Shown piece by piece: positions 1 through 64,000 of a DNA stretch of 64,000 bases (its first letter is position 1; the number at the start of each line of letters is the position of its first letter). Made by a program: the position numbers and the translations under genes. A model generated the notes under the pieces. It had not been told where the DNA came from, searched no databases, and saw nothing but the letters and a program-made list of their open reading frames with translations. The DNA comes from Burkholderia pyrrocinia (GTDB taxonomy: Bacteria > Pseudomonadota > Gammaproteobacteria > Burkholderiales > Burkholderiaceae). The DNA lies in NCBI RefSeq assembly GCF_018417535.1, contig NZ_CP070978.1, positions 3,243,719-3,307,718 of the forward strand. Direction: 5' to 3'.

Positions 1-3000
1 GCGCTGGGTAGTGGGTCGACGGCGTCCGCAGACCAGGGCACAGCACTCGGAGCCAGTTCGAATGCGAGCGGGGACGAGGCGACGGCGACAGGCTTCGCCG
101 CCACTGCTAGCAATACTTTCGCTTCGGCGTTTGGTCCTAGTGCCACCGCTTCCGGCCGCGGCTCGACGGCACTAGGCTTCGTGACAGAAGCATCTGGGGC
201 GGGGGCGACCGCGCTAGGTATGCAGTCGACCGCCGCTGGGGATAGTTCTACTGCGTTGGGCAATAATTCCAAGGCGTTGGCGCAATCGACGGTCGCACTG
301 GGCGATAACAGCACGGTGGATGCGACCGCCGGCCAAGGTTCGATCGCTGCCGGCGCCCAGTCGGAGGTAACGTCGGGCACGGGCGCCGTTGCGCTTGGCT
401 ATCAGCAGACGGCGAGCGGTGACGGTGCCGTGGCTATCGGCGATCCGAACACCGCGACGGGCACGGGCGCGGTAGCCGTGGGTGCGAACAACACCGCAAC
501 TGGTACGGGCGCGGTCGCGCTAGGCAACTCGAACGTGGCTGCGGGTACGGGTTCAGTTGCCCTCGGCAGCACTTCGACGGCAGCGGCAACGGGCGCGGTC
601 GCCTTGGGCTCGGGTGCAACTGCGGCCAATGCAGGCGATGTTGCTCTGGGTTCGGGTTCGGTGACGGCAGCAGCCAACCCAACCGCGAGCGGGACGATTG
701 GCGGCACCACTTATAGCTACGCTGGCACCAGTCCGACCAGCGTGGTGAGCGTCGGCAGTGCCGGTGCGGAACGGCAGATCACGAACGTAGCGGCCGGGCA
801 GGTGAGCGCGACGAGCACCGACGCGATCAACGGCTCGCAACTGTTTGCGACCAACCAGGCGATCGACACCTTGTCGACCTCGACTTCGACGGGGATCAGT
901 TCGCTCTCCACAGGACTGTCGACGACCAATAGCAACGTCGCGTCGCTGTCGACCTCGACCTCGACGACGGCCAGCTCGTTGTCGACGGGGCTGAGCACGA
1001 CGAACAGCTCGGTATCGTCGCTGTCCACCTCGAGCTCGACTGCGGAAAGCTCGTTGTCGACGGGGCTGAGCACGACGAACAGCTCGGTATCGTCGCTGTC
1101 GACCTCGAGCTCGACGGCGGAAAGCTCGTTGTCGACTGGCCTGAGCACGACCAACAGCACGGTATCGTCGCTGTCGACTTCGAGCTCGACTGCGGAAAGC
1201 TCGCTGTCGACGGGCCTGAGCACGACGAATAGCACGGTGTCGTCGTTGTCGACCTCGAGCTCGACTGCGGAAAGCTCGCTGTCGACTGGCCTGAGCACGA
1301 CGAACAGCGCGGTTGGGTCGCTGTCGACTTCGACCTCGACGACGGCCAGCTCGTTGTCGACGGGCCTGAGCACGACGAACAGCACGGTATCGTCGCTGTC
1401 CACCTCGAGTTCGACGGCGGAAAGCTCGTTGTCGACTGGCCTGAGCACGACGAACAGCACGGTATCGTCGCTGTCGACGTCGAGCTCGACGGCGGAAAGC
1501 TCGTTGTCGACGGGCCTGAGCACGACGAACAGCTCGGTATCGTCGCTGTCGACCTCGAGCTCGACGGCGGAAAGCTCGCTGTCGACGGGTCTGAGCACGA
1601 CGAACAGCTCGGTGTCGTCGCTGTCGACCTCGACTTCGACGACGGAAAGCTCGCTGTCGACGGGCCTGAGCACGACGAATAGCACGGTCTCGTCGCTGTC
1701 GACCTCGAGCTCGACGGCGGAAAGCTCGCTGTCCACGGGTCTGAGCACGACGAACAGCACGGTTGGGTCGCTGTCGACTTCGACCTCGACGACGGCCAGC
1801 TCGTTGTCGACGGGCGTCAGCTCGCTGTCCACGGGTCTGAGCACGACCAACAGCACGGTGTCGTCGTTGTCCACCTCGAGCTCGACTGCGGAAAGTTCGT
1901 TGTCGACGGGCGTTAGCTCGCTGTCCACGGGTCTGAGCACGACGAATAGCACGGTCTCGTCGCTGTCCACCTCGAGTTCGACGGCGGAAAGCTCGTTGTC
2001 CACGGGCGTTAGCTCACTGTCCACGGGTCTGAGCACGACGAATAGCACGGTGTCGTCGTTGTCGACCTCAAGCTCGACGGCGGAAAGCTCGTTGTCGACG
2101 GGCCTGAGCACGACGAACAGCACGGTATCGTCGCTGTCGACCTCGACTTCGACGACGGAAAGCTCGCTGTCGACGGGCCTGAGCACGACGAACAGCTCGG
2201 TGTCGTCGCTGTCGACTTCGAGCTCGACGGCGGAAAGCTCGCTGTCGACGGGTCTGAGCACGACGAACAGCGCGGTTGGGTCGCTGTCGACCTCGACCTC
2301 GACGACGGCCAGCTCGTTGTCGACGGGGCTGAGCACGACGAACAGCACGGTCTCGTCGCTGTCCACCTCGAGCTCGACGGCGGAAAGCTCGTTGTCGACG
2401 GGGCTGAGCACGACCAACAGCACGGTATCGTCGCTGTCGACTTCGAGCTCGACGGCGGAAAGCTCGCTGTCGACGGGCCTGAGCACGACGAACAGCTCGG
2501 TATCATCGCTGTCGACTTCGACTTCGACGACGGAAAGCTCGCTGTCGACGGGTCTGAGCACGACGAACAGCTCGGTGTCGTCGCTGTCCACCTCGACTTC
2601 GACGACGGAAAGCTCGCTGTCGACGGGCCTGAGCACGACGAATAGCACGGTCTCGTCGCTGTCCACCTCGAGCTCGACGGCGGAAAGCTCGCTGTCGACG
2701 GGTCTGAGCACGACGAACAGCTCGGTATCGTCGCTGTCGACTTCGACTTCGACGACGGAAAGCTCGCTGTCGACGGGTCTGAGCACGACGAACAGCTCGG
2801 TGTCGTCGCTGTCGACTTCGAGCTCGACTGCGGAAAGCTCGCTGTCGACTGGCCTGAGCACGACGAACAGCACGGTCTCGTCGCTGTCGACTTCGAGCTC
2901 GACGGCGGAAAGCTCGTTGTCGACGGGTCTGAGCACGACCAACAGCTCGGTATCGTCGCTGTCGACCTCGACTTCGACGACGGAAAGCTCGCTGTCGACG

Positions 3001-6000
3001 GGTCTGAGCACGACGAACAGCGCGGTTGGGTCGCTGTCGACTTCGACCTCGACGACGGCCAGCTCGTTGTCGACGGGCCTGAGCACGACGAACAGCACGG
3101 TATCGTCGCTGTCGACTTCGAGCTCGACGGCGGAAAGCTCGTTGTCCACGGGCGTTAGCTCGCTGTCGACGGGTCTAAGCACGACGAACAGCACGGTCTC
3201 GTCGCTGTCGACCTCGACTTCGACGACGGAAAGCTCGCTGTCGACGGGCCTGAGCACGACGAATAGCACGGTCTCGTCGCTGTCGACCTCGAGCTCGACG
3301 GCGGAAAGCTCGTTGTCGACGGGCGTCAGCTCGCTGTCGACGGGCCTGAGCACGACGAATAGCACGGTGTCGTCGTTGTCCACCTCGAGCTCGACGGCGG
3401 AAAGCTCGTTGTCGACGGGTCTGAGCACGACGAACAGCACGGTCTCGTCGCTGTCGACTTCGAGCTCGACGGCGGAAAGCTCGCTGTCGACGGGCCTGAG
3501 CACGACGAACAGCTCGGTGTCGTCGCTGTCGACTTCGAGCTCGACGGCGGAAAGCTCGCTGTCGACGGGCCTGAGCACGACGAACAGCGCGGTTGGGTCG
3601 CTGTCGACTTCGAGCTCGACTGCGGAAAGCTCGTTGTCGACGGGTCTGAGCACGACCAACAGCACGGTTGGGTCGTTGTCGACGGGCCTGAGCACGACGA
3701 ACAGCACGGTCTCGTCGCTGTCGACCTCGACTTCGACGACGGAAAGCTCGCTGTCGACGGGCCTGAGCACGACGAACAGCACGGTATCGTCGCTGTCGAC
3801 TTCGAGCTCGACTGCGGAAAGCTCGCTGTCGACGGGTCTGAGCACGACGAACAGCTCGGTATCGTCGCTGTCCACCTCGAGCTCGACTGCGGAAAGCTCG
3901 TTGTCGACGGGCCTGAGCACGACAAATAGCACGGTGTCGTCGTTGTCCACGTCGAGTTCGACTGCGGAAAGCTCGTTGTCGACGGGCCTGTCGACGACGA
4001 ACAGCACGGTTGGGTCGCTGTCGACTTCGACCTCGACGACGGCCAGCTCGCTGTCGACGGGTCTGAGCACGACGAACAGCACGGTCTCGTCGTTGTCCAC
4101 CTCGAGCTCGACGGCGGAAAGCTCGTTGTCGACGGGCGTTAGCTCGCTGTCCACGGGTCTGAGCACGACGAACAGCACGGTGTCGTCGTTGTCCACCTCG
4201 AGCTCGACTGCGGAAAGTTCGTTGTCGACGGGCGTTAGCTCGCTGTCGACGGGTCTGAGCACGACCAACAGCACGGTATCGTCGCTGTCGACCTCGACTT
4301 CGACGACGGAAAGCTCGCTGTCGACGGGCCTGAGCACGACGAACAGCACGGTATCGTCGCTGTCGACTTCGAGCTCGACTGCGGAAAGCTCGCTGTCGAC
4401 GGGTCTGAGCACGACGAACAGTTCGGTGTCGTCGCTGTCGACTTCGAGCTCGACGGCGGAAAGCTCGCTGTCGACGGGTCTGAGCACGACGAACAGCTCG
4501 GTATCGTCGCTGTCCACCTCGAGTTCGACGGCGGAAAGCTCGTTGTCGACGGGCGTCAGCTCGCTGTCGACGGGTCTGAGCACGACCAACAGCACGGTCT
4601 CGTCGCTGTCGACTTCGAGCTCGACGGCGGAAAGCTCGTTGTCGACGGGCGTCAGCTCGCTGTCGACGGGCCTGTCGACGACGAACAGCGCGGTTGGGTC
4701 GCTGTCGACTTCGACCTCGACGACGGCCAGCTCGTTGTCCACGGGTCTGAGCACGACGAACAGCACGGTCTCGTCGCTGTCCACCTCGAGTTCGACGGCG
4801 GAAAGCTCGCTGTCGACGGGTCTGAGCACGACGAACAGCACGGTGTCGTCGTTGTCCACTTCGAGCTCGACGGCGGAAAGCTCGCTGTCGACTGGCCTGA
4901 GCACGACGAACAGCACGGTTGGGTCGCTGTCGACTTCGACCTCGACGACGGCCAGCTCGTTGTCGACGGGCGTCAGCTCGCTGTCGACGGGTCTGAGCAC
5001 GACCAACAGCACGGTCTCGTCGCTGTCGACCTCGAGCTCGACGGCGGAAAGCTCGTTGTCCACGGGCCTGAGCACGACGAACAGCGCGGTTGGGTCGTTG
5101 TCGACTTCGACCTCGACGGCGGCCAGCTCGCTGTCGACGGGCCTGTCGACGACGAACAGCACGGTTGGGTCGCTGTCGACTTCGACCTCGACGACGGCCA
5201 GCTCGTTGTCCACGGGTCTGAGCACGACGAACAGCACGGTATCGTCGCTGTCCACCTCGAGCTCGACGACGGCCAGCTCGTTGTCGACGGGCGTTAGCTC
5301 GCTGTCCACCGGTCTGAGCACGACGAATAGCACGGCGTCGTCGTTGTCGACCTCGACTTCGACGGCGGAAAGCTCGCTGTCGACGGGCCTGAGCACGACG
5401 AACAGCACCGTGTCGTCTCTGTCGACCTCGACCAGCTCGCTGTCCACGGGGGTGAGTTCGCTGTCGACCGGTTTGAGCACGACCAACAGCAACGTGTCGT
5501 CGTTGTCGACGCAGACTTCGACGACGGCGAGTTCGCTGTCCACGGGGATGAGCTCACTGTCGACCGGTCTGTCGACCACGAACAGCTCCGTGTCGTCGCT
5601 GTCCACGACCGTGAGTTCGATCACGAACAATACGGCATCGGTATCGACCTCGGTTTCGACGATCGCGAGTTCGCTGTCGACGGGCCTGTCGACGACGAAC
5701 AGCTCGGTCGGGTCGCTGTCGACCTCGACGTCGACGACGGCCAGTTCGCTGTCGACCGGTCTGAGCTCGCTGTCGACCGGGTTGTCGACGACGAACAGCA
5801 ATGTCTCATCGCTGTCCACGTCGAGCTCCACGGCAGTTGTGTCGCTGTCCACGCTGATCTCGAAGTCGGAAACGCACTATCTGAGCGTGAACGATAACGG
5901 GACCCAGCAGGCCAACTACACCAACGACGGTGCGACCGGTACGAACGCGCTTGCGTTCGGCCCGTCCGCAACGGCTGCGGGCACGAATGCGATCGCGATC

Positions 6001-6510
6001 GGCAACGGCGCGAATGCCGCCGCCGAAGGGGCGACGGTCGTCGGCGCGAACGCGCTCGGGTCCGGTACCAACGCGACCGCGCTCGGCACGAACGCAACCG
6101 CCAGCGCAGCGAATTCGGTTGCGCTGGGTGCCGGGTCGATCGCGAGCGAGGCCAATACCGTCTCCGTCGGTTCGGCGGGCAACGAGCGGCGCATCACGAA
6201 TGTCGCGGCGGGCGTGAATCCGACCGATGCGGTGAACGTGTCCCAGTTGAACGCCGTGCAGTCGGGCGTCAGCAACGTCGCTCGTCGAGCCTACTCGGGT
6301 GTCGCCGGCGCCGCTGCGCTGACGATGATTCCGGAAGTCGATCTCGGCAAGACGATCGCAGTCGGTGTCGGTAGCGCGACGTACCAGGGTTATGCCGCCG
6401 TTGCGTTGGGCTTCTCGGCGCGCTTGACGAACAACGTCAAGATCAAGGGCGGCTTCAGCAGCAGCAGCTCCGGGTACACGGTCGGCGGCGGTATCAGCTA
6501 CCAGTGGTAA
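1..6510 (+). CDS. Trimeric autotransporter adhesin (YadA/Hep_Hag family), 5'-truncated by window edge
   Basis: Surface adhesin of type Vc secretion; the frame is open from base 1 (ALGSGSTASA...), so the true start lies upstream and the GTG at 181 is internal. In-window layout by residue: left-handed beta-roll head repeats (ALG-x-x-x-x-A pattern) to about 225; a first neck (AGAERQITNVAAG, DAINGSQLF) near 250-285; a Ser/Thr-rich repeat stalk to about 1950; a second short head; a second neck (AGNERRITNVAAG) near 2055-2085; and a C-terminal YadA-type anchor (YSGVAGAAALTMIP ... GGGISYQW) to 2169. The terminal aromatic residue is typical of outer-membrane beta-barrels. The downstream genes look dedicated to its export or modification. 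Family assignment is firm; ligand is unknown. Confidence 0.95.
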   Translation, partial: ALGSGSTASADQGTALGASSNASGDEATATGFAATASNTFASAFGPSATASGRGSTALGFVTEASGAGATALGMQSTAAGDSSTALGNNSKALAQSTVALGDNSTVDATAGQGSIAAGAQSEVTSGTGAVALGYQQTASGDGAVAIGDPNTATGTGAVAVGANNTATGTGAVALGNSNVAAGTGSVALGSTSTAAATGAVALGSGATAANAGDVALGSGSVTAAANPTASGTIGGTTYSYAGTSPTSVVSVGSAGAERQITNVAAGQVSATSTDAINGSQLFATNQAIDTLSTSTSTGISSLSTGLSTTNSNVASLSTSTSTTASSLSTGLSTTNSSVSSLSTSSSTAESSLSTGLSTTNSSVSSLSTSSSTAESSLSTGLSTTNSTVSSLSTSSSTAESSLSTGLSTTNSTVSSLSTSSSTAESSLSTGLSTTNSAVGSLSTSTSTTASSLSTGLSTTNSTVSSLSTSSSTAESSLSTGLSTTNSTVSSLSTSSSTAESSLSTGLSTTNSSVSSLSTSSSTAESSLSTGLSTTNSSVSSLSTSTSTTESSLSTGLSTTNSTVSSLSTSSSTAESSLSTGLSTTNSTVGSLSTSTSTTASSLSTGVSSLSTGLSTTNSTVSSLSTSSSTAESSLSTGVSSLSTGLSTTNSTVSSLSTSSSTAESSLSTGVSSLSTGLSTTNSTVSSLSTSSSTAESSLSTGLSTTNSTVSSLSTSTSTTESSLSTGLSTTNSSVSSLSTSSSTAESSLSTGLSTTNSAVGSLSTSTSTTASSLSTGLSTTNSTVSSLSTSSSTAESSLSTGLSTTNSTVSSLSTSSSTAESSLSTGLSTTNSSVSSLSTSTSTTESSLSTGLSTTNSSVSSLSTSTSTTESSLSTGLSTTNSTVSSLSTSSSTAESSLSTGLSTTNSSVSSLSTSTSTTESSLSTGLSTTNSSVSSLSTSSSTAESSLSTGLSTTNSTVSSLSTSSSTAESSLSTGLSTTNSSVSSLSTSTSTTESSLSTGLSTTNSAVGSLSTSTSTTASSLSTGLSTTNSTVSSLSTSSSTAESSLSTGVSSLSTGLSTTNSTVSSLSTSTSTTESSLSTGLSTTNSTVSSLSTSSSTAESSLSTGVSSLSTGLSTTNSTVSSLSTSSSTAESSLSTGLSTTNSTVSSLSTSSSTAESSLSTGLSTTNSSVSSLSTSSSTAESSLSTGLSTTNSAVGSLSTSSSTAESSLSTGLSTTNSTVGSLSTGLSTTNSTVSSLSTSTSTTESSLSTGLSTTNSTVSSLSTSSSTAESSLSTGLSTTNSSVSSLSTSSSTAESSLSTGLSTTNSTVSSLSTSSSTAESSLSTGLSTTNSTVGSLSTSTSTTASSLSTGLSTTNSTVSSLSTSSSTAESSLSTGVSSLSTGLSTTNSTVSSLSTSSSTAESSLSTGVSSLSTGLSTTNSTVSSLSTSTSTTESSLSTGLSTTNSTVSSLSTSSSTAESSLSTGLSTTNSSVSSLSTSSSTAESSLSTGLSTTNSSVSSLSTSSSTAESSLSTGVSSLSTGLSTTNSTVSSLSTSSSTAESSLSTGVSSLSTGLSTTNSAVGSLSTSTSTTASSLSTGLSTTNSTVSSLSTSSSTAESSLSTGLSTTNSTVSSLSTSSSTAESSLSTGLSTTNSTVGSLSTSTSTTASSLSTGVSSLSTGLSTTNSTVSSLSTSSSTAESSLSTGLSTTNSAVGSLSTSTSTAASSLSTGLSTTNSTVGSLSTSTSTTASSLSTGLSTTNSTVSSLSTSSSTTASSLSTGVSSLSTGLSTTNSTASSLSTSTSTAESSLSTGLSTTNSTVSSLSTSTSSLSTGVSSLSTGLSTTNSNVSSLSTQTSTTASSLSTGMSSLSTGLSTTNSSVSSLSTTVSSITNNTASVSTSVSTIASSLSTGLSTTNSSVGSLSTSTSTTASSLSTGLSSLSTGLSTTNSNVSSLSTSSSTAVVSLSTLISKSETHYLSVNDNGTQQANYTNDGATGTNALAFGPSATAAGTNAIAIGNGANAAAEGATVVGANALGSGTNATALGTNATASAANSVALGAGSIASEANTVSVGSAGNERRITNVAAGVNPTDAVNVSQLNAVQSGVSNVARRAYSGVAGAAALTMIPEVDLGKTIAVGVGSATYQGYAAVALGFSARLTNNVKIKGGFSSSSSGYTVGGGISYQW
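868..5850 (+). repeat. Coding tandem repeat array, 75-bp unit, encoding adhesin stalk
   Basis: Roughly 60 imperfect copies of a 75-bp unit encoding 25 residues. The unit splits into STGLSTTNSTVSSL (14 residues) and STSSSTAESSL (11 residues). Some copies carry exactly 7 extra residues (STGVSSL), for example near 1815, 1905 and 3150, and one near 3660-3700 lacks the 11-residue half. Leu/Val/Ala spacing fits a trimeric coiled coil made of two heptads plus one hendecad. Variation is mostly S/T swaps and synonymous GTCGAC/GTCCAC changes. The array is prone to recombination and to short-read collapse, so copy number here may be unreliable. Confidence 0.93.
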
Positions 6511-6517
6511 CAGGACG

Positions 6518-6554
6518 GGCGTGAGGCAAACGGGAACATCGCTTGTCTCACGCC
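6518..6554 (+). other. Stem-loop in adhesin-OmpA intergenic gap
   Basis: A 12-bp stem, GGCGTGAGGCAA (6518-6529) with TTGTCTCACGCC (6543-6554), one G-U pair, 13-base loop. It starts 8 bases after the adhesin stop and has no T-run, so it looks more like an mRNA processing or stabilising element, or a partial terminator, than a full intrinsic terminator. Confidence 0.6.
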
Positions 6555-6597
6555 TGGCCTGATCAGTCGATGGCATTCACTAACCAAGAGGTTTGAC

Positions 6598-7284
6598 ATG
6601 ACGAAAATAATGACCACGCTGCTTCTGGCGGCAGTGGTGCTTGCCGGTTGCTCCTCGGCATCGGGTCCAACGTTCGATGCGTATACGGTGACGCTGCCGA
6701 ACCAGCAACAGGCGTATCGCGTGCAGTGCGACGGTTTGCTGGAAGGGCAAGGTATCTGCGATACCAAGGCCCGCGAAATCTGCGGCAACGTCCAGGTTCG
6801 CCCGATCCAGGCAATCGCGCCTTATGCGGGCGGCTCCGGCGTGCGCGAGTTGACGTTCCAGTGCGGCGTGCCGCCACAGCCGGCGCCTCAACCGCAGCCG
6901 GCGCCTCAACCGGTAGCGGCGCCCATGCCGCCGCCGTCTCCGCCGCAAAAAATCACGCTCAGCGGCGACGCCAACTTCGAAGTCGATAAAGCCAATCTCA
7001 CGGCCGACGCTCGCTCGCGCCTGGACCAGCTCGTTGCGCAGGCACGGGGCATGCCGTTCCGCAACGTGACGGTAGACGGCTACACCGACTCGACCGCTTC
7101 GGTCGCGCACAACCTGGCGTTGTCGGAGCATCGCGCGCAGACCGTGGCTGCCTATCTGCGCGAGCACGGTCTGAACGCCCAGCGGTTTGTCGCGAACGGC
7201 TTTGGCAAGGCGAATCCGGTCGCCTCGAATGCAACTGCGATTGGCCGCGCACAGAACCGGCGCGTCGAGATCCAGCTGGATTAA
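6598..7284 (+). CDS. OmpA-family peptidoglycan-binding lipoprotein
   Basis: 228 aa. A lipoprotein signal peptide ends in the lipobox LAGC (Cys18), so the mature protein should be lipidated. Residues about 30-90 form a small N-terminal domain. About 93-120 is a Pro/Ala/Gln-rich linker (PAPQPQPAPQP). The C-terminal domain, about 122-228, is OmpA-like, with DGYTDSTAS, LSEHRAQTVAAYL and a closing GRAQNRRVEI, which binds peptidoglycan. An AGAGG-type RBS sits 5 bases before the ATG. It is the first gene after the adhesin, 87 bases downstream, and probably anchors the adhesin or its export site to the cell wall (inference). Confidence 0.9.
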   Translation: MTKIMTTLLLAAVVLAGCSSASGPTFDAYTVTLPNQQQAYRVQCDGLLEGQGICDTKAREICGNVQVRPIQAIAPYAGGSGVRELTFQCGVPPQPAPQPQPAPQPVAAPMPPPSPPQKITLSGDANFEVDKANLTADARSRLDQLVAQARGMPFRNVTVDGYTDSTASVAHNLALSEHRAQTVAAYLREHGLNAQRFVANGFGKANPVASNATAIGRAQNRRVEIQLD

Positions 7285-7358
7285 TTAGCGCTGTGAAGTA
7301 CCCCGTTGTCCGCCTTGCAGAACTGCATCGCGGGATGCATCCAACGGGTTTGGGGAGG

Positions 7359-7398
7359 GGGCCGCAAAGCTCCGAGACGTGGCCCTTTCCCTGCTTTT
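7359..7398 (+). terminator. Weak candidate terminator downstream of OmpA lipoprotein
   Basis: GGGCC (7359-7363) pairs with GGCCC (7381-7385) across a 17-base loop and is followed by TTTCCCTGCTTTTTT. The stem is short, so this is a weak candidate. It lies in the 147-base gap before the first DUF2827 gene, which has no good RBS, so a new transcript may begin after it. Confidence 0.3.
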
Positions 7399-7431
7399 TT
7401 CTCATAACAATTTAGCTTCACACAAACAGCC

Positions 7432-8577
7432 ATGCGTATCGGGATTTCAGTGCTGACCCATGCCGGACAGAGTGTCTGGGAAAACGGGTTGGGCCAGAAC
7501 GTTTTCTTTTTAGTTCAACTGCTGCAAAAGATTCCGTTCGTGACGGAAATCGTGCTGCTGAACTGCGGCGACCAGCGTCATGTCGCGTCTGAGGCTGGCG
7601 ACGCGCTGCCGGGCATCCGGCTCGTCGCGCCGCGCGACGCCACGGATCTCATCGACCTTGTCTTCGAGATGGGAGGCGGGCTCGATGTCGAATGGCTCGA
7701 CCATATTCGTGCGCGCGGCAAGAAGGTCGTTTTCTTCTGCTGCGGGCAGCCTTATGCAGGGCTGATCGAGCCGACCGTATTCAAGAAAAACGGCTATTTC
7801 TCGCGGGCAACGCGCTGCGACGAGGTCTGGATGCTGTCGAAAGATCGCGCATTCGCACCGATGTTGCGCGCACTGCATCGATGCCCGGTTGTCGAGGTTC
7901 CGTTTCTCTGGGATCCCGTCTTCATCGAGCAACGAATCCGCACGGTCGAGGCGGCCGGCCTGCAGTTCGGCTATCAGGTGATGCCGGAACCGATCTCGCC
8001 GCGGCGGCTGCGGACGGCGATCTTCGAACCGAACATCTCGGTGGTCAAGTGCTGCACGATTCCGCTGCTCATTTGCGACGTGGCATTCCGGCGCGACGCG
8101 GCGTCGATCGAGCGCGTTCACGTGCTTAACAGCATCCATATGAAAGATCATCCGACCTTTTCGTTCCTGACCAGTTCGCTGGCGTTGAACGAAAACGGAA
8201 AACTGTGCCTCGATCAGCGGCACGACTTCGTCGGCTATATCAGCCAATACGGCGACGCGATCGTCGCGCATCAATGGCATAACGACCAGAACATCGCCTA
8301 CCTCGATGCGCTTTATGGCGGCTACCCCCTGATTCATAACTCGCCATGGCTCGAGGCGGTCGGCTATTACTACCCCGATTCGAATGTCGAAGAGGGCGCG
8401 GGGCAGCTTCTGAATGCCGCGTACATGCACGACTTAGCACACGAAGATTACGTGACGCAAGCGCGCGGCTTCCTGGCGCAGCTCAGTCCCGACCATCCCC
8501 GAAACCAGTCGGACTATGCGAGAGCATTGCTCGCGCTCGTCGCATCCGGCGGCAAACACGTAACCGGACGGGAATAA
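7432..8577 (+). CDS. DUF2827 family protein, copy 1 (possible GT-B-like glycosyltransferase)
   Basis: 381 aa, no signal peptide or membrane segment, presumably cytoplasmic. It begins MRIGISVLTHAGQSVWENGL, the start shared by the three paralogues here, which I recognise as DUF2827. Conserved points are IFEPNISVVKCCTIPLL near 200, HQWHNDQNIAYLDALYGGYP near 280, then LIHNSPWLEAVGYYYPD. The GGYPLIHNS...GYYYPD region resembles the nucleotide-sugar-binding end of GT-B glycosyltransferases; this is my inference, since the family has no assigned function that I know of. Two bases separate it from the next copy, so they are surely co-transcribed. Confidence 0.82.
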   Translation: MRIGISVLTHAGQSVWENGLGQNVFFLVQLLQKIPFVTEIVLLNCGDQRHVASEAGDALPGIRLVAPRDATDLIDLVFEMGGGLDVEWLDHIRARGKKVVFFCCGQPYAGLIEPTVFKKNGYFSRATRCDEVWMLSKDRAFAPMLRALHRCPVVEVPFLWDPVFIEQRIRTVEAAGLQFGYQVMPEPISPRRLRTAIFEPNISVVKCCTIPLLICDVAFRRDAASIERVHVLNSIHMKDHPTFSFLTSSLALNENGKLCLDQRHDFVGYISQYGDAIVAHQWHNDQNIAYLDALYGGYPLIHNSPWLEAVGYYYPDSNVEEGAGQLLNAAYMHDLAHEDYVTQARGFLAQLSPDHPRNQSDYARALLALVASGGKHVTGRE

Positions 8578-8579
8578 CC

Positions 8580-9701
8580 ATGGTCAATCGTCGTCTGAAG
8601 GTCGGCATCACCATTTTTCTCCGCGCCGGTCAGCAATCGATCTGGGAAAACGGGATCTTCCAGAACTGCTTTTTCCTCGCAATGCTGCTCAAGCGCTCGC
8701 CGCTCGTCGAAGCGGTTTTCCTGGTCAACGGCGGAGACGGATTGCCGTCCGAGTCGACGCATTTCCTGGAACACGCACCGGCGCCGACGATCGATCTCGA
8801 GACGGCGCGAGAAACGCTTGACGTCGTGATCGAGTTGAGCGCCCAGCTCAATCCTCTTTGGGCTCGAGCATTCCGGGAACGGGGCGGCCGTGTCGTCGGC
8901 ATGCGTGTTGCGAACGACTACGTGATCGACATCGAGCGCATGATGTTCGGTCTTCAGCACGGCATGCTGGTATCCGGCACGCCTTACGACGCCATCTGGA
9001 CGCTGCCGGCGTTCGAGCGAACCTGCGCCCCCTACTATCAGGCCGCGTTGCGTGCGCCGGTTCGTGCGATGCAGCACCTGTGGAGCCCGAACCTCCTGAT
9101 GCGCTCGCTCGAGGCGAGCGGTGCGCCTGAACGATTCGAATACGAGCCCGGCCGCTCGCGCTGGAGGCTCGCGATTCTCGAACCGAATATCTGCATGGTG
9201 AAGACGTCGCATCTTGCGATGCTCGCCTCGGATCTGGCATATCGGCAGGCGCCGGAAACCATCGACTGTCTGCGCGTGTTCAACACGCTTCACCTGAAAA
9301 GCGATGCTCAGTTCGTCGGCTTTGCGCGCAGCCTCGACCTCGTCAACCACGGCTGCGCGAGCTTCGAGCCGCGCCTGCCGATCTACGAGATTCTGGGCCA
9401 GCAGGCCGATGCGATCGTGTCGCACCAGTGGGAGAACGCGCAGAACTACCTCTATTACGAGGCGTTGTACGGCGGCTATCCGCTGATTCACAACTCTGAC
9501 TTGCTGGGTGGTTGCGGGTACCAGTACGACGGATTCGACTGCGAGGACGGGGCACTGGCGCTGCGCGAGGCTTATCTGGTTCACGACCTGAACCTCGAGT
9601 CGTACCGCGCGAATGCCCGCTCATTTCTTGCGAGCCTTGACCCGGAGCGCCAGGAGAACGTCGACGCATACAGCGGGGCGATCGCGGAGCTTTTCCAATG
9701 A
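8580..9701 (+). CDS. DUF2827 family protein, copy 2
   Basis: 373 aa from ATG 8580 (MVNRRLKVGITIFLRAGQQS), chosen because it aligns with the starts of copies 1 and 3 and follows the copy 1 stop by 2 bases; the frame stays open further upstream but only in shadow of copy 1. It shares WENGIFQNCFFLAMLL, ILEPNICMVKTSHLAML, HQWENAQNYLYYEALYGGYP and LIHNSDLLGGCGYQYDGFD with the others. The gene ends in an ATGA overlap with the next gene, implying translational coupling. Function is unassigned; a cytoplasmic sugar transferase acting on the adhesin is a guess from context. Confidence 0.82.
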   Translation: MVNRRLKVGITIFLRAGQQSIWENGIFQNCFFLAMLLKRSPLVEAVFLVNGGDGLPSESTHFLEHAPAPTIDLETARETLDVVIELSAQLNPLWARAFRERGGRVVGMRVANDYVIDIERMMFGLQHGMLVSGTPYDAIWTLPAFERTCAPYYQAALRAPVRAMQHLWSPNLLMRSLEASGAPERFEYEPGRSRWRLAILEPNICMVKTSHLAMLASDLAYRQAPETIDCLRVFNTLHLKSDAQFVGFARSLDLVNHGCASFEPRLPIYEILGQQADAIVSHQWENAQNYLYYEALYGGYPLIHNSDLLGGCGYQYDGFDCEDGALALREAYLVHDLNLESYRANARSFLASLDPERQENVDAYSGAIAELFQ

Positions 9702-10339
9702 AACATATTCGGAAGCTCATCGAGAAATCCACGCGCCCCCAGTTCGCGAGCATGTCGGACCGGCGTCGAGGCTGGACTCGTATCGCATCGCTCGGGCTGC
9801 TGCTTGCTGCCGTGTCGACGTCTTTCGCGCAACCGTTGCCGGGGCAGGCGGGCGGTGTCGATGCACGCCAGGGGCCGCTGGAGCCGCCCAGTACGGTGCT
9901 CGCGGCAGCGGCGATGAGGGCCGGCGTGCGCCGTTGCTATCCGATCATCAACGCGGTATCGGGTCGAACGTTCGCGGGCACCGAACATAACGACGTCGTG
10001 CTCGACTGGGATCGAGCCAACCCTGACGTGGCGCCGTTTTTTTCGCTGTCGGGCCTCGATTACGGCCGGGGAGCCGCGCTGTTGTCGCTGACAACCTCGT
10101 CCGTCGAAACCGGATGTGCGGTGTTGGTCGAGCGGATCTCGAGCGCGCCATTGCCGTGCAGGGAAGTCGCGCGCTCCGAGTTGTCCAGCTACCGCGCAGG
10201 GCCGCTCGTCAAATCCGTCACCGTCTACACAAATCCGGCGCATCCGCGCGAGACCGTGACACTCCTCGAGGCACCGCCGTCCTGCGTCATTGTCAGGCGG
10301 CAGGTTCAGTACCCCGCTAGGACGATGGATACGCAATGA
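9698..10339 (+). CDS. Exported protein of unknown function between DUF2827 genes
   Basis: 213 aa, start overlaps the preceding stop (ATGA). The N-terminus is unusual: about 25 charged residues (MKHIRKLIEKSTRPQFASMS) precede a hydrophobic stretch IASLGLLLAAVSTSFA that looks like a signal peptide with an AQ cleavage point near 45, so a later start may be used. The rest has paired cysteines (RRCYPI, TGCAVLVE, LPCREVA, PPSCVIVR) that could form disulfides in the periplasm. I do not recognise a family. Its place inside the DUF2827 run points to a periplasmic partner of adhesin biogenesis (inference). Confidence 0.75.
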   Translation: MKHIRKLIEKSTRPQFASMSDRRRGWTRIASLGLLLAAVSTSFAQPLPGQAGGVDARQGPLEPPSTVLAAAAMRAGVRRCYPIINAVSGRTFAGTEHNDVVLDWDRANPDVAPFFSLSGLDYGRGAALLSLTTSSVETGCAVLVERISSAPLPCREVARSELSSYRAGPLVKSVTVYTNPAHPRETVTLLEAPPSCVIVRRQVQYPARTMDTQ

Positions 10340-10394
10340 GTGCAGTCAACGATCGCATCTCCTCGACGCAACCCGGAACTTTTGGAATTCAATC

Positions 10395-11534
10395 ATGAGC
10401 ACGGCACGCTCTCTACGCATCGGCATTACGATCGGCTTGCGCGATTCGGCGGAAAGCCTGTGGGTCAATGGCATCAAACAGAACGCGTTGTATCTGATGA
10501 AACTGTTTCAGCGGTCGCCGCTGAAACACCGCGTCACGCTCGTCAACACGACCGACGTGCCGATCACGGCCAGCTTGCCGTGGGATCTCGAGCAATTCCC
10601 GGCATGTTCGTTCAACGACGCGAAGGATTCGCTCGACGTTCTGATCGAACTCGGCGGCCAGATTGGTCGGCCCCAAACAGAGTATCTGCAATCCCGGGGC
10701 GCAAAGGTCGTCAGCTATTGCTGCGGCCCGGAGTATGTGCAGATGATGGAGGCGATGATTTTCTCGCGCCGGATGGCCGACTCGATCTTCATCAACCAGC
10801 AATACGACCAGGTTTGGGTCATTCCGCAGGTCGTGGATACGAGCGCGGGGTTCTTCAGCGTCCTGCGGCGCCGGCCGGTACGCGAAGTGCCGTTCGTGTG
10901 GGATCCGATGTGCATCGACATGCGCACGCACGACCTGCCGTTTCACGGGGCGTACCGGCCGCGCGCGCGGTCGAAGCAGCTGTCGGTCATGGAACCCAAT
11001 ATCGATGTGCTTAAGTTCTGCCTCTATCCGCTGCTGATTGCCGAATCGGCGTATCGGAAATGCGGCTCGAAGATCGGCTACGTGCACGTGACCAACTCGG
11101 ATCACCTTGCCCGAAATAGTCCGGAGTTCATCGGTGTCGCCAATCACCTCGATCTCGTACGCGACAGCAAGGTGAGCTTCGTCGGTCGTTTCGATACGCC
11201 GCAATTCCTTTCCGAGCATACCGACATCGTGGTGTCGAATCAGTGGGGACTCGCGCTGAACTATTTCTATTTTGATGTCTGCTGGAACGGGTACGCGCTT
11301 GTGCACAACGCTCAGCTCTGCAATGAGATCGGCTACTTCTATCCGGGCAATGACCTGGAAGAAGGCACCCGCCAGCTCGTCGAGGCCATCGAAGCACACG
11401 ACAAAGACTGGCAGGGTTACGTGAAGAGGCAGCGCGAGCAGATCGGCCGGTTTTTGTCGACGAACCCACGCCAGATCGAGGCGTACGACAAGCTTCTGAT
11501 CGGGTTGTTCGCATCATCGGACGAAACAGCCTGA
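10395..11534 (+). CDS. DUF2827 family protein, copy 3
   Basis: 379 aa from ATG 10395 (MSTARSLRIGITIGLRDSAE), the start matching its paralogues; upstream in-frame codons overlap the previous gene. It carries LWVNGIKQNALYLMKLF, VMEPNIDVLKFCLYPLLIAE and, near 300, NQWGLALNYFYFDVCWNGYA then LVHNAQLCNEIGYFYPG, so the HNS of the other copies is HNA. It is clearly paralogous but divergent, which suggests the three copies differ in substrate rather than being recent duplicates. Confidence 0.82.
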   Translation: MSTARSLRIGITIGLRDSAESLWVNGIKQNALYLMKLFQRSPLKHRVTLVNTTDVPITASLPWDLEQFPACSFNDAKDSLDVLIELGGQIGRPQTEYLQSRGAKVVSYCCGPEYVQMMEAMIFSRRMADSIFINQQYDQVWVIPQVVDTSAGFFSVLRRRPVREVPFVWDPMCIDMRTHDLPFHGAYRPRARSKQLSVMEPNIDVLKFCLYPLLIAESAYRKCGSKIGYVHVTNSDHLARNSPEFIGVANHLDLVRDSKVSFVGRFDTPQFLSEHTDIVVSNQWGLALNYFYFDVCWNGYALVHNAQLCNEIGYFYPGNDLEEGTRQLVEAIEAHDKDWQGYVKRQREQIGRFLSTNPRQIEAYDKLLIGLFASSDETA

Positions 11535-11594
11535 TACAGGCATGACGTCCGCCGGTCGTAGAGGGTGACACATTAACCACACGAGGACCTGAAG

Positions 11595-12473
11595 ATGAAA
11601 AACCAAATTCACAGCACACAGGGGATCCAACACCGTACCGCGCTCGGCGCGGCGTCTGTCGCAGTCTTTCTATTGAGCGCTTGCGCGCACCCGCGGCCGA
11701 CTGCGACGCCGGCGCCGGTACGCCCGGCGGACGCCGTGGCGAGCGTCAATGGCGTGCCGATCGAGCGCACGCAGGTCGAAGCATGGCTGAAGACAAGCGG
11801 CCAGCCGGATACGCCGACGCAGCGCGCGGCGACTGAACGCGGGTTGATCGCGAGAGAACTCATTCGTCAGGCCGCAGAAGCGGAAAAACTTGGCGATGCG
11901 CCCGAGACGCGGGCGGCGGTCGAAAAGGCGCGTGTCGACACCGAGAATCGCCTTTACATAGCCCGACACATGAACGCGAGCGCCGTGACGGACCAGCAGG
12001 TGCACGCGCGTTATGACGCGATTGTCTCATCGCTCGGCCCGGTCTCGTATAAGCCTCGCGTGATTGTGGTGCCGAACGAACACGTGGCGCGATCGGCACT
12101 CGCCATGTTGGCACGCGGTGCCTCGTTCGAATCGGTGGCTTCGCGAGACAGTTTCGCGCCGAGCAAGGCGGACGGCGGGGCATTGCCGTGGGTGAGTCTC
12201 AAGACACCTGTCGTCACAGGTCAAACACAAGGTTTGCCTGACGATGTTGCGCGTGCGCTCGTCAAGCTGAATCCAGGCGAATACACGAGAACCCCGATCG
12301 CCGTCGGCGATACGCGTGTTCTGGTCAAACTCGATGCAAAGCGAGCGACCGCGATCCCGACCTACGAGCAGGTACGCGGTGAGTTGAGCCGCTCGATGAC
12401 GGACCGTGCGCGGGAGGATGCGTTCAATGCACTGGTTGATGCGCTCGCGAAGAAGGCATCGATTGTTCGTTGA
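11595..12473 (+). CDS. Parvulin/SurA-type peptidyl-prolyl isomerase lipoprotein
   Basis: 292 aa. A long N-terminus ends in a lipobox-like LLSAC (Cys near 29), so an outer- or inner-membrane-anchored periplasmic lipoprotein is expected. Residues about 50-140 are a SurA-like helical chaperone domain (ASVNGVPIERTQVEAWL, RELIRQAAEAEKLGD). About 150-255 is a parvulin-like domain (YKPRVIVVPNE, LARGASFESVA, GGALPWVS). The architecture resembles EpsD-type PPIases and SurA. SurA-like proteins escort outer-membrane proteins, so it may serve the adhesin barrel. A GAGGA RBS lies 7 bases before the ATG. Confidence 0.82.
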   Translation: MKNQIHSTQGIQHRTALGAASVAVFLLSACAHPRPTATPAPVRPADAVASVNGVPIERTQVEAWLKTSGQPDTPTQRAATERGLIARELIRQAAEAEKLGDAPETRAAVEKARVDTENRLYIARHMNASAVTDQQVHARYDAIVSSLGPVSYKPRVIVVPNEHVARSALAMLARGASFESVASRDSFAPSKADGGALPWVSLKTPVVTGQTQGLPDDVARALVKLNPGEYTRTPIAVGDTRVLVKLDAKRATAIPTYEQVRGELSRSMTDRAREDAFNALVDALAKKASIVR

Positions 12474-12506
12474 TAACCCTAAAGGTGTGAACGTTTCGGA
12501 GAATGT

Positions 12507-12827
12507 ATGAACGCACTGGATTACACCGATCGTTTCATTGGCAACCTGATCGCGAGCTGGCTGATTGCTTTCGGCATCGTGATTGGCGTCGACCAGTATT
12601 CGATGGAGGCGACGTGGTTGCGCGGGGCGACGCCGCGTGTGGAGATAGTGATTGCCTGTGTGGTGGCGGTCTGCGTGCTATTCGTCGGTCCCGCCGTCGT
12701 CAAATTCGTATGCCGAATTCGTCCGTCGATCTTCGAGGACAAGGAATCCCGGAAGGCCGCATGGCGTGGGCGGCTGGTCGGTATGGGCATTGGCCTGATT
12801 GTCGGAATCTTCATTCAGGGCATGTGA
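12507..12827 (+). CDS. Small inner-membrane protein, unknown function
   Basis: 106 aa from ATG 12507, with GGAG 5 bases upstream. Three hydrophobic segments are visible: about 13-28 (IASWLIAFGIVIGVDQ), 45-65 (IVIACVVAVCVLFVGPAVV) and 91-104 (LVGMGIGLIVGIFI), separated by a charged loop with DKESRKAAWRGR. No signal peptide and no family recognised. It sits 33 bases after the isomerase gene and 42 before the TPR gene, as part of the adhesin operon. Confidence 0.75.
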   Translation: MNALDYTDRFIGNLIASWLIAFGIVIGVDQYSMEATWLRGATPRVEIVIACVVAVCVLFVGPAVVKFVCRIRPSIFEDKESRKAAWRGRLVGMGIGLIVGIFIQGM

Positions 12828-12869
12828 AACGAGGCCTAACCGATCGGGATGGAATCACTGGAGCATCTT

Positions 12870-14744
12870 ATGGCAAAACAAGCTAAATCTTCTCTGGACC
12901 AGGCCGAGGCGCTAATTGCGTGCGGCTCGCTCGTCGACGCGTCGCGGCTCCTGTCGTTGGAGCAAGCGATGCAATCTTCAAATCCGCGCGAGCTCATTCT
13001 CACGAGCCGCCTGTTATGTTTGCGCGGACGGTTCGCAGAAGCGCGAGAATTGCTCGATCGCACGCTGCATATCGACGGCGCCAACGTCGAAGCATTGACG
13101 GAGCGTGCTCGACTAGCCGTGCGGCTCGGCGATGACGGAGGTGCCGATGGCTGGTTCGAGCGCGCGTATCGGCACGATGCACCGGGCGACGACTGGATGG
13201 TCGATTGGATCGACGTGCTGTTGCGGCTCGGCAAGTATGTCGCCGCTCGCGACATTGCGACGGTGCGCTGCGAACGAACGCCTGGTCAGGCCGGCCCGTG
13301 GTTTCGGCTCGGCCTCGCACATCAGCAGGCCTCTCATCATTTGCAGGCGCTGGATGCCTACCGGCATGCCGCGAGTATCGAGCCAGCGTTGCCGATGTTG
13401 CGCAACAACATGGGCGCAGCTCACCTCGAGCTCAAGCAGTATGACGATGCGAAGGCGCTCCTCGAGCAGGCGCTGCAGGACGATCCGGACAACGCGCTAG
13501 CGTGGAACAATCTGGCCACGACCCTGCTGAAGCAGGGCGAGCTGCCCGACAGCCTCGTGGCGGCGGAACGCGCGTGTGCGCTGGCACCGAATTATCCGAC
13601 AGCGCTGCAAACATACTCCTACGTACTGCGTGAACATCAGCAATGGGATGGCGCGCAGATGATGGTGGAGCGCGCGATCAGGCTCGATCCGCGGAACATG
13701 TCGCTCGTCTGGGCGGTGGCGATGCTGCAACTGTTGCGCGGCGACTACGCAAATGGCTGGATCAATCACGAAGCGCGATGGAACGGTTCGCCGGAGTTGC
13801 GCGGCAACCCGCACAACTTGCCGGCGCCGCAGTGGACCGGAGAGCCGCTTGATGGAAAGACAGTTCTTGTCTGGGGCGAGCAGGGGCACGGTGACGCTCT
13901 TCAATTCGCGCGATTCGTGCCCGCGATTGCCGAACGCGTAAAGCGCGAGGGCGGGAAACTGATCTATTGCTGCTTTGCGAATCTGCTGCCGCTGCTCAAG
14001 CGAAGCCTCGGCGATGCGGTCGAATGCGTCATCCCGCACGATCTGCGTCCGCTGCCGACATTCGACTATCACCTGCCGCTCTGCGGCGTGCCGTTGATGC
14101 TCGGCATCCGCGTCGAGCATCTTCCTGGGAGGACCGGGTATCTGTGGGCGGATCCCGAGAAGACGGTCGACATGTGGAGCAGTCGCCGTACGGGCGACGC
14201 AAAGCTCAAAGTGGGCCTTGTGTGGAGTGGCAGCCGCTCGCACCAGCGTAATCCGATGCGATCAGTGGATCCGGTCGAACTCGCCAAAGTGCTTCGATCC
14301 ATTCAGGACGTCGAGTTTTACAACCTCCAGGTGGAAGCGGACCAGGACGTCGCGGCAGCGCGCGAAGCCGGGCTCCCTCTCATCGATTGCACGAGCGAAT
14401 TCGAGTCGTTCGACGATACCGCCGCATTCATACAGGGCTTGGACCTCGTCGTAACCGTTTGCACGTCCGTTGCGCACCTGGCTGGCGGGCTCGGCGTGCC
14501 GACCTGGGTCCTGCTCGACGTGAATCCACATTGGGTATGGATGACCGAACGGTCCGATAGCCCCTGGTATCCGAACGTCAAGCTGTACCGACAACGGACA
14601 TACGGCGATTGGAGCCCCGTGCTTGAGCAACTGGGTCAGGATGTCCGAACGCTGGCGAGCGGCGCCGACTCCGTCATATCCGTGCCGCCAGTGCTGCTTG
14701 AAGAGTCGCGCGCGACCTGCGTCACGAGCGTGGACATGCAATAA
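12870..14744 (+). CDS. TPR protein with GT9-like glycosyltransferase C-terminal domain
   Basis: 624 aa from ATG 12870 (MAKQAKSSLDQAEAL), preferred over the in-frame ATG 12849 because GGAG lies 6 bases before it. Residues about 10-310 are tetratricopeptide-type helical repeats (AWNNLATTLLKQGELPDSLV and similar). The rest resembles the heptosyltransferase-like domain seen in TPR-linked transferases: VLVWGEQGHGDALQFARF near 338, KVGLVWSGSRSHQR near 450, VCTSVAHLAGGLGVPTWVLL near 540 and SPWYPNVKLYRQ near 570. Bacterial autotransporters such as AIDA-I and TibA are modified by related heptosyltransferases (known), so glycosylation of the Ser/Thr-rich stalk is a plausible job (inference). Confidence 0.85.
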   Translation: MAKQAKSSLDQAEALIACGSLVDASRLLSLEQAMQSSNPRELILTSRLLCLRGRFAEARELLDRTLHIDGANVEALTERARLAVRLGDDGGADGWFERAYRHDAPGDDWMVDWIDVLLRLGKYVAARDIATVRCERTPGQAGPWFRLGLAHQQASHHLQALDAYRHAASIEPALPMLRNNMGAAHLELKQYDDAKALLEQALQDDPDNALAWNNLATTLLKQGELPDSLVAAERACALAPNYPTALQTYSYVLREHQQWDGAQMMVERAIRLDPRNMSLVWAVAMLQLLRGDYANGWINHEARWNGSPELRGNPHNLPAPQWTGEPLDGKTVLVWGEQGHGDALQFARFVPAIAERVKREGGKLIYCCFANLLPLLKRSLGDAVECVIPHDLRPLPTFDYHLPLCGVPLMLGIRVEHLPGRTGYLWADPEKTVDMWSSRRTGDAKLKVGLVWSGSRSHQRNPMRSVDPVELAKVLRSIQDVEFYNLQVEADQDVAAAREAGLPLIDCTSEFESFDDTAAFIQGLDLVVTVCTSVAHLAGGLGVPTWVLLDVNPHWVWMTERSDSPWYPNVKLYRQRTYGDWSPVLEQLGQDVRTLASGADSVISVPPVLLEESRATCVTSVDMQ

Positions 14745-14787
14745 CCGAGGCCTGACGAGAAAGGCACGCGATTGCAACGGCACGGAT

Positions 14788-15069
14788 ATGGACATCTCGA
14801 ACCTGTTTCGCTTCCCGCCTGTGTCGCAGTGCGATCTGAGGCGAGTCGAATGGCCGCATTACCTGAACCGCAACCAGCGCGCGCTGCTACGTACCTTGTA
14901 TGAGGCCTGGGGCGAGGACGCAATCGTGCAGATCTACGCGGGTTGCGTTCGCGTGCGATCGGAATTCGGCGACTGGCGATTCTCGAATGAAGCGGAACTT
15001 GAGGCTGGGCTCGCGATGTGTAGCCGCATCCGGCAGCGATCGGAACCGAAACAGAATTTCATGGAGTGA
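14788..15069 (+). CDS. Small hypothetical protein in adhesin operon
   Basis: 93 aa from ATG 14788 (MDISNLFRFPPVSQC). No strong RBS is visible. The protein is soluble-looking, with an aromatic/charged patch (EWPHYLNRNQRALL) and a C-terminal amphipathic stretch. No family recognised. The stop lies 3 bases before the TTG start of the next gene, whose RBS is inside this gene's last codons, so the two are coupled. Confidence 0.65.
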   Translation: MDISNLFRFPPVSQCDLRRVEWPHYLNRNQRALLRTLYEAWGEDAIVQIYAGCVRVRSEFGDWRFSNEAELEAGLAMCSRIRQRSEPKQNFME

Positions 15070-15072
15070 GCT

Positions 15073-17052
15073 TTGAAAACTATCGATCTCGTTCAGGCGG
15101 TGACCACGACGTTCGCGCACCTGGCGCGCGAGCAGGTGTCGGCGCAAATCGGGCTGGCGCCGGACGTTGTGCATAACGTCATTGAACGGAGTACCGCTGC
15201 GCTCACGGCATCGCTGATCGAGCACAGCAGAACGCCGCAGGGATTGGCGTCGGCATTCGGTGCCATCATGTCGACGACCGCCAACCCGCGTATCGCCGAG
15301 CAACTCGGCTCGTTGGTGGCCGGCACCGCAGGCCTCAAGGAACTGGAAGCGAGTGGTACCGCGTTGAGCGAGCGTGCGACACAGCGGCGAATTGCCGTGC
15401 TCAGCGATCCAATTTCGATGCAAACCGGCGTACCGCCGCAGGCGACCCACGTGCTCGCTGCACTAGCCTCGGCGGTCGCGTGCGGCCTGATCAAATATCA
15501 GTTGCTGCTCGATCAGGGTGCCGTAAATGATCTCGCACAGCTGTTGCGTCTTCAAATCCCGTCAGTCGCCCCGTTTATGACCGACGAGATGGCCCAATGC
15601 ATCGGCTTCGCCAGCGCACGGGAGTTTATCGATTCGATCGAGTTGCCGACGGTGGCGCCCGATTCGAAAGAAGCCGGCGCTACGCCGGCATACAGGCCGG
15701 TCAACGCCCCTGTCAGCGCGACGGTCAACGCGGCTACGACCACTGCACCGCGCTCACCCGCCACGAGTCCTGCATCGTTGCCCCAGCAGGCCGTCGTGTC
15801 GTCCAAACAAACTGCGGCTACGCCGGTTTTTTCGCCAAAATTGGCTCCGAAAACGCCGCCGGTCGAGACCGCAGGTGAAGAAACGCACACCGCGACGCCG
15901 CAGCCTGAAGCGGCTTTCGAACGCAAGCCGCAACAACGTCGTCGCCGATCCGGGCGTGGCATGACCTGGTTGCTTCTGCTGCTTGCGGTCGGTGCAGCGG
16001 CAGCGTTTGCGTACGCGCAAACACATCAAGGCTTCCAGAATTTGACGCTGTCGTCGACTGCTGGCACTCAGCAAGCGTCAACGCCGGCGCAAAGTGCGTC
16101 ATCCGCGGTCGTGGACTCCATGGAACAGAAGCCTGCGGCGCCCGACAAAACGTCTTCGTCTTCGTCTTCGTCTTCGTCTTCGTCCGCGTCTGCGGCGCCG
16201 CCGCCGGGCACCGCATCTGCGCCCGTCATGCTGACGGACCAGAACGCAGTCGAACACGACGCCGTAGCCGATTCAGCGATGGCCATGCGTGTTGATGGCG
16301 CTGGCGTTCCGCATATTTTCGCGACGGTGGCAAACGATGAGCAGCGCCAGAAATTGATAAATCTCCTCAACGACAAGTTCGTCGCGGGCCACTTCGACGC
16401 CGATGTGACGATCACACCCGGTGCGCGTGCAGACTGGCTTGAGCACGTCGATGCGTTGCTGTCGCTCGTGACGGTTCATGACGCGGAGCTGGCGTTACGT
16501 TCAAGAGCGATCGAGCTGGCAGGGCCAGCCGCGGAGGGGCAGCGTGGATGGATTGCGCGATTGCAGCAAGCGTTCGGTTCGCAATGGCAGGTTTCGGCAT
16601 TCGATGCGGCAACGAGTGTCGGGCAAGCGACGCAGGTATTCCGCCGCGAATTGGCCAAGACCGTCGATGGCGGTCATCCATGCACGCCGAGTGAGGTCGC
16701 ACGCGTGCTTAATCTCCAGGTGATCGATTTCGCGCGATCAAGCGGCCACGTGCCAGCATCGGCTAAGGAGAATCTCGATGACGCGGCACTACTGCTCAAG
16801 ACGTGCGCGAACGTAGGTCATCCGATCAAGTTCGAGATCGCCGCTTTCACGGACAACGCGGGTGATGCCCAGGCGCTTCTTCAACTTTCCCAGAAGCGCG
16901 CCGACGCGGTCCGTGCCCATCTCGTCGGAGCCGGCGTACCTGCTGCGTTGCTGACTTCGAAAGGCTATGGGGCTGACCGGCCGCTGGCGAACAATCTTAC
17001 GAGCATCGGGCGGTTCGCCAACCGGCGCGTCGAGTTTATCTCGCACGAATGA
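15073..17052 (+). CDS. Large OmpA-family protein with cytoplasmic-type N-terminal domain
   Basis: 659 aa, TTG start supported by GGAG at 15064-15067, 5 bases upstream. Residues 1-190 are a helical domain that resembles DUF937 (VVHNVIERSTAALTASLIEH). About 195-290 is a Pro/Thr/Ala-rich linker. A single membrane segment lies near 297-315 (MTWLLLLLAVGAAAAFAYA). Then come a low-complexity Ser run and an OmpA-like C-terminal domain from about 550 (AAFTDNAGDAQALLQLSQKR, SIGRFANRRVEF). The topology suggests an inner-membrane protein reaching across the periplasm to peptidoglycan, like a stator or scaffold. Its stop overlaps a possible ATG of the next gene. Confidence 0.82.
   Translation: MKTIDLVQAVTTTFAHLAREQVSAQIGLAPDVVHNVIERSTAALTASLIEHSRTPQGLASAFGAIMSTTANPRIAEQLGSLVAGTAGLKELEASGTALSERATQRRIAVLSDPISMQTGVPPQATHVLAALASAVACGLIKYQLLLDQGAVNDLAQLLRLQIPSVAPFMTDEMAQCIGFASAREFIDSIELPTVAPDSKEAGATPAYRPVNAPVSATVNAATTTAPRSPATSPASLPQQAVVSSKQTAATPVFSPKLAPKTPPVETAGEETHTATPQPEAAFERKPQQRRRRSGRGMTWLLLLLAVGAAAAFAYAQTHQGFQNLTLSSTAGTQQASTPAQSASSAVVDSMEQKPAAPDKTSSSSSSSSSSSASAAPPPGTASAPVMLTDQNAVEHDAVADSAMAMRVDGAGVPHIFATVANDEQRQKLINLLNDKFVAGHFDADVTITPGARADWLEHVDALLSLVTVHDAELALRSRAIELAGPAAEGQRGWIARLQQAFGSQWQVSAFDAATSVGQATQVFRRELAKTVDGGHPCTPSEVARVLNLQVIDFARSSGHVPASAKENLDDAALLLKTCANVGHPIKFEIAAFTDNAGDAQALLQLSQKRADAVRAHLVGAGVPAALLTSKGYGADRPLANNLTSIGRFANRRVEFISHE
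16153..16182 (+). repeat. (TCTTCG)5 in-frame microsatellite in OmpA-like gene
   Basis: Five perfect TCTTCG hexamers encode a Ser run in the periplasmic linker just after the membrane segment. Because the unit is 6 bases, slippage would change linker length by two serines without breaking the frame. Confidence 0.85.
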
Positions 17053-17108
17053 AATGGAGCATGGGTTTGTCATTTCTGAATCGACGTCGAGAATTAAGGA
17101 GATTGATC

Positions 17109-17831
17109 GTGAAGCTGCATCCGAGTACACAACCGGTCTTGACCGAGGACCTTTCACCGGATGAGGCCATGCTTGTTACGGTCGAAACGAGCGACGCGAT
17201 GCACGAACCGGCGCCGTTAAGTGATGCCACGCCTGTCGCGCAGGCCGTGTCTCCATTGCGTCCCGCGAATGCAGCTACGCCGCAAGGCGCAAGCCGAATG
17301 GTGCAGGCCGTAGAGATCGCGACGATCGAGGCATTGAGCGCGCAACAAGCGTTGATTTCATTCAGGACTCTGCAGGCGTTTTCCTACTCTGCGAATCTGC
17401 TGTTTCACCATACAGCGCTCTCGTACTACATCACGCTTTCTCAAGATGGGCGCCTGTGGCGAGCGTTGCACGCGGACGATTTCGAATCGGCTGAAGCGGC
17501 ATTTCGGAGTTTCGAGGAACAGGCGGTGCGACTGGCGGACGCGGAATTGAGGCGTGCGTACCTGGAAGCGCAGAACCGGCAGTTCGCGGCTGCGATCGAG
17601 GCATCGGAGGCGCTGGCCGAGCGACTACGAAACGATCTCGAGTCCCATGCTGCGCAAACGCAACTCGTGACTACCCGTCAGCAGCATTTGCGCAAGGAAG
17701 TTGCCCAGCTCGAGATGCAACGGGCCGGAGCGAAAGCGCATCTGAACAAGACGTCGAGACAAATTCACCAACTGCGCGCGGCGAGCAACGAGCTGGTTCC
17801 GCACTTGACCAAACGCAGAGCGGAATCCTGA
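17109..17831 (+). CDS. DUF2968 family coiled-coil protein
   Basis: 240 aa from GTG 17109, chosen because AAGGAG (17096-17101) sits 7 bases upstream; an in-frame ATG at 17049 overlaps the previous stop but has no RBS. Residues about 75-225 match my memory of DUF2968: SYSANLLFHHTALSYYITLS, then a long charged coiled coil (RRAYLEAQNRQFAAAIEAS ... LRKEVAQLEMQRAGAKAHL). Neither start gives a signal peptide, which is odd, since I recall family members as exported. Function is unknown; a coiled-coil scaffold or chaperone for the stalk is conceivable. Confidence 0.72.
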   Translation: MKLHPSTQPVLTEDLSPDEAMLVTVETSDAMHEPAPLSDATPVAQAVSPLRPANAATPQGASRMVQAVEIATIEALSAQQALISFRTLQAFSYSANLLFHHTALSYYITLSQDGRLWRALHADDFESAEAAFRSFEEQAVRLADAELRRAYLEAQNRQFAAAIEASEALAERLRNDLESHAAQTQLVTTRQQHLRKEVAQLEMQRAGAKAHLNKTSRQIHQLRAASNELVPHLTKRRAES

Positions 17832-17896
17832 TCGACGCACAAAGAAACCGGACGGCGACCGGCCACTCGCCAAAAACCAAACCCAGGAGAAATCGA

Positions 17897-18037
17897 ATGA
17901 AAGCACGGCTGACGATGACGATGGTCGCACTGATGGTCTCGGTATTCGGTGTCGGCGCTGCGCAGGCAGCGACGTTTCACAACAAGCATCACCGACATCA
18001 TTTCCATCATCATGCAAATAACATTAAGGGTAACTAA
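17897..18037 (+). CDS. Tiny secreted histidine-rich peptide
   Basis: 46 aa. A clean signal peptide (MKARLTMTMVALMVSVFGVG, cleavage after AAQA) is followed by a mature peptide of about 22 residues with 8 histidines (HNKHHRHHFHHH), no Cys, and basic overall charge. AGGAGA ends 6 bases before the ATG, an excellent RBS, which argues that the ORF is real. His clusters of this kind bind Zn, Ni or Cu (general knowledge); the role here is unknown. It lies 65 bases after the DUF2968 gene and 48 before the GlsB-type gene. Confidence 0.72.
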   Translation: MKARLTMTMVALMVSVFGVGAAQAATFHNKHHRHHFHHHANNIKGN

Positions 18038-18085
18038 TTAGGTCGAGTAATCGATTCATAAAAAATTCCGTTATAGGAAAACAAC

Positions 18086-18337
18086 ATGCTTCATCAAATT
18101 CTCGTGTGGCTGGTTGTCGGCGGTGTAGCGGGCTGGCTCGCTGGCTTGATCGTGAAAGGTAACGGGTTCGGTCTCATCGTCGACATCCTCGTCGGGATCG
18201 CCGGCGCGATCGTCGGCGGCTGGCTCGTATCGGTGTTGGGTATGAGCATCGGGTCCGGCATTTTTTCGACGATCGTGGTCGCGATCGTCGGCGCGGTCAT
18301 CTTGCTGTTTCTCATCAATCTGATTCGCCGAGCCTGA
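18086..18337 (+). CDS. GlsB/YeaQ/YmgE family stress-response membrane protein
   Basis: 83 aa, nearly all hydrophobic, with three transmembrane segments rich in Gly (WLVVGGVAGWLAGLIVKG, DILVGIAGAIVGGWLVSVLG, IFSTIVVAIVGAVILLFLI), the standard length and pattern of the transglycosylase-associated GlsB/YeaQ family of small inner-membrane stress proteins. AGGAAA lies upstream of the ATG. Confidence 0.92.
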   Translation: MLHQILVWLVVGGVAGWLAGLIVKGNGFGLIVDILVGIAGAIVGGWLVSVLGMSIGSGIFSTIVVAIVGAVILLFLINLIRRA

Positions 18338-18340
18338 CGC

Positions 18341-18374
18341 CGGTCTGGCTGCCGCGCATGCGGCAGTCAGACCG
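18341..18374. terminator. Very stable hairpin after GlsB-type gene
   Basis: A 15-bp stem (18341-18355 with 18360-18374, one G-U) closes a GCAT loop, 4 bases after the GlsB-type stop. There is no T-run afterwards, so it is either a poor intrinsic terminator or an RNA 3'-end protector. The following 160 bases before the next small gene hold nothing I recognise. Confidence 0.55.
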
Positions 18375-18537
18375 TGTGATGGACCGCGAGCCGTCCGGCT
18401 CGAAAGAAAGCGATGTCCCGCATTGTCATCCGGACCTTTGCGAAAAGGCCGGGGCCGCCTGGCCGGCGGTCGCGCAACGACGAACGTCACCCGAAAAGTT
18501 CCGGGAAACGGACGTGAACAAGACAGAGTAACGAAGC

Positions 18538-18663
18538 ATGCGTTATCCCGTGAGCGTATCGATTGTGCTCTTCGCCTTGGCCGGATGCGGAATGTTCGGT
18601 TGCGGCGGTGTTGCCACGAATGGAGCGACGGCAGCCGGATGCCACGCCGGCGTGCGGTTTTGA
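18538..18663 (+). CDS. Tiny putative lipoprotein
   Basis: 41 aa: MRYPVSVSIVLFALAGCGMF begins a short hydrophobic signal and lipobox LAGC (Cys17), followed by only 24 residues rich in Gly with two more cysteines (Cys22, Cys35). The size is like entericidin-type small lipoproteins, but I see no direct match. RBS is weak (GAGTAACGAAGC before the ATG). It lies 31 bases before the H-NS-type gene and may be its leader gene. Confidence 0.5.
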   Translation: MRYPVSVSIVLFALAGCGMFGCGGVATNGATAAGCHAGVRF

Positions 18664-18694
18664 CGGAACGCCATGTCGAATAAAAGGAGAAGAC

Positions 18695-18985
18695 ATGTCG
18701 ATTGATCCCCTGCAGGCCCTGTTGACGAGGCGAGCCCAGCTAGATGCCGAGATCGCCGCACAACGCGCGGTACGGCGTAGGGAGGTTGTCGATCAGATCG
18801 TACGGTTGATGCAGGAATACGAAATTACCGTCCGGGAAATTGAGTCACGCACTTCGCGTGCGTCGTCGCGTCGGGTCGAGCCGCGATATTGGGATCCCCA
18901 AACCGGTGCGACGTGGTCGGGCCGGGGCAAACGACCGCGGTGGATGAATGGGCGTGACCCGGAGGAATTCAGGCTCAAACCTTAG
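18695..18985 (+). CDS. H-NS family nucleoid-associated DNA-binding protein
   Basis: 96 aa from ATG 18695 with AAAAGGAGA upstream. The N-terminal half is a coiled-coil oligomerisation region (RRAQLDAEIAAQRAVRRREV). The C-terminus carries the H-NS DNA-binding core WDPQTGATWSGRGKRPRWM. Such proteins silence AT-rich acquired DNA. It sits at the junction to a visibly more AT-rich stretch and next to an OmpR-type regulator, so local control of the adhesin locus is likely (inference). Confidence 0.92.
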   Translation: MSIDPLQALLTRRAQLDAEIAAQRAVRRREVVDQIVRLMQEYEITVREIESRTSRASSRRVEPRYWDPQTGATWSGRGKRPRWMNGRDPEEFRLKP

Positions 18986-19119
18986 AACGAGTAGAACGAA
19001 TCGCGACGAAAGTGACGTCCAGGCGAATGGGCGAAACAAACTAAAGAACACGCAACGAGGTGGCTGGACTGACTTACGAACTGTGCGACCAAACCATCGC
19101 TAAATTTTAGGGGAAGGGG

Positions 19120-19887
19120 GTGTTTACATTTTCGCTCTGCGAGCGATCTGAAGCGACGTGCGCGATTTTGGACAGAGATTCCGGACGATTCAGCGAAGCT
19201 CGCGATGCTCTTTCTGGCGCGGGCTACGAGTGTATCCGGTTCGATACTGACCTCTTGCTGCAGGCATATATCAGGTCAGCGAGTGTCGACTTTGTGGTAG
19301 TGGGAGACCCCGTGCAAGCGGAGCCTCTCGATGTGCTGGTTGCCGAACTTCGCGTCGATCCGGCAACGTGCACAGTGCCGGTGGTGGTCCTCGGGCCGGA
19401 CGATGAGGATCGCACGGTCGCCATGCTGACCGCCGGTGCGGATGTATATCTCGCATGGCCAACCCCTTCACGCCTGTTTGTCGCGCGCATCCGCGCTCTT
19501 CTGCGTCGCGTCTACCACACGTACCCACGAGCGACTAGGCGATCGCACGGTGTCTATACGTTTTACACGGGCGCCGATCAAGTTTGTCTGAATGGGGAGC
19601 GGATCTCGCTAACACGCATGGAGTATCGCGCGGCGATGTTGCTGTTCGCGCGCATTTCCCGGTTGGTGACGTATACGGATCTCTGGATGGCGATGTGGGA
19701 AGGTATATCGAGAATGGAGCCGCAGCGGCGAACCGTGTGTGTTCATATGTCGCGTTTGCGCTCGAAACTTAGATTGACCGGCGAGTGCGGGTACCAGTTG
19801 ATATCTGTTCGCGGTTCCGGTTATCAACTCGTTCCATCGGTCAGCGGATTCGAGCGAGAAATGATGTCGCAGGTGGTGAATTTCTGA
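19120..19887 (+). CDS. OmpR-type transcriptional regulator with degenerate receiver domain
   Basis: 255 aa, GTG start overlapping a purine-rich GGGAAGGGGG. Residues about 12-125 have the receiver fold, but key residues are missing: the phospho-acceptor region reads VDFVVVGDP, with Gly where Asp is expected; the Ser/Thr site reads VVVLGPDD; and the usual Lys is Trp (YLAWPTPSRLF). Residues about 150-240 are a winged helix of the OmpR/PhoB type (LTRMEYRAAMLLF, VHMSRLRSKL, ISVRGSGYQLV). No histidine kinase gene is adjacent. It should act without phosphorylation (inference). Confidence 0.85.
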   Translation: MFTFSLCERSEATCAILDRDSGRFSEARDALSGAGYECIRFDTDLLLQAYIRSASVDFVVVGDPVQAEPLDVLVAELRVDPATCTVPVVVLGPDDEDRTVAMLTAGADVYLAWPTPSRLFVARIRALLRRVYHTYPRATRRSHGVYTFYTGADQVCLNGERISLTRMEYRAAMLLFARISRLVTYTDLWMAMWEGISRMEPQRRTVCVHMSRLRSKLRLTGECGYQLISVRGSGYQLVPSVSGFEREMMSQVVNF

Positions 19888-19906
19888 GGTGCGACAGGAA
19901 TATGAA

Positions 19907-19946
19907 AACATACGGTCAGGCTGTAACAGTCAACGGTCCGTATGTT
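19907..19946. repeat. Inverted repeat downstream of OmpR-type gene
   Basis: AACATACGG (19907-19915) and CCGTATGTT (19938-19946) are perfect inverted copies, 11 of 12 if flanks are included, with a 22-base spacer containing CTGTAACAG. It lies 20 bases after the regulator stop. It could be an operator for the regulator or an RNA hairpin. The rest of 19888-20206 holds only a weak open frame (ATG 19902, 98 codons, poor RBS) that I do not call. Confidence 0.55.
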
Positions 19947-20206
19947 CTCGTCGAGGCTCGGCACGGAACGATACTTACGAACCGATGCGACGAATTCATC
20001 GGTTACGAGTTGATCGAATGCCGTCGGGTTGCGACGAAATCGTCGACGCGAAACTTCATCCGTTGGCCACATGCCGAATCCAATAGTGAATCAACCACAT
20101 CGAACGCACCGCGCAGCACCGGAGCTCACACGGTATCGTGGAAGCCGCGGCGCTTGCTTGTGGGCGGCTCGATGTCTTCCGGCGTTGCGAGCGAGTAGTT
20201 AAGATC

Positions 20207-22068
20207 ATGTCTGAAAGCGATGGCAATAATCCTGGAGCACGCGTGGCGGAAGAGTTCAGCGCAGGCGTGGTCGCACATCGGGAAAACTCATTTGCCGTGG
20301 CGGAACAATGCTATCGAGAAGCCATTGCGATCGATCCTGGTCATGCAGAAGCTCACAATAACCTCGGCATTCTGGTGGAGCTTTCGGGATGCGCCGACGA
20401 GGCGGAAGCACATTACCGGAATGCGTTGTCAGGGAGGCCAAGTTGCACCGATGCGCATTGCAACATGGGTCTGCTACTGCATTCCGGAGGGTATCTGGCG
20501 GAAGCGGAAGTCTGCTATCGGCGAGCCATTTTGGTCAATCCAGAGCATGCGATCGCGCATAACAAGCTGGGCCTTGTTCTTCAATCGACCGGACGACGAT
20601 TGGATGCCGAATGTCACTTTCGCTACGCGTTGAAGTCGGTACCGCATGATGCGGATGTGCTGGCGAATCTTGGCGCGGTGCTGCATCAGGACGGCCGCTG
20701 TCAGGAGGCAGAGACATACTATCGCAAGGCGATAGAGTGCGCCCCGTTGCTTGCCCGTGCCCATCGGAATCTTGGCGTATTGCTTCATCAGCTCGGACGG
20801 GAACTTGAAGCGGAAGCGTGTTTTCGGCGCGCGATCTCGTTCGACCCGAGTTGTCTCGATGCTCACGGCAATCTCGGCAACCTGCTTTATGGAACACAAC
20901 GCTACTCCGATGCAGAGGCCTGTTATCGAACAGTACTCGAACAGTCACCGGATTCCGTCGAGGCAATCAACAACCTGGGACGCGTGCTGCAGGACAGCGG
21001 ACGTCTCGCGGAGGCCGAGCAGTGCTTTCGTCGAGTACTTATGCTCGCCCCGGAACGGCGTCCGACGGCATTCAATTTGACTCTGGTCTTGCTTGCGATG
21101 GGGTGTTACGAGGAAGGCTGGCCGCTCTATGAGGCGCGTTATGACGCATCGTGTTATTGGGGCGAGGATGCATCGTGCCATGAGCGTCCGGCGTTGCCTT
21201 GTCGGGAATGGCGTGGCGAGCCGCTGGAAGGAAGATCGCTCGTCGTAGTACATGAACAAGGGCTCGGGGACTCTTTGCATTTTTGTCGCTACCTGCCTCT
21301 GCTGAAGGCGCTTGGCGTACGGCGCCTGAGTGTAATCTGCCCGACAGCGTTGCGTAGGGTGATCGAGTCAATCGAGGGTGTGGATTCGTGTTATACGACC
21401 GACGAACTCGGTTCGCTATCGGTACATGACTTTGCCTGTGTGATGATGAGCTTGCCGCTACGGTTTGGGACGACGCTCGAGACGATTCCAGGCGGCGTGC
21501 GCTACATTCGACCGGCGGAGGGGCTAACGTCAGAGTGGACGATGCGGTTGCCGACACATGGTCTCAGGGTCGGACTCGTTTGGGCGGGCGATTCGCGCCC
21601 GGAGCAGGCCAACGCGAATTCCATCGATCGGAGGCGGTCGTTTCATGCGAGCATGTATCTCCCGTTACTAGAGGTGCGGGCGCGATTTTCGTCAGCCTGC
21701 AGAAGGGAGAAGCCGCAAGGCAGCAGATTGCCGCGTTTCCGGCAACGCGGCGTCCAGTGGATTTCATGAGTGACGTGGTCGATTTCGCGGATACGGCTGC
21801 AATCATCGAAAATCTGGATCCGGTCGTCACGGTCGACACGTCGGTCGCTCATCTCGCCGGTGCGCTTGGAAAGCCGGTATGGATCTTGTCGCGATTCGAC
21901 CGGTGCTGGCGCTGGTTATCGAATCGCGACGATTCACCGTGGTACCCGACGGCGCGGCTGTTCAGGCAACGTTCACCAGGTGATTGGGAACAGGTTATCG
22001 CGGAGGTTGCGATCGCGCTGCAGGCGCTTGTCGGCCATATACGTTCACCATTTCTGGAGTCATGTTGA
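20207..22068 (+). pseudogene. TPR plus GT9-like glycosyltransferase gene, split by a frameshift near 21680
   Basis: From ATG 20207 (MSESDGNNPGARVAEEF) the frame encodes about nine TPRs (AEAHNNLGILVELSG and similar), then VVVHEQGLGDSLHFCRYLPL near 350 and LRVGLVWAGD near 455. The homologous reading then jumps frame at the GTGCGGGCGCG around 21674-21684: the continuation FVSLQKGEAARQQIAAFP, VDTSVAHLAGALGKPVWIL and SPWYPTARLFRQ lies in the other frame and stops at 22068. Loss of one G in the GGG run explains it. The two products would be about 520 and 130 residues, neither with a complete transferase domain. It is either a real lesion or a sequencing error. It is a paralogue of the gene at 12870. 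Confidence 0.85.
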
Positions 22069-23279
22069 GCTCATCGAGCACGGATCGTTATTGGTCCCGC
22101 GCCAGGCGGGTCGGTTGTGTAGTATCCACGTCAATGCTTCTGATCGGCATTTGTCCCACGGTGAGTGCAGACGAGGCCAGATCATTCGTACATCCAGGCA
22201 TGCTTCATACGCAGCGAGATTTTGACCGCATGCGCTCCAAAGTCGAGCAAGGAGATCAACCATGGGCCGACGGTTGGCGCAAGCTCGTCGCCAACCGTCA
22301 TGCGTCGGTGAACTGGAAGCCCAATCTACAGGCGACTGTGTATAGAGGCTCGGATCACCGTCACGCGCAAAATTATCCGGCGCTCTACAACGATGCCGCC
22401 GCAGCATATGTGCTGGCATTGCGCTGGAAGATCTCAGGTGACGACGCGTATGCGGACAAGGCTGTCGCGATCCTGAATGCGTGGTCGTCGACGCTAACCT
22501 CGATTGACGGCAGCTCGGACAAATTTCTGGCTGCCGGGATCTATGGCTATCAGCTGGCAAACGCTGCCGAGATCCTGCGCGGGTTCTCGCGTTGGAACCC
22601 GGCCGATTTCGAGCGCTTCCGATCGATGATGCTGACGGTCTTCTACCCGATGAATCATGATTTCCTGATTCGTCACAACGGAGCGAAAGTCGATCATTAT
22701 TGGGCGAACTGGGACCTTGCGAACATGACGTCTATGCTTGCGATCGGCGTACTTGCGGATCGGCGGGACATCTACAACGAGGCAGTCGATTATTTCCGGC
22801 ATGGCGCGGGAAATGGGTCTATCGAGCACGCGATCTGGAGAGTCTATGACGGTGGAATTGCCCAGGTGCAGGAGAGCGGCCGCGACCAGGGTCACACCAT
22901 GCTTGATATAGCTCTGCTCGGGACGTTCTGCCAGATGGCCTGGAATCAGGGTGATGACTTGTTTGGCTACGATCACAACCGCGTGTTGCTCGGCGCCGAA
23001 TATGCTGCGCGTTACAACCGTGGACGCGATGTGCCGTACACGCCGTACAGCAACAGTGATGTCACGCAGGCTACGATATCTGACACAGGTCGGGGCGACA
23101 TGCGGCCAATATGGGCGTTACTCTACAACCATTACGTGGTGGTCAAGGGATTGAGCGCGCCCGATGTCAAGGCATTTGCAGACGCAGCCGGCACCGAAGG
23201 CGGTGGCGGAGACTATGGGCCCAATAGCGGGGGCTTCGATCAGCTTGGCTACGGCACACTGACTTTCACTTTGAAGTAG
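22062..23279 (+). CDS. Alginate lyase family protein, secreted
   Basis: 405 aa from ATG 22062, overlapping the preceding stop by 7 bases, with GGAG just upstream. A long signal peptide ends near ICPTVSA-DEA (about 37). The alpha/alpha toroid of the alginate_lyase family (PF05426) is recognisable: ALYNDAAAAYVLALRWKISG, NAWSSTL, GIYGYQLANAAEIL, NWDLANMTSMLAIG and the catalytic-region ESGRDQGHTMLD. Members cleave uronate polysaccharides by beta-elimination in the periplasm or outside the cell. In an adhesin locus it may trim exopolysaccharide. Coupling to the broken transferase gene upstream could reduce its expression. Confidence 0.85.
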   Translation: MLSSSSTDRYWSRARRVGCVVSTSMLLIGICPTVSADEARSFVHPGMLHTQRDFDRMRSKVEQGDQPWADGWRKLVANRHASVNWKPNLQATVYRGSDHRHAQNYPALYNDAAAAYVLALRWKISGDDAYADKAVAILNAWSSTLTSIDGSSDKFLAAGIYGYQLANAAEILRGFSRWNPADFERFRSMMLTVFYPMNHDFLIRHNGAKVDHYWANWDLANMTSMLAIGVLADRRDIYNEAVDYFRHGAGNGSIEHAIWRVYDGGIAQVQESGRDQGHTMLDIALLGTFCQMAWNQGDDLFGYDHNRVLLGAEYAARYNRGRDVPYTPYSNSDVTQATISDTGRGDMRPIWALLYNHYVVVKGLSAPDVKAFADAAGTEGGGGDYGPNSGGFDQLGYGTLTFTLK

Positions 23280-23461
23280 ATCGGTGCCGAACCTGTGCAC
23301 GGCACGCGCCCCTTGAGCAGGACAAAGATAGTCCGGCTTCGGTTCGCTCTCCGAATGTCCCGGCGATCGAGACGGATGGTATTCGAACGGTTAAAGTCGT
23401 TTGTTGGCAAGGTGTCCGGTAGGACGTAGCATGCCCGACACATCGCGTCTCTCACATGACG

Positions 23462-23499
23462 ATTGTTGATACTTGCAAGGTTTGCGCCGTTCTAAAATG
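23462..23499 (+). repeat. Copy A of a duplicated 38-bp element
   Basis: ATTGTTGAT-N-C-N-TG-N-AAGGTT-N3-GCC-N4-TAA-N-ATG, matching copy B at 25731-25768 at 27 of 38 positions without gaps. Both can be read as IVDxCKVxAxL, with synonymous changes at two codons, so this may be a coding remnant as easily as a regulatory site. Confidence 0.5.
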
Positions 23500-23687
23500 T
23501 GTCGACTGTATCCCGGATGTGCGATTGCACGCTGATCGCTTTTCGGTGCCGGATCGAGCGAAGAAAATACGCGTTGCGGGTGCGGGAACCTGAGAGAACG
23601 GGGCGTCGGCGGCGATATCGGCATTGTTCTATGCGCCGAGATCGGAAAGCCGAAGAGAGTCAAGACTGCGAAGACCTTCGTGGCGAT

Positions 23688-23837
23688 ATGAAGATGGAAC
23701 ATAGAACCAAAAACCGCCTCGGTTTGTGCGTGCTATTTGTGATCGTGGCTTTTGCAGTCGTTGTGTCAATATTGTCGAAGTCGACGGCAGGCGCGGCATC
23801 CGTACCGGACGTTAAGGCGATCAAGTCGAAGAATTGA
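23688..23837 (+). CDS. Possible small single-span membrane protein
   Basis: 49 aa from ATG 23688 (MKMEHRTKNRLG), a basic N-terminus, one transmembrane segment (LCVLFVIVAFAVVVSIL) and a short Lys-rich tail. The RBS is poor. Topology resembles the 69-aa product at 24941. Unrecognised, and coding status is uncertain. Confidence 0.35.
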   Translation: MKMEHRTKNRLGLCVLFVIVAFAVVVSILSKSTAGAASVPDVKAIKSKN

Positions 23838-24902
23838 CATATCCCCTCGTCGAGAGTCGTACGGAAGCGCGAATGGCGTCGCCCTGTAAGACGCTGCTGA
23901 ACCTGTGGCAACGAGCCATGATAGCTATGGTCCCGGTTTGCTGCTGGACCTCGATGATCTGCCATGGATTTCGCATGCGCGATCGTCACGGTGTTGACAA
24001 CATGCAGGAAAAAGTCGCGTACTCGCGGGGTACGGTGATATCTGGTGCGTGAATCCACTTGCAACGTGACACACGCCGTTTGATGTCGCGACTCGAATCA
24101 GCAAGCATTCACCAAAATATGTACAGAAACATGATCACGAATTTACCCAATAGGACAACTTTCATCGCGATATCCGCGTTGTATTTCGGCACGATCGATG
24201 TGAAAGCCGCGATGTCAACTTCGCGGCGGGCGGCCATCGTTACAACAGTGAATGATGCGCCGATTACGGTGGCGGATATTGGCGCGGCATTCGGCGTACC
24301 CGCCTGACAAGCCCGGGAGAACCGAATGGCGATCAAGAACGATCCAATCGCTCACAGGTTACTCGAACAGGCCGCCGAAAAAGTCATCTACTGAAATTGC
24401 CCGAAGTTCACGTGGCGGTTTTTCAGGCAGCGAGATACTGCAGCACTTGAGATCGTCTGAACCCGCCCGGGGCCCAATATGGAGTGGAGGTTAAGAAGCA
24501 CTACAAGACCAGCGTGGCGTCTTTTGGCCGGGAATAGTAAGTCCCGTGTGGTCGTCGTGAAGGATGTCCCGCCCACAGTGGGAGGACTGACCCGAGCGAA
24601 GTCCGGAATGCCGTTCGACGTGCTAACGCGCCGGTACAGCGCCGAGTCGCGACGACTGTGGAGAGTGGTCGTGGGTGAGGTTCGAGGGATCCGGGTGGCG
24701 AAGGGCGGGACCACATGCTTGCTGCTCCCGGTCGTGAAGCTTACTCATGCAATTGCGGGCCATCGTCCAAGCTTGACGCGAAACGGCTCGCCAGGATTTC
24801 GCCATGCGGCTGAAGGATCTGGTTGGTATCTGGCTCAATACGTTTGTGTTCAAAAGAGCAGGTGGACATGACCGAAGTCGTTATCGCCAGCCGAACTGGC
24901 CA

Positions 24903-24918
24903 GCGTACTTCGGTACGC
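24903..24918 (+). promoter_or_regulatory. C(UUCG)G tetraloop hairpin in leader of small gene
   Basis: GCGTAC-TTCG-GTACGC: a perfect 6-bp stem with an extra-stable UUCG loop closed by C-G, ending 13 bases before the RBS of the 69-aa ORF at 24941. It is likely part of that gene's 5' leader. Confidence 0.5.
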
Positions 24919-24940
24919 GAAGTTGATCGACGGAGAAAAA

Positions 24941-25150
24941 ATGAAACAACCAAATCCAGGCCGAGGGATTGGGGATATGAAGAACCTGGCCGCACAGCGT
25001 CGGGCCGGTGAATCTGTCCCACGATTCGAAACCCGTCGAGTCGGTATGCGCAGGAAGGTGGCTGGAATCCTCGCACTGATATTGGTTTCTGGGATTTTTC
25101 TCTACCTTGTGCTTCGCATCATATTTGAAACGCAGCTCGTTCTTCATTGA
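24941..25150 (+). CDS. Small membrane protein, unknown function
   Basis: 69 aa from ATG 24941, with GGAG 5 bases upstream. The first 35 residues are basic and soluble (MKQPNPGRGIGDMKNLAAQR), then one transmembrane segment (VAGILALILVSGIFLYLVL) close to the C-terminus. No family recognised. Confidence 0.5.
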   Translation: MKQPNPGRGIGDMKNLAAQRRAGESVPRFETRRVGMRRKVAGILALILVSGIFLYLVLRIIFETQLVLH

Positions 25151-25270
25151 TAAATGACGGTACGGTGCCGGCCGTATCGGATGCATTTCGGAGTGGCCGA
25201 CAGCGGATGGAAACGGGGGGGCAAGCTGGCGTGGCCGCGCGGCAGGTGGATTACGGGAGGCAAGTGCAAC

Positions 25271-25738
25271 ATGAAAACGAAAAACCACAATTCGATCGAT
25301 CGGACGCGGGAGATGTTGTTGCCGTTGTCGACTCATATCGTACGTAGTCTTTCTCTGGAGAATCATCTCGCTCTGGCCGCGATCAGAACCGGATGGGGTG
25401 CGCCACGGATCATGAAGGTGCTGACGCGCGCGCTCTATATGACGTATTTCTTGATCGAGCGCGTGGCCTCGGATGATGAGATGGCATTGTTTCGTGATGC
25501 CGAAGCGGTGCTGGATCAAAGCATCTCGACGGCAGAGAAAGCTGGAACCTGGGAGGTTACCGCTGAACAGTCGCCCATCCTGGAGAAAATCCTCTTGTGG
25601 TTCGACGAGGCGGTGAGCCGTGTTCCGATGTGTCGCTATATCGAATGCATGGAACGGTTTTACCGGTTTGCGCAATCGGCAGAGAAATCGCCGTTTCCGG
25701 ACAGCATGCCAAGTGTTCGTGAAAATCACAATTGTTGA
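25271..25738 (+). CDS. Burkholderia conserved protein (sometimes labelled Fis-like regulator)
   Basis: 155 aa from ATG 25271, with GGGAGG 10 bases upstream. The start TREMLLPLSTHIVRSLSLEN followed by HLALAAIRTG matches a family I remember from Burkholderia genomes, often auto-annotated as Fis-family regulator, although no classical Fis helix-turn-helix is obvious. The body is helical with a hydrophobic core (RALYMTYFLIERV, LEKILLWFDEAV). Probably cytoplasmic. The stop codon lies inside repeat copy B. Confidence 0.62.
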   Translation: MKTKNHNSIDRTREMLLPLSTHIVRSLSLENHLALAAIRTGWGAPRIMKVLTRALYMTYFLIERVASDDEMALFRDAEAVLDQSISTAEKAGTWEVTAEQSPILEKILLWFDEAVSRVPMCRYIECMERFYRFAQSAEKSPFPDSMPSVRENHNC

Positions 25739-25768
25739 TCCATGTAAGGTTGATGCCACCTTAATATG
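25731..25768 (+). repeat. Copy B of the duplicated 38-bp element
   Basis: Second copy of the element at 23462-23499, overlapping the stop codon of the Fis-like gene. TAATAT and TAAAAT at equivalent positions in the two copies could be -10 boxes, with a poorly spaced TTGAT upstream. Confidence 0.5.
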
Positions 25769-26060
25769 GCACCCACATATTCGGGGGCAGCGCCGTTCGT
25801 CATGCGAAGCAGCGACAAGTGGTATGCCCGACTAGGTCGGCTTGAATTGGCTCTGTATTGCTAATCGTCGGACCTGTTTTGTCTATGCGATCCGATCGCG
25901 TGATGTCCGTGCGCGAAGCCGATTGAATGTGTGACCGTTCGACTTACCTCTGACTATTCATGTCGGAGCTCGGCTATGGCTTGCAGGACTCCTGCCTCAC
26001 AGGATATCTACGTAGGTTTCAAGCGCCACCGTTGATCGGGGCGGCAATTTAGACTAGAAA
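25769..26060. other. Non-coding stretch upstream of porin
   Basis: About 290 bases with no convincing gene. It should hold the porin promoter, but I could not single out -35/-10 boxes with confidence. Confidence 0.4.
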
Positions 26061-26074
26061 AAGGAATGTTTAGA

Positions 26075-27226
26075 ATGAACAAGAAGATCGTGCTCGTGGC
26101 CGTATCGTCGGCGTTCGCAATGGCCGCGCATGCACAGAGCTCCGTCACCCTGTACGGCGCGCTCGATGCCGGCATTACGTACACGAGCAACATGGGCGGC
26201 CACGCCGCCTGGCAACAGACGAGCGGGGGCATCGATCAGAGTCGCTTCGGGCTCCGTGGCACGGAAGATCTGGGTGGTGGCCTGAAAGCGATCTTTACGC
26301 TCGAAAGTGGCTTTGGCCTGAATACCGGCGGCTTGGCAAACAACGGCGGCTTGTTCAATCGCCAGGCATTCGTTGGCCTGTCCAGCAATTACGGCACTGT
26401 CACGCTTGGCCGGCAATACGATGCGGAGCAAGACTACCTCGCTCCGTTGTCTGCGACGGGGAGCTGGGGCGGAACTCCGTTCGCGCATTTCGCTAACTTC
26501 GACAACCTGAATTCGAACTATGGCGCTTCGGTCAACAACTCGATCAAGTTCGCCAGCGCAAACTACTACGGCCTGACGTTCGGTGGTACCTACGGCTTCT
26601 CGAACCAGGCCGGCGGATTCGCGAACAATCGCGAGTACAGTCTCGGTGCGGCGTACCAGATGCAGGGGCTGCGAATCGCTGCGGCCTATGTGCAGCAAAA
26701 CAATCCGCTCAATACATCGGTTGGTGCGTCAGGCACATCGAACATCGGAACGTTCGCGGATTCGATTGTCGACGGCCTGAGCGGTGGTGTCGTGACGAAC
26801 GTCGGAAACTTCCGTCAGCGTACTTACGGTGCGGGCGTGAGCTATCTGTTCGGACCGGCTCAGGTTGGCTTCGTGTGGACCCAGGCCCGTCTCGACAACG
26901 CGCAGATTCCGCTGACAGTTCACGAAAACAACTACGAGGTGAACGCGAAGTACAATCTGACGCCGGCACTCGGCCTGGGGGTCGCTTACACCTACACGCA
27001 GGTCGGCGAGTCGCTGTTCGGTGCTACGGCGCGCCAGCACTACAACCAGGTTGGCGCGCAGGCCGATTACGCACTGTCGAAGCGCACTGACGTTTATGCG
27101 CAGGCGGTCTATCAACATGCGTCGGGCACCGGCGCGCGCTCGTGGGTCTACGACGCAACCAACGGCGGCGTGTCGAGCACGAAGAACCAGGTCGCAGCGA
27201 CGATCGGTCTGCGTCATCGGTTCTGA
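26075..27226 (+). CDS. OmpC-like trimeric porin (copy 1)
   Basis: 383 aa from ATG 26075 (MNKKIVLVAVSSAFAMAAHA-QSS), preferred to ATG 26066 because AAGGA lies 9 bases upstream. Signal peptide cleavage gives QSSVTLYGALDAGITY, the standard start of Burkholderia general porins. GLRGTEDLGGGLKAIFTLES, FNRQAFVGLSSNYGTVTLGR and the terminal IGLRHRF confirm a 16-strand barrel with C-terminal Phe. It lets small hydrophilic solutes across the outer membrane. It is a paralogue of the porin at 60732 but with an insertion near 215-240 (TFADSIVDGLSGGVVTNVG). It is followed by its own terminator. Confidence 0.95.
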   Translation: MNKKIVLVAVSSAFAMAAHAQSSVTLYGALDAGITYTSNMGGHAAWQQTSGGIDQSRFGLRGTEDLGGGLKAIFTLESGFGLNTGGLANNGGLFNRQAFVGLSSNYGTVTLGRQYDAEQDYLAPLSATGSWGGTPFAHFANFDNLNSNYGASVNNSIKFASANYYGLTFGGTYGFSNQAGGFANNREYSLGAAYQMQGLRIAAAYVQQNNPLNTSVGASGTSNIGTFADSIVDGLSGGVVTNVGNFRQRTYGAGVSYLFGPAQVGFVWTQARLDNAQIPLTVHENNYEVNAKYNLTPALGLGVAYTYTQVGESLFGATARQHYNQVGAQADYALSKRTDVYAQAVYQHASGTGARSWVYDATNGGVSSTKNQVAATIGLRHRF

Positions 27227-27278
27227 CAAGCGCTTGGCCAGGCACGGATGGTGCTGCTTGCCGGGCCTTGAATTGTCG

Positions 27279-27312
27279 AAAAACCTCTCGCCTTCCGAAG
27301 CGAGAGGTTTTT
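27279..27312 (+). terminator. Intrinsic terminator of porin copy 1
   Basis: AAACCTCTCGC (27281-27291), an 8-base loop, GCGAGAGGTTT (27300-27310), then T-rich sequence. Perfect 11-bp stem. Confidence 0.9.
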
Positions 27313-27313
27313 G

Positions 27314-27930
27314 CTTTTCAGATGTGAGGGCGGCGAACCGGCGCGCCAGCCGGGGCCGGTCAGTTCGTTTGCCGCGCTCGATGCGTTGCTCGCGCATTTC
27401 GCCGGCTGCAGCCTGTACCCCGTGCTGTCGACCGTGGTCGTGATCGGTCATTCCGCCGGTGCGCAATTGCTGCAGCGTTACGCGGTGACCGGGCGCGAAG
27501 GCGACGCGCTGGTGCAGGCCGGCATCGCCGTGCGCTACGTGATCGCGAACCCGTCGAGCTACCTGTATTTCGAAGACGAACGGCCGGACAGCCAGGCGCT
27601 CGCGGGCGGTGCGTGTCCGCGCGCTACGTCGTGTACCTGCTCGGCCAGGCCGACACGAACCCTTACACGCATTTGATCGACCGCTCGTGCGCGGCGATGG
27701 CGCAAGGGCCGTACCGGCTTGCGCGCGGGCTGGCATATTTCGCTTACCTGAAGAAGCGGCATCCGGATGATCTCGCGCAGCAGGTCGTCGAAGTGCCGGG
27801 CGTCGGGCACGACAATCCCGGCATGTTCACGTCCGCTTGCGGGCTGGCCGTGCTGTTCGGCCAGGCGTTGCCGCAGTCGTGTCCGGTTGTCGCCGGAACC
27901 GCGCCGGTCGTGCACGCGGCGGGGCAGTGA
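27314..27930 (+). pseudogene. Remnant of a secreted alpha/beta hydrolase
   Basis: The N-terminal part is missing. The first piece (to about 27600) has the nucleophile elbow VVVIGHSAGAQLLQRYAV and VIANPSSYLYF. The reading then shifts frame and continues from about 27613 as ARYVVYLLGQADTNPYTHLI, MAQGPYRLARGLAYFAYL and the catalytic-His region VPGVGHDNPGMF, ending at TGA 27928-27930. The joint near 27600-27615 also lacks sequence expected between the two parts, so an internal deletion is likely. No start codon or RBS. It lies directly against the porin terminator. Confidence 0.7.
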
Positions 27931-28004
27931 GCGTGCGCGCGCCATCCGCGACGACGGCCGTGGATCGATCGAAAAAATGCAGGAATCGGCAAGATAGATT
28001 CATT

Positions 28005-28260
28005 TCCCGATTATCGATCGAGCCGCTGATCCTCGACCTGCTCGAATGGATCGGGCCCGGCGTGCGGCCTTGCGACGACGTGATCGACGAATGGCGAACG
28101 TCGTGCCCGCGCCTGCCGATCTGGGAGGAAGCCTGCGCGCACGGCTACGTGGTCCGGCGCCATGCGCCTGGCGGCCCGGCGACGGGCGAGTTGAGCGCGG
28201 GCTGGCCGCGCGCACCTTCAGGTCGATCGTGCATGATCGCACCGGGGCGAGCGGAGCAGG
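28005..28260 (+). pseudogene. Fragment of a small conserved hypothetical gene
   Basis: The plus-strand frame here reads IEPLILDLLEWIGPGVRPCD, then DVIDEWRTSCPRLPIWEEAC and GYVVRRH, which looks like a small conserved Burkholderia protein. There is no start codon or RBS before it, and the frame runs without a stop into the opposite-strand patatin gene (next stop 28392). It is probably a decayed gene. No function known. Confidence 0.4.
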
Positions 28261-28276
28261 GCTGCGACGCCGCGCG

Positions 28277-29416
28277 TCAAACCGGCTTTTCAGCGGCCGC
28301 CGGTGCGTCCGGGTCGAACACCGTCAAGCCTTCCGTCGGGTCCGTCGGCCTGTCCCACGGGCGTGCGGCGATGGCCCGCTTCGCGGCGTCGTAGCCGGCC
28401 TGCCGGCGGGCCGCGATGCCGGCCGGCGTGAAATCGATGTCCTTGAACTGATTGTCGCCGTCGAGTCGCGGCGCCGCGAGCTTGATCAGGTGCATCGTGG
28501 TCTCGCACCCCCACGCGGCGAGCCGGCGCACGGCCGGCGATGCGCGGTCGGCTTCCGGCACGTGCCGGGCCAGTTCGCGGATCACGTGGCGCAGGCGGTG
28601 AATCTGCTGCTGGCGCGCTATGTGGCTGTCGGTGCGGCTCGCGTACTGGATGTCCTTCTGCCGTTCCGACACCTGCCAGATGCTCTCCGGCTCGGGGCCG
28701 GCCGGATTCCACATCTGCACCGAGAAGATGATCGAGCTGCGGCGCGGGTTGTCGTCGAGCACGACCTCGACCGGCGTATTCGAATACACGCCGCCGTCCC
28801 AGTACGGCTCGCCGTCGATCCGTATCGCCGGGAACGCGGGCGGCAGCGCGCCGGAACTCATGATGTGGTCGATTCCCAGGTGCGTGTCGCGCGAATCGAA
28901 ATAGCGCATCGTGCCCGTGCACGCATTGACCGCACTGACGGTCAGGCGCGGGTGGCCCGCGTTCAGCAGGTCGTGATCGATCAGCGACGCGAGCGTGTCG
29001 CGCAGCGGCGTGATCCGGTAGTACGACGCGCGATCGACGCCGAGGCGGATCATCGGGCCGAGCCACGACGCCGGATTGGGCTGAAAGAATCCCGTAATGC
29101 CGCCGCCGATGATCATCAGCTCGGCCAGCGTCTTGTCCCAGCCGGGCAGCAGCGGCGAGACGTCGAAACGGGTCCGTTCGGTCACGCGATGCCAGAACGC
29201 CGACAGCTTCTCGTAGCGCTGTTCCGGCGGATTCCCGGCGATCAGCGCCGCGTTGATCGCGCCGATCGACGTGCCGACCACCCAGTCGGGCCGGATACCG
29301 GCTTCGTCCATCGCCTGGAAGACGCCGAGCTGGTACGCACCCAGTGCGCCGCCGCCCTGGAGCACGAGCACGACTTGCCCGGGGAGGTCCATTCGTGCCG
29401 GCTGGCTCGCGGTCAT
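28277..29416 (-). CDS. Patatin-like phospholipase
   Basis: 379 aa. Patatin hydrolase of the Ser-Asp dyad type. Oxyanion hole GGGALGAYQLG near 23-33, nucleophile elbow GTSIG near 49-53, catalytic DGG near 208 (EPYWDGGVYSNTPVEVVL). The C-terminal region (RRQAGYDAAKRAIAARPWDR) resembles the DUF3734 tail found in long bacterial patatins. No signal peptide, so cytoplasmic or delivered otherwise. It acts on phospholipid or acylglycerol esters. It stands alone, 96 bases upstream (in its own direction) of nothing else on this strand until the cupin gene. Confidence 0.92.
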   Translation of the reverse strand: MTASQPARMDLPGQVVLVLQGGGALGAYQLGVFQAMDEAGIRPDWVVGTSIGAINAALIAGNPPEQRYEKLSAFWHRVTERTRFDVSPLLPGWDKTLAELMIIGGGITGFFQPNPASWLGPMIRLGVDRASYYRITPLRDTLASLIDHDLLNAGHPRLTVSAVNACTGTMRYFDSRDTHLGIDHIMSSGALPPAFPAIRIDGEPYWDGGVYSNTPVEVVLDDNPRRSSIIFSVQMWNPAGPEPESIWQVSERQKDIQYASRTDSHIARQQQIHRLRHVIRELARHVPEADRASPAVRRLAAWGCETTMHLIKLAAPRLDGDNQFKDIDFTPAGIAARRQAGYDAAKRAIAARPWDRPTDPTEGLTVFDPDAPAAAEKPV

Positions 29417-29512
29417 GGCTTGCCTCGCTGCGTGTGACGGTGGGTCGGATCCGAACAGTTCGATTCAGTGTAGGCGATCGGCGGCGGGGGATCGCTTGTC
29501 GTGCGGCCGGCG

Positions 29513-29974
29513 TCAAGCGTCCGGGTACGGCGTGCCGTCCTTGTGCAGGAACCGGCCGTCGCTGCTCGGGCTCATCATGTCGATGTCGGGGCAGGTGATC
29601 ACGTCGTCCGGCGAGCGCGAGCCGACCTCGAGATAGACGGCGACCGCGTCCGACCGGTTGGCCAGGTGATGGCCGTTGCCGGAGTTTTTCGGAAATGCCG
29701 CGCAGTCGCCCGCGCGCAGCACGGTCTCGCCGCCGTCCTCGATCATCACGAGTTCGCCTTCGAGCACATAGACGAATTCGTCTTCGTCGGAATGCCAGTG
29801 GCGCTGGCTCGACCAGCCGCCCGGCGGCACGCGCATCAGGTTGACGCCGAAATCGCGCAGCCCGCCGGCGTCGCCGAGGCGCTGGCGGGTGCGCTGCGCG
29901 CACGGCGCGTCGAACGGCCGCGGATAGCCGCTGCCGCGGCGTTCGGGTACGGCGCCGAGGTCGATCCTGGGCAT
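29513..29974 (-). CDS. Cupin-domain protein
   Basis: 153 aa. Single cupin barrel: metal-binding motif 1 reads SSQRHWHSDEDEFVYVLEGE near 60-78 (His, His, Glu) and motif 2 GDCAAFPKNSGNGHHLANRS near 95-115. The short N-terminal arm (RGSGYPRPFDAPCAQRTRQR) and the tail with SPSSDGRFLHKDGTPYP match a cupin group common in proteobacteria. Substrate unknown. Confidence 0.88.
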   Translation of the reverse strand: MPRIDLGAVPERRGSGYPRPFDAPCAQRTRQRLGDAGGLRDFGVNLMRVPPGGWSSQRHWHSDEDEFVYVLEGELVMIEDGGETVLRAGDCAAFPKNSGNGHHLANRSDAVAVYLEVGSRSPDDVITCPDIDMMSPSSDGRFLHKDGTPYPDA

Positions 29975-30068
29975 GGGCGGCTCCGTCTGCCACGCGGGCG
30001 AATGGGACGGTGGTCATTGTAGGCGCCCGCCGCCCGCCGTTCGTCCGCGCGTTTCGTGGCGGGCCGCG

Positions 30069-30410
30069 TCATTCGACGGTGATCGTCTCCTTCATGTACG
30101 GATGGATCCCGCAGAACACCTTGTAGACGCCCGGCTTGTCGAAGCGGAACGAGTACGTCTCGTCCTGGTCGAGCGCCTTCGAATGAAAGGTGCCGGCATC
30201 GTTGACGACGGTGTGCGGTTCCCCGTCGAGGTTCTTCCACGTGATCGTCGTGCCGGCCTTGATCGTGGTCGACATCGGCGAAAACATGAAGTTGTGGATC
30301 GTGACCAGCGGGCCGTCCGGGCCCTGCGCGAACGCGGCGAGCGGCGTGCCGGCAGCGGCCGCGCACAGGAGCAGTGCGGCGATGATTTTGGGTTGCTTGA
30401 AGCGGGTCAT
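30069..30410 (-). CDS. Periplasmic cupredoxin (plastocyanin/amicyanin-like)
   Basis: 113 aa. Signal peptide ends near LAAFA-QGP (29). The blue-copper site is complete: His in GEPHTVVND and Cys, His, Met in VFCGIHPYM (C-x2-H-x2-M spacing as in amicyanin and plastocyanin). It likely carries electrons in the periplasm. Nineteen bases separate it from the metallophosphoesterase gene upstream on the same strand, so they form an operon. Confidence 0.9.
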   Translation of the reverse strand: MTRFKQPKIIAALLLCAAAAGTPLAAFAQGPDGPLVTIHNFMFSPMSTTIKAGTTITWKNLDGEPHTVVNDAGTFHSKALDQDETYSFRFDKPGVYKVFCGIHPYMKETITVE

Positions 30411-30429
30411 GTCGGTCTCCTTGCGACTG

Positions 30430-31374
30430 TCAGGCCAGCGTCGCGTCGTGCAGCGCCGATGCGGCCGGGTGGCCGGCGAACTCGACGGTCGTCACGCCGA
30501 GCATCCTCGGCAACTGGTCGCGCGGTACCGTGAGCGGCACCGGGCCCGGGCCGTTGCCGGCCGTCGGCTGCGGGAACGCGGTGGAGCGTGCGGTGTGGAA
30601 GGTGATGTTGCCCTCGACCTTCGACACGATCTGGTGGATGTGCCCGTTCAGCACGGTGACCGAGCCGAAGCGGCGCAGCAGCGCCATCGTCTGCGGCGCG
30701 TCGCCGGTTCCCCAGCCCCACGGTTCGTAGATGGTCCACATCGGCATGTGCGAGAACACGACGATCGGCGTGCTCGACGAGCGGCTCTTCAGATCCTGCG
30801 CGAGCCACGCGAGCTGGTCGTCGCCGAAGCTGCCGAGCCCGTTCGGCTTGAAATGCATCACGTTGACGAGGCCGATGAAATGCACGCCCGCGTGATCGAA
30901 GCTGTAATAGCCGCGGTTGTCCGACGCCTTGCCGAACCGGCCGAAATATTCGGCGCCCGAACCGTCGGTGACGTCGTGCTCGCCGGGCACCGTATGCAGT
31001 TCCGGCACGCGCAGCGCGGACAGCAACTGCGACGCGTGGTCGAATTCCTCGGGTTTGGACAGGTGCGTGATGTCGCCGGTATGGATGGCCAGCGCGGGCA
31101 TCGAGGGCATCCCGTTGACGAAGTCGATCGTCTGCCGCAGCGTGGCCGACACGTCGGGATTCGCGTCCTTGTTGAAGCCGATGTGCGTGTCGCTGATCTG
31201 TACGAACAGCGGCCGGCCCGCATCGGCCGGGCGCGCGTCGCCGGTCTGCGCGAGCGCGAGGTCGAACGGCGTCAGGATGCCGCCCGACAGCGTAAACAGC
31301 GTGCCGAGGCCGCCGAAGGCCATGCACTGCAGGGCCTTGCGGCGCGACGGGCGGGTGGGGTTCGATGAAGACAT
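30430..31374 (-). CDS. Tat-exported metallophosphoesterase
   Basis: 314 aa from the ATG whose complement is 31372-31374, preceded by GAGG; a longer frame upstream has no support. The N-terminus SRRKALQCMAFGGLGTLF is a Tat-type signal with RR and a cleavage near LALAQ. Calcineurin-type metal ligands: QISDTHIGF (D, H), HTGDITH (D), GEHD (variant of GNHD), VVFSHMP (H) and NGHIHQ (H-x-H). It probably hydrolyses phosphoesters in the periplasm. A PhoB box lies 168 bases upstream, between this gene and the divergent PiT-like gene, so phosphate control is plausible. Confidence 0.88.
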   Translation of the reverse strand: MSSSNPTRPSRRKALQCMAFGGLGTLFTLSGGILTPFDLALAQTGDARPADAGRPLFVQISDTHIGFNKDANPDVSATLRQTIDFVNGMPSMPALAIHTGDITHLSKPEEFDHASQLLSALRVPELHTVPGEHDVTDGSGAEYFGRFGKASDNRGYYSFDHAGVHFIGLVNVMHFKPNGLGSFGDDQLAWLAQDLKSRSSSTPIVVFSHMPMWTIYEPWGWGTGDAPQTMALLRRFGSVTVLNGHIHQIVSKVEGNITFHTARSTAFPQPTAGNGPGPVPLTVPRDQLPRMLGVTTVEFAGHPAASALHDATLA

Positions 31375-31541
31375 GGGAGCCTCGCAATCGTATGACGAAA
31401 ACGGACGGCCGGATCGTCCTGGAATAAGCCGGCGCCTTCGTGTGCCATACCGGCGCGACGACGGTTTTATTCCCGCCATCCGTGAATTCGTGCACGGTGC
31501 CGGCAGCCCGCAAGGCGGCCGTCGGGATACCGGACGATGAC

Positions 31542-31597
31542 TTGTCAATGTCCTGTAATTGACGCGTCACATTTGCGTCATGGCCGCCCGATAGCCT
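31542..31597 (+). promoter_or_regulatory. Tandem PhoB box and -10 region
   Basis: Four 7-mers spaced exactly 11 bases: TTGTCAA (31542), CTGTAAT (31553), GCGTCAC (31564), GCGTCAT (31575), close to the CTGTCAT half-site consensus. TAGCCT at 31592 is a suitable -10, leading to the ATG at 31630. PhoB normally replaces a -35 box in this arrangement. Confidence 0.78.
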
Positions 31598-31629
31598 GCG
31601 ACACCGAGTCACCTCTCCGGAGCCTCTTC

Positions 31630-32130
31630 ATGCCGAATCTCGCGGCAACGGAAACCAGCGGCGCGGCCGGCCAGCGCACCCGCACCCTCGGCTTCGCGCT
31701 GTTTTTTCTGATCATTGCCTGCGGCATCTTCTATATCGCGATTCACCCGAGCGCCGGCCTCAGTCCGGTCAGGGGAAGTTTGGTCCTGCCGTTCATGCTG
31801 CCGATCGTGATCGGCCTCGGCACGATGGTCGGCTGGAAGCGGATCGTCGTGACGGTCGGCGAGAAGATCGGCAAGTCGCATCTCACGTACGGGCAGGGCG
31901 CGTCGGCAGAAGCCGTCGCGATGCTGACGATCGGGATGGCCGACGCGTACGGGCTGCCGGGGTCGACGACGCACGTGCTCGCGTCGGGCGTGGCCGGCAC
32001 GATGACGGCGAGCGGCGCGGGCCTGCGCCGGGACACGGTGCGCAACCTCGTGCTCGCATGGGTGCTGACGCTGCCCGCGTCGATCGCGCTGTCGGCCGCC
32101 CTGTACTGGGCGCTGCACGGACTGTTCTGA
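31630..32130 (+). CDS. Internally deleted PiT-family phosphate transporter
   Basis: 166 aa. The first 35 residues (TLGFALFFLIIACGIFYIAI) look like the start of Burkholderia PiT transporters and the last 100 like their end (GLGTMVGWKRIVVTVGEKIG, STTHVLASGVAGTMTASGAG, LVLAWVLTLPASIALSAALY). Some 300 or more central residues, including the first PiT signature and most helices, are absent, yet the frame stays open across the joint near residue 60. A full-length member has 10-12 helices; this has about four. It is unlikely to transport phosphate as it stands. The intact PhoB promoter upstream suggests the deletion is recent. Confidence 0.78.
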   Translation: MPNLAATETSGAAGQRTRTLGFALFFLIIACGIFYIAIHPSAGLSPVRGSLVLPFMLPIVIGLGTMVGWKRIVVTVGEKIGKSHLTYGQGASAEAVAMLTIGMADAYGLPGSTTHVLASGVAGTMTASGAGLRRDTVRNLVLAWVLTLPASIALSAALYWALHGLF

Positions 32131-32211
32131 CCGGCGTCGACGGATGCGCCGCCCGGCCGCACGGCATGCGGCCGGTCCCATCGATTTTCAATTCAACACA
32201 AGACGCTACCG

Positions 32212-33966
32212 ATGGATATCAGTTTCTTCGATCCGAATCGCACCGCGAACGCCTCGGCGTGGCGCGTGCTCCCCAACCGCTGGGATGCCATCGCGTTTCC
32301 GCTGATCATCTGCCTGCTGGCGATGGCGATCGTCGGCTTCCATCAGACGTTGGCGCCGATCGGCGTGCTGCAGACGCAGAAGATCTCGCTCGATCCGTCG
32401 AACCTGCCCGAATACGCGTTGCGCACCACGCTGCGGATGCTCGCCGCGATGGTTGCGTCGCTCGTGTTCACGCTCGTCTACGGCACGCTCGCGGCCAAGA
32501 GCCGCCGTGCGGGCATGGTGCTGATCCCGATCCTCGACATCCTGCAGTCGGTGCCGGTGCTCGGCTACATCTCGTTTACAGTCACGTTCTTCCTCGCGCT
32601 GTTCCCGGGCCGCGTGCTCGGCGCCGAGTTCGCGGCGATCTTCGCGATCTTCACGAGCCAGGCGTGGAACATGACGTTCAGCTTCTACCAGTCGCTGCGT
32701 ACGGTGCCGCGCGACCTGCACGAAGTATCGCGGGGCTTTCACCTGACGTCCTGGCAGCGCTTCTGGAAGCTCGAGGTGCCGTTCTCGATGCCGGGGCTGA
32801 TCTGGAACATGATGATGTCGATGTCGGGCGGCTGGTTCTTCGTCGTCGCGTCGGAAGCGATCACCGTCGGCAACCAGACGATCACGCTGCCAGGGATCGG
32901 CGCGTATCTCGCGCAGGCGATCTCGGACAAGAACCTCGGTGCGGTCGGCTGGGTAATCGTCGCGATGTCGATCGTGATCCTCGCGTACGACCAGTTCCTG
33001 TTCCGCCCGCTCGTCGCGTGGGCCGACAAGTTCCGGATGGAGAACACCGCGTCGGGCGATGCGCCGCAGTCGTGGCTGCTCGACATGATGCGTCGCACGC
33101 ACCTGATCCACCAGTTGCTGGTGCCGGCCGGCTGGCTGTTGTCGCAGGCGGCCCGTGTGCCGCTGCGCGTGCCGTCGTTCAAGGGCGTTGGCGCGCGTGT
33201 CGCGCTGAGCCGCCGTTCGTCACGGATCGGCGACATCATCTGGGGCGCGCTCGTGATCCTGCTGACGGCGTACGTCGTGTGGCGCGTCGTCAGCTTCGTG
33301 TCGACCGGCGTGACGCTGGCCGAGGTCGGCCACGTGTTCGTGCTTGGGCTCGTCACGCTGCTGCGCGTGATGATCCTGATCGCGATCGCGTCGGTGATCT
33401 GGGTGCCGATCGGCGTGTGGATCGGCCTGCGCCCGGCGCTCGCCGAAAAGGTCCAGCCGATCGCGCAGTTCCTCGCCGCGTTCCCGGCGAACCTGCTGTT
33501 CCCGGTGTTCGTGATCGTGATCGTGCGCTTCCACCTGAATGCCGACATCTGGCTGTCGCCGCTGATCGTGCTCGGCACGCAGTGGTACATCCTGTTCAAC
33601 GTGATCGCGGGTGCGATGTCCTATCCGAACGACTACAAGGAAGTCACGAAGAACTTCCGGATTCGCGGCCGGCAGTGGTGGCGGCAGGCGATCCTGCCCG
33701 GCATCTTCCCGTACTACGTGACGGGGGCGATCACCGCGTCGGGCGGCGCATGGAATGCGAGCATCGTGTCCGAGTTCGTGCAGTGGGGCGACACGAAGGT
33801 TGTCGCGCACGGCCTCGGCTCGTACATCGCGCAAACGACCGCCGCCGGCGATTTCCCGAAGATCATCCTCGGCATCGCCGTGATGTCCCTGTTCGTTACC
33901 TTGTTCAACCGCCTGCTGTGGCGTCCGATGTACGCCTATGCGGAATCCAGGCTCCGTCTCGATTGA
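32212..33966 (+). CDS. ABC transporter permease, two fused NitT/TauT-type domains
   Basis: 584 aa with about 12 membrane segments. Two binding-protein-dependent permease domains are visible: one at about 70-260 (EVSRGFHLTSWQRFWKLEVP is its EAA-like cytoplasmic loop) and a second at about 380-580 (EVTKNFRIRGRQWWRQAILP is its loop). The double-permease form is known for a group of nitrate/sulfonate/taurine-type importers that often lack a nearby binding protein, as here. Substrate is unknown. The ATPase gene follows after 11 bases. Confidence 0.9.
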   Translation: MDISFFDPNRTANASAWRVLPNRWDAIAFPLIICLLAMAIVGFHQTLAPIGVLQTQKISLDPSNLPEYALRTTLRMLAAMVASLVFTLVYGTLAAKSRRAGMVLIPILDILQSVPVLGYISFTVTFFLALFPGRVLGAEFAAIFAIFTSQAWNMTFSFYQSLRTVPRDLHEVSRGFHLTSWQRFWKLEVPFSMPGLIWNMMMSMSGGWFFVVASEAITVGNQTITLPGIGAYLAQAISDKNLGAVGWVIVAMSIVILAYDQFLFRPLVAWADKFRMENTASGDAPQSWLLDMMRRTHLIHQLLVPAGWLLSQAARVPLRVPSFKGVGARVALSRRSSRIGDIIWGALVILLTAYVVWRVVSFVSTGVTLAEVGHVFVLGLVTLLRVMILIAIASVIWVPIGVWIGLRPALAEKVQPIAQFLAAFPANLLFPVFVIVIVRFHLNADIWLSPLIVLGTQWYILFNVIAGAMSYPNDYKEVTKNFRIRGRQWWRQAILPGIFPYYVTGAITASGGAWNASIVSEFVQWGDTKVVAHGLGSYIAQTTAAGDFPKIILGIAVMSLFVTLFNRLLWRPMYAYAESRLRLD

Positions 33967-33977
33967 GAGTAAGCGCG

Positions 33978-35324
33978 ATGCAAAATTCGACCGTTATCAA
34001 CGCCCCTGTCAAGACGTCCCAGCCGCTGCAGCCGCCGCGCCTCGGCGAAGAAATCCTGCGCGTCGATCACGTCTGCCGCGGCTTCAACAAGACGCAGGGC
34101 GAGCTGCTCGTGCTCGACGACGCGAACCTGTCGCTGCGCGAAGGCGAGATCGTCGGGCTGCTCGGCCGTTCCGGCTCGGGCAAGTCGACGCTGCTGCGGA
34201 TCATCGCCGGCCTGATCGAGCCGACCGGCGGTGAAGTGACCTATCTCGGCAAGCCGCTGAGCGGCCCGGCCGAAGGCGTCGCGATGGTGTTCCAGACCTT
34301 CGCGCTGTTCCCGTGGCTCACCGTGCTGCAGAACGTGGAGGCCGGCCTCGAAGCGCTCGGCGTCGGCGCGCGCGAGCGGCGCGAGCGCGCGCTCGCCGCG
34401 ATCGACCTGATCGGTCTCGACGGCTTCGAGAACGCGTATCCGCGCGAGCTGTCGGGCGGCATGCGCCAGCGCGTCGGCTTTGCGCGCGCGCTCGTCGTCG
34501 ACCCGACGATCCTGCTGATGGACGAGCCGTTCTCCGCGCTCGACGTGCTGACGGCCGAGACGCTGCGTACCGACCTGCTGGACCTGTGGACGCAAGGGCG
34601 GATGCCGATCAAGTCGGTGCTGATCGTCACGCACAACATCGAGGAAGCCGTGTTCATGTGCGACCGGATTCTCGTGCTGTCGTCGAATCCGGGCCGCGTG
34701 ATCGCCGAGATCAAGGTGCCGTTCAAGCATCCGCGCAACCGGCTCGACACCGATTTCCGCAAGCTCGTCGACGATATCTACGCGAAGATGACGGCCCGCC
34801 AGACCAACGAGGCGACGAAGAAGGGGCTCGAGCTCGGTAGCTGGCTGCCGCAGGTGTCGACCAACCTGATGGCCGGCCTGATCGAAACGCTCGCGATGGC
34901 GCCGTACCACGGCCGCGCGGACATGCCGGAAATCGCGCGTACGCTGCATCTGGAAGTCGACGATCTGTTCCCGATCGCCGAAGTGCTGCAGTACCTCGGA
35001 TTCGCGGACGTGCGGGAAGGCGACGTGTTCCTGACGCCGCCGGGGCGCGTGTTCGCGGAATTCGGCACGCAGGAGCGCAAGCTGATGTTCGCGGATCACC
35101 TGCTGAAGCACGTGCCGCTCGCCGCACGGATCAGGAAGGTGCTGAACGAGCGGCCGGGCCATCGTGCGCCGCGCGTGCGCTTCGAGCAGGAGCTGGAAGA
35201 TTTCCTGTCGGACGAAGCGGCCGAGGAGACGCTCGACGCGGTGATCGACTGGGGCCGTTACGGCGAAGTCTTCTCGTATAACGACAAGACCGAGGTGTTC
35301 AGTCTCGAGGATGTCGAGAGCTGA
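33978..35324 (+). CDS. ABC transporter ATP-binding protein with AAA-associated C-terminal domain
   Basis: 448 aa from ATG 33978. Walker A GRSGSGKST near 75, Q-loop FQTFALFPW, signature LSGGMRQRV near 167, Walker B ILLMDEPFSALD, switch VTHN. Residues about 290-448 form the extra AAA-associated domain (MAGLIETLAMAPYHGRADMP, DLFPIAEVLQYLGFAD) known from ATPases paired with the double permease. It ends convergently 27 bases from the RpiR gene. Confidence 0.92.
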   Translation: MQNSTVINAPVKTSQPLQPPRLGEEILRVDHVCRGFNKTQGELLVLDDANLSLREGEIVGLLGRSGSGKSTLLRIIAGLIEPTGGEVTYLGKPLSGPAEGVAMVFQTFALFPWLTVLQNVEAGLEALGVGARERRERALAAIDLIGLDGFENAYPRELSGGMRQRVGFARALVVDPTILLMDEPFSALDVLTAETLRTDLLDLWTQGRMPIKSVLIVTHNIEEAVFMCDRILVLSSNPGRVIAEIKVPFKHPRNRLDTDFRKLVDDIYAKMTARQTNEATKKGLELGSWLPQVSTNLMAGLIETLAMAPYHGRADMPEIARTLHLEVDDLFPIAEVLQYLGFADVREGDVFLTPPGRVFAEFGTQERKLMFADHLLKHVPLAARIRKVLNERPGHRAPRVRFEQELEDFLSDEAAEETLDAVIDWGRYGEVFSYNDKTEVFSLEDVES

Positions 35325-35351
35325 TGCCCGCGCCCGGATGGCGAGCGATCG

Positions 35352-36230
35352 TCATTCGGGCAAATCGCGCTGGTTGGTATCCCGCTCGATCCCGTCGGTA
35401 TTGAGATCCTCGATCTTCTCCATCCGCTGCCGCGCCAGTTCCGGCAACTGGTTCGTCACGCCGATCACCAGCGCTTCGGCGAGCGCCAGCGCCGGCACGT
35501 TGGTCTGCAGCATCGCGAAAGGGCGCCCCTGGATCCGCAGCACGATCTCCGCGAACTCGCCGATCGGCGACCGCCATTCGTCGGTGATCAGCAGGATCCG
35601 CGTGCCGAGCCGGTGCGCGGCCTGCGCGAAGCGGATGCTGTCCTTCTGGTAGCGGCGAAGGTCGAAGATGACGAGCACGTCGCCGTGCCCCATGTCGGCC
35701 AGTGCGACCGACGCGAGATTCACGTTCGGTTCGACGTACTGCACATGCGGGCGCGCATAGGCCAGCGTGAACGAAAACAGCGACGCGAGCGGCGCCGTGT
35801 AGCGCCCGCCGCCGCAGAAGATGCGCACGTCCGGATCGGCCAGCAGCGCCACGGCTGCGTCGAACGCAGCCGCGTCGAGCCCTTCGATCGTGGTCGCGAG
35901 CGACTCGGACAGCCGCTGGAAAATGGCCGAATGGCTGTCGCGCATGCCCGATTCGGAATGGAACGCATCCATCCGCGCGAGCGGCGAATTCATCGCGGTG
36001 TCGATCTCGTCGTACAGCGCCTGCTGGAACGACGAGTAATTCGGAAAGCCGATCCGGACGACAAAGCGGAACACGGTCGGGTCGCTGACTTCAGCCTGCT
36101 TGGCCACGCTCGCGATCGGCCCGAGGCCGAGGCTCGGATAGCGATCCAGCAACGCATGCGCAACCTTCTGTTCCGACGGCGTGAAGCTATCCATCTGGGA
36201 TAACAGCAACGCCCTGATGCTCGTCCCCAT
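35352..36230 (-). CDS. MurR/RpiR family transcriptional regulator
   Basis: 292 aa from the ATG complementary to 36228-36230 (MGTSIRALLLSQMDSFTPSE), chosen because GGAG lies 7 bases upstream. N-terminal helix-turn-helix of the RpiR type (TPSEQKVAHALLDRYPSLGL, KQAEVSDPTVFRFVVRIGF) and a C-terminal SIS sugar-phosphate-binding domain from about 125 (IFCGGGRYTAPLASLF, LVIFDLRRYQKDSIRFAQ). It is divergent from ggt and probably controls it. Confidence 0.9.
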   Translation of the reverse strand: MGTSIRALLLSQMDSFTPSEQKVAHALLDRYPSLGLGPIASVAKQAEVSDPTVFRFVVRIGFPNYSSFQQALYDEIDTAMNSPLARMDAFHSESGMRDSHSAIFQRLSESLATTIEGLDAAAFDAAVALLADPDVRIFCGGGRYTAPLASLFSFTLAYARPHVQYVEPNVNLASVALADMGHGDVLVIFDLRRYQKDSIRFAQAAHRLGTRILLITDEWRSPIGEFAEIVLRIQGRPFAMLQTNVPALALAEALVIGVTNQLPELARQRMEKIEDLNTDGIERDTNQRDLPE

Positions 36231-36384
36231 CGGGCACTCCAGCTCTCTTATCTGAATGACAAACGGCAGACGTGCGTCTGCCGGGACTCCACGCATGTTA
36301 GCCGATAGGCGTGCGGCGGACCGCCCGCGGTCCGAAATTAGAGGGACGTATCACTTGGGCGGGTGGTACGCCAGTCAATGTAAT

Positions 36385-36413
36385 GAAACGAACATTTATC
36401 TGGAAGTGTTTCC
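36385..36413. promoter_or_regulatory. Candidate operator between rpiR-type gene and ggt
   Basis: GAAAC (36385) and GTTTC (36408) in inverted orientation, overlapping GGAA-GTGT-TTCC (36402-36413), inside an AT-rich patch of the 360-base divergent gap. RpiR-type proteins often bind GAAA/TTTC arms. Nothing else in this gap is recognised. Confidence 0.3.
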
Positions 36414-36590
36414 GCGTGCCTTCACTTTATATTCAGTAATAACCCTAGGTTTTAGCGCAAAAAAGCGAGTGCTATGATCGCGGCCTCGCCGGAATGTACT
36501 GTTTATTACATGCCGGATTGGCAGCGTTGGCACGCGATGACGCGGCGGCGCATCCCGGCATGGCCCGGTTATTTGTCTGGAGGATTCCGC

Positions 36591-38342
36591 ATGAGGCGGC
36601 TCGTCGTACTCACCCTGTTGTCGGCATTGAGCGTGTGCGCGTTCGCCGCTTCGGACCCCGCGGTTGAAGCGAAGAACGGCATGGTCGTGTCGTCGCAGCA
36701 CTTCGCGTCGCAAATCGGCGTCGACATCCTGAAGGAAGGCGGCAACGCGGTGGACGCGGCGGTGGCGGTCGGCTATGCACAGGCGGTGACCAATTCATGC
36801 TGCGGCAACATCGGCGGCGGTGGTTTCATGACCGTGCACCTCGCCGACGGCCGCGACCGCTTCATCAATTTCCGCGAGACCGCGCCGGCTGCCGCTTCCG
36901 CGAACATGTATCTCGACGCGTCGGGCAACGTGCGTCCGGGCGAAAGCCTGTACGGCTATCGCGCCGTCGGCGTGCCGGGCACGGTCGCTGGCCTCGATCT
37001 CGCGCAGCGCAAATACGGGAAGCTGACGCGCAAGCAGGTGATGGCGCCCGCGATCCGGCTCGCGCGCGACGGCTTCGTGCTGACGCGCGGCGATACCGAC
37101 ATCCTCGACACGACGATCGACCGCTTCAAGCAGGACCCGGACGCGGCGCGCATCTTCCTGCGGCCCGACGGCACGCCGCTGCAGCCGGGCGACCGCCTGG
37201 TGCAGAAGGACCTGGCCCGCACGCTCGAGCGGATCGCGGAGCAGGGGCCCGACGCGTTCTATCACGGCGAGATTCCGAAGATCGTCGAGGCGGCATCGAA
37301 GCAGGCGGGCGGCCTGGTCACGGCAGCCGATTTCGCGTCCTACCGCGCGCAGGACATGGCGCCGCTGACGTGCACGTATCGCGGCTACGAGTTCGTGTCG
37401 GCGCCGCCGCCGAGCTCCGGCGGCGTGACGATGTGCGAGACGCTGAACATCCTCGAAGGGTACGACCTGCGCAAGCTGGGTTATCACTCCGCGGCGTCGG
37501 TCCACTACATGACCGAAGCGATGCGGCACGCATACGAGGATCGCAACACGCTGCTCGGCGATCCGAACTTCATCGACAACCCGATCGCGAAGCTGACGAG
37601 CAAGGAATACGCGGCGCAAATCCGCAAGAGCATCCATGCCGATACGGCGACGCCGTCGGTCGACGTGCAGCCCGGTGTCGGCGTGCACGAGAAGCCTGAA
37701 ACGACGCATTACTCGATCGTCGACCACGACGGCAACGCGGTGTCGACGACCTATACGGTCAACGGCCGCTTCGGCGCCGTGGTCATCGCGCCGGGCACGG
37801 GCTTCTTCCTGAACGACGAGATGGACGACTTCACCACGAAGGTCGGCGCGCAGAACCTGTTCGGCCTCGTGCAGGGCACCCGCAACTCGATCGCGCCGGG
37901 CAAGCGTCCGCTGTCGTCGATGGCGCCGACCATCGTGAAGAAGGACGGCAAGGTGTTCATGGTGGTCGGCTCGCCGGGCGGGTCGCGCATCATCACGATC
38001 ACGCTGCAGACCGTGCTGAACGTGATCGACTACGGGATGACGCCGCAGGATGCGGTCGCCGCGCCGCGCATCCACCACCAGTGGCTGCCCGACGAGGTCT
38101 ACTACGAAACCTACGGCCTGTCGCCCGACACGCTCGCGATCCTGCGCAACATGGGCTACAAGATGGTCGAGCAGACGCCGTGGGGCGCGGCCGAACTGAT
38201 CATGGTCGGCCTGCCGGGCACCGAGGCGGCGAGCCGCCAGAGTTCCGGGAACGACTCGTCCGTGTCCGGCAACGTGCGCGTCGGCTTCATCTACGGCTAC
38301 AACGATCCGCGTCGTCCGGCCGGATCGGCGATCGGTTACTGA
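36591..38342 (+). CDS. ggt: Gamma-glutamyltransferase
   Basis: 583 aa from ATG 36591 (MRRLVVLTLLSALSVCAFA, a signal peptide), with GGAGG 7 bases upstream. Periplasmic, self-cleaving enzyme that removes the gamma-glutamyl group from glutathione and related compounds. The autocleavage point and nucleophile is the first Thr of TTHYSIVD, Thr371 by my count, which becomes the N-terminus of the small subunit. Other family marks are GGNAVDAAVAVGYAQAVTN, GGGGFM and the GSPGGSRI oxyanion loop near 463. Length is normal. The glutamate-type transporter downstream could import its product. Confidence 0.95.
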   Translation: MRRLVVLTLLSALSVCAFAASDPAVEAKNGMVVSSQHFASQIGVDILKEGGNAVDAAVAVGYAQAVTNSCCGNIGGGGFMTVHLADGRDRFINFRETAPAAASANMYLDASGNVRPGESLYGYRAVGVPGTVAGLDLAQRKYGKLTRKQVMAPAIRLARDGFVLTRGDTDILDTTIDRFKQDPDAARIFLRPDGTPLQPGDRLVQKDLARTLERIAEQGPDAFYHGEIPKIVEAASKQAGGLVTAADFASYRAQDMAPLTCTYRGYEFVSAPPPSSGGVTMCETLNILEGYDLRKLGYHSAASVHYMTEAMRHAYEDRNTLLGDPNFIDNPIAKLTSKEYAAQIRKSIHADTATPSVDVQPGVGVHEKPETTHYSIVDHDGNAVSTTYTVNGRFGAVVIAPGTGFFLNDEMDDFTTKVGAQNLFGLVQGTRNSIAPGKRPLSSMAPTIVKKDGKVFMVVGSPGGSRIITITLQTVLNVIDYGMTPQDAVAAPRIHHQWLPDEVYYETYGLSPDTLAILRNMGYKMVEQTPWGAAELIMVGLPGTEAASRQSSGNDSSVSGNVRVGFIYGYNDPRRPAGSAIGY

Positions 38343-38561
38343 CCGACCCGATCGCATCGTGCCGAACCGCTGCCGACGGCGTTCGCGCTTGCGCGAATGC
38401 CGTGACGGCGGCAGCGCGTCCGCTCGCGAACATCCGCAAGTCCGATCGGCGCCGGTGCGTGGCACTCGGCGCACGACCGGCTCGCCATGCGCGCGCCCTG
38501 GTACGGCACCGGACGCGCGCCTTTCATCCGTCAACCCCTTCATCGTGCGACGAATCCCGAC

Positions 38562-39890
38562 ATGAACAAACGAATGTCCGCGGCAGGCTGGATCCTGCTC
38601 GCGATGGCGGCCGGCATCTTCATCGGCTACCTGATCTACACGCAGCTTCCGGACAAGCAATCCGCGGCGGAAATCGCCGGCTACATCTCGCTCGTGTCCG
38701 ATGTGTTCCTGCGGCTGATCAAGATGGTGATCGGCCCGCTGGTGTTCTCGACGCTCGTCGTCGGCATTGCGCACATGGGCGATGCGTCGTCCGTCGGGCG
38801 CGTGTTCGTGAAGGCGCTCGGCTGGTTCGTCACCGCGTCGCTGATCTCGCTGCTGCTCGGGCTGCTGATGGCGAACCTGCTGCGGCCCGGCGAGAACCTC
38901 GGCCTGCCGCTGCCGGACATCGGCGCGTCCGCGCATCTCGCGACGGCCAAGTTCACGCTGAAGGACTTCGTCGGCCACATGGTGCCGAAGTCGTTCGCCG
39001 AGGCGATGGCGAACAACGAGATCCTGCAGATCGTCGTGTTCTCGATGTTCTTCGGCGTCGCGCTGTCGGCGCTCGGCGAGCGCGGCAAGATCCTCGTCGC
39101 CGCGATCGACCAGTTGTCGCACGTGATGCTCAAGATCACCGGCTACGTGATGAAGCTCGCGCCGCTCGCGGTGATGGCCGCGATGGCATCGACGGTGGCG
39201 ATCAACGGGCTGTCGATCCTGCTGAAGTTCGCGGTGTTCATGGGCGACTTCTACGTGAGCCTCGTGCTGTTGTGGGCCACGCTCGTCGCCGCCGGGCTGC
39301 TGTTCCTCGGCCGCCGCGTGTTCAAGCTGCTCGTGCTGATCAAGGAAGCGTTCATGCTGTCGTTCGCGACCGCGAGTTCCGAGGCCGCGTATCCGAAAAT
39401 CCTCGACGCGCTCGACCGTTTCGGCGTGCGGCGCAAGATCTCGAGCTTCGTGATGCCGATGGGTTATTCGTTCAACCTCGACGGCTCGATGATGTACTGC
39501 ACGTTCGCGTCGCTGTTCATCGCGCAGGCCTACAACATCCACCTGTCGCTCGGCACGCAGGTCACGATGCTGCTGATCCTGATGCTGACGTCGAAGGGGA
39601 TGGCCGGCGTGCCGCGCGCATCGCTCGTCGTGATCGCGGCGACGCTGCACCAGTTCAACATCCCGGAAGCCGGGCTGCTGCTGATTCTCGGCGTCGACAC
39701 GTTCCTCGACATGGGCCGCTCGGCCACGAACGCGGTGGGCAACTCGATCGCCAGCGCGGTGGTTGCGAAGTGGGAGGGCGAGCTGATGTCGGAAGCCGAG
39801 GCCCAGGCGCATGCCGCGCATCTCGATGCCGAACTGGAACGGCAGAACAGCGATCCGGCCTATGGCGCCGGTCAGGCCACGTCGACCTGA
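38562..39890 (+). CDS. DAACS-family dicarboxylate/amino acid:cation symporter
   Basis: 442 aa from ATG 38562. GltP/DctA-type sodium or proton symporter with eight helices and two re-entrant loops: SFATASSEAAYPKILDAL is the serine-rich HP1 region, FNLDGSMMYCTFASLFIAQA near 305 is the TM7 motif (NLDGS, versus NxDGT), and LDMGRSATNAVGNSIA near 388 is the TM8 substrate-binding motif. The polar C-terminal tail (EAEAQAHAAHLDAELERQNS) is typical of this group. It follows ggt by 219 bases that hold no gene. Confidence 0.93.
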   Translation: MNKRMSAAGWILLAMAAGIFIGYLIYTQLPDKQSAAEIAGYISLVSDVFLRLIKMVIGPLVFSTLVVGIAHMGDASSVGRVFVKALGWFVTASLISLLLGLLMANLLRPGENLGLPLPDIGASAHLATAKFTLKDFVGHMVPKSFAEAMANNEILQIVVFSMFFGVALSALGERGKILVAAIDQLSHVMLKITGYVMKLAPLAVMAAMASTVAINGLSILLKFAVFMGDFYVSLVLLWATLVAAGLLFLGRRVFKLLVLIKEAFMLSFATASSEAAYPKILDALDRFGVRRKISSFVMPMGYSFNLDGSMMYCTFASLFIAQAYNIHLSLGTQVTMLLILMLTSKGMAGVPRASLVVIAATLHQFNIPEAGLLLILGVDTFLDMGRSATNAVGNSIASAVVAKWEGELMSEAEAQAHAAHLDAELERQNSDPAYGAGQATST

Positions 39891-39892
39891 CG

Positions 39893-40282
39893 TCAGGCGG
39901 CCAGCGCCTCGTCGATGCACGCCGCCAGTACCATCGCGGCGGCGTTGCCCGGCGTCGAGCCGAGCAATTGCGGCGCATAGACGCTGTCGCCGATCTCGAT
40001 CGGCCGCCCCGACAGCGCGCAGGTGCCGCGCTTGCGCGTCGTGAACAGCCGCCACTTCTGGTAGCCGTAGTGCCCGGTGCATGCGTCGCACCATGAAATC
40101 ATCACGGTGTCGGCCGTGGGCCGCTCGAGCACGCTGATGGTCGGCCGGCTCGTCGCGTCCCACGTCGGCAGCCGGTCGCGCGTGACGCTGCGTCGTTGCG
40201 GTATGCCCCACGATACGGACGGCATGTCGAAGCTGCCGATTGCGGCGACGGTCATGAGCCAGGGCGCTGCACTGTCGTTCAT
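39893..40282 (-). CDS. DUF3331 domain protein
   Basis: 129 aa from the ATG complementary to 40280-40282 (MNDSAAPWLMTVAAIG), with GAGG 9 bases upstream. TVMISWCDACTGHYGYQKWR and TCALSGRPIEIGDSVYAPQ match DUF3331, which I know only from Burkholderia and relatives. Two Cys-containing motifs (WCDAC, TCALSG) hint at metal binding. Function unknown. The stop is 3 bases from the stop of the convergent symporter gene. Confidence 0.8.
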   Translation of the reverse strand: MNDSAAPWLMTVAAIGSFDMPSVSWGIPQRRSVTRDRLPTWDATSRPTISVLERPTADTVMISWCDACTGHYGYQKWRLFTTRKRGTCALSGRPIEIGDSVYAPQLLGSTPGNAAAMVLAACIDEALAA

Positions 40283-40326
40283 GTCGGTGTTCCTCGAAAC
40301 GTTACGCGATGCCGCGACGCGCGGCA

Positions 40327-41619
40327 TCACGACAGGCGGATGCGCGGCTGCACGCAGCCGTTGATCCGTTCGGCGATCCACAGCAGGGTCGCCTTGGAGA
40401 AGCCGTGCAGCGCCTGCTGGTGCCGCCGGTAGAGCATCAGGTGGCTGAACTGCGCGAAACGCCCCTGGATGAAGCCGCCGCGGAAGAACCCGAACTGCCC
40501 GAGCGTGCCGAATGCGTCGTAGTCGCTGATCGACACGAGCGCGCCGAAATCGTGGAACGCGAACGGCGGCATCGGCTTGCCGTCGAGCCACGCTGGCAGG
40601 TGCTTCGCGAGATGCTCGGCCTGCTGCGTGGCGACCTGCGCGGTCGGCGGCAGCGGCCGTTCGTGGCCGTCGGGCAACAGGCTCGCACAATCGCCGATCG
40701 CGAATACGTGCTCGTCGGCAGTCGCTTGCAGCGTGGGCCCGACGACGATCTGGTTCGCGCGGTTCGTGTCGAGCCCGCCCAGCGCCTGCATGAAATCGGG
40801 TGCCTTCACGCCGGCCGCCCAGACCATCAGGTCTGCTTCGGCGAACGAGCCGTCGCCGTAGCGGAAGCCGTTCGCGTCGGCCGCCGTGACGCGCGTCGAC
40901 GTCAGCACGTGAAAGCCGATCTGTTCGAGCCGTCGCTGCGCCGACGCGGAAATCCTCGGCGGAAACGCGGCGAGGATGCGCGGGCCGCTTTCCAGCAGCG
41001 TCAGTTGCAGCCGTTCGCGCACCGTCGCGTCGCCATATGCCTGCGCCACTTCCAGCAAGCGGCTCAACTCTGCCGCGAGTTCCACGCCCGTCGCGCCCGC
41101 GCCGACGATCGCGACGCGAAACGGCTCGTCGCGCGCGATGCTGCGGAACACGCGCATTCGCAACGCTTCGTTGAAGGTCTCGGCCTGCTGCTGGCTGTCG
41201 ATGAAGTAGCAGTGCTCGCGCACGCCCGGCACGCCGAAATCGTTGGCCTGGCTGCCGAGCGCGACGATCAGCACGTCGTAGTCGAGTTCGCGGGCCTCGA
41301 TCACCACGTCGCCGTCCTGCGAGCGGATCTCGCCGAGCTGCACGCGGCGGCGCGCGCGATCGAGCCCTTTCAGTTCGCCGGGCTGGTACGTGTAGCCGTG
41401 GTCGCGCGCATGGGCGAGGAAGATCACCTGTTGCTGCTGGACGTCGCGCGTGCCGGCCGCGATCGTGTGCAGCATCGGTTTCCAGATATGGGTCGGACTG
41501 CGGTCGACGACGGTGACCTGCGCCCGCCCGGATCGGCCGAGACGCTCGCCCAGGCGGGTCGCGAGCTGCAGCCCGGCGATCCCGCCACCGACGATGACGA
41601 TGCGTGTAGGGGTTGTCAT
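40327..41619 (-). CDS. Type II NADH dehydrogenase (NAD(P)/FAD-dependent oxidoreductase)
   Basis: 430 aa. Two Rossmann nucleotide-binding motifs: FAD IVIVGGGIAGLQLA near 8-20 and NAD VAIVGAGATGVELA near 170-183; a second FAD contact VFAIGDCASL near 310. The C-terminal part (FDFGALVSI-like FHDFGALVSISDYDAFGTLG and SHLMLYRRHQQALHGFSKAT) matches Ndh-type membrane association. It oxidises NADH and passes electrons to quinone without proton pumping. Divergent from a TetR gene with a palindrome in between. Confidence 0.92.
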   Translation of the reverse strand: MTTPTRIVIVGGGIAGLQLATRLGERLGRSGRAQVTVVDRSPTHIWKPMLHTIAAGTRDVQQQQVIFLAHARDHGYTYQPGELKGLDRARRRVQLGEIRSQDGDVVIEARELDYDVLIVALGSQANDFGVPGVREHCYFIDSQQQAETFNEALRMRVFRSIARDEPFRVAIVGAGATGVELAAELSRLLEVAQAYGDATVRERLQLTLLESGPRILAAFPPRISASAQRRLEQIGFHVLTSTRVTAADANGFRYGDGSFAEADLMVWAAGVKAPDFMQALGGLDTNRANQIVVGPTLQATADEHVFAIGDCASLLPDGHERPLPPTAQVATQQAEHLAKHLPAWLDGKPMPPFAFHDFGALVSISDYDAFGTLGQFGFFRGGFIQGRFAQFSHLMLYRRHQQALHGFSKATLLWIAERINGCVQPRIRLS

Positions 41620-41626
41620 GGATAAA

Positions 41627-41640
41627 TCATCGCGTGATGA
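41627..41640. promoter_or_regulatory. Candidate TetR operator between ndh-type and tetR-type genes
   Basis: TCATC-GCGT-GATGA, a 5-bp inverted repeat 8 bases upstream of the dehydrogenase start, in the 148-base divergent gap. TetR proteins usually bind such palindromes. Short, so modest support. Confidence 0.4.
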
Positions 41641-41767
41641 ATAAGGTATGATCCTAGCGCTTCCCGGCTTCGCGTGTCAACGCGAGCGGGGCAGGCAACC
41701 CGGTTCCGGCGATGTGAAACCGGGGCCCGAACACGGGTATTCGAACCATTCAAGGGAGCAGGAAAAC

Positions 41768-42421
41768 GTGGCTGAAGTCACTGAGCGCGCGCCGTCGAAG
41801 CGGCGTACGCGCGGGCGGCCGCTGGCGGGTGCGTCCGTCGGTCCGGACGTGATATTGCGGGCCGCGCGCCGCACGTTCGCGAAGCGGGGCTACGACGCGA
41901 CGAGCGTGCGCGAAGTCGCGCGCGAGCTGGGCGTCGACGCGGCGCTGATCGCCCATCATTTCGGGACGAAGGAAACGTTGTGGCTGGCTGTCGTCGAGCA
42001 GATCGTCGATCTCGCCGAGCCGATGTTCGACGCGCTGCGTGCGTTGCGCACGTCGTCACTGCCGCATCGCGACCGCGTGAGGCGCGCGCTCGAGCTGTGC
42101 GTCGATCACGAATTCGACGAGCCCGACATGGGCATGTTCTTCTCGACCGCGGCGACCGAAGTGGGCGGGCGGCTCGACCGGCTGCAGGAGCGGCTCGTGC
42201 GGCCGTATCACGAGGTCATGTTCCCGCTGCTGTCGGACGCCGTGCAGGCCGGCGCGATTCGCGCGGTCGATCCGAACGTGCTGTTCTTCATGATCGCGAG
42301 CGCGATCGGCACGACGGTGTCGTACAGCCACATGATGCTGGAGTTCACGTCGCTGCCGACGCGGCGGGACGCGTTCCGGCAGGCCGTGCTCGACGTCGCG
42401 TTCAACATCGTCGGCGACTGA
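41768..42421 (+). CDS. TetR family transcriptional regulator
   Basis: 217 aa from GTG 41768 (MAEVTERAPSKRRTRGRPL), with GGGAG and AGGA upstream. Helix-turn-helix at about 27-70 (ILRAARRTFAKRGYDATSVR, AALIAHHFGTKETLW), followed by the helical ligand-binding domain with a TetR_C-like RLVRPYHEVMFPLLSDAV. Probably represses the divergent NADH dehydrogenase or itself. Confidence 0.9.
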   Translation: MAEVTERAPSKRRTRGRPLAGASVGPDVILRAARRTFAKRGYDATSVREVARELGVDAALIAHHFGTKETLWLAVVEQIVDLAEPMFDALRALRTSSLPHRDRVRRALELCVDHEFDEPDMGMFFSTAATEVGGRLDRLQERLVRPYHEVMFPLLSDAVQAGAIRAVDPNVLFFMIASAIGTTVSYSHMMLEFTSLPTRRDAFRQAVLDVAFNIVGD

Positions 42422-42448
42422 ACGCCGCGCGCGATGCGCGCGGTCACG

Positions 42449-42670
42449 TCACGTCGCGGCGACGAGCCCCAGCTCGCCTACCGCGTTCCGCGCTGTCTCG
42501 CGCAGCGCGTCGATGAGCGGCGACGGCGTCCGGTACGCGATCGCCAGTTCGTACGCGAGCGGGCTGCCCGCATCCCTCAGTTCGCGGAACACGATGCCTT
42601 GCGGCTGCATCGGCACGAACAGGCGCGGCATCAGCGCAACGCCGATGCCGCCCGCGACGAGCCCGGCCGC
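42449..42670 (-). pseudogene. C-terminal remnant of a LysR family regulator
   Basis: Only the last 70 or so codons remain: GLVAGGIGVALMPRLFVPMQ and LAYELAIAYRTPSPLIDALR are typical of the end of a LysR substrate-binding domain. The N-terminus is replaced by the SDR remnant on the other strand, joined near 42665-42675. Non-functional. Confidence 0.75.
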
Positions 42671-42781
42671 GCCGGGCATCCGGATGACATCGCGGACGCG
42701 GTCGCGTGGCTCGCCGGGCCGCGCGCGTCGTTCGTCACGGGCGCGACGATCGCGGTGAACGGCGGCTGGCGAGTCGGATGA
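42668..42781 (+). pseudogene. C-terminal remnant of an SDR oxidoreductase
   Basis: GHPDDIADAVAWLAGPRASF followed by VTGATIAVNGGWRVG is the conserved tail of classical short-chain dehydrogenases. The cofactor- and substrate-binding parts are gone. One deletion joined this tail to the LysR tail facing it. Confidence 0.75.
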
Positions 42782-42817
42782 TGCAACCCGCGCCGGCGGC
42801 GGGCGCAGGGTCGTGCG

Positions 42818-43297
42818 TCATTCGACGTCCGTGGGCGGCTTGTCGCCGAGCCAGCGCCGCGCGCCGGGCCCGTTGCGGCCCGCGCGGTCTTCCGGGTTGG
42901 TCAGCTTGCAGCGTTTCAGCGACAGGCAGCCGCAGCCGATGCACTCGTCGAGGTTGATGTAGAGCCGCTGCAGCTCCTCGATCCGGCTCGCGACGCGCTG
43001 CTTCCAGCCGCGCGACAACCGCTGCCAGTCCTTGTTGCTCGGCGCGGTGTCCTCGGGCAGGCTGACGAGCTGCTCGGCGATCTCGTCGAGCGAATAGCCG
43101 ATCTTCTGCGCGAACACGATGAACGCGATCAGCCGCAGCACCGCGCGCGAATAGTGGCGATGGCTCGAACCGTTCCGGTGCGACTTGATGAGACCGCGCG
43201 TTTCGTAGAACCGCAGCGTCGACGCCGGCACGCCGCTGCGCGCGGCCACGTCGCGGATCGACATCAGCGGCCATTTCGGTTCTTCCGGGGTACCCAT
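42818..43297 (-). CDS. soxR: SoxR redox-sensitive transcriptional activator
   Basis: 159 aa, start with GGAGAAC upstream. MerR-type helix-turn-helix (MSIRDVAARSGVPASTLRFY near 12-31), a dimerisation helix, and the [2Fe-2S]-binding motif CIGCGCLSLKRC near 118-129, with the C-x2-C-x-C-x5-C spacing of SoxR. Oxidation of the cluster by redox-cycling compounds activates it. The palindromic SoxR promoter lies 25 bases upstream and drives the divergent efflux operon. Confidence 0.95.
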   Translation of the reverse strand: MGTPEEPKWPLMSIRDVAARSGVPASTLRFYETRGLIKSHRNGSSHRHYSRAVLRLIAFIVFAQKIGYSLDEIAEQLVSLPEDTAPSNKDWQRLSRGWKQRVASRIEELQRLYINLDECIGCGCLSLKRCKLTNPEDRAGRNGPGARRWLGDKPPTDVE

Positions 43298-43316
43298 GAC
43301 GTTCTCCGGGAAAAGC

Positions 43317-43347
43317 TTGACTTGAAGTTAACTTCAACTTTTATGCT
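43317..43347 (+). promoter_or_regulatory. SoxR-dependent promoter of RND efflux operon
   Basis: -35 TTGACT (43317-43322), -10 TATGCT (43342-43347), spacer exactly 19 bp, the overlong spacing typical of MerR/SoxR targets. Centred in it is the perfect 16-bp palindrome TTGAAGTTAACTTCAA (43322-43337), close to the known SoxR box core. Confidence 0.9.
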
Positions 43348-43377
43348 ACGCGGCAGTTTAACCCGTCGCGAGGCATC

Positions 43378-44610
43378 ATGTTCCCCTTATCCCTACGCAG
43401 GACGTCGCCTTTGGGCGCCGCTTGCGCACTGCTGCTGGCGTTGTCGGGCTGTCACGACGGCAAAGGCGCAGCGTCAGCCTATTCCCTTCCCGAAGTCGGC
43501 GTGGCAACCGTCGCGCCGCGCACGGTCCGCCTCGCTGACGAATTCAACGGACGCGTCGAAGCGGTCGACGCGGTCGAATTGCGGCCGCGCGTGAGCGGCT
43601 ATCTGCAACGTGTCGCGTACAAGGAGGGCGATCTCGTCGCGCAGGGCGCGCTGCTGTTCGAGATCGACCCGCGCCCGTACCGGATCGCACTCGACCGCGC
43701 GAACGCGCAGCAGCAGCGGGCCCGCGCGGCCGCGAGCCTCGCGAACGTACAGCTCAAGCGCGTGCAGACGCTGATCGATGCGCATGCGACGTCGCAGGAA
43801 GAACTCGACAACGCGCGCGCCACCGCCGAGCAGGCGCGTGCGGACCTGCAGGCGGCCGACGCGGCCGTCGCCGACGCAAAGCTCAATCTCGGCTTCACCG
43901 AAGTGCGCGCGCCGATCGCGGGCCGCGTCGGCCGCGCGGTCGCGACCGCCGGCAACCTCGCGCGCGCGGACGACACGTTGCTGACGACCGTCGTGTCGCA
44001 GGATCCGGTCTACGTGTATTTCGATTGCGACGAGCAGAGCTACCTGCGCTACAACGCGCGCCGCGCCGATCCGAAGCATCGCGCGATCGGCGCCGATCCG
44101 GTGCGCGTGGGCCTCGCGAACGAGACGGGTTTCCCGCACGCAGGCACCGTCGACTTCCTCGATAACCGGCTCGATCCGCAAACCGGCACGATCCGTGCGC
44201 GCGTGCGGCTGCCGAACGCGGACCACACGTTCACGCCGGGCCTGTATGCACGCGTGCAGCTCGTCAGCGGCCGCGACCAGGATGCGCTGCTCGTCGACGA
44301 CAAGGCCGTGCTCACCGACCAGGACCGCAAGTACGTGTACGTGATCGGCCCCGGCGACAAGGCACTGCGACGCGACGTGACGATCGGCCGCGAGCTCGAA
44401 GGCGAGCGGATCGTCGAGAAGGGGCTGCAGGCGGGCGACCGCGTGGTCGTCGACGGCGTGCAGCGGATCTACTATCCGGGCGCGCAGGTGAAGCCGAAGG
44501 CGCTGCTCGCGCGCGCCGATGCCGGTGCCGGCACGGGCAGCGGCAAGGGCGGCGGCACGGGTGGCGGCACGCAGGCCGTGGCCGAGGCCGGCGTGCCGGC
44601 CGCGCAATGA
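43378..44610 (+). CDS. RND efflux periplasmic adaptor (membrane fusion protein)
   Basis: 410 aa. The N-terminal signal ends in a lipobox-like ALSGC (Cys near 24). Order of parts: beta-barrel/lipoyl half (RPRVSGYLQRVAYKEGDLVA), coiled-coil hairpin about 95-165 (NAQQQRARAAASLANVQL ... ATAEQARADLQAADAA), second lipoyl half (VRAPIAGRVGRAVATAGNLA), then beta-barrel and membrane-proximal domains. The tail is Gly-rich (GTGSGKGGGTGGGT). First gene of the operon under the SoxR promoter; resembles MexE/MexH-type adaptors. Confidence 0.93.
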   Translation: MFPLSLRRTSPLGAACALLLALSGCHDGKGAASAYSLPEVGVATVAPRTVRLADEFNGRVEAVDAVELRPRVSGYLQRVAYKEGDLVAQGALLFEIDPRPYRIALDRANAQQQRARAAASLANVQLKRVQTLIDAHATSQEELDNARATAEQARADLQAADAAVADAKLNLGFTEVRAPIAGRVGRAVATAGNLARADDTLLTTVVSQDPVYVYFDCDEQSYLRYNARRADPKHRAIGADPVRVGLANETGFPHAGTVDFLDNRLDPQTGTIRARVRLPNADHTFTPGLYARVQLVSGRDQDALLVDDKAVLTDQDRKYVYVIGPGDKALRRDVTIGRELEGERIVEKGLQAGDRVVVDGVQRIYYPGAQVKPKALLARADAGAGTGSGKGGGTGGGTQAVAEAGVPAAQ

Positions 44611-44623
44611 CGGGAGGCATGTG

Positions 44624-47600
44624 ATGGATTTCTCCCGATTCTTCATCGACCGGCCGATCTTCGCGGTCGTGCTGTCGATCGTCATCTTCGCGATCGGCCT
44701 GATCTCGATTCCGATGCTGCCGGCCGGCGAATACCCGGAAGTCGTGCCGCCGAGCGTCGTCGTGCGTGCGACGTACCCGGGCGCGAACCCGAAGGAAATC
44801 GCCGAATCGGTCGCCGAACCGCTGGAAGAGGCGATCAACGGCGTCGAAGGCATCATGTACATGAAGTCGGTCGCCGGGTCGGACGGCAGCCTGCAGGTCG
44901 TCGTCACGTTCCTGCAGGGCGTCGACCCCGACACGGCCGCCGTGCGCGTGCAGAACCGCGTGAGCCAGGCGCTGTCGCGCCTGCCCGACGAGGTGCGCCA
45001 GTACGGCGTGACCACGCAGAAGCAGTCGCCGACGCCGCTGATGTACGTGAGCCTCTATTCGCCGGACAACAGCCGCGATTCGCTGTACCTGCGCAACTAC
45101 CTGACGCTGCACGTGAAGGACGAACTGTCGCGGCTCACCGGCATCGGCGACGTCGGCGTATACGGCTCCGGCGATTACGCGATGCGGCTCTGGCTCGACC
45201 CGAACCGACTCGCGTCGCGCGGGCTGACCGCGAGCGACGTGATCGCGGCCGTGCGCGAGCAGAACGTGCAGGTGTCGGCCGGCCAGCTCGGCGCAGAGCC
45301 GTCGCCGAAGGCGAACGACTTCCTCGTGTCGATCAACGTGCGCGGCCGTTTGCGCACGGTGCAGGAGTTCAGCGACATCGTGCTGCGCAACGGCGACGAC
45401 GGCCAGGTCGTGAAGCTGTCCGATGTCGCGCGCATCGAGCTCGGCGCGGGCGACTACACGCTGCGTTCGTATTTCAACGACAGGCATTCGGCCGTGGTCG
45501 GCATCTTCCTGTCGCCGGGCGCGAACGCGCTCGACGTGGCAAAGGCCGTGTATGCGAAGCTCGACGAACTGTCGAAGCGTTTCCCGCCCGGTGTCGCGTA
45601 CCGCCCCGTGTGGGACCCGACCGTGTTCGTGCGCGAATCGATCCGCGCGGTGCAGCACACGCTGATCGAGGCCGTGGTGCTGGTCGTGCTCGTCGTGATC
45701 CTGTTCCTGCAGACGTGGCGCGCATCGATCATTCCGCTCGTCGCGGTGCCGGTATCGGTGGTCGGCACGTTCGCGTTTCTCCATCTGCTCGGCTATTCGA
45801 TCAACACGCTGACGCTGTTCGGGCTCGTGCTTGCGATCGGGATCGTCGTCGATGATGCGATCGTCGTCGTCGAGAACGTCGAGCGCAACATCGCGCAGGG
45901 CTTGAGCCCGCGCGATGCCGCGCACCAGGCGATGCGTGAGGTGTCGGGGCCGATCGTCGCGATCGCGCTCGTGCTGTGCGCGGTGTTCGTGCCGATGGCG
46001 TTCATGTCGGGCGTCACGGGCCAGTTCTACAGGCAGTTCGCGGTGACGATCGCGATCTCGACGGTGATCTCCGCGATCAACTCGCTGACGCTGTCGCCCG
46101 CGCTCGCCGCGAAGCTGCTGCGCCCGCACGGCGCGCCGAAGGATGCGCTCACGCGCGCGCTCGATCGCGCGTTCGGCTGGCTGTTCCATCCGTTCAACCG
46201 CTTCTTCGAGCGCAGCTCCGATCGCTATCACGGCGTCGTCGCGCGCACGCTGAAACGGCGCGGCGTGGTGTTCGCGGTCTATGCGGCGCTGCTCGCGGCC
46301 ACCGCGCTGCTGTTCAACGCGGTGCCGGGCGGCTTCATCCCGGTGCAGGACAAGCTGTACCTGTTCGCGGGCGCGAAGCTGCCGGAAGGCGCGTCGCTCT
46401 CGCGCACCAGCGCGGTGACCGAGCAGATGACGAAGATCGCGCTCGGCACCGACGGCGTCGAGATGGTGCCGGCGTTTGCGGGGCTGAATGCGTTGCAGGG
46501 CGTGAACACGCCGAACATCACGAACTCGTATGTGATCCTGAAGCCGTTCGACCAGCGCCACCGCAGCGCCGCGCAGATCAACGCGGACCTGAACGCGCGC
46601 TTCGCGGCCATCGGCGGCGGCATCACCTATGCGCTGATGCCGCCGCCGATCCAGGGCCTCGGCAACGGCTCGGGCTACTCGCTGTACCTGGAGGATCGCG
46701 GCGGGCTCGGCTACGGCGCATTGCAGAACGCGCTGACCGCGTTCCAGGCGGCGGTCGCGAAGACGCCGGGGATGAGTTACCCCGTCAGCTCGTACCAGGC
46801 GAACATCCCGCAGCTCGAGGTGAAGGTCGACCGGCTGAAGGCGAAGGCGCAGGGCGTCGCGCTGAACGACCTGTTCAATACGCTGCAGGTCTATCTCGGC
46901 TCGATGTACGTGAACGACTTCAACGTGTTCGGCCGCGTGTATCGCGTGATGGCGCAGGCCGATGCCGGTCACCGGCAGACGGCCGCCGACATCGCGAACC
47001 TGCGCACGCGCAATGCGAAGGGCGAGATGGTGCCGATCGGCTCGATGGTGACGGTGGGGCCCGCGTACGGCCCTGACCCGGTCGTCCGCTACAACGGCTA
47101 TCCGGCCGCCGACCTGATCGGCGACGCCGATCCGAAAGTGATGTCGTCGTCGCAGGCGATCGCGAAGCTCCAGCAGATCGCGAAGGAGGTGCTGCCGCCC
47201 GGCATCACGCTCGAATGGACCGACCTCAGCTACCAGCAGGTCACGCAGAGCAACGCGGCGATCGTCGTGTTCCCGCTCGCGGTGATGCTCGTGTTCCTCG
47301 TGCTTGCATCGCTGTACGAGAGCTGGACGCTGCCGCTCGCGGTGATCCTGATCGTGCCCGTGTGCATGTGCGCGGCGTTGTTCGGCGTGTGGCTGTCCGG
47401 CGGCGACAACAACGTATTCGTGCAGGTCGGTCTCGTCGTGCTGATGGGGCTCGCATGCAAGAACGCGATCCTGATCGTCGAGTTCGCGCGCGAGCTCGAA
47501 ATCCAGGGCAAGGGCGTGATCGAGGCCGCGCTCGAGGCGTGCAAGCTGCGGCTGCGCCCGATCGTGATGACGTCGGTCGCGTTCATCGCCGGTTCGGTGC

Positions 47601-47797
47601 CGCTGCTGATCGGCAGCGGCGCGGGCAGCGAAGTGCGCGCGGCCACCGGCGTTACCGTGTTCGCGGGGATGCTGGGCGTCACGCTGTTCGGGCTGTTCCT
47701 GACACCTGTGTTCTATGTAGCGATCCGCAAGCTCGCGGGCGGCACGCCGGCCGTCTGGAGCGAACAGCACGGCACCCTTGAAGGAGAAAACCGATGA
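44624..47797 (+). CDS. RND-family multidrug efflux permease (HAE1 type)
   Basis: 1057 aa from ATG 44624 (MDFSRFFIDRPIFAVVLSIV), with GGGAGG upstream. Twelve-helix proton-driven pump. Marks are YPEVVPPSVVVRATYPGAN, GLVLAIGIVVDDAIVVVENV in TM4 with the Asp-Asp pair of the proton relay, and GLACKNAILIVEFARELE in TM10 with the relay Lys. Two large periplasmic loops and normal family length. Starts 14 bases after the adaptor stop. Expected to export redox-active or aromatic compounds, given SoxR control. Confidence 0.95.
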   Translation: MDFSRFFIDRPIFAVVLSIVIFAIGLISIPMLPAGEYPEVVPPSVVVRATYPGANPKEIAESVAEPLEEAINGVEGIMYMKSVAGSDGSLQVVVTFLQGVDPDTAAVRVQNRVSQALSRLPDEVRQYGVTTQKQSPTPLMYVSLYSPDNSRDSLYLRNYLTLHVKDELSRLTGIGDVGVYGSGDYAMRLWLDPNRLASRGLTASDVIAAVREQNVQVSAGQLGAEPSPKANDFLVSINVRGRLRTVQEFSDIVLRNGDDGQVVKLSDVARIELGAGDYTLRSYFNDRHSAVVGIFLSPGANALDVAKAVYAKLDELSKRFPPGVAYRPVWDPTVFVRESIRAVQHTLIEAVVLVVLVVILFLQTWRASIIPLVAVPVSVVGTFAFLHLLGYSINTLTLFGLVLAIGIVVDDAIVVVENVERNIAQGLSPRDAAHQAMREVSGPIVAIALVLCAVFVPMAFMSGVTGQFYRQFAVTIAISTVISAINSLTLSPALAAKLLRPHGAPKDALTRALDRAFGWLFHPFNRFFERSSDRYHGVVARTLKRRGVVFAVYAALLAATALLFNAVPGGFIPVQDKLYLFAGAKLPEGASLSRTSAVTEQMTKIALGTDGVEMVPAFAGLNALQGVNTPNITNSYVILKPFDQRHRSAAQINADLNARFAAIGGGITYALMPPPIQGLGNGSGYSLYLEDRGGLGYGALQNALTAFQAAVAKTPGMSYPVSSYQANIPQLEVKVDRLKAKAQGVALNDLFNTLQVYLGSMYVNDFNVFGRVYRVMAQADAGHRQTAADIANLRTRNAKGEMVPIGSMVTVGPAYGPDPVVRYNGYPAADLIGDADPKVMSSSQAIAKLQQIAKEVLPPGITLEWTDLSYQQVTQSNAAIVVFPLAVMLVFLVLASLYESWTLPLAVILIVPVCMCAALFGVWLSGGDNNVFVQVGLVVLMGLACKNAILIVEFARELEIQGKGVIEAALEACKLRLRPIVMTSVAFIAGSVPLLIGSGAGSEVRAATGVTVFAGMLGVTLFGLFLTPVFYVAIRKLAGGTPAVWSEQHGTLEGENR

Positions 47798-49305
47798 GTG
47801 CCGCTTTCCGTCTTTCCGCGCTCGCGATGTCGGTGACGCTGGCCGCGTGCGCGGTCGGCCCCGATTTCAAACGGCCCGATACGGCCACGGCCGCGCGGTT
47901 CGCGCGCGACGCGCAGCCGGCGACGCAGCGCGATGCATCGCCGGCCGATACGCCGCCCGACGCGTCGGCCGATGCCGATGCGGCGTTCTGGCGCGGCTTC
48001 GGCGATCCGGCGCTGACGCAACTGATCGACACGGCGCTCGCGGCGAACCAGGACCTGCAGGTCGCGGTGTCGCGCTACGATGCGTCGAACGCGCTGCTGT
48101 CGCAGGCGACGTTCGACCGCTATCCGACGATCACCGCGAGCGGCCAGATCGGCCATCAACTGACGAGCAAGGACCAGGCGTTCGGCGCGCCGCGCAGCCA
48201 GCGCGATACGCCGATTTCCAGCGTCGGGATCAATGCGGCATGGGAGCTCGACCTGTTCGGCCGCGTGCGCCGCTCGATCGAGTCGCAGCGTGCGGAAACG
48301 ACTGCAAGCGCGGCGGACGTGCGCGCGGTGCGCGTCGCGATCGCCGGCGAGGTCGCGAGCACGTACGTCGATCTGCGCGGCGCGCAGGAGCGGCTGCGGA
48401 TCGCGCGCGAGAACGCCGACAACCAGAAGCAGACGCTCGCGCTGATCAATGCGCGCGTCGGCGCGGGGCGCGGTTCCGAGCTCGATGCGGCGCGTGCGCG
48501 CGCGCAGTACGAATCGACGACGTCGCGGATCGCCGTGTACGAAGCCGCGATCGGCGTCGACGAACACCGGCTCGCGGTGCTGACCGGGCAGACGCCGGAT
48601 GCGCTGATCGGCCGGTTCGATCTCCCGAAGGCCGTCGCTTCGGCGGGCACGCCCGTGCCGCTGCCGGCGCTTGCCGCCGACATCGATCCCGGCACGCCGG
48701 GCGACCTGCTGCGCCGGCGCCCCGATGTCGCGGCCGCCGAGGCACGGCTGCACGCGGCGACCGCGCGCGTCGGCGTCGCGACGGCCGACCTGTTTCCGCG
48801 CTTCACGCTGTCGGGATTGCTCGGCAGCGCGACGAGCAGCTACGGGTTCTTCCGCGCGGGCAGCGACACGAACCTGATCGCGCTCGGCATCGACTGGTCG
48901 TTCCTCGATGTCGGCCGCGTGCGTGCGCGGATCGCCGCGAGCGACGCGGAAGCGGCCGGCCAGCTCGCGCAGTACCGGCAGACCGTGCTCGGTGCGCTGG
49001 AGGACACGGAGAACGCGCTGCTGCGCGTTGCGCGTACGCGTGACGAGACGTCCCATCTCGTGCGCGCGGCGGACGACAGCGCGCGCGCCGCACAGCTCGC
49101 GCAGACGCGCTTCTCGGCCGGTGCGATCGACTACTACGAAGTGCTCGACGCGCAACGGACGCTGCTGCAGGCGCAGGATGCGGCGGCCGACGCACGCACG
49201 CGCAGTGCGACGTCGACGGTCGCGCTGTACAAGGCACTGGCGGGCGGCTGGCCGTCGGGAACGGCGCTGCGCGCGCAAGGGCCGCTCGCGCAGTCGGGGC
49301 GGTAA
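47794..49305 (+). CDS. RND outer-membrane channel lipoprotein (OprM/NodT type)
   Basis: 503 aa, start overlaps the pump stop (ATGA). Lipobox TLAAC (Cys near 20), then CAVGPDFKRPD typical of OprM-class channels. Two outer-membrane-efflux repeats; the PGDLLRRRPDVAAAEARLHA motif near 305 and the trailing ARTRSATSTVALYKALAGGW are diagnostic. Completes a full tripartite pump. Confidence 0.94.
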   Translation: MSAAFRLSALAMSVTLAACAVGPDFKRPDTATAARFARDAQPATQRDASPADTPPDASADADAAFWRGFGDPALTQLIDTALAANQDLQVAVSRYDASNALLSQATFDRYPTITASGQIGHQLTSKDQAFGAPRSQRDTPISSVGINAAWELDLFGRVRRSIESQRAETTASAADVRAVRVAIAGEVASTYVDLRGAQERLRIARENADNQKQTLALINARVGAGRGSELDAARARAQYESTTSRIAVYEAAIGVDEHRLAVLTGQTPDALIGRFDLPKAVASAGTPVPLPALAADIDPGTPGDLLRRRPDVAAAEARLHAATARVGVATADLFPRFTLSGLLGSATSSYGFFRAGSDTNLIALGIDWSFLDVGRVRARIAASDAEAAGQLAQYRQTVLGALEDTENALLRVARTRDETSHLVRAADDSARAAQLAQTRFSAGAIDYYEVLDAQRTLLQAQDAAADARTRSATSTVALYKALAGGWPSGTALRAQGPLAQSGR

Positions 49306-49311
49306 CGGAGG

Positions 49312-49597
49312 AGCGGTTGCGCGGCACACGGCATGGACGATGCCTGCCGCGTTCGTCGGGCTGTCGTTCGTGAACCTGCCGGGCCAGTTTGTCGGGCCGC
49401 TCGGCAACCTCGCGGGCGGGCTCGACCTGAGCGTGCCGCTGTCGCTGGCGGTCGGCGGGATGCTGTACTTGGTGCTGCTGACGCTGTATCCGGAACCGGA
49501 CGGTGTGTACGGTCCGCACGGGCGCCGCTTCGTGCGCGGCGGCAAGCGCGCGGCGCGCGGCGTCGGTGCGCCGGCGATCCAGCCGAACGGATACTGA
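49312..49597 (+). pseudogene. C-terminal remnant of a transporter, probably NCS1 permease
   Basis: Without a start codon or RBS, the frame reads FVGLSFVNLPGQFVGPLGNL, LSVPLSLAVGGMLYLVLLTL and PEPDGVYGPHGRRFVRGG before a stop. Two membrane segments and a polar tail resemble the end of purine/cytosine permease-type transporters. The rest of the gene is absent, cut near the end of the efflux operon. Confidence 0.5.
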
Positions 49598-49624
49598 GCG
49601 GCGGCGCGTGGCGCCTGGCCCCGG

Positions 49625-49671
49625 AACGATAACGCCGCCGTGCGGGCACGGCCGCCGGCGGCGTTGTCGTT
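49625..49671. terminator. Strong hairpin between efflux operon and SDR gene
   Basis: A 16-bp stem (49625-49640 with 49656-49671, one G-U), 15-base loop, followed by TTCCGTTTCC. It can serve the converging transcripts, though T-runs are weak. Confidence 0.7.
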
Positions 49672-49695
49672 TCCGTTTCCGGCAGGAGAGCGGTG

Positions 49696-50451
49696 TCAGT
49701 GGAACGTGCTGCCCGCGAGCATCCCGCCGTCGACGATGAATTCCGAGCCCGTGCAATACGCGGATTCGTCGGACGCAAGGAACAGCACGAGACTGGCCAC
49801 TTCGTCGGGTTTGCCGATGCGCGCGATCGGCAGACCGCTATAGATGGACGACGGATCGAAGTCCGCGAACTCGGGCGGGCGCGCCATCACCGTGTCGATG
49901 CCGCCCGGATGTACCGAGTTCACGCGAATACCGTGGCGGCCGAATTCGAGCGCGGCGGCCTTCGTCATCCCGCGCACCGCGAACTTGCTCGACACGTATG
50001 CGCTGCCGCCCGCGACGCCTTCCATCCCGGCCGTCGACGACACGTTGACGATCGAGCCGCCGCCCGCATCCTTCAGCGCGGCAAGCGCCGACTTCATGCC
50101 GAGCCAGCAGCCGACCTGGTTCACTTCGATCACCTTGCGATAGTCGTCGAGCGAACACGATTCGATCGGCACGAGCTTCAGGATCGCCGCGTTGTTCACG
50201 AGGATGTCCAGCCGGCCGAACTGCGCGAGCGTCGCTTGAATGGCCGCCTGCCAGTCGCCTTCGTTCGTTACGTCGAGATGCTGGAATCGCGCGGCATCGC
50301 CGAGTTCGGCTGCGACGCGCTGGCCGGCGTCGTCCAGCACGTCGGCGATCACCACGCGTGCGCCTTCGGCGACGAACCGGCGCGCTTCCGCTTCGCCCTG
50401 GCCGCGGGCGCCGCCCGTGATCAGCGCCACCTTGCCTTCGAGTCGTTTCAT
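49696..50451 (-). CDS. Short-chain dehydrogenase/reductase
   Basis: 251 aa. Classical SDR: cofactor motif GGARGQGEAEA near 14-24, NNAA near 88, catalytic Ser in VNVSSTAGMEG near 138 and Y-x3-K in AYVSSKFAVRG near 153-157. The tail GSEFIVDGGMLAG is standard. Acidic Asp after strand 2 (VVIADVLD) favours NAD over NADP. Forms a likely operon with the VOC gene 43 bases upstream. Substrate unknown. Confidence 0.92.
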   Translation of the reverse strand: MKRLEGKVALITGGARGQGEAEARRFVAEGARVVIADVLDDAGQRVAAELGDAARFQHLDVTNEGDWQAAIQATLAQFGRLDILVNNAAILKLVPIESCSLDDYRKVIEVNQVGCWLGMKSALAALKDAGGGSIVNVSSTAGMEGVAGGSAYVSSKFAVRGMTKAAALEFGRHGIRVNSVHPGGIDTVMARPPEFADFDPSSIYSGLPIARIGKPDEVASLVLFLASDESAYCTGSEFIVDGGMLAGSTFH

Positions 50452-50494
50452 CCTGCTTGCTCCTGTGAGTGAGGGGGGACGCGCGCGAGCCCGC

Positions 50495-51031
50495 TCATGC
50501 GGAGGCGGCCGCCGCGTCGATGATGCGAACCGGATCGGTGCCGTTCCACGCGCGCGCTTCGGCGATGCCGTGCGCGATCATGTCGCGCATGCCGGCGCCT
50601 TCGATCACTTCGACGCGTACGCCGGGATCGTCGGCGTCGTCGAGATACGCGACGCGCGTCGCCGGGTTGCGCGCTTCGAACACGACACGCAGGCCGCGCG
50701 CCGTCAGCCGCGCCACCGCGGCGTCGAGATCGTCGACGACCCACGCGACGTGATGCAGGCCGACGAGCGGTTGCCCGCGCGCATCGCGGTACGGCGATGG
50801 CGTGTCGTTCGTCACGTGGATCAGTTCGATCTGCAGGCCGCCGCGATACGCGAGCCCGACGTCCATCGTGACCGTCACCGGTTCGCCGAGATGGCGGCCG
50901 TCGACGCGTACGTTGCGGAACACGGTCCACGGGCCCGCATCGTGGCGGACGCGCCAGCGCGCGATGCTGCGGTCGAGGTCGGCAACCACATAGCCGATCT
51001 GGTCGATGGGGCCGAGGACCGGGTCGTTCAT
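50495..51031 (-). CDS. VOC (glyoxalase/bleomycin-resistance fold) protein
   Basis: 178 aa from the ATG complementary to 51029-51031, with GGAGAC 3 bases before it; a longer frame upstream lacks an RBS. Two beta-alpha-beta-beta-beta modules begin at DQIGYVVADLDRSIARW near 10 and GLHHVAWVVDDLDAAVARL near 90. Metal ligands may be the His pair at HHVAW and Glu in RVEVIE. Methylmalonyl-CoA epimerase or ring-cleavage dioxygenase-like; substrate unknown. The 221 bases beyond its start hold no gene. Confidence 0.85.
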   Translation of the reverse strand: MNDPVLGPIDQIGYVVADLDRSIARWRVRHDAGPWTVFRNVRVDGRHLGEPVTVTMDVGLAYRGGLQIELIHVTNDTPSPYRDARGQPLVGLHHVAWVVDDLDAAVARLTARGLRVVFEARNPATRVAYLDDADDPGVRVEVIEGAGMRDMIAHGIAEARAWNGTDPVRIIDAAAASA

Positions 51032-51252
51032 GTCGTCTCCGTGGCGGGCGCACGCGTGCGTGCCGCGCGATGTATGACGGCCATGATCGCAACAAAGCGT
51101 GCGCTTCGTGTCGTCCGAACGGACTAGCACGCGCTGCTTGTGTCGCAGGGAATCTCGGCTTTCGCTGCCGCGTTACGCGGCACCGCCATGATGCGGATGC
51201 GGGCGACCGAAGGGGAATGGGCGACGGCGAGCGCTGCGGATCGATCCGCGCA

Positions 51253-52168
51253 TCACCGCGCGTTCGGCCCCTTGACCGTCAGTCGGCACACGGTCACGAG
51301 TGCGAGCAGGTTCGGGTCGCGTTCGCGCCGGTGCAGGAAGCTCAGGCCGATCGTCTGGCGGATCGTGGGCCCGGCGAGCGGCACCAGCGCGATCTTGTGC
51401 GCGAACAGGTCGCGCACGCGGCCGGGCAGCAGCGAGCAGCCGACGCTGCCCGACACGAGGTTGATCAGCGAGAAGATGTCGCCCACCCGCATCACGATAT
51501 TCGGCGTGATGCCGGCCGCGCGGAACGCCTCCGTGAAGCCGTGATGCGTCGCGAAGCCTTCGCCGAGCGACACGAACGGCTCGTCGCGGCACGCGCCGAG
51601 ATCGATCGCGTCGCGTTGCGCATACGGCGAATCGATCGGCGCGGCGAAGAACATCTCGTCCTCGAACAGCACGATCGGTTCGATTTCGGCGTCCGGTTCG
51701 GGCAGCGCCATCAGCGTCGCGTCGATCGCGCCCTGCCTGAGCTTGTCGAGCAGGTCGGCGTTCGAGCCGAGCACGAGCTCGGCCTGCAGTTCGGGGCGGC
51801 GCTCCTTCAGCGCGATCACGACCTCGGGCACGGTGCGGATCGTCAGCGAATAGAGCGATCCGATCTTCAACTGGCCGGCGCCGTAGCCGGCCGCCTCGCG
51901 CGTCGCGCGGATCCCGGCCGTCATCGTTTTCAGCACTTCGCCCGCGACTTCCGCGAGAACCTGCGCGGCATCGGTCGGAATCAGGTTGCGCCCCTCATGA
52001 CGAAACAGCGCAGTGCATGCCTTCCTCGAGCGTATGCAGCGCGCGATGCACGCTGACCGTGCTGACGCCCAGCGCCTCGGCCGCTTTCGCGAGGCTGCCG
52101 GCTTCCATGAAGGCGAGGAGCACCTCGAGCTTGCGGAACGTGATCTCTTCGTTGATGCGGTTGCGCAT
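51253..52168 (-). pseudogene. LysR family regulator broken by a frameshift near 52010
   Basis: From the ATG complementary to 52166-52168 the frame encodes the LysR helix-turn-helix (FRKLEVLLAFMEAGSLAKAA, VSTVSVHRALHTLEEG) but stops at 51995. The effector domain continues in another frame (LKTMTAGIRATREAAGYGAG, LYSLTIRTVPEVVIALKERR) to 51253. Reading across, LFRHEGRNLIPTD would follow HCA if two bases (GC in a GCGC run) were restored. Around 305 residues if repaired. Divergent from the damaged MHS transporter it probably regulated; the 316-base gap between them has no gene. Confidence 0.85.
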
Positions 52169-52484
52169 GATGCGGAAGACGGGAAGGGCGGCCGACGATT
52201 CTGCCGCAGAACCCGGGGCGCAACAATGCGCTAATAACCGGGGTTTTCGCGCAGCATGGCGTGGCGCGGAAACATTTAATCTCCGGCTAATCATCTGCCT
52301 CGGGCATCAATTGATGCGGGTTTTCGGCATCCCTATCATCGTTTCACGCCGGTCGTGCGCGCGGGGCGAGCGGTTTCGTCGTTCCGCCGCGAGCCGTCGA
52401 CGATGCGAACAGCCGATTCGCCCATGCGTGCCACGGAAGGCGGCACGCATGCGGCGCGGCACCATGAGACTGCAGGAGACAAGC

Positions 52485-53801
52485 ATGCGCGACTCACGTC
52501 GGAATACGCGGCATCGGCAGGTGGTTGCCGCTGTCGTCGGCAATACCCTCGAGTGGTACGACTTCATCGTTTAAGGGTTCTTCTCCGGCATCATCGCGCG
52601 GCTGTTCTTTCCCGCCGAGAGCCAGTACGCGTCGCTGCTGATGTCGCTGGCGACATTCGGCGTCGGTTTCTTCATGCGCCCGGTAGGCGGCATCCTGTTC
52701 GGGCTCTATGCGGACCGCAAGGGCCGCAAGGCTGCGATGCAGCTCATCATCTTCCTGATGACGCTGTCGATCGCGCTGATCACGTTCGCGCCTTCGTACG
52801 CGACGATCGGCCCGGTAGCGCCGATCCTGATCGTCGTCGCGCGGCTGCTGCAGGGTTTCGCGACTGGCGGCGAATATGCGAGCGCCACCGCGTTCCTCGT
52901 CGAGAGCGCACCCGCGAACCGGCGCGGCCTGTACGGGTCGTGGCAACTGATCGGCCAGTGCCTCGCGGTGTTCTCGGGCGCCGCGATGGGCGCGTGGGCG
53001 ACGCAGTCGCTGTCGGATGCCGCGCTGCATAGCTGGGGCTGGCGCGTGCCGTTCGCACTCGGGCTGCTGATCGGGCCGGTCGGCCTGTGGATCCGCCGGC
53101 ACATGGAGGAGACCGACGCGTTCCTCGATGCGAGCGAGTCGAGCGTCGAGCCGCCGGCGAGCGTGTCGCGCGTGCTGCGCGACAACCTGCGCGGCGTGCT
53201 GGTGTCGATGGGGCAGACGATCACCGGCACGGCCGTGTTCTACGTGATGCTCGTCAACATGCCGACATTCGTGCACAAGCCCTTCGGGCTGCCGCTCGAC
53301 CAGGTCTTCAAGGTGCAGATGGTGGCGGTCGCGCTGCTGACGGTGACGATTCCGGTCGCCGCGATCGTGTCCGACCGCATCGGCCGGCGGCCTGTGCTGA
53401 TCGCCGGCACGCTGGCGCTGCTGACGGTCACTTATCCGCTGTTCTCGTGGCTGGCCGCGGCGCCGGGCATCGGGCGCCTGCTGGTGATGCAGCTCGTGAT
53501 CTGCACGATCATCGGCATCTGCTATGGCCCCGCGCCGACCACACTCGCCGAACAGTTCGCGACGCGCTCGCGTTCGACCGGCATCGCGCTCGCATACAAC
53601 GTCGCGGTGATGGTGTTCGGCGGCTTCGCGCCGTTCATCGTCACGTGGCTGACGCACGCGAGCGGATCGCCGGTCGCGCCCGCGTGGTACGGGCTGTTCG
53701 CGGCGTCGTTCGGGCTGCTCGCGAGCGTGTTCATGCACGACGGCGCACCGTGCGTGCTCGCGCGCCGGCAGTTTCAGGGCGAACCGCTGAGCGCCAAGTA
53801 G
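52485..53801 (+). pseudogene. MHS-family (MFS) metabolite:proton symporter with in-frame stop
   Basis: From ATG 52485 (GGAGAC upstream) the reading is MRDSRRNTRHRQVVAAVVGN, then TLEWYDFIV followed by TAA at 52572-52574 where relatives have Tyr before GFFSGIIARLFFP. Beyond it the frame is intact for 409 codons: SLATFGVGFFMRPVGGILFG, LYADRKGRK (the MFS loop motif) and twelve helices in all with the first. A single base change explains the stop. A restart at an internal codon would lack helix 1. Family members import citrate, dicarboxylates or similar. Confidence 0.88.
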
Positions 53802-53958
53802 CGGCCGGCGGTCCGTCGCCCGTGCCGGCGAGCCATCGGCGCGGGCGGCATGCAGGGTATCGGCTCGGCCGATGGTTGGCATCGCGGGCGGCGGCCTACC
53901 GCGGCCGCCGCCCGGTCATTACGCTGGGGCGATCATCCACTCAGTCCGGAAGGTCGCC

Positions 53959-54157
53959 ATGTCCCGGCTCGACTACACGCTGCTCGGCCCCTGCCTGCCT
54001 GCTTGCGATCGCGATCGACGCGATGGGGTCCGGGCTCGTCTATCCGATGATGTCCGCGATCTTCAGCGATCCGCACGCGGGCATCCTGCCCAGCTTTGTG
54101 ATGATGGTCGCGGCCGGGCGCACGCGGCCGGGCGCGCGAGCGGCCGCGCTGTCGTAG
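53959..54157 (+). pseudogene. N-terminal remnant of an MFS transporter
   Basis: MSRLDYTLLGPCL is followed, after a 4-base frameshift at the TGCCTGCCTGC near 53992-54001, by LLAIAIDAMGSGLVYPMMSA and IFSDPHAGILPS. Removing one copy of the duplicated CCTG restores a continuous start of a 12-helix MFS protein. Homology ends near 54095, so only about 45 residues survive. Confidence 0.65.
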
Positions 54158-54334
54158 GCGGTCGCGCGCACGTTGGCCCGATCCTGTCGGACGTTGTCCC
54201 GCGCGCCGCTGTCGCGCAAAGCCGCGCGGCCCGACACTGGCGCGTCGCGGCCGGGAAGGCCCCACGCCGCGTCCGGCGGCGCCGGCAGGCCCGGCGCGCC
54301 GTTCTGTTTGACGTGCCAACCGAGAGAGCGACCC

Positions 54335-54946
54335 ATGCAACATCCGACCATCCGTACCCTGGCCGGCGCGACGGCGCCGACGTCGATCGATGCCGCCCGC
54401 ACCGCGCTGCTGGTGATCGATTTCCAGAATGAATACTTCAGCGGCCGCCTGCCGATTCCGGAAGGGCCGCACGCGCTGGGCAACGCGCGGCGCGTGATCG
54501 CGTTTGCCGACCGCGCGGGCATTCCGGTGTTTCATGTTCAGCACGTCGATACGGCTGACAGCCCGATCTTCGCCGACGGCAGCGACGGCTTCCGCTTTCA
54601 CGCGGACCTGCAGCCGGCGCCGCATCACACGGTTGTGAGGAAGACCTCGGTGAGCGTGTTCCCGACCACGGACATCGATGCGCGCCTGAAGGCGGCCGGC
54701 ATCGACACGCTGATCGTCACGGGCCTGATGACGCATGCATGCATCGCCGGCGCGGCCCGCGATGCGGTGCCGCTCGGCTATGCGGTGATCGTCGTCGACG
54801 ACGCATGCGCGACGCGCGACCTCGACGTCGCGGACGGCAGCACGGTGGCGCACCGGGACCTCCATCGCGCGACGCTGGCCGCGCTGTCGGACACGTTCGG
54901 CGACGTGCTGACGACCGGGCAGGTGCTGGCGCTCGACGTCGCCTGA
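54335..54946 (+). CDS. Isochorismatase-like cysteine hydrolase
   Basis: 203 aa from ATG 54335 (MQHPTIRTLAGATAPT). Catalytic triad of the family: Asp in LLVIDFQNEYF near 30, Lys in VVRKTSVSVF near 105, Cys in MTHACIAGAARDA near 135, preceded by the usual cis-peptide region VTGLMTH. It probably cleaves an amide or imide. It converges on the amidohydrolase gene 19 bases away, and the two may treat related substrates. Confidence 0.9.
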   Translation: MQHPTIRTLAGATAPTSIDAARTALLVIDFQNEYFSGRLPIPEGPHALGNARRVIAFADRAGIPVFHVQHVDTADSPIFADGSDGFRFHADLQPAPHHTVVRKTSVSVFPTTDIDARLKAAGIDTLIVTGLMTHACIAGAARDAVPLGYAVIVVDDACATRDLDVADGSTVAHRDLHRATLAALSDTFGDVLTTGQVLALDVA

Positions 54947-54965
54947 CGGCCGCCCGGTTCGCGTT

Positions 54966-56591
54966 TCAGTCGGCCCAGCCCGGCGCGGCGTGCACGACTT
55001 CGCCGCGGAAGCACGTTTCGATCACGCGGGTTTGCGCGAACGTCTCGACCGGATGCGCGAACGGATTGCGGTCGAGGATCGCGAAGCTCGCGTCCTTGCC
55101 CGCTTCGAGCGAGCCCGTGCAGTCGTCGAAGCGCAGCGCATACGCGGTGTTCACCGTATACGCTTCGAGCATCGTGAGCAGGTCGAGGCGCTCGTGCGGA
55201 TTCCACGGCGGGCTGTCGGGCTGGTCGATCAGCAGGTGCGTGACGCCCGTCTGGATGATCTGCATCGGGTCCATCGTGCTGACCGACCAGTCGGAGCCGG
55301 CCGCGAGCATCGCGCCCGCGTTGCGCAGGCTGCGGAACGGGTAATTGCGCGCGGCGCGCTCGTCGCCGAGCAGGTCGCGATAGAGCTGTTGCTGCTCCTT
55401 GCGAGCGGCCGTCCACAGCGTCTGCACGCTCGCGATCGCGCCGAGCCGGTTGAAGCGGCTCATGTCGGCCGGATCGACGAGCTGCAGGTGCGCGAGTTGC
55501 GCGCGCCGGTCGCGCATCCCGTTGCGGCGCTGCACGTGTTCGAGCGCGTCGAGCGTCATGCGCACCGCGCGGTCGGCGAGCGTATGGAAGTGCAGGTCGA
55601 AGCCGGCCGTATCGGCGAGCAGGCAGATCTCGTTCAGCGCGTCCTGGTTCCACAGCGCGAGGCCGCAGTCGTCGGTGCCTTCGTACGGCTCGAGCAGCGC
55701 GGCGGTCTTCGATTCGGGCACGCCGTCGACGAAGATCTTCACCGTATGCAGGCGCAGGTTGTCGCGCTCGTATTCGCGGCGCCATGCGACGAAGCGCTCG
55801 ACCTGCTCGCGCGGGTCGCGGCGCGGGTTCGCATAGAGGCCCGCGCTCATGTAGGCCTTCAGCTTGCCGGCGCGCTGCGCGTCGGCATAAGCCTTGAGCT
55901 CGGCTTCCTCGACCCGTGCGTCGAACCAGCCCGTGATGCCGAAACCGTGCGCCATCGCGTGCGCCTTTGCGAGCGACTTCGGGTAGCCGGCCGGGCTCAA
56001 TTGCGGAATGATCGGGCAGATGCGGTAGAACGCCGCTTCATGCGCGACGCCGTTCGGCGCGCCCGACGCATCGCGCTCGTAAACACCGCCGCTCGGATCG
56101 GGCGTGTCGGCCTGGATGCCGGCCGCTTCGAGCCCCTTCGTGTTGAGGCAGCCGCTGTGCACGTCGAAGCCGACCACGAGCAGCGGCCGGTCGGGCACGA
56201 TCCGGTCGAGCAGCTCGCGGGTCGGATACGCGCCGAACGCGGCGAGGTTGGCGCCGCCGAGATAGACCCACGGTTCGTTCGGCGTCGCATCGGCGCACGC
56301 GCGGATGCGCCGCAGGATCGCATCGGGATCGTTGATGCCGGACAGGTCGAAGTCGCCGAGGATCTGGTGGCCTTCGAGCGGGTGCACGTGACCGTCGATG
56401 AGGCCCGGCAGCATCAGCCTGCCGGCCAGGTCGACCATGCGCGTCGCGGGGCCGGCCAGCGGGCGGATGTCGTCGCCGCGGCCGACCGCGACGATCTTGC
56501 CGTCCTTCGTGGCGAGTGCCTGGGCGAAGCGGCGCTGCGCGTCGCCCGTGTAGAGCAGGCCGTTCAGATAGACGGTATCGGCGTGTTGCAT
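54966..56591 (-). CDS. Amidohydrolase family protein (YtcJ/AepA-like)
   Basis: 541 aa. Metal-dependent hydrolase: H-x-H in LMLPGLIDGHVHPLEGHQ near 63-75, further ligands probably in FDLHFHTLADRAVRMTLDAL near 325 and GSDWSVSTMDPM near 440. The N- and C-terminal strands (GKIVAVGRGDDIRPLAGPA; DASFAILDRNPFAHP) form the small beta domain. Length and layout match the amidohydrolase-3 group. Cytoplasmic, substrate unknown. Confidence 0.9.
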   Translation of the reverse strand: MQHADTVYLNGLLYTGDAQRRFAQALATKDGKIVAVGRGDDIRPLAGPATRMVDLAGRLMLPGLIDGHVHPLEGHQILGDFDLSGINDPDAILRRIRACADATPNEPWVYLGGANLAAFGAYPTRELLDRIVPDRPLLVVGFDVHSGCLNTKGLEAAGIQADTPDPSGGVYERDASGAPNGVAHEAAFYRICPIIPQLSPAGYPKSLAKAHAMAHGFGITGWFDARVEEAELKAYADAQRAGKLKAYMSAGLYANPRRDPREQVERFVAWRREYERDNLRLHTVKIFVDGVPESKTAALLEPYEGTDDCGLALWNQDALNEICLLADTAGFDLHFHTLADRAVRMTLDALEHVQRRNGMRDRRAQLAHLQLVDPADMSRFNRLGAIASVQTLWTAARKEQQQLYRDLLGDERAARNYPFRSLRNAGAMLAAGSDWSVSTMDPMQIIQTGVTHLLIDQPDSPPWNPHERLDLLTMLEAYTVNTAYALRFDDCTGSLEAGKDASFAILDRNPFAHPVETFAQTRVIETCFRGEVVHAAPGWAD

Positions 56592-56914
56592 GTGTCTCCT
56601 CCGGACAGGGGGCTTGTCGACGGGCGCACGTGTCCGGCGGGCGGGCCGTCTGGCTCGTCCGGTCGGGTGAACCCGGTCGGGTTGGAATGGGGTGTAGGGC
56701 GTTATGCGCCGGCGTTGCGTGGCACGGGCGGCGACGCGTTGCGGCGAAGGACGGGTTTCGCCGGCGGTACGTCACGCCGATTTCGCCGATCGGTTCGTAT
56801 CGGCACAGCGATCGGCGACGCACTCGCGGCCGTGCGGGCCGGCGTCCATCCGGTATTCGGCATTCCGTGTCTCCGTGGCATCCGACGCGTTCCTGTCGTC
56901 GGGTGAGACAGATA
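56592..56914. other. Intergenic stretch between amidohydrolase and LuxR genes
   Basis: 323 bases with GGAG-type sequence just before the amidohydrolase start (revcomp of CTCCTCCGG). No gene, clear palindrome or lux-box-like element was found. Confidence 0.4.
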
Positions 56915-57832
56915 CTAGGAGCGGGAGAGCCGGCTGTCTGTCATCGTTTTGAGGACAACGCGCGACAAAGGCGGTGGGAGCGGTTGCGGTGAGGTGGCGG
57001 CGTTATTTAGTGACCGCGACACATCGGGTGTGTCGTCTTCGGTCACGCACCACGCGAAGAGCCCGGCCCGGTTCGCGACGCCGAGCTTCGCGAGCGCGCG
57101 CTCGAGATAGGTGCGCACGCTGCTCGGCTTGAGCGCGAGCGTGTCGGCGATCTGCGGGACGGGCCGGCCTTGCAGCACGGCGCGGCACACGAGTCGTTCG
57201 CGTTGCGACAGCGCCGCGCCGCTGCCCGACAGCCGCTGTTCGAAGCGCTGCAGCAGCGCGCCGTCGTCCGAGCGCGGCGTCAGGCGTGCGAGCCGCGCAT
57301 GCTGGATCAGCAGCGGCAGCACGAAATCGCCGAGCTGCCGCAGCAGCGCCAGTTCGGCCAGCGTGTACGACGGCTGGCCGCGCCGGCGGAACAGCGAAAA
57401 CGCGTAGACATAGTCGCGCTCGCTGCCGAGCAGCGTGCAGTCCTCGCCGAGCTCGCCGAGCGCGAATTGGCGGCCGTATTCGGTCGCGGTGTCGATTTCC
57501 TCGTTGCACGAGAACACGAGCTGCGAATCGGTGACGCGCTCGATATGCGGAAGCAGCGTGTCGGACCGCCAGTCGCCCTGTGTATACAGATCGAGCGCAT
57601 GGCGCGTGCCGTCGGGATCGTCGCCGCCGGCGAAGAACAGCACGTCGACGCTGTCGACCGATTGCGACGGCGCGTCGCGCCGGTAACGCGTCGCGACGCT
57701 GTAATGGGACTGCGGGTCGACGGTATCGCGCAGCCACGCCCAAAGCCGGGCGGGAAACTGCGGACTGCCGAGGCTGGCGACCAGGTCGCCGGCGTTGCTC
57801 AGGGAAATATGGGCGGGGCTCATCGTTGACAC
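56915..57832 (-). CDS. LuxR-type transcriptional regulator
   Basis: 305 aa. The C-terminal helix-turn-helix is clear: ALSQRERLVCRAVLQGRPVP then QIADTLALKPSSVRTYLERA near 212-255. The N-terminal 190 residues are a sensory domain I do not recognise (VDPQSHYSVATRYRRD, FFAGGDDPDGT); it lacks the conserved residues of acyl-homoserine-lactone-binding LuxR proteins as far as I can see. The tail after 265 is Ser/Pro-rich and of low complexity. Sits next to the amidohydrolase and may regulate it. Confidence 0.88.
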   Translation of the reverse strand: MSTMSPAHISLSNAGDLVASLGSPQFPARLWAWLRDTVDPQSHYSVATRYRRDAPSQSVDSVDVLFFAGGDDPDGTRHALDLYTQGDWRSDTLLPHIERVTDSQLVFSCNEEIDTATEYGRQFALGELGEDCTLLGSERDYVYAFSLFRRRGQPSYTLAELALLRQLGDFVLPLLIQHARLARLTPRSDDGALLQRFEQRLSGSGAALSQRERLVCRAVLQGRPVPQIADTLALKPSSVRTYLERALAKLGVANRAGLFAWCVTEDDTPDVSRSLNNAATSPQPLPPPLSRVVLKTMTDSRLSRS

Positions 57833-58056
57833 CGTCTTCGCGAACGGCCGCCCGCGCCGGCCGTGCTTCGCGTGCGGCGGCGCGCCTGCGGGGCGGCGGC
57901 CTGCGGTGCGGTCGTGCGAGCCGGCGGCCGCCGCGGAGGCGAAGCTCGATTGTAGGGGACTTCGCAGGCGCGGGGCAGTCGCGCTTGCCTGGCGGGCGGC
58001 CGATCGCCCGTCGACGGGCGGCGCGCATTGTGGCGCGCCGCATGGCGGCCCGCGCG

Positions 58057-58533
58057 TCAGAACATCGTGTTCGGGTTCGCGGCCGTTTCGGGCACCGGCT
58101 GGATCACGTCCCAGTGCTCGACGATCTTGCCGGCCTTCACGCGGAAGATGTCGACGACCGCTTCGCCGCGATCGCCCGGACGCTCGGTCGCATGCACGTG
58201 CAGATAGACGAGATCGCCGTCGGTCGCGCTGCGGACGATGCGCGCACGCGATGCCGGGTTCTTCTCGAATGCGCCGACGAAGTACGACACGAACGGCTTC
58301 TTGCCGTCCGGCACGTGCGGGTTGTGCTGCTTGTAGTCGTCCGCGACGACGGCGGCGGCCTCGACCGCTTCATGTTTGTTGAAGAAGCGGTCGTAGAACG
58401 TCAGCACGAGCTGTCGGTTGGCTTCCTCGGCGGCCAGGTCGCGCGTGGCCGGGCCGGCGGCGAATGCGGCCGCCGATGCGGCCAGCAGGACGAACGCGGC
58501 AACGGCGCGAACGGGGGAGCGGAGCGATGACAT
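58057..58533 (-). CDS. Exported NTF2/SnoaL-like protein
   Basis: 158 aa from the ATG complementary to 58531-58533. Signal peptide MSSLRSPVRAVAAFVLLAAS ending near AAFA-AGP. One cone-shaped NTF2-like domain: LVLTFYDRFFNKHEAVEAAA, DDYKQHNPHVPDGKKPFVSY and VDIFRVKAGKIVEHWDVIQ match a family described as predicted SnoaL-like aldol-condensation enzymes. Its role is unproven. Divergent from the HxlR gene across a 335-base gap. Confidence 0.88.
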   Translation of the reverse strand: MSSLRSPVRAVAAFVLLAASAAAFAAGPATRDLAAEEANRQLVLTFYDRFFNKHEAVEAAAVVADDYKQHNPHVPDGKKPFVSYFVGAFEKNPASRARIVRSATDGDLVYLHVHATERPGDRGEAVVDIFRVKAGKIVEHWDVIQPVPETAANPNTMF

Positions 58534-58804
58534 GGTGCGTTTTCCTTGTCTGACGAGTCGTCGGTTGGCGCGCGATGCGCGACTGCGGGTTACGCCGATC
58601 GTCTTGATCGGCGGGCGATGCGGGCGTGGGCGCGAGCACGCATGCCGTATCGACATGCAGGGTGCGTCGCGAATCCGGTGCCGTCACGAGCGGCGATGTC
58701 GCGACGACGGGCTGCGTCGTCATGCTTCGTTGAACTGGCGAATCCGTACGTGCGGCTTTCGGGCCGATCGAATGGTACAGTTGCCGCGAACCCGTCACAA
58801 GAAG

Positions 58805-58839
58805 TCACCGCGGTATGAACAGGTCACACCGCGGTGACC
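58805..58839. promoter_or_regulatory. Overlapping palindromes, candidate HxlR operator
   Basis: TCACCGCGG (58805-58813) pairs with CCGCGGTGA (58829-58837), and GGTCAC (58822-58827) with GTGACC (58834-58839). They lie 30-64 bases before ATG 58869, which argues for that start over the in-frame ATG 58815 that would fall inside the operator. Confidence 0.6.
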
Positions 58840-58868
58840 GTGTGTTGCCCGTGAAAGAGAATCCAGTC

Positions 58869-59255
58869 ATGCCGTTCCCGTCCGCCGACGAAACCGTCGA
58901 ACTCGATCAGCCGTGCCCGATCCGCGATGTGCTGGACCGCATCGGCGACCAGTGGAGCCTGCTCGTGCTCGAGGCGCTGTCCGGCGGGACGATGCGCTTC
59001 AACGAATTCGGCCGCGCGATCGGCGATGTGTCGAACCAAATGCTGTCGCGCACGCTCAAGCGGCTCGAGCAGGACGGCTTCGTCAGCCGCACGCTGTTCG
59101 CCGAAGTGCCGCCGCGTGTCGAATATGCGCTGACCGACCTCGGGCGTTCGTTCCTGACGCCGATGCAGGCGATGATCCGGTGGGCCGATGAGCATCATCG
59201 TGCGATCTGCGCTGCGCGCCGTCGTGCGCGGGAGCAGGAGGGCGGCGGGCGCTGA
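58869..59255 (+). CDS. HxlR family transcriptional regulator
   Basis: 128 aa from ATG 58869 (MPFPSADETVELDQPCPIRD). Winged helix of the HxlR type: CPIRDVLDRIGDQWSLLVLE with the conserved early Cys (Cys16) that senses oxidants or aldehydes in some members, then RFNEFGRAIGDVSNQMLSRT and LKRLEQDGFVSRTLF. Probably autoregulated through the palindromes just upstream and may control the divergent NTF2-like gene. Confidence 0.9.
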   Translation: MPFPSADETVELDQPCPIRDVLDRIGDQWSLLVLEALSGGTMRFNEFGRAIGDVSNQMLSRTLKRLEQDGFVSRTLFAEVPPRVEYALTDLGRSFLTPMQAMIRWADEHHRAICAARRRAREQEGGGR

Positions 59256-59749
59256 GCGGGATGCATGCGCCACTCTGTCGATTGGCGGTGCGTTGCAGAT
59301 GGAGCGGGGCTCGATGCACTGCATCGGCAGCGCATGATTTCGTTATCCGAAGGAACCCGTCAGGATGGGAGGCTTGACGATGCTTTGCCGTGTTCGTTGC
59401 GAATACGGCAATGTGCTTGCGACTCGACGTCCGAATCGCGGGCCTTGCATCCGGGCGAGCGAAACCTGCCGTCTTTTGTTGGGTGGCGTGCGATACGCAC
59501 GCCGGGAGGCTGGGAGGAATTCTGTTGATGCGCGATTACACGCTGGCGATTGGCGGGCGTGTCGGTTATCGACGCTGGCAGATTGGACGCCTGGGCATCG
59601 GTTTGGCCGGTCAGGATCGTTCCCGACTGAGGCAACCTGTGCAGGTCACATGCGCGCCTGCCGGGCACCATGATTCCGTGGCCGGACGGCGCGGGTTCGC
59701 ACGCATTGCCCGGCTGCGGGCCTGCCACGAGCCGGAGCCGGGCAGCCGC
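59256..59749. other. Stretch with no recognisable gene
   Basis: About 490 bases between convergent genes. Several frames are open because of high GC, but none has an RBS or a product I recognise, and I see no terminator. Confidence 0.45.
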
Positions 59750-60121
59750 CTATCGCCACGAACCGTCGACGTAGACCCACACCTGCCCCTGGCGACGCCA
59801 GTAGCCGGGCACCCAGCGACGCCCGGGGCGCCGTGCGACCCAGCGGCCGGACACCCATATATACCGGCCGCCCTGCCAGCGCCAGTAGCCGTCGGTCCAT
59901 ATATAGCCATGCGGCCGCGGTGGCGGCGGTCGGCGGTCGTGCCGAGCCGCCGGCGGCGCGAAGCCCGGCCGGTCGGAATAAGGCGGCCCGCCGGGTACGC
60001 GGTTCGGGCCGGACGGCCGGTACACGGGCGGCGCGGGCTGGGCTGAGGCGGCGCGGAGCCAGCCGGTGCCGACGAAGGCGGCGGTCAATCCGATGGCGCG
60101 CAACAACGAGCGTCGATTCAT
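59750..60121 (-). CDS. YXWGXW-repeat exported protein
   Basis: 123 aa. Signal peptide ends near RAASA-QPA (28). A Pro/Arg-rich linker leads to four Trp/Tyr-rich short repeats near 72-123 (GYIWTDGYWRWQGG, YIWVSGRWVA, RWVPGYWRRQG, VWVYVDGSWR), the YXWGXW pattern of small, basic exported proteins. Function unknown; likely periplasmic or outer-membrane associated. Confidence 0.85.
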   Translation of the reverse strand: MNRRSLLRAIGLTAAFVGTGWLRAASAQPAPPVYRPSGPNRVPGGPPYSDRPGFAPPAARHDRRPPPPRPHGYIWTDGYWRWQGGRYIWVSGRWVARRPGRRWVPGYWRRQGQVWVYVDGSWR

Positions 60122-60731
60122 GACGTGTCCTGTTCTGTATTAGAGGCTGCCTTACATTAGCCTGCCGGTCCGCCGGCCGGGTTACGCGAGCGGTCAAGGC
60201 TGTTACCGCGTGTCACGGCACGTGGATGGGCCGCCAGCCGGCGAAGATCGACCTTTCCGTCTCTGCGGGCCGACGGGCCGACATGGCCCGCTGCACGGGC
60301 GTCGCTCCCTGTTTACTGTTCGACAGACGCGTTCCAGACGATCGAAGCTCGGTATTCGAGGCAGAAATAGGCAAAAGTTACCGATTTCTGGGTGCCCATC
60401 GAACCTGTTTGTTGTTTCTATGCAACCGTCAAGACGATGACATGAAAGAATGGTGCGATGAAAGCCTCCAAAAAGCCGCCGTCAAGAAGCCAAAAAAAGG
60501 CATCAAAACAAATACTTATAACGCGGCCCCGTTTTCATTATTTCTAGTTCTGGAAAAGCTTATTTCTTTATTCGCGGATCGCGCCCCTAGGGTACACCCC
60601 TAAACTCACGGTTCCCAAACGGGCAACTATCCGGGCGCGGCCAGCAGGACCGATGGCGTTCCCGGGCGGTTGAAGACCGTTTATGAAACAAGGTCGCGAG
60701 ACCTGCCTCTTTTTAGAAGGGAGCTCCACGA
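60122..60731. other. Long leader region upstream of porin copy 2
   Basis: 610 bases without a convincing gene. From about 60440 the sequence becomes A/T-rich (AAAAAAGGCATCAAAACAAA, CTTATTTCTTTATTCGC), typical of an upstream promoter region of a highly expressed outer-membrane protein. I could not fix the -10/-35 boxes. Confidence 0.5.
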
Positions 60732-61829
60732 ATGAACAAGACTCTGATCGTTGCAGCAGCTGCAGCATCGTTCGCTACCGTCGCTCACGCGCAAAGCAGC
60801 GTCACGCTGTACGGCGTGCTGGACGCAGGCATCACCTACCAAAGCAACGTCCAGAACGCAGCCGGCCAAGGCAAGTCGCTGTGGTCGATGGGTTCGGGCA
60901 TTGACCAGAGCCGTTTCGGCCTGCGTGGCTCGGAAGACCTCGGTGGTGGCCTGAAGGCAATCTTCACGTTGGAAAGCGGCTTCAACATCGGTAACGGCAA
61001 GTTCGCGAACGGCAACGGCGGCATGTTCAACCGTCAAGCATTCGTCGGCCTGTCGAGCCAGTACGGCACGGTCACGCTGGGCAAGCAGTACGACGCAACG
61101 CAAGACTACCTGGCGCCGCTGACGGCAACGGGTTCGTGGGGCGGCACGTACTTCGCGCACCCGCTGAACAATGACCGTCTGAGCACGAACGGCGACGTCG
61201 CGCTGAACAACACGGTCAAGTACACGAGCGCGAACTACGCTGGCCTGCAATTCGGCGGCACGTACTCGTTCTCGAACAACACGAACTTCGGCAACAACCG
61301 TGCATACAGCGGCGGCGTGTCGTACCAGTACCAAGGCCTGAAGCTGGGTGCAGCGTACTCGCAAGCCAACATCGGCAGCCCGCTGAACACGGCAGGTGCA
61401 AGCTCGATTACGGCACAAGGCCGTAACCGTACGTTCGGTGCAGCTGCTGCGTACGCATTCGGCCCGGCGCAAGTCGGTGCAGCATGGACGCAATCGCGTC
61501 TGGACAACCAAGCGAACGGCGGCGGCTCGCTGCGCGCTGACAACTACGAAGTCAACGCAAAGTACAACCTGACGCCGGCTCTCGGCCTGGGTGCTGCTTA
61601 CACGTACACGAACGCGAAGGTTGACGGCAGCAGCGCGCACTGGAACCAGTTCGGCCTGCAAGCTGACTACGCTCTGTCGAAGCGCACGGACGTGTACGCA
61701 CAAGCTGTGTACCAACGTGCATCGAAGAACGCAGGCGGCGCATCGATCTACAACGGCGACGCTGACACGCTGCCGAGCTCGTCGATCAACCAAACCGCAG
61801 CAACGGTTGGTCTGCGTCACCGCTTCTAA
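60732..61829 (+). CDS. Major OmpC-like porin (copy 2)
   Basis: 365 aa. Signal peptide MNKTLIVAAAAASFATVAHA then QSSVTLYGVLDAGITYQSNV; body and terminal VGLRHRF match the 16-strand general porins. An AAGGGAGC RBS lies 9 bases before the ATG. Codon use differs from most of the window: many GCA/GCT Ala, CGT Arg, CAA Gln, AAC and AAG codons, the pattern of a very highly expressed gene. Paralogous to the porin at 26075. Followed by a textbook terminator. Confidence 0.96.
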   Translation: MNKTLIVAAAAASFATVAHAQSSVTLYGVLDAGITYQSNVQNAAGQGKSLWSMGSGIDQSRFGLRGSEDLGGGLKAIFTLESGFNIGNGKFANGNGGMFNRQAFVGLSSQYGTVTLGKQYDATQDYLAPLTATGSWGGTYFAHPLNNDRLSTNGDVALNNTVKYTSANYAGLQFGGTYSFSNNTNFGNNRAYSGGVSYQYQGLKLGAAYSQANIGSPLNTAGASSITAQGRNRTFGAAAAYAFGPAQVGAAWTQSRLDNQANGGGSLRADNYEVNAKYNLTPALGLGAAYTYTNAKVDGSSAHWNQFGLQADYALSKRTDVYAQAVYQRASKNAGGASIYNGDADTLPSSSINQTAATVGLRHRF

Positions 61830-61863
61830 GCGTGACGGCTGGGTAACCAGCTTCGCAGCTTCG

Positions 61864-61891
61864 AAAAAGGCGCCTTCGGGCGCCTTTTTTT
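61864..61891 (+). terminator. Intrinsic terminator of porin copy 2
   Basis: GGCGCC-TTCG-GGCGCC with flanking A5/T7, 61864-61891. The UUCG loop and T-run make it a strong, possibly bidirectional terminator. Confidence 0.95.
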
Positions 61892-61934
61892 CGTGTGCGA
61901 ATTGCAATGACGACGATCCGGATTGCCCGGACGC

Positions 61935-61963
61935 AAAAAAGCGAGGCCTGTGCCTCGCTTTTT
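61935..61963. terminator. Bidirectional terminator before rnk
   Basis: AAAAAAGCGAGGC-CTGT-GCCTCGCTTTTT: a 7-bp GC stem extended by A/T pairs, 44 bases past the rnk stop on the minus strand. Works for both directions. Confidence 0.9.
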
Positions 61964-62006
61964 CCGTTCTGCGCCCGTTGCGGCGCGGCGCTGGCCGGCC
62001 GGCGGC

Positions 62007-62405
62007 TCAGCGCGTGTATTCGCCGTTGGCTTCCGGCTGGAACACGATTGCGGCGACCTTCATCAGCTTTTCGGCGCCGCTCGGCTGCATCACCTTGACC
62101 ATCTGGCCGCGCTGCGTACCCAGCAGCGCCATGCCGACGGGCGAGAAGACGTTCAGGCGGCCGAGTTCGAGATTGGCGGCGTCCGGATAAACAATCGTCC
62201 AGGTGGCCTGTTCCTGGGTCGCTTCGTCGAGCAGCGTGATCTGCGAGTTCATCGTGACGACGTTCGCCTTGATGGCGTCGGGCTGAACGATGTCGGCGCG
62301 CTCGAGCAGCGCGTCGAGCATCGTCTGGAATCGCGGGTTGTGCTCGGCGTGCTTCTCGAGGCGAGCGACGTCGAGTTCGGTCAACTGGTAAAGGCGTTGT
62401 TTCAT
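62007..62405 (-). CDS. rnk: Rnk-type regulator of nucleoside diphosphate kinase (GreA/GreB C-terminal fold)
   Basis: 132 aa. A short N-terminal coiled coil (RLYQLTELDVARLEKHAEHN) and a GreA/GreB-like C-terminal domain (ANVVTMNSQITLLDEATQEQ, TIVYPDAANLELGRLNVFSP, VGMALLGTQRGQ). The short coiled coil is the Rnk mark and lacks the catalytic tip of Gre factors. It binds RNA polymerase in relatives. GGAG-type RBS (revcomp of AGTTCTCC). Monocistronic with its own terminator. Confidence 0.9.
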   Translation of the reverse strand: MKQRLYQLTELDVARLEKHAEHNPRFQTMLDALLERADIVQPDAIKANVVTMNSQITLLDEATQEQATWTIVYPDAANLELGRLNVFSPVGMALLGTQRGQMVKVMQPSGAEKLMKVAAIVFQPEANGEYTR

Positions 62406-62917
62406 GGAAGTTCTCCAAATGATCGGCAGGGGCAGGCGTGGCGTGCCTATGGGGATCGCCCGGAGCCTGTCTGACCTGGCTCCGGGAGGAGACCGAGCCG
62501 TCAGATCAGGCGCCGGGCAGGGGCGAGCGGCGCCTGGGCCGTGCGTCGAGCGAGGGGATGCGCCGGATGGCCGGCGCGCGCGCGCACGCCGGCCGGGCCG
62601 GACGGCGAAACCGAAAGGGGCGTGAGCGCGTACATGATGGATGGAATATCGACTGGCTAATAAAACCTTACGATTCTACAACACAACCTTCGGGATATGT
62701 GATCCGGCTGTCGGCGTTCCGTCAGCGATTGTTGTGCAGATGAAGCAAGTGGTGGCAGCCCGGTCGGTAAACAGTCGGCGATATTTGCCAAAATCGCAAC
62801 GCTGTATGTTCAAACCAAGGGTTTCCCCTTGGAATGACGAGAACTACACTGGACTCAATCGCTTCAGACAGTCCTGCCGAGGCGACGTCAAAACAGAACA
62901 TATTCCGGAGGTAAATC
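62406..62917. other. Intergenic stretch between rnk and DUF4148 gene
   Basis: 512 bases. High-GC to about 62625, then A/T-richer (GGCTAATAAAACCTTACG). It should contain both divergent promoters; no gene, repeat or clear regulatory site was identified. Confidence 0.45.
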
Positions 62918-63247
62918 ATGAAGTCGATCATCTACGCAGCCATCGCCGCATCCGTACTTGCCGCTCCGATCGCATCGTTTGCGCAGTCCGAACAAGGGCT
63001 GACCCGCGACCAGGTCAAGGCCGAACTCGTGCAACTCGAACAGAACGGCTACAAGCCGCTGGCGAGCGATTCGCAATATCCGAGCAATATCCAGGCAGCC
63101 GAACAACGGATCCAGCCGAACCAGCCGATGCTCGCGCAGGCCGATACCAGCGGCTACGGTGCGGTGGCAACGGGTGCCGGACAAGCGGGCCGTCGCATGA
63201 CGCGGGAAGCACCGAATCCCGTGAACTCGGTCTACTTCGGCAACTAA
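62918..63247 (+). CDS. DUF4148 small exported protein
   Basis: 109 aa, with GGAGG 6 bases before the ATG. Signal peptide MKSIIYAAIAASVLAAPIAS ending at FA-QSE. The motif LTRDQVKAELVQLEQNGYKP just after cleavage is the core of DUF4148, a family abundant in Burkholderia as small periplasmic proteins of unknown function. The C-terminal half is polar and Gly/Ala/Gln-rich. Confidence 0.9.
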   Translation: MKSIIYAAIAASVLAAPIASFAQSEQGLTRDQVKAELVQLEQNGYKPLASDSQYPSNIQAAEQRIQPNQPMLAQADTSGYGAVATGAGQAGRRMTREAPNPVNSVYFGN

Positions 63248-63290
63248 CCGAACGTCCCCGGTCTGCCCGAGCGCACCACTTAATCGACGA

Positions 63291-63393
63291 GACGCGCGCC
63301 ATTTGCGCGCGTCGTCCGCCCGCAGGAGCAGAACCTCCGTCGCCGCATTCCGGCGGCTTTCCGCCCAGACGCTTACGCGTTTGGGCCTTTTTT
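63291..63393 (+). terminator. 3' hairpins and terminator after DUF4148 gene
   Basis: A 9-bp perfect hairpin GACGCGCGC/GCGCGCGTC (63291-63313) is followed by an intrinsic terminator: GCCCAGACGC (63363-63372), TTAC loop, GCGTTTGGGC (63377-63386), one C, then T6. Confidence 0.85.
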
Positions 63394-63404
63394 GCTGGAG
63401 CGGG

Positions 63405-63866
63405 TCAGACGGACGTGACCGCGGGCGTGCCGTGGATATAGTGTTCGAGCTGGCTGATCGTGAACTGCTGATCGGCAATCACGCTCTTCACGAGGTCGCC
63501 GATGGAGATGAGGCCGATCAACTTGCCGCCGTCGAGGACGGGCAGGTGGCGCATCCGGTGCTCGGTCATCAGCGCCATGCACTCGTCGGTGGTTTGCGAC
63601 GGCTCGACGTAGCGCACCTTGGCCGTCATGATTTCCTCGACGCGGGTGGCTTTCGATGAACGGTCCTGCAGGACGATCTTGCGCGCGTAGTCACGCTCGG
63701 TGACGATGCCCGCGATGTCGTCGCCGTCCACGACGAGCAATGCGCCGATTCCCTTCTCCGCCATCAGCTTGATGGCGTCGTAGACGAGATCGGTCTTCGT
63801 AACGGTGTAGATGGTGCGGCCCGAATCCGGCTTGGCCTTGAGAATCTGCGCGACAGTCGTACTCAT
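63405..63866 (-). CDS. CBS-domain pair protein
   Basis: 153 aa with two CBS motifs forming one Bateman module: TVTKTDLVYDAIKLMAEKGI with GIVTERDYARKIVL near 20-67, and VEPSQTTDECMALMTEHRMR with GLISIGDLVKSVI near 85-130. The short C-terminal helix (QQFTISQLEHYIHG) is typical of stand-alone bacterial versions, which bind adenine nucleotides or NAD. Cytoplasmic sensor. AGAAAGCG precedes the ATG. The remaining 134 bases to the window end hold the start of the next region but no visible gene. Confidence 0.94.
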   Translation of the reverse strand: MSTTVAQILKAKPDSGRTIYTVTKTDLVYDAIKLMAEKGIGALLVVDGDDIAGIVTERDYARKIVLQDRSSKATRVEEIMTAKVRYVEPSQTTDECMALMTEHRMRHLPVLDGGKLIGLISIGDLVKSVIADQQFTISQLEHYIHGTPAVTSV

Positions 63867-64000
63867 TCGCTTTCTCCGTGTGCAGGTCGATGCAGGGCAG
63901 GCAGGGCGTGATGCGCGTCACCCGATGGGCCCAGTATAGCCGGGCAGGTGGCGGCAGTCGCGTGACGTTTCCAGATTAGCGGTAAACTCCCGTCACGCAC

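What the first reader, a model, noticed from the sequence alone, without database searches (positions are those of the whole stretch)
1..23279. Candidate dedicated glycosylation and export system for a giant trimeric adhesin
A Ser/Thr-rich trimeric autotransporter is followed on one strand by two TPR/GT9-like transferases, three DUF2827 paralogues with a GT-B-like GGYPLIHNS end, a SurA/parvulin-type lipoprotein, two OmpA-domain proteins, a DUF2968 coiled coil, small exported proteins and its own regulators. O-heptosylation of autotransporters (AIDA-I, TibA) is known, but I know of no described role for DUF2827. Idea: DUF2827 and TPR/GT9 proteins glycosylate the stalk in the cytoplasm before export, and the OmpA and isomerase proteins hold the secretion site.
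Basis: partly seen in the sequence, partly recalled or inferred. Interest (0 to 1): 0.88.

Follow-up and report, generated by a model that had tools for sequence, protein, structure and literature searches.

The report
Candidate sugar-coating module for giant adhesins
Next to a giant bacterial surface fibre whose stalk is two-thirds serine and threonine sits a conserved trio of uncharacterised enzymes predicted to transfer sugars, suggesting that these bacteria use a previously undescribed protein-glycosylation module to coat their adhesins.

Summary
The finding holds up and reaches beyond the window. The adhesin starts 1.1 kb before it; its stalk (1667 aa) is 66.6% Ser/Thr in 7-, 11- and 14-residue coiled-coil units. 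DUF2827 c models confidently as a GT-B glycosyltransferase (pLDDT 88.6; solved matches BshA, TarM and the adhesin-peptide GlcNAc-transferase SdgB), without sequence link to GT4 and apparently lacking one catalytic glutamate. The three DUF2827 genes are distinct subfamilies a, b, c kept in that order in 42 of 49 loci holding a and c, across alpha-, beta- and gammaproteobacteria. In 13 genomes, 14 of 19 DUF2827 clusters lie within 5 kb of a YadA anchor (0.15 expected). Linked adhesins are richer in Ser/Thr than all unlinked ones in 8 of 9 Burkholderia genomes. The intact TPR transferase has a GT9-like domain matching WaaF and the autotransporter heptosyltransferase TibC. Corrections: the second TPR transferase is frame-broken; the last gene is alginate-lyase-like and not shown to belong; the OmpA lipoprotein is a general adhesin partner. 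DUF2827 genes without adhesins, and such adhesins without DUF2827, exist. Glycosylation itself is inferred, not shown.

The parts
1..6510 (+). Trimeric autotransporter adhesin (starts outside the window at about -1124); head repeats, 1667-aa Ser/Thr stalk, second head, stalk, anchor
   Evidence: Pfam YadA_head, YadA_stalk, YadA_anchor; upstream start; stalk composition and units
6598..7284 (+). OmpA-domain lipoprotein, TpgA-like by position and C-terminal domain
   Evidence: PF00691 E 6e-20; homologues beside TAAs with and without DUF2827
7432..8577 (+). DUF2827 subfamily a, predicted GT-B glycosyltransferase (by homology to c)
   Evidence: PF10933 E 2.9e-109; first member of the conserved triad
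8580..9701 (+). DUF2827 subfamily b, predicted GT-B glycosyltransferase (by homology to c)
   Evidence: PF10933 E 8.9e-131 on the longer ORF 8346-9698; second member of the triad
9698..10339 (+). Small protein of unknown family, signal sequence by eye, overlaps DUF2827 b by 4 bases
   Evidence: No Pfam/NCBIfam match; homologue in 29 of 49 loci with DUF2827 a and c; also next to another TAA without DUF2827 (L196)
10395..11534 (+). DUF2827 subfamily c, predicted GT-B glycosyltransferase; the member that was modelled
   Evidence: PF10933 E 3.3e-133; AlphaFold2 pLDDT 88.6, pTM 0.88; fold searches
11595..12473 (+). Parvulin-type peptidyl-prolyl isomerase, lipoprotein-like signal by eye; accessory
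   Evidence: PF13145 E 3.6e-11; in 10 of 49 loci with DUF2827 a and c
12507..12827 (+). Small 106-aa ORF, possibly a membrane protein (by eye); a 106-aa ORF lies at the same place in L015
   Evidence: ORF lists
12849..14744 (+). TPR protein with C-terminal GT9-like glycosyltransferase domain (FlmG-like architecture)
   Evidence: TPR Pfam hits; model pLDDT 87.0, pTM 0.79; residues 330-610 match GT9, WaaF and TibC
15073..17052 (+). OmpA-domain protein with an N-terminal DUF937-like part (weak) and a central hydrophobic segment (by eye)
   Evidence: PF00691 E 3e-13; PF06078 E 7.6e-5, below cut-off; in 7 of 49 loci with DUF2827 a and c
17049..17831 (+). DUF2968 protein, overlaps the previous gene by 4 bases
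   Evidence: PF11180 E 3.5e-40
18563..18985 (+). H-NS-like regulator; accessory
   Evidence: PF00816 E 3e-11
19120..19887 (+). OmpR/PhoB-type DNA-binding regulator; accessory
   Evidence: PF00486 E 1.6e-11
20138..22068 (+). Second TPR transferase, broken: frame changes near 21.55-21.68 kb
   Evidence: Own-genome matches to the GT domain in two frames; tblastn with the B. latens homologue in two frames

Best explanation
The cluster is a dedicated adhesin O-glycosylation module. DUF2827 a, b and c are three soluble GT-B transferases acting in the cytoplasm. Together with a GT9-like TPR transferase where one is present, they attach and extend a short glycan on the Ser/Thr-rich coiled-coil stalk before Sec export. 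The trimer is then assembled in the outer membrane, where the OmpA lipoprotein ties the anchor to peptidoglycan as TpgA does for AtaA. Shown here: the GT-B fold (as a predicted model of c), the genomic linkage, the conserved order of three subfamilies, the Ser/Thr enrichment. Inferred: catalytic activity, that the adhesin is the acceptor, O-linkage, sequential action, and the roles of the small protein, the OmpA lipoprotein and the isomerase.
Against: No glycan has been seen. DUF2827 c-type genes stand alone without an adhesin in L013, L014, L016 and L017; a/b pairs or single genes do so in L173, L175, L179 and L181. By anchor alone only 1 of 6 clusters outside the own genus group passes the 5 kb test. 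Two alphaproteobacterial triads (L066, L068) show no adhesin in the stretch held. Some adhesins with SLST stalks have no DUF2827 neighbour (11 of 36 unlinked have five or more motifs; L167 is at Ser/Thr 0.50). Profile comparison with GT4 gave probability 9.5%, and by my pattern reading the first Glu of EX7E is missing, so catalysis could be altered or absent. The TPR transferase was found in only 17 of 49 loci with a and c, within the stretch held, so it cannot be a universal initiator unless encoded elsewhere. The linked adhesins are partly orthologues, so the p-values overstate independence.
Confidence: 0.66

Rival explanations
1. One or more DUF2827 members are non-catalytic GT-B partners that hold the adhesin or stabilise the real transferase (the TPR protein), as non-catalytic subunits do in Gram-positive serine-rich adhesin systems (recalled).
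For: First Glu of the GT4 EX7E motif appears absent (my pattern reading on A1); three paralogues kept together.
Against: Many polar and aromatic columns are invariant in 21 sequences, most of them c-type, and 32 of 49 loci with a and c show no TPR transferase in the stretch held.
Confidence: 0.2
2. DUF2827 enzymes make another glycan (a soluble or lipid-linked saccharide) and share the locus with the adhesin because both serve biofilm life.
For: DUF2827 genes without adhesins; an alginate-lyase-like gene in the window and near a Variovorax triad.
Against: No polysaccharide exporter, flippase or polymerase was recognised by Pfam among the window cluster's genes; tight order beside adhesins across classes; Ser/Thr enrichment of just those adhesins.
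Confidence: 0.14
3. N-linked glycosylation at N-X-S/T sites, like HMW1C/NGT acting on AtaC.
For: The stalk repeat holds NST/NSS triplets; NGT with a second transferase modifies an autotransporter adhesin in A. pleuropneumoniae (PMC5303269, passages); one linked adhesin (L134) has a clear sequon excess, 0.60 vs 0.35.
Against: In the 13 linked adhesins the share of Asn in sequons lies on both sides of the background of Ser/Thr at +2 (for example 0.61 vs 0.53, 0.18 vs 0.37).
Confidence: 0.06
4. Chance or hitch-hiking: adhesin islands collect unrelated genes.
For: A resolvase gene and an EAL gene lie upstream of the adhesin.
Against: 0.15 adjacencies expected, 14 seen; same order, with b and c at 52-66% identity, across classes.
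Confidence: 0.03

Closest known systems
TibC/AAH autotransporter heptosyltransferases (BAHT; PMC4358343)
   Same: Cytoplasmic GT (recalled) for an autotransporter; the TPR transferase's catalytic domain matches TibC's fold (paper: passages)
   Different: TPR N-terminus; no match of the profile to TibC chains by sequence; three extra GT-B enzymes; the proposed substrate is a trimeric coiled coil, not a beta-helix (recalled)
FlmG flagellin O-glycosyltransferase (PMC7591256)
   Same: N-terminal TPR domain for substrate, C-terminal GT-B domain, soluble, cytoplasmic (passages)
   Different: Flagellin substrate; no direct sequence comparison with FlmG was made
NGT/HMW1C with alpha6GlcT on the adhesin AtaC (PMC5303269)
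   Same: Cytoplasmic glycosylation of an autotransporter adhesin by an initiator and an extender (passages)
   Different: N-linked, GT41 (recalled), locus without adhesin
SdgA/SdgB and serine-rich-repeat adhesin glycosylation in Gram-positives
   Different: Gram-positive surface proteins and export routes (recalled); no sequence match of DUF2827 to any PDB chain
TpgA of Acinetobacter (PMC13082670)
   Same: Periplasmic peptidoglycan-binding protein complexed with a TAA anchor; TpgA-like pairs reported in Burkholderia (passages)
   Different: The N-terminal TAA-binding part was not compared

Membership tests
CAZy GT4-type retaining GT-B enzymes (for DUF2827) | GT-B fold | tested here: met
CAZy GT4-type retaining GT-B enzymes (for DUF2827) | Detectable sequence-profile relation to GT4 proteins | tested here: not met
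   hhalign against six GT4 proteins of the same genome: probability 9.5%; no PDB chain at E <= 10 with single sequence or profile
CAZy GT4-type retaining GT-B enzymes (for DUF2827) | EX7E catalytic motif | tested here: inconclusive
   Pattern reading on 21 sequences: second acidic residue D/E kept, first Glu not seen; no residue-level structural alignment was available
BAHT (TibC/AAH) heptosyltransferases (for the TPR transferase) | GT9/TibC-like catalytic fold | tested here: met
BAHT (TibC/AAH) heptosyltransferases (for the TPR transferase) | Sequence similarity to TibC | tested here: not met
   Profile of nine GT domains against PDB sequences, E <= 1: only an unrelated chain at E 0.26
BAHT (TibC/AAH) heptosyltransferases (for the TPR transferase) | ADP-heptose donor | not testable with these tools
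   No biochemical test
FlmG-type modular O-glycosyltransferase | N-terminal TPR plus C-terminal GT-B domain | tested here: met
   Helices over residues 4-312 and a GT-B domain over 330-610 in the model
FlmG-type modular O-glycosyltransferase | Binds and glycosylates its own partner protein | not testable with these tools
   Adjacency only
HMW1C/NGT N-glycosylation | Substrate enriched in N-X-S/T sequons | tested here: not met
   Sequon share lies on both sides of background in 13 linked adhesins, the window's at 0.61 vs 0.53; one (L134) is clearly above it
Trimeric autotransporter adhesin | YadA anchor, stalk and head | tested here: met
   PF03895 E 8e-16, PF05662 E 2e-20, PF05658 E 7e-28
Trimeric autotransporter adhesin | Extended signal peptide (ESPR) | tested here: inconclusive
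   The N-terminus read upstream resembles ESPR by eye; Pfam ESPR was found on the genome's second linked adhesin; this one's N-terminus was not scanned
TpgA-like TAA partner | OmpA-type C-terminal domain, next to a TAA | tested here: met
   PF00691; homologues adjoin TAAs in L010, L123, L196
TpgA-like TAA partner | N-terminal domain that binds the TAA anchor | not tested
   No TpgA sequence or structure was compared

The most novel reading that the evidence does not exclude
DUF2827 a, b and c are three new, mutually distinct GT-B families with an altered catalytic site. They build a conserved short O-glycan, one sugar each, on almost uncharged Ser/Thr coiled-coil stalks of trimeric adhesins across alpha-, beta- and gammaproteobacteria. 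This would be the first dedicated O-glycosylation machine for trimeric autotransporters, allowing a coiled coil with hardly any charged residues to stay soluble and stiff.
Probability: 0.4. Interest if true: 0.88.

Novelty: new variant of a known kind. Interest (0 to 1): 0.74.

Why it matters
It gives a testable function to a family of unknown function that was found in 40 of 150 sampled genomes of the host's family, and a candidate enzyme set for the suggestion that SLST-type Burkholderia adhesins are O-glycosylated (PMC7142374 raises that idea in its discussion; the passages I read name no enzyme). If right, it adds a three-enzyme protein-glycosylation route to type V secretion, a cytoplasmic enzyme set that could be used for glycoengineering, and an explanation for giant Ser/Thr coiled-coil stalks.

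Tried and rejected
Tried without gain: PDB sequence searches with DUF2827 c (single and profile; nothing) and with the GT domain of the TPR protein (one unrelated chain at E 0.26). Profile comparison of DUF2827 with the TPR transferases gave probability 4.9%, no evidence of relation. Promoter and terminator scans were not clearly above shuffles (4 vs 5.6; 20 vs 17.0, sd 3.7), so the transcript borders are undecided. Sequon enrichment was tested and not found as a general feature. NCBIfam gave no name for DUF2827 a (the only one scanned there), the small protein or the alginate-lyase-like protein.

Literature: DUF2827 appears in one paper of the held library (search listing only, a cysteine database paper). 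The other searches listed no paper whose title or shown abstract start names DUF2827. That is not proof that no such paper exists, since most subscription papers are not held.

Considered and set aside: that DUF2827 is a GT4 member (fold only, no sequence support); that the alginate-lyase-like gene belongs (a 51% homologue sits near one Variovorax triad, L077, 1 of 49 loci); that the OmpA lipoprotein is specific to this module (homologues also next to TAAs without DUF2827).

Limits: the 80 genome loci are the best 80 of 280, chosen by likeness to an alignment made mostly of DUF2827 c. The 71 triads include the second Burkholderia arrangement of three b-like genes. The 12 genomes added to the own one in the anchor survey are 12 of the 39 other genomes with a DUF2827 match, picked mainly for few contigs; distances were read by eye, and G051's anchor is a 143-aa fragment. 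The 13 linked adhesins include orthologues. Two of the 36 unlinked adhesin readings (L128, L160) are fragments or odd frames; they were kept in the count. My own anchor HMM missed 14 of the 36 unlinked adhesins; these, and L160, were then read from the Pfam coordinates. One alignment row (L009:16840) carries an over-long N-terminus. The catalytic-motif reading is mine and has no residue-level structural alignment behind it. Signal sequences and the 106-aa membrane protein are readings by eye.
Full report
What is there. The window lies in an 8.54 Mb, three-contig genome at C2:3243719-3307718. The nearest named DUF2827 proteins are from Burkholderia sp. BCC1988 and B. ubonensis (82-84% identity), so it is most likely a Burkholderia. 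On the + strand the cluster reads: trimeric autotransporter adhesin (ends 6510), OmpA lipoprotein, DUF2827 a, DUF2827 b, a small protein with a signal sequence by eye, DUF2827 c, a parvulin-type isomerase, a small 106-aa ORF, a TPR transferase, an OmpA-domain protein, DUF2968, an H-NS-like and an OmpR-like regulator, and a second TPR transferase. Gaps between the adhesin and DUF2827 c are -4 to 147 bases; gaps of 375 and 328 bases lie on either side of the first TPR transferase (the first holds the 106-aa ORF) and 731 bases precede the H-NS-like gene. The promoter and terminator scan found no clear excess over shuffles, so I cannot name operon borders.

The adhesin. Its frame continues upstream of the window to an ATG at -1124, giving 2544 aa. 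Pfam finds YadA head, stalk and anchor. The stalk between the first and last SLST is 1667 aa with 66.6% Ser/Thr (703 S, 408 T) and only 49 residues among D, E, K, R and H. Its commonest units include SSLSTSSSTAE (11 residues), SSLSTGLSTTNSTV (14) and SSLSTGV (7); the commonest Leu/Ile/Val/Met spacings are 3, 4, 7 and 11. This is what a heptad/hendecad coiled coil built almost only of Ser and Thr around a Leu/Val core would look like. That structural reading is inference.

A triad kept in order. In 100 loci (80 named genome loci and 20, with a few duplicates), 49 hold both a and c by tblastn. The order a-b-c is seen in 40 and a-b-c-c in 2 of them; the other 7 have the three genes in other orders or strands. 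An HMM search of these loci, the window and L009 found 298 DUF2827 proteins in 102 loci and 71 same-strand triads, some of them of the second arrangement described below. On their tree (quick method, LG+G4), position in the triad changes 11 times; 100 shuffles gave at least 89, mean 101. The named loci with triads of either arrangement are 46 beta-, 10 alpha- and 1 gammaproteobacterial. For the 11 alpha and gamma loci, identity to the window protein of the same position is 0.38-0.52 (a), 0.56-0.66 (b) and 0.52-0.60 (c), while members of one triad are 0.27-0.35 alike. So a, b and c split before these lineages' copies did, and have been kept or moved as a set. This suggests three different steps rather than three copies of one. 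In Burkholderia a second arrangement exists: a c-like gene, then three (23 loci) or two (4 loci) b-like genes on the other strand. The genome's other cluster looks like this (three b-side and one c-side DUF2827).

Link to Ser/Thr-rich trimeric adhesins. The genome has nine YadA anchors and two DUF2827 sites, and both sites adjoin an adhesin. The second is a 2758-aa protein with ESPR, stalk and anchor. In 13 genomes (the own one and 12 of the 39 others with a match) I counted 19 DUF2827 clusters; 14 lie within 5 kb of an anchor, against 0.15 expected. In the nine genomes of the own genus group it is 13 of 13. Outside it is 1 of 6 by anchor alone, and that one anchor is a fragment (G051); one of the other five (L170) faces a 2602-aa SLST adhesin that runs off the stretch. 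Among the 80 named loci, 59 hold an anchor of at least 20 bits (51) or an ORF with five or more SLST motifs (54); of the 21 without, 8 have less than 17.3 kb held. No such SLST ORF occurs in six other stretches of the genome, which were not tested for anchors. Of the 11 alpha and gamma triads, 9 hold a YadA-type adhesin (L029, by stalk and head only; L030, L032, L069, L072, L076, L078, L080, L089) and 2 (L066, L068) do not in the stretch held.

Composition test. For nine genomes I read 13 linked and 36 unlinked adhesins. Ser/Thr is 0.351-0.560 in linked ones. Of the 36 unlinked, one is at 0.503 (L167), one at 0.367, and the rest at or below 0.325. Mann-Whitney p is 2.1e-7; five or more SLST motifs occur in 13 of 13 against 11 of 36 (Fisher 9.5e-6). 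Orthologues among them make these p-values optimistic. Within genomes, every linked adhesin exceeds every unlinked one in 8 of 9 genomes; G141 is the exception, through L167. That adhesin has a relative of the TPR transferase (28% identity) about 3.6 kb upstream of its gene.

Other parts. The OmpA lipoprotein has homologues beside adhesins that lack a DUF2827 neighbour (L123, L196). TpgA-like pairs have been reported in Burkholderia, and TpgA, a peptidoglycan-binding protein, forms a complex with the AtaA anchor domain (PMC13082670, passages). The small protein is in 29 of 49 loci with a and c, and beside one adhesin without DUF2827 (L196), so it is an adhesin partner of unknown role; in 12 surveyed genomes it was found in 3. 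The isomerase (10), second OmpA protein (7), DUF2968 (5), H-NS-like (5) and OmpR-like (3) genes are less regular among the 49 loci. The set including both TPR genes is seen in B. latens L012.

Mechanism. My best reading is cytoplasmic O-glycosylation of the stalk before export, with sequential action of a, b and c; the TPR-GT9 protein adds a further or initiating sugar where present. It rests on fold, linkage, order and composition. Asn-linked modification is disfavoured because the sequon share lies on both sides of background among the linked adhesins, though one (L134) shows a clear excess. A published precedent for cytoplasmic modification of an autotransporter adhesin by two transferases exists, but it is N-linked (PMC5303269, passages). 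That the SLST repeats might be O-glycosylated has been suggested for BCAM2418 (PMC7142374, passages), and SLST repeats were described in BoaA/BoaB (PMC2955633, passages). What is new here, as far as these searches show, is the enzyme set, its fold, its conserved order and its link to these stalks.

Against it: DUF2827 genes without adhesins, SLST adhesins without DUF2827 neighbours, possible loss of a catalytic Glu, and no chemical evidence. I put the overall explanation at 0.66; that DUF2827 c has a GT-B fold I regard as close to certain.

Noticed in passing
20138-22068: The second TPR transferase is frame-broken near 21.6 kb; its C-terminal part lies in ORF 21535-22068.
   Followed up: yes
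21984-23279: Alginate_lyase (PF05426) gene directly after the cluster; a 51% homologue lies near a Variovorax DUF2827 triad (L077).
   Followed up: partly
G000:C3:83558-86109 (L126): A third adhesin cluster in the genome: a YadA adhesin with a convergent TPR transferase 61% identical to the window's GT domain, but no DUF2827.
   Followed up: partly
L009:13188-16010: A 939-aa ORF (start uncertain, overlaps a DUF2827 gene) in the other DUF2827 cluster combines an FkbM methyltransferase domain with a diverged TPR-transferase-type GT domain, hinting at methylated glycans.
   Followed up: partly
L008:11143-12042 (about window -2576 to -1677) and L009:11691-12566: Related genes (Pfam EAL on the L008 copy) lie beside both adhesin clusters of this genome; the family recurs in 29 of the 84 stretches clustered.
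   Followed up: partly
L008:8422-9828: Protein with a Glyco_transf_34 (PF05637) match upstream of the adhesin; its family recurs in 12 of 84 stretches, and another PF05637 match lies among the DUF2827 genes of L171.
   Followed up: no
L013, L014, L016, L017: Orphan DUF2827 c genes about 75% identical to the window's c, with no adhesin or a/b partner in the 21 kb held; what they act on is unexplained.
   Followed up: no
L182:8833-9237: Short ORF that begins like DUF2827 b and ends like a YadA anchor, probably a deletion scar inside such a cluster.
   Followed up: no
L191:6640-8640: A TPR transferase of the same family close to a gene that looks like a flagellar cap protein (by eye, not scanned), which would fit a FlmG-like flagellin role.
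   Followed up: no
43378-49305: An ordinary tripartite RND efflux set (HlyD, AcrB-type, OEP) downstream in the window.
   Followed up: no
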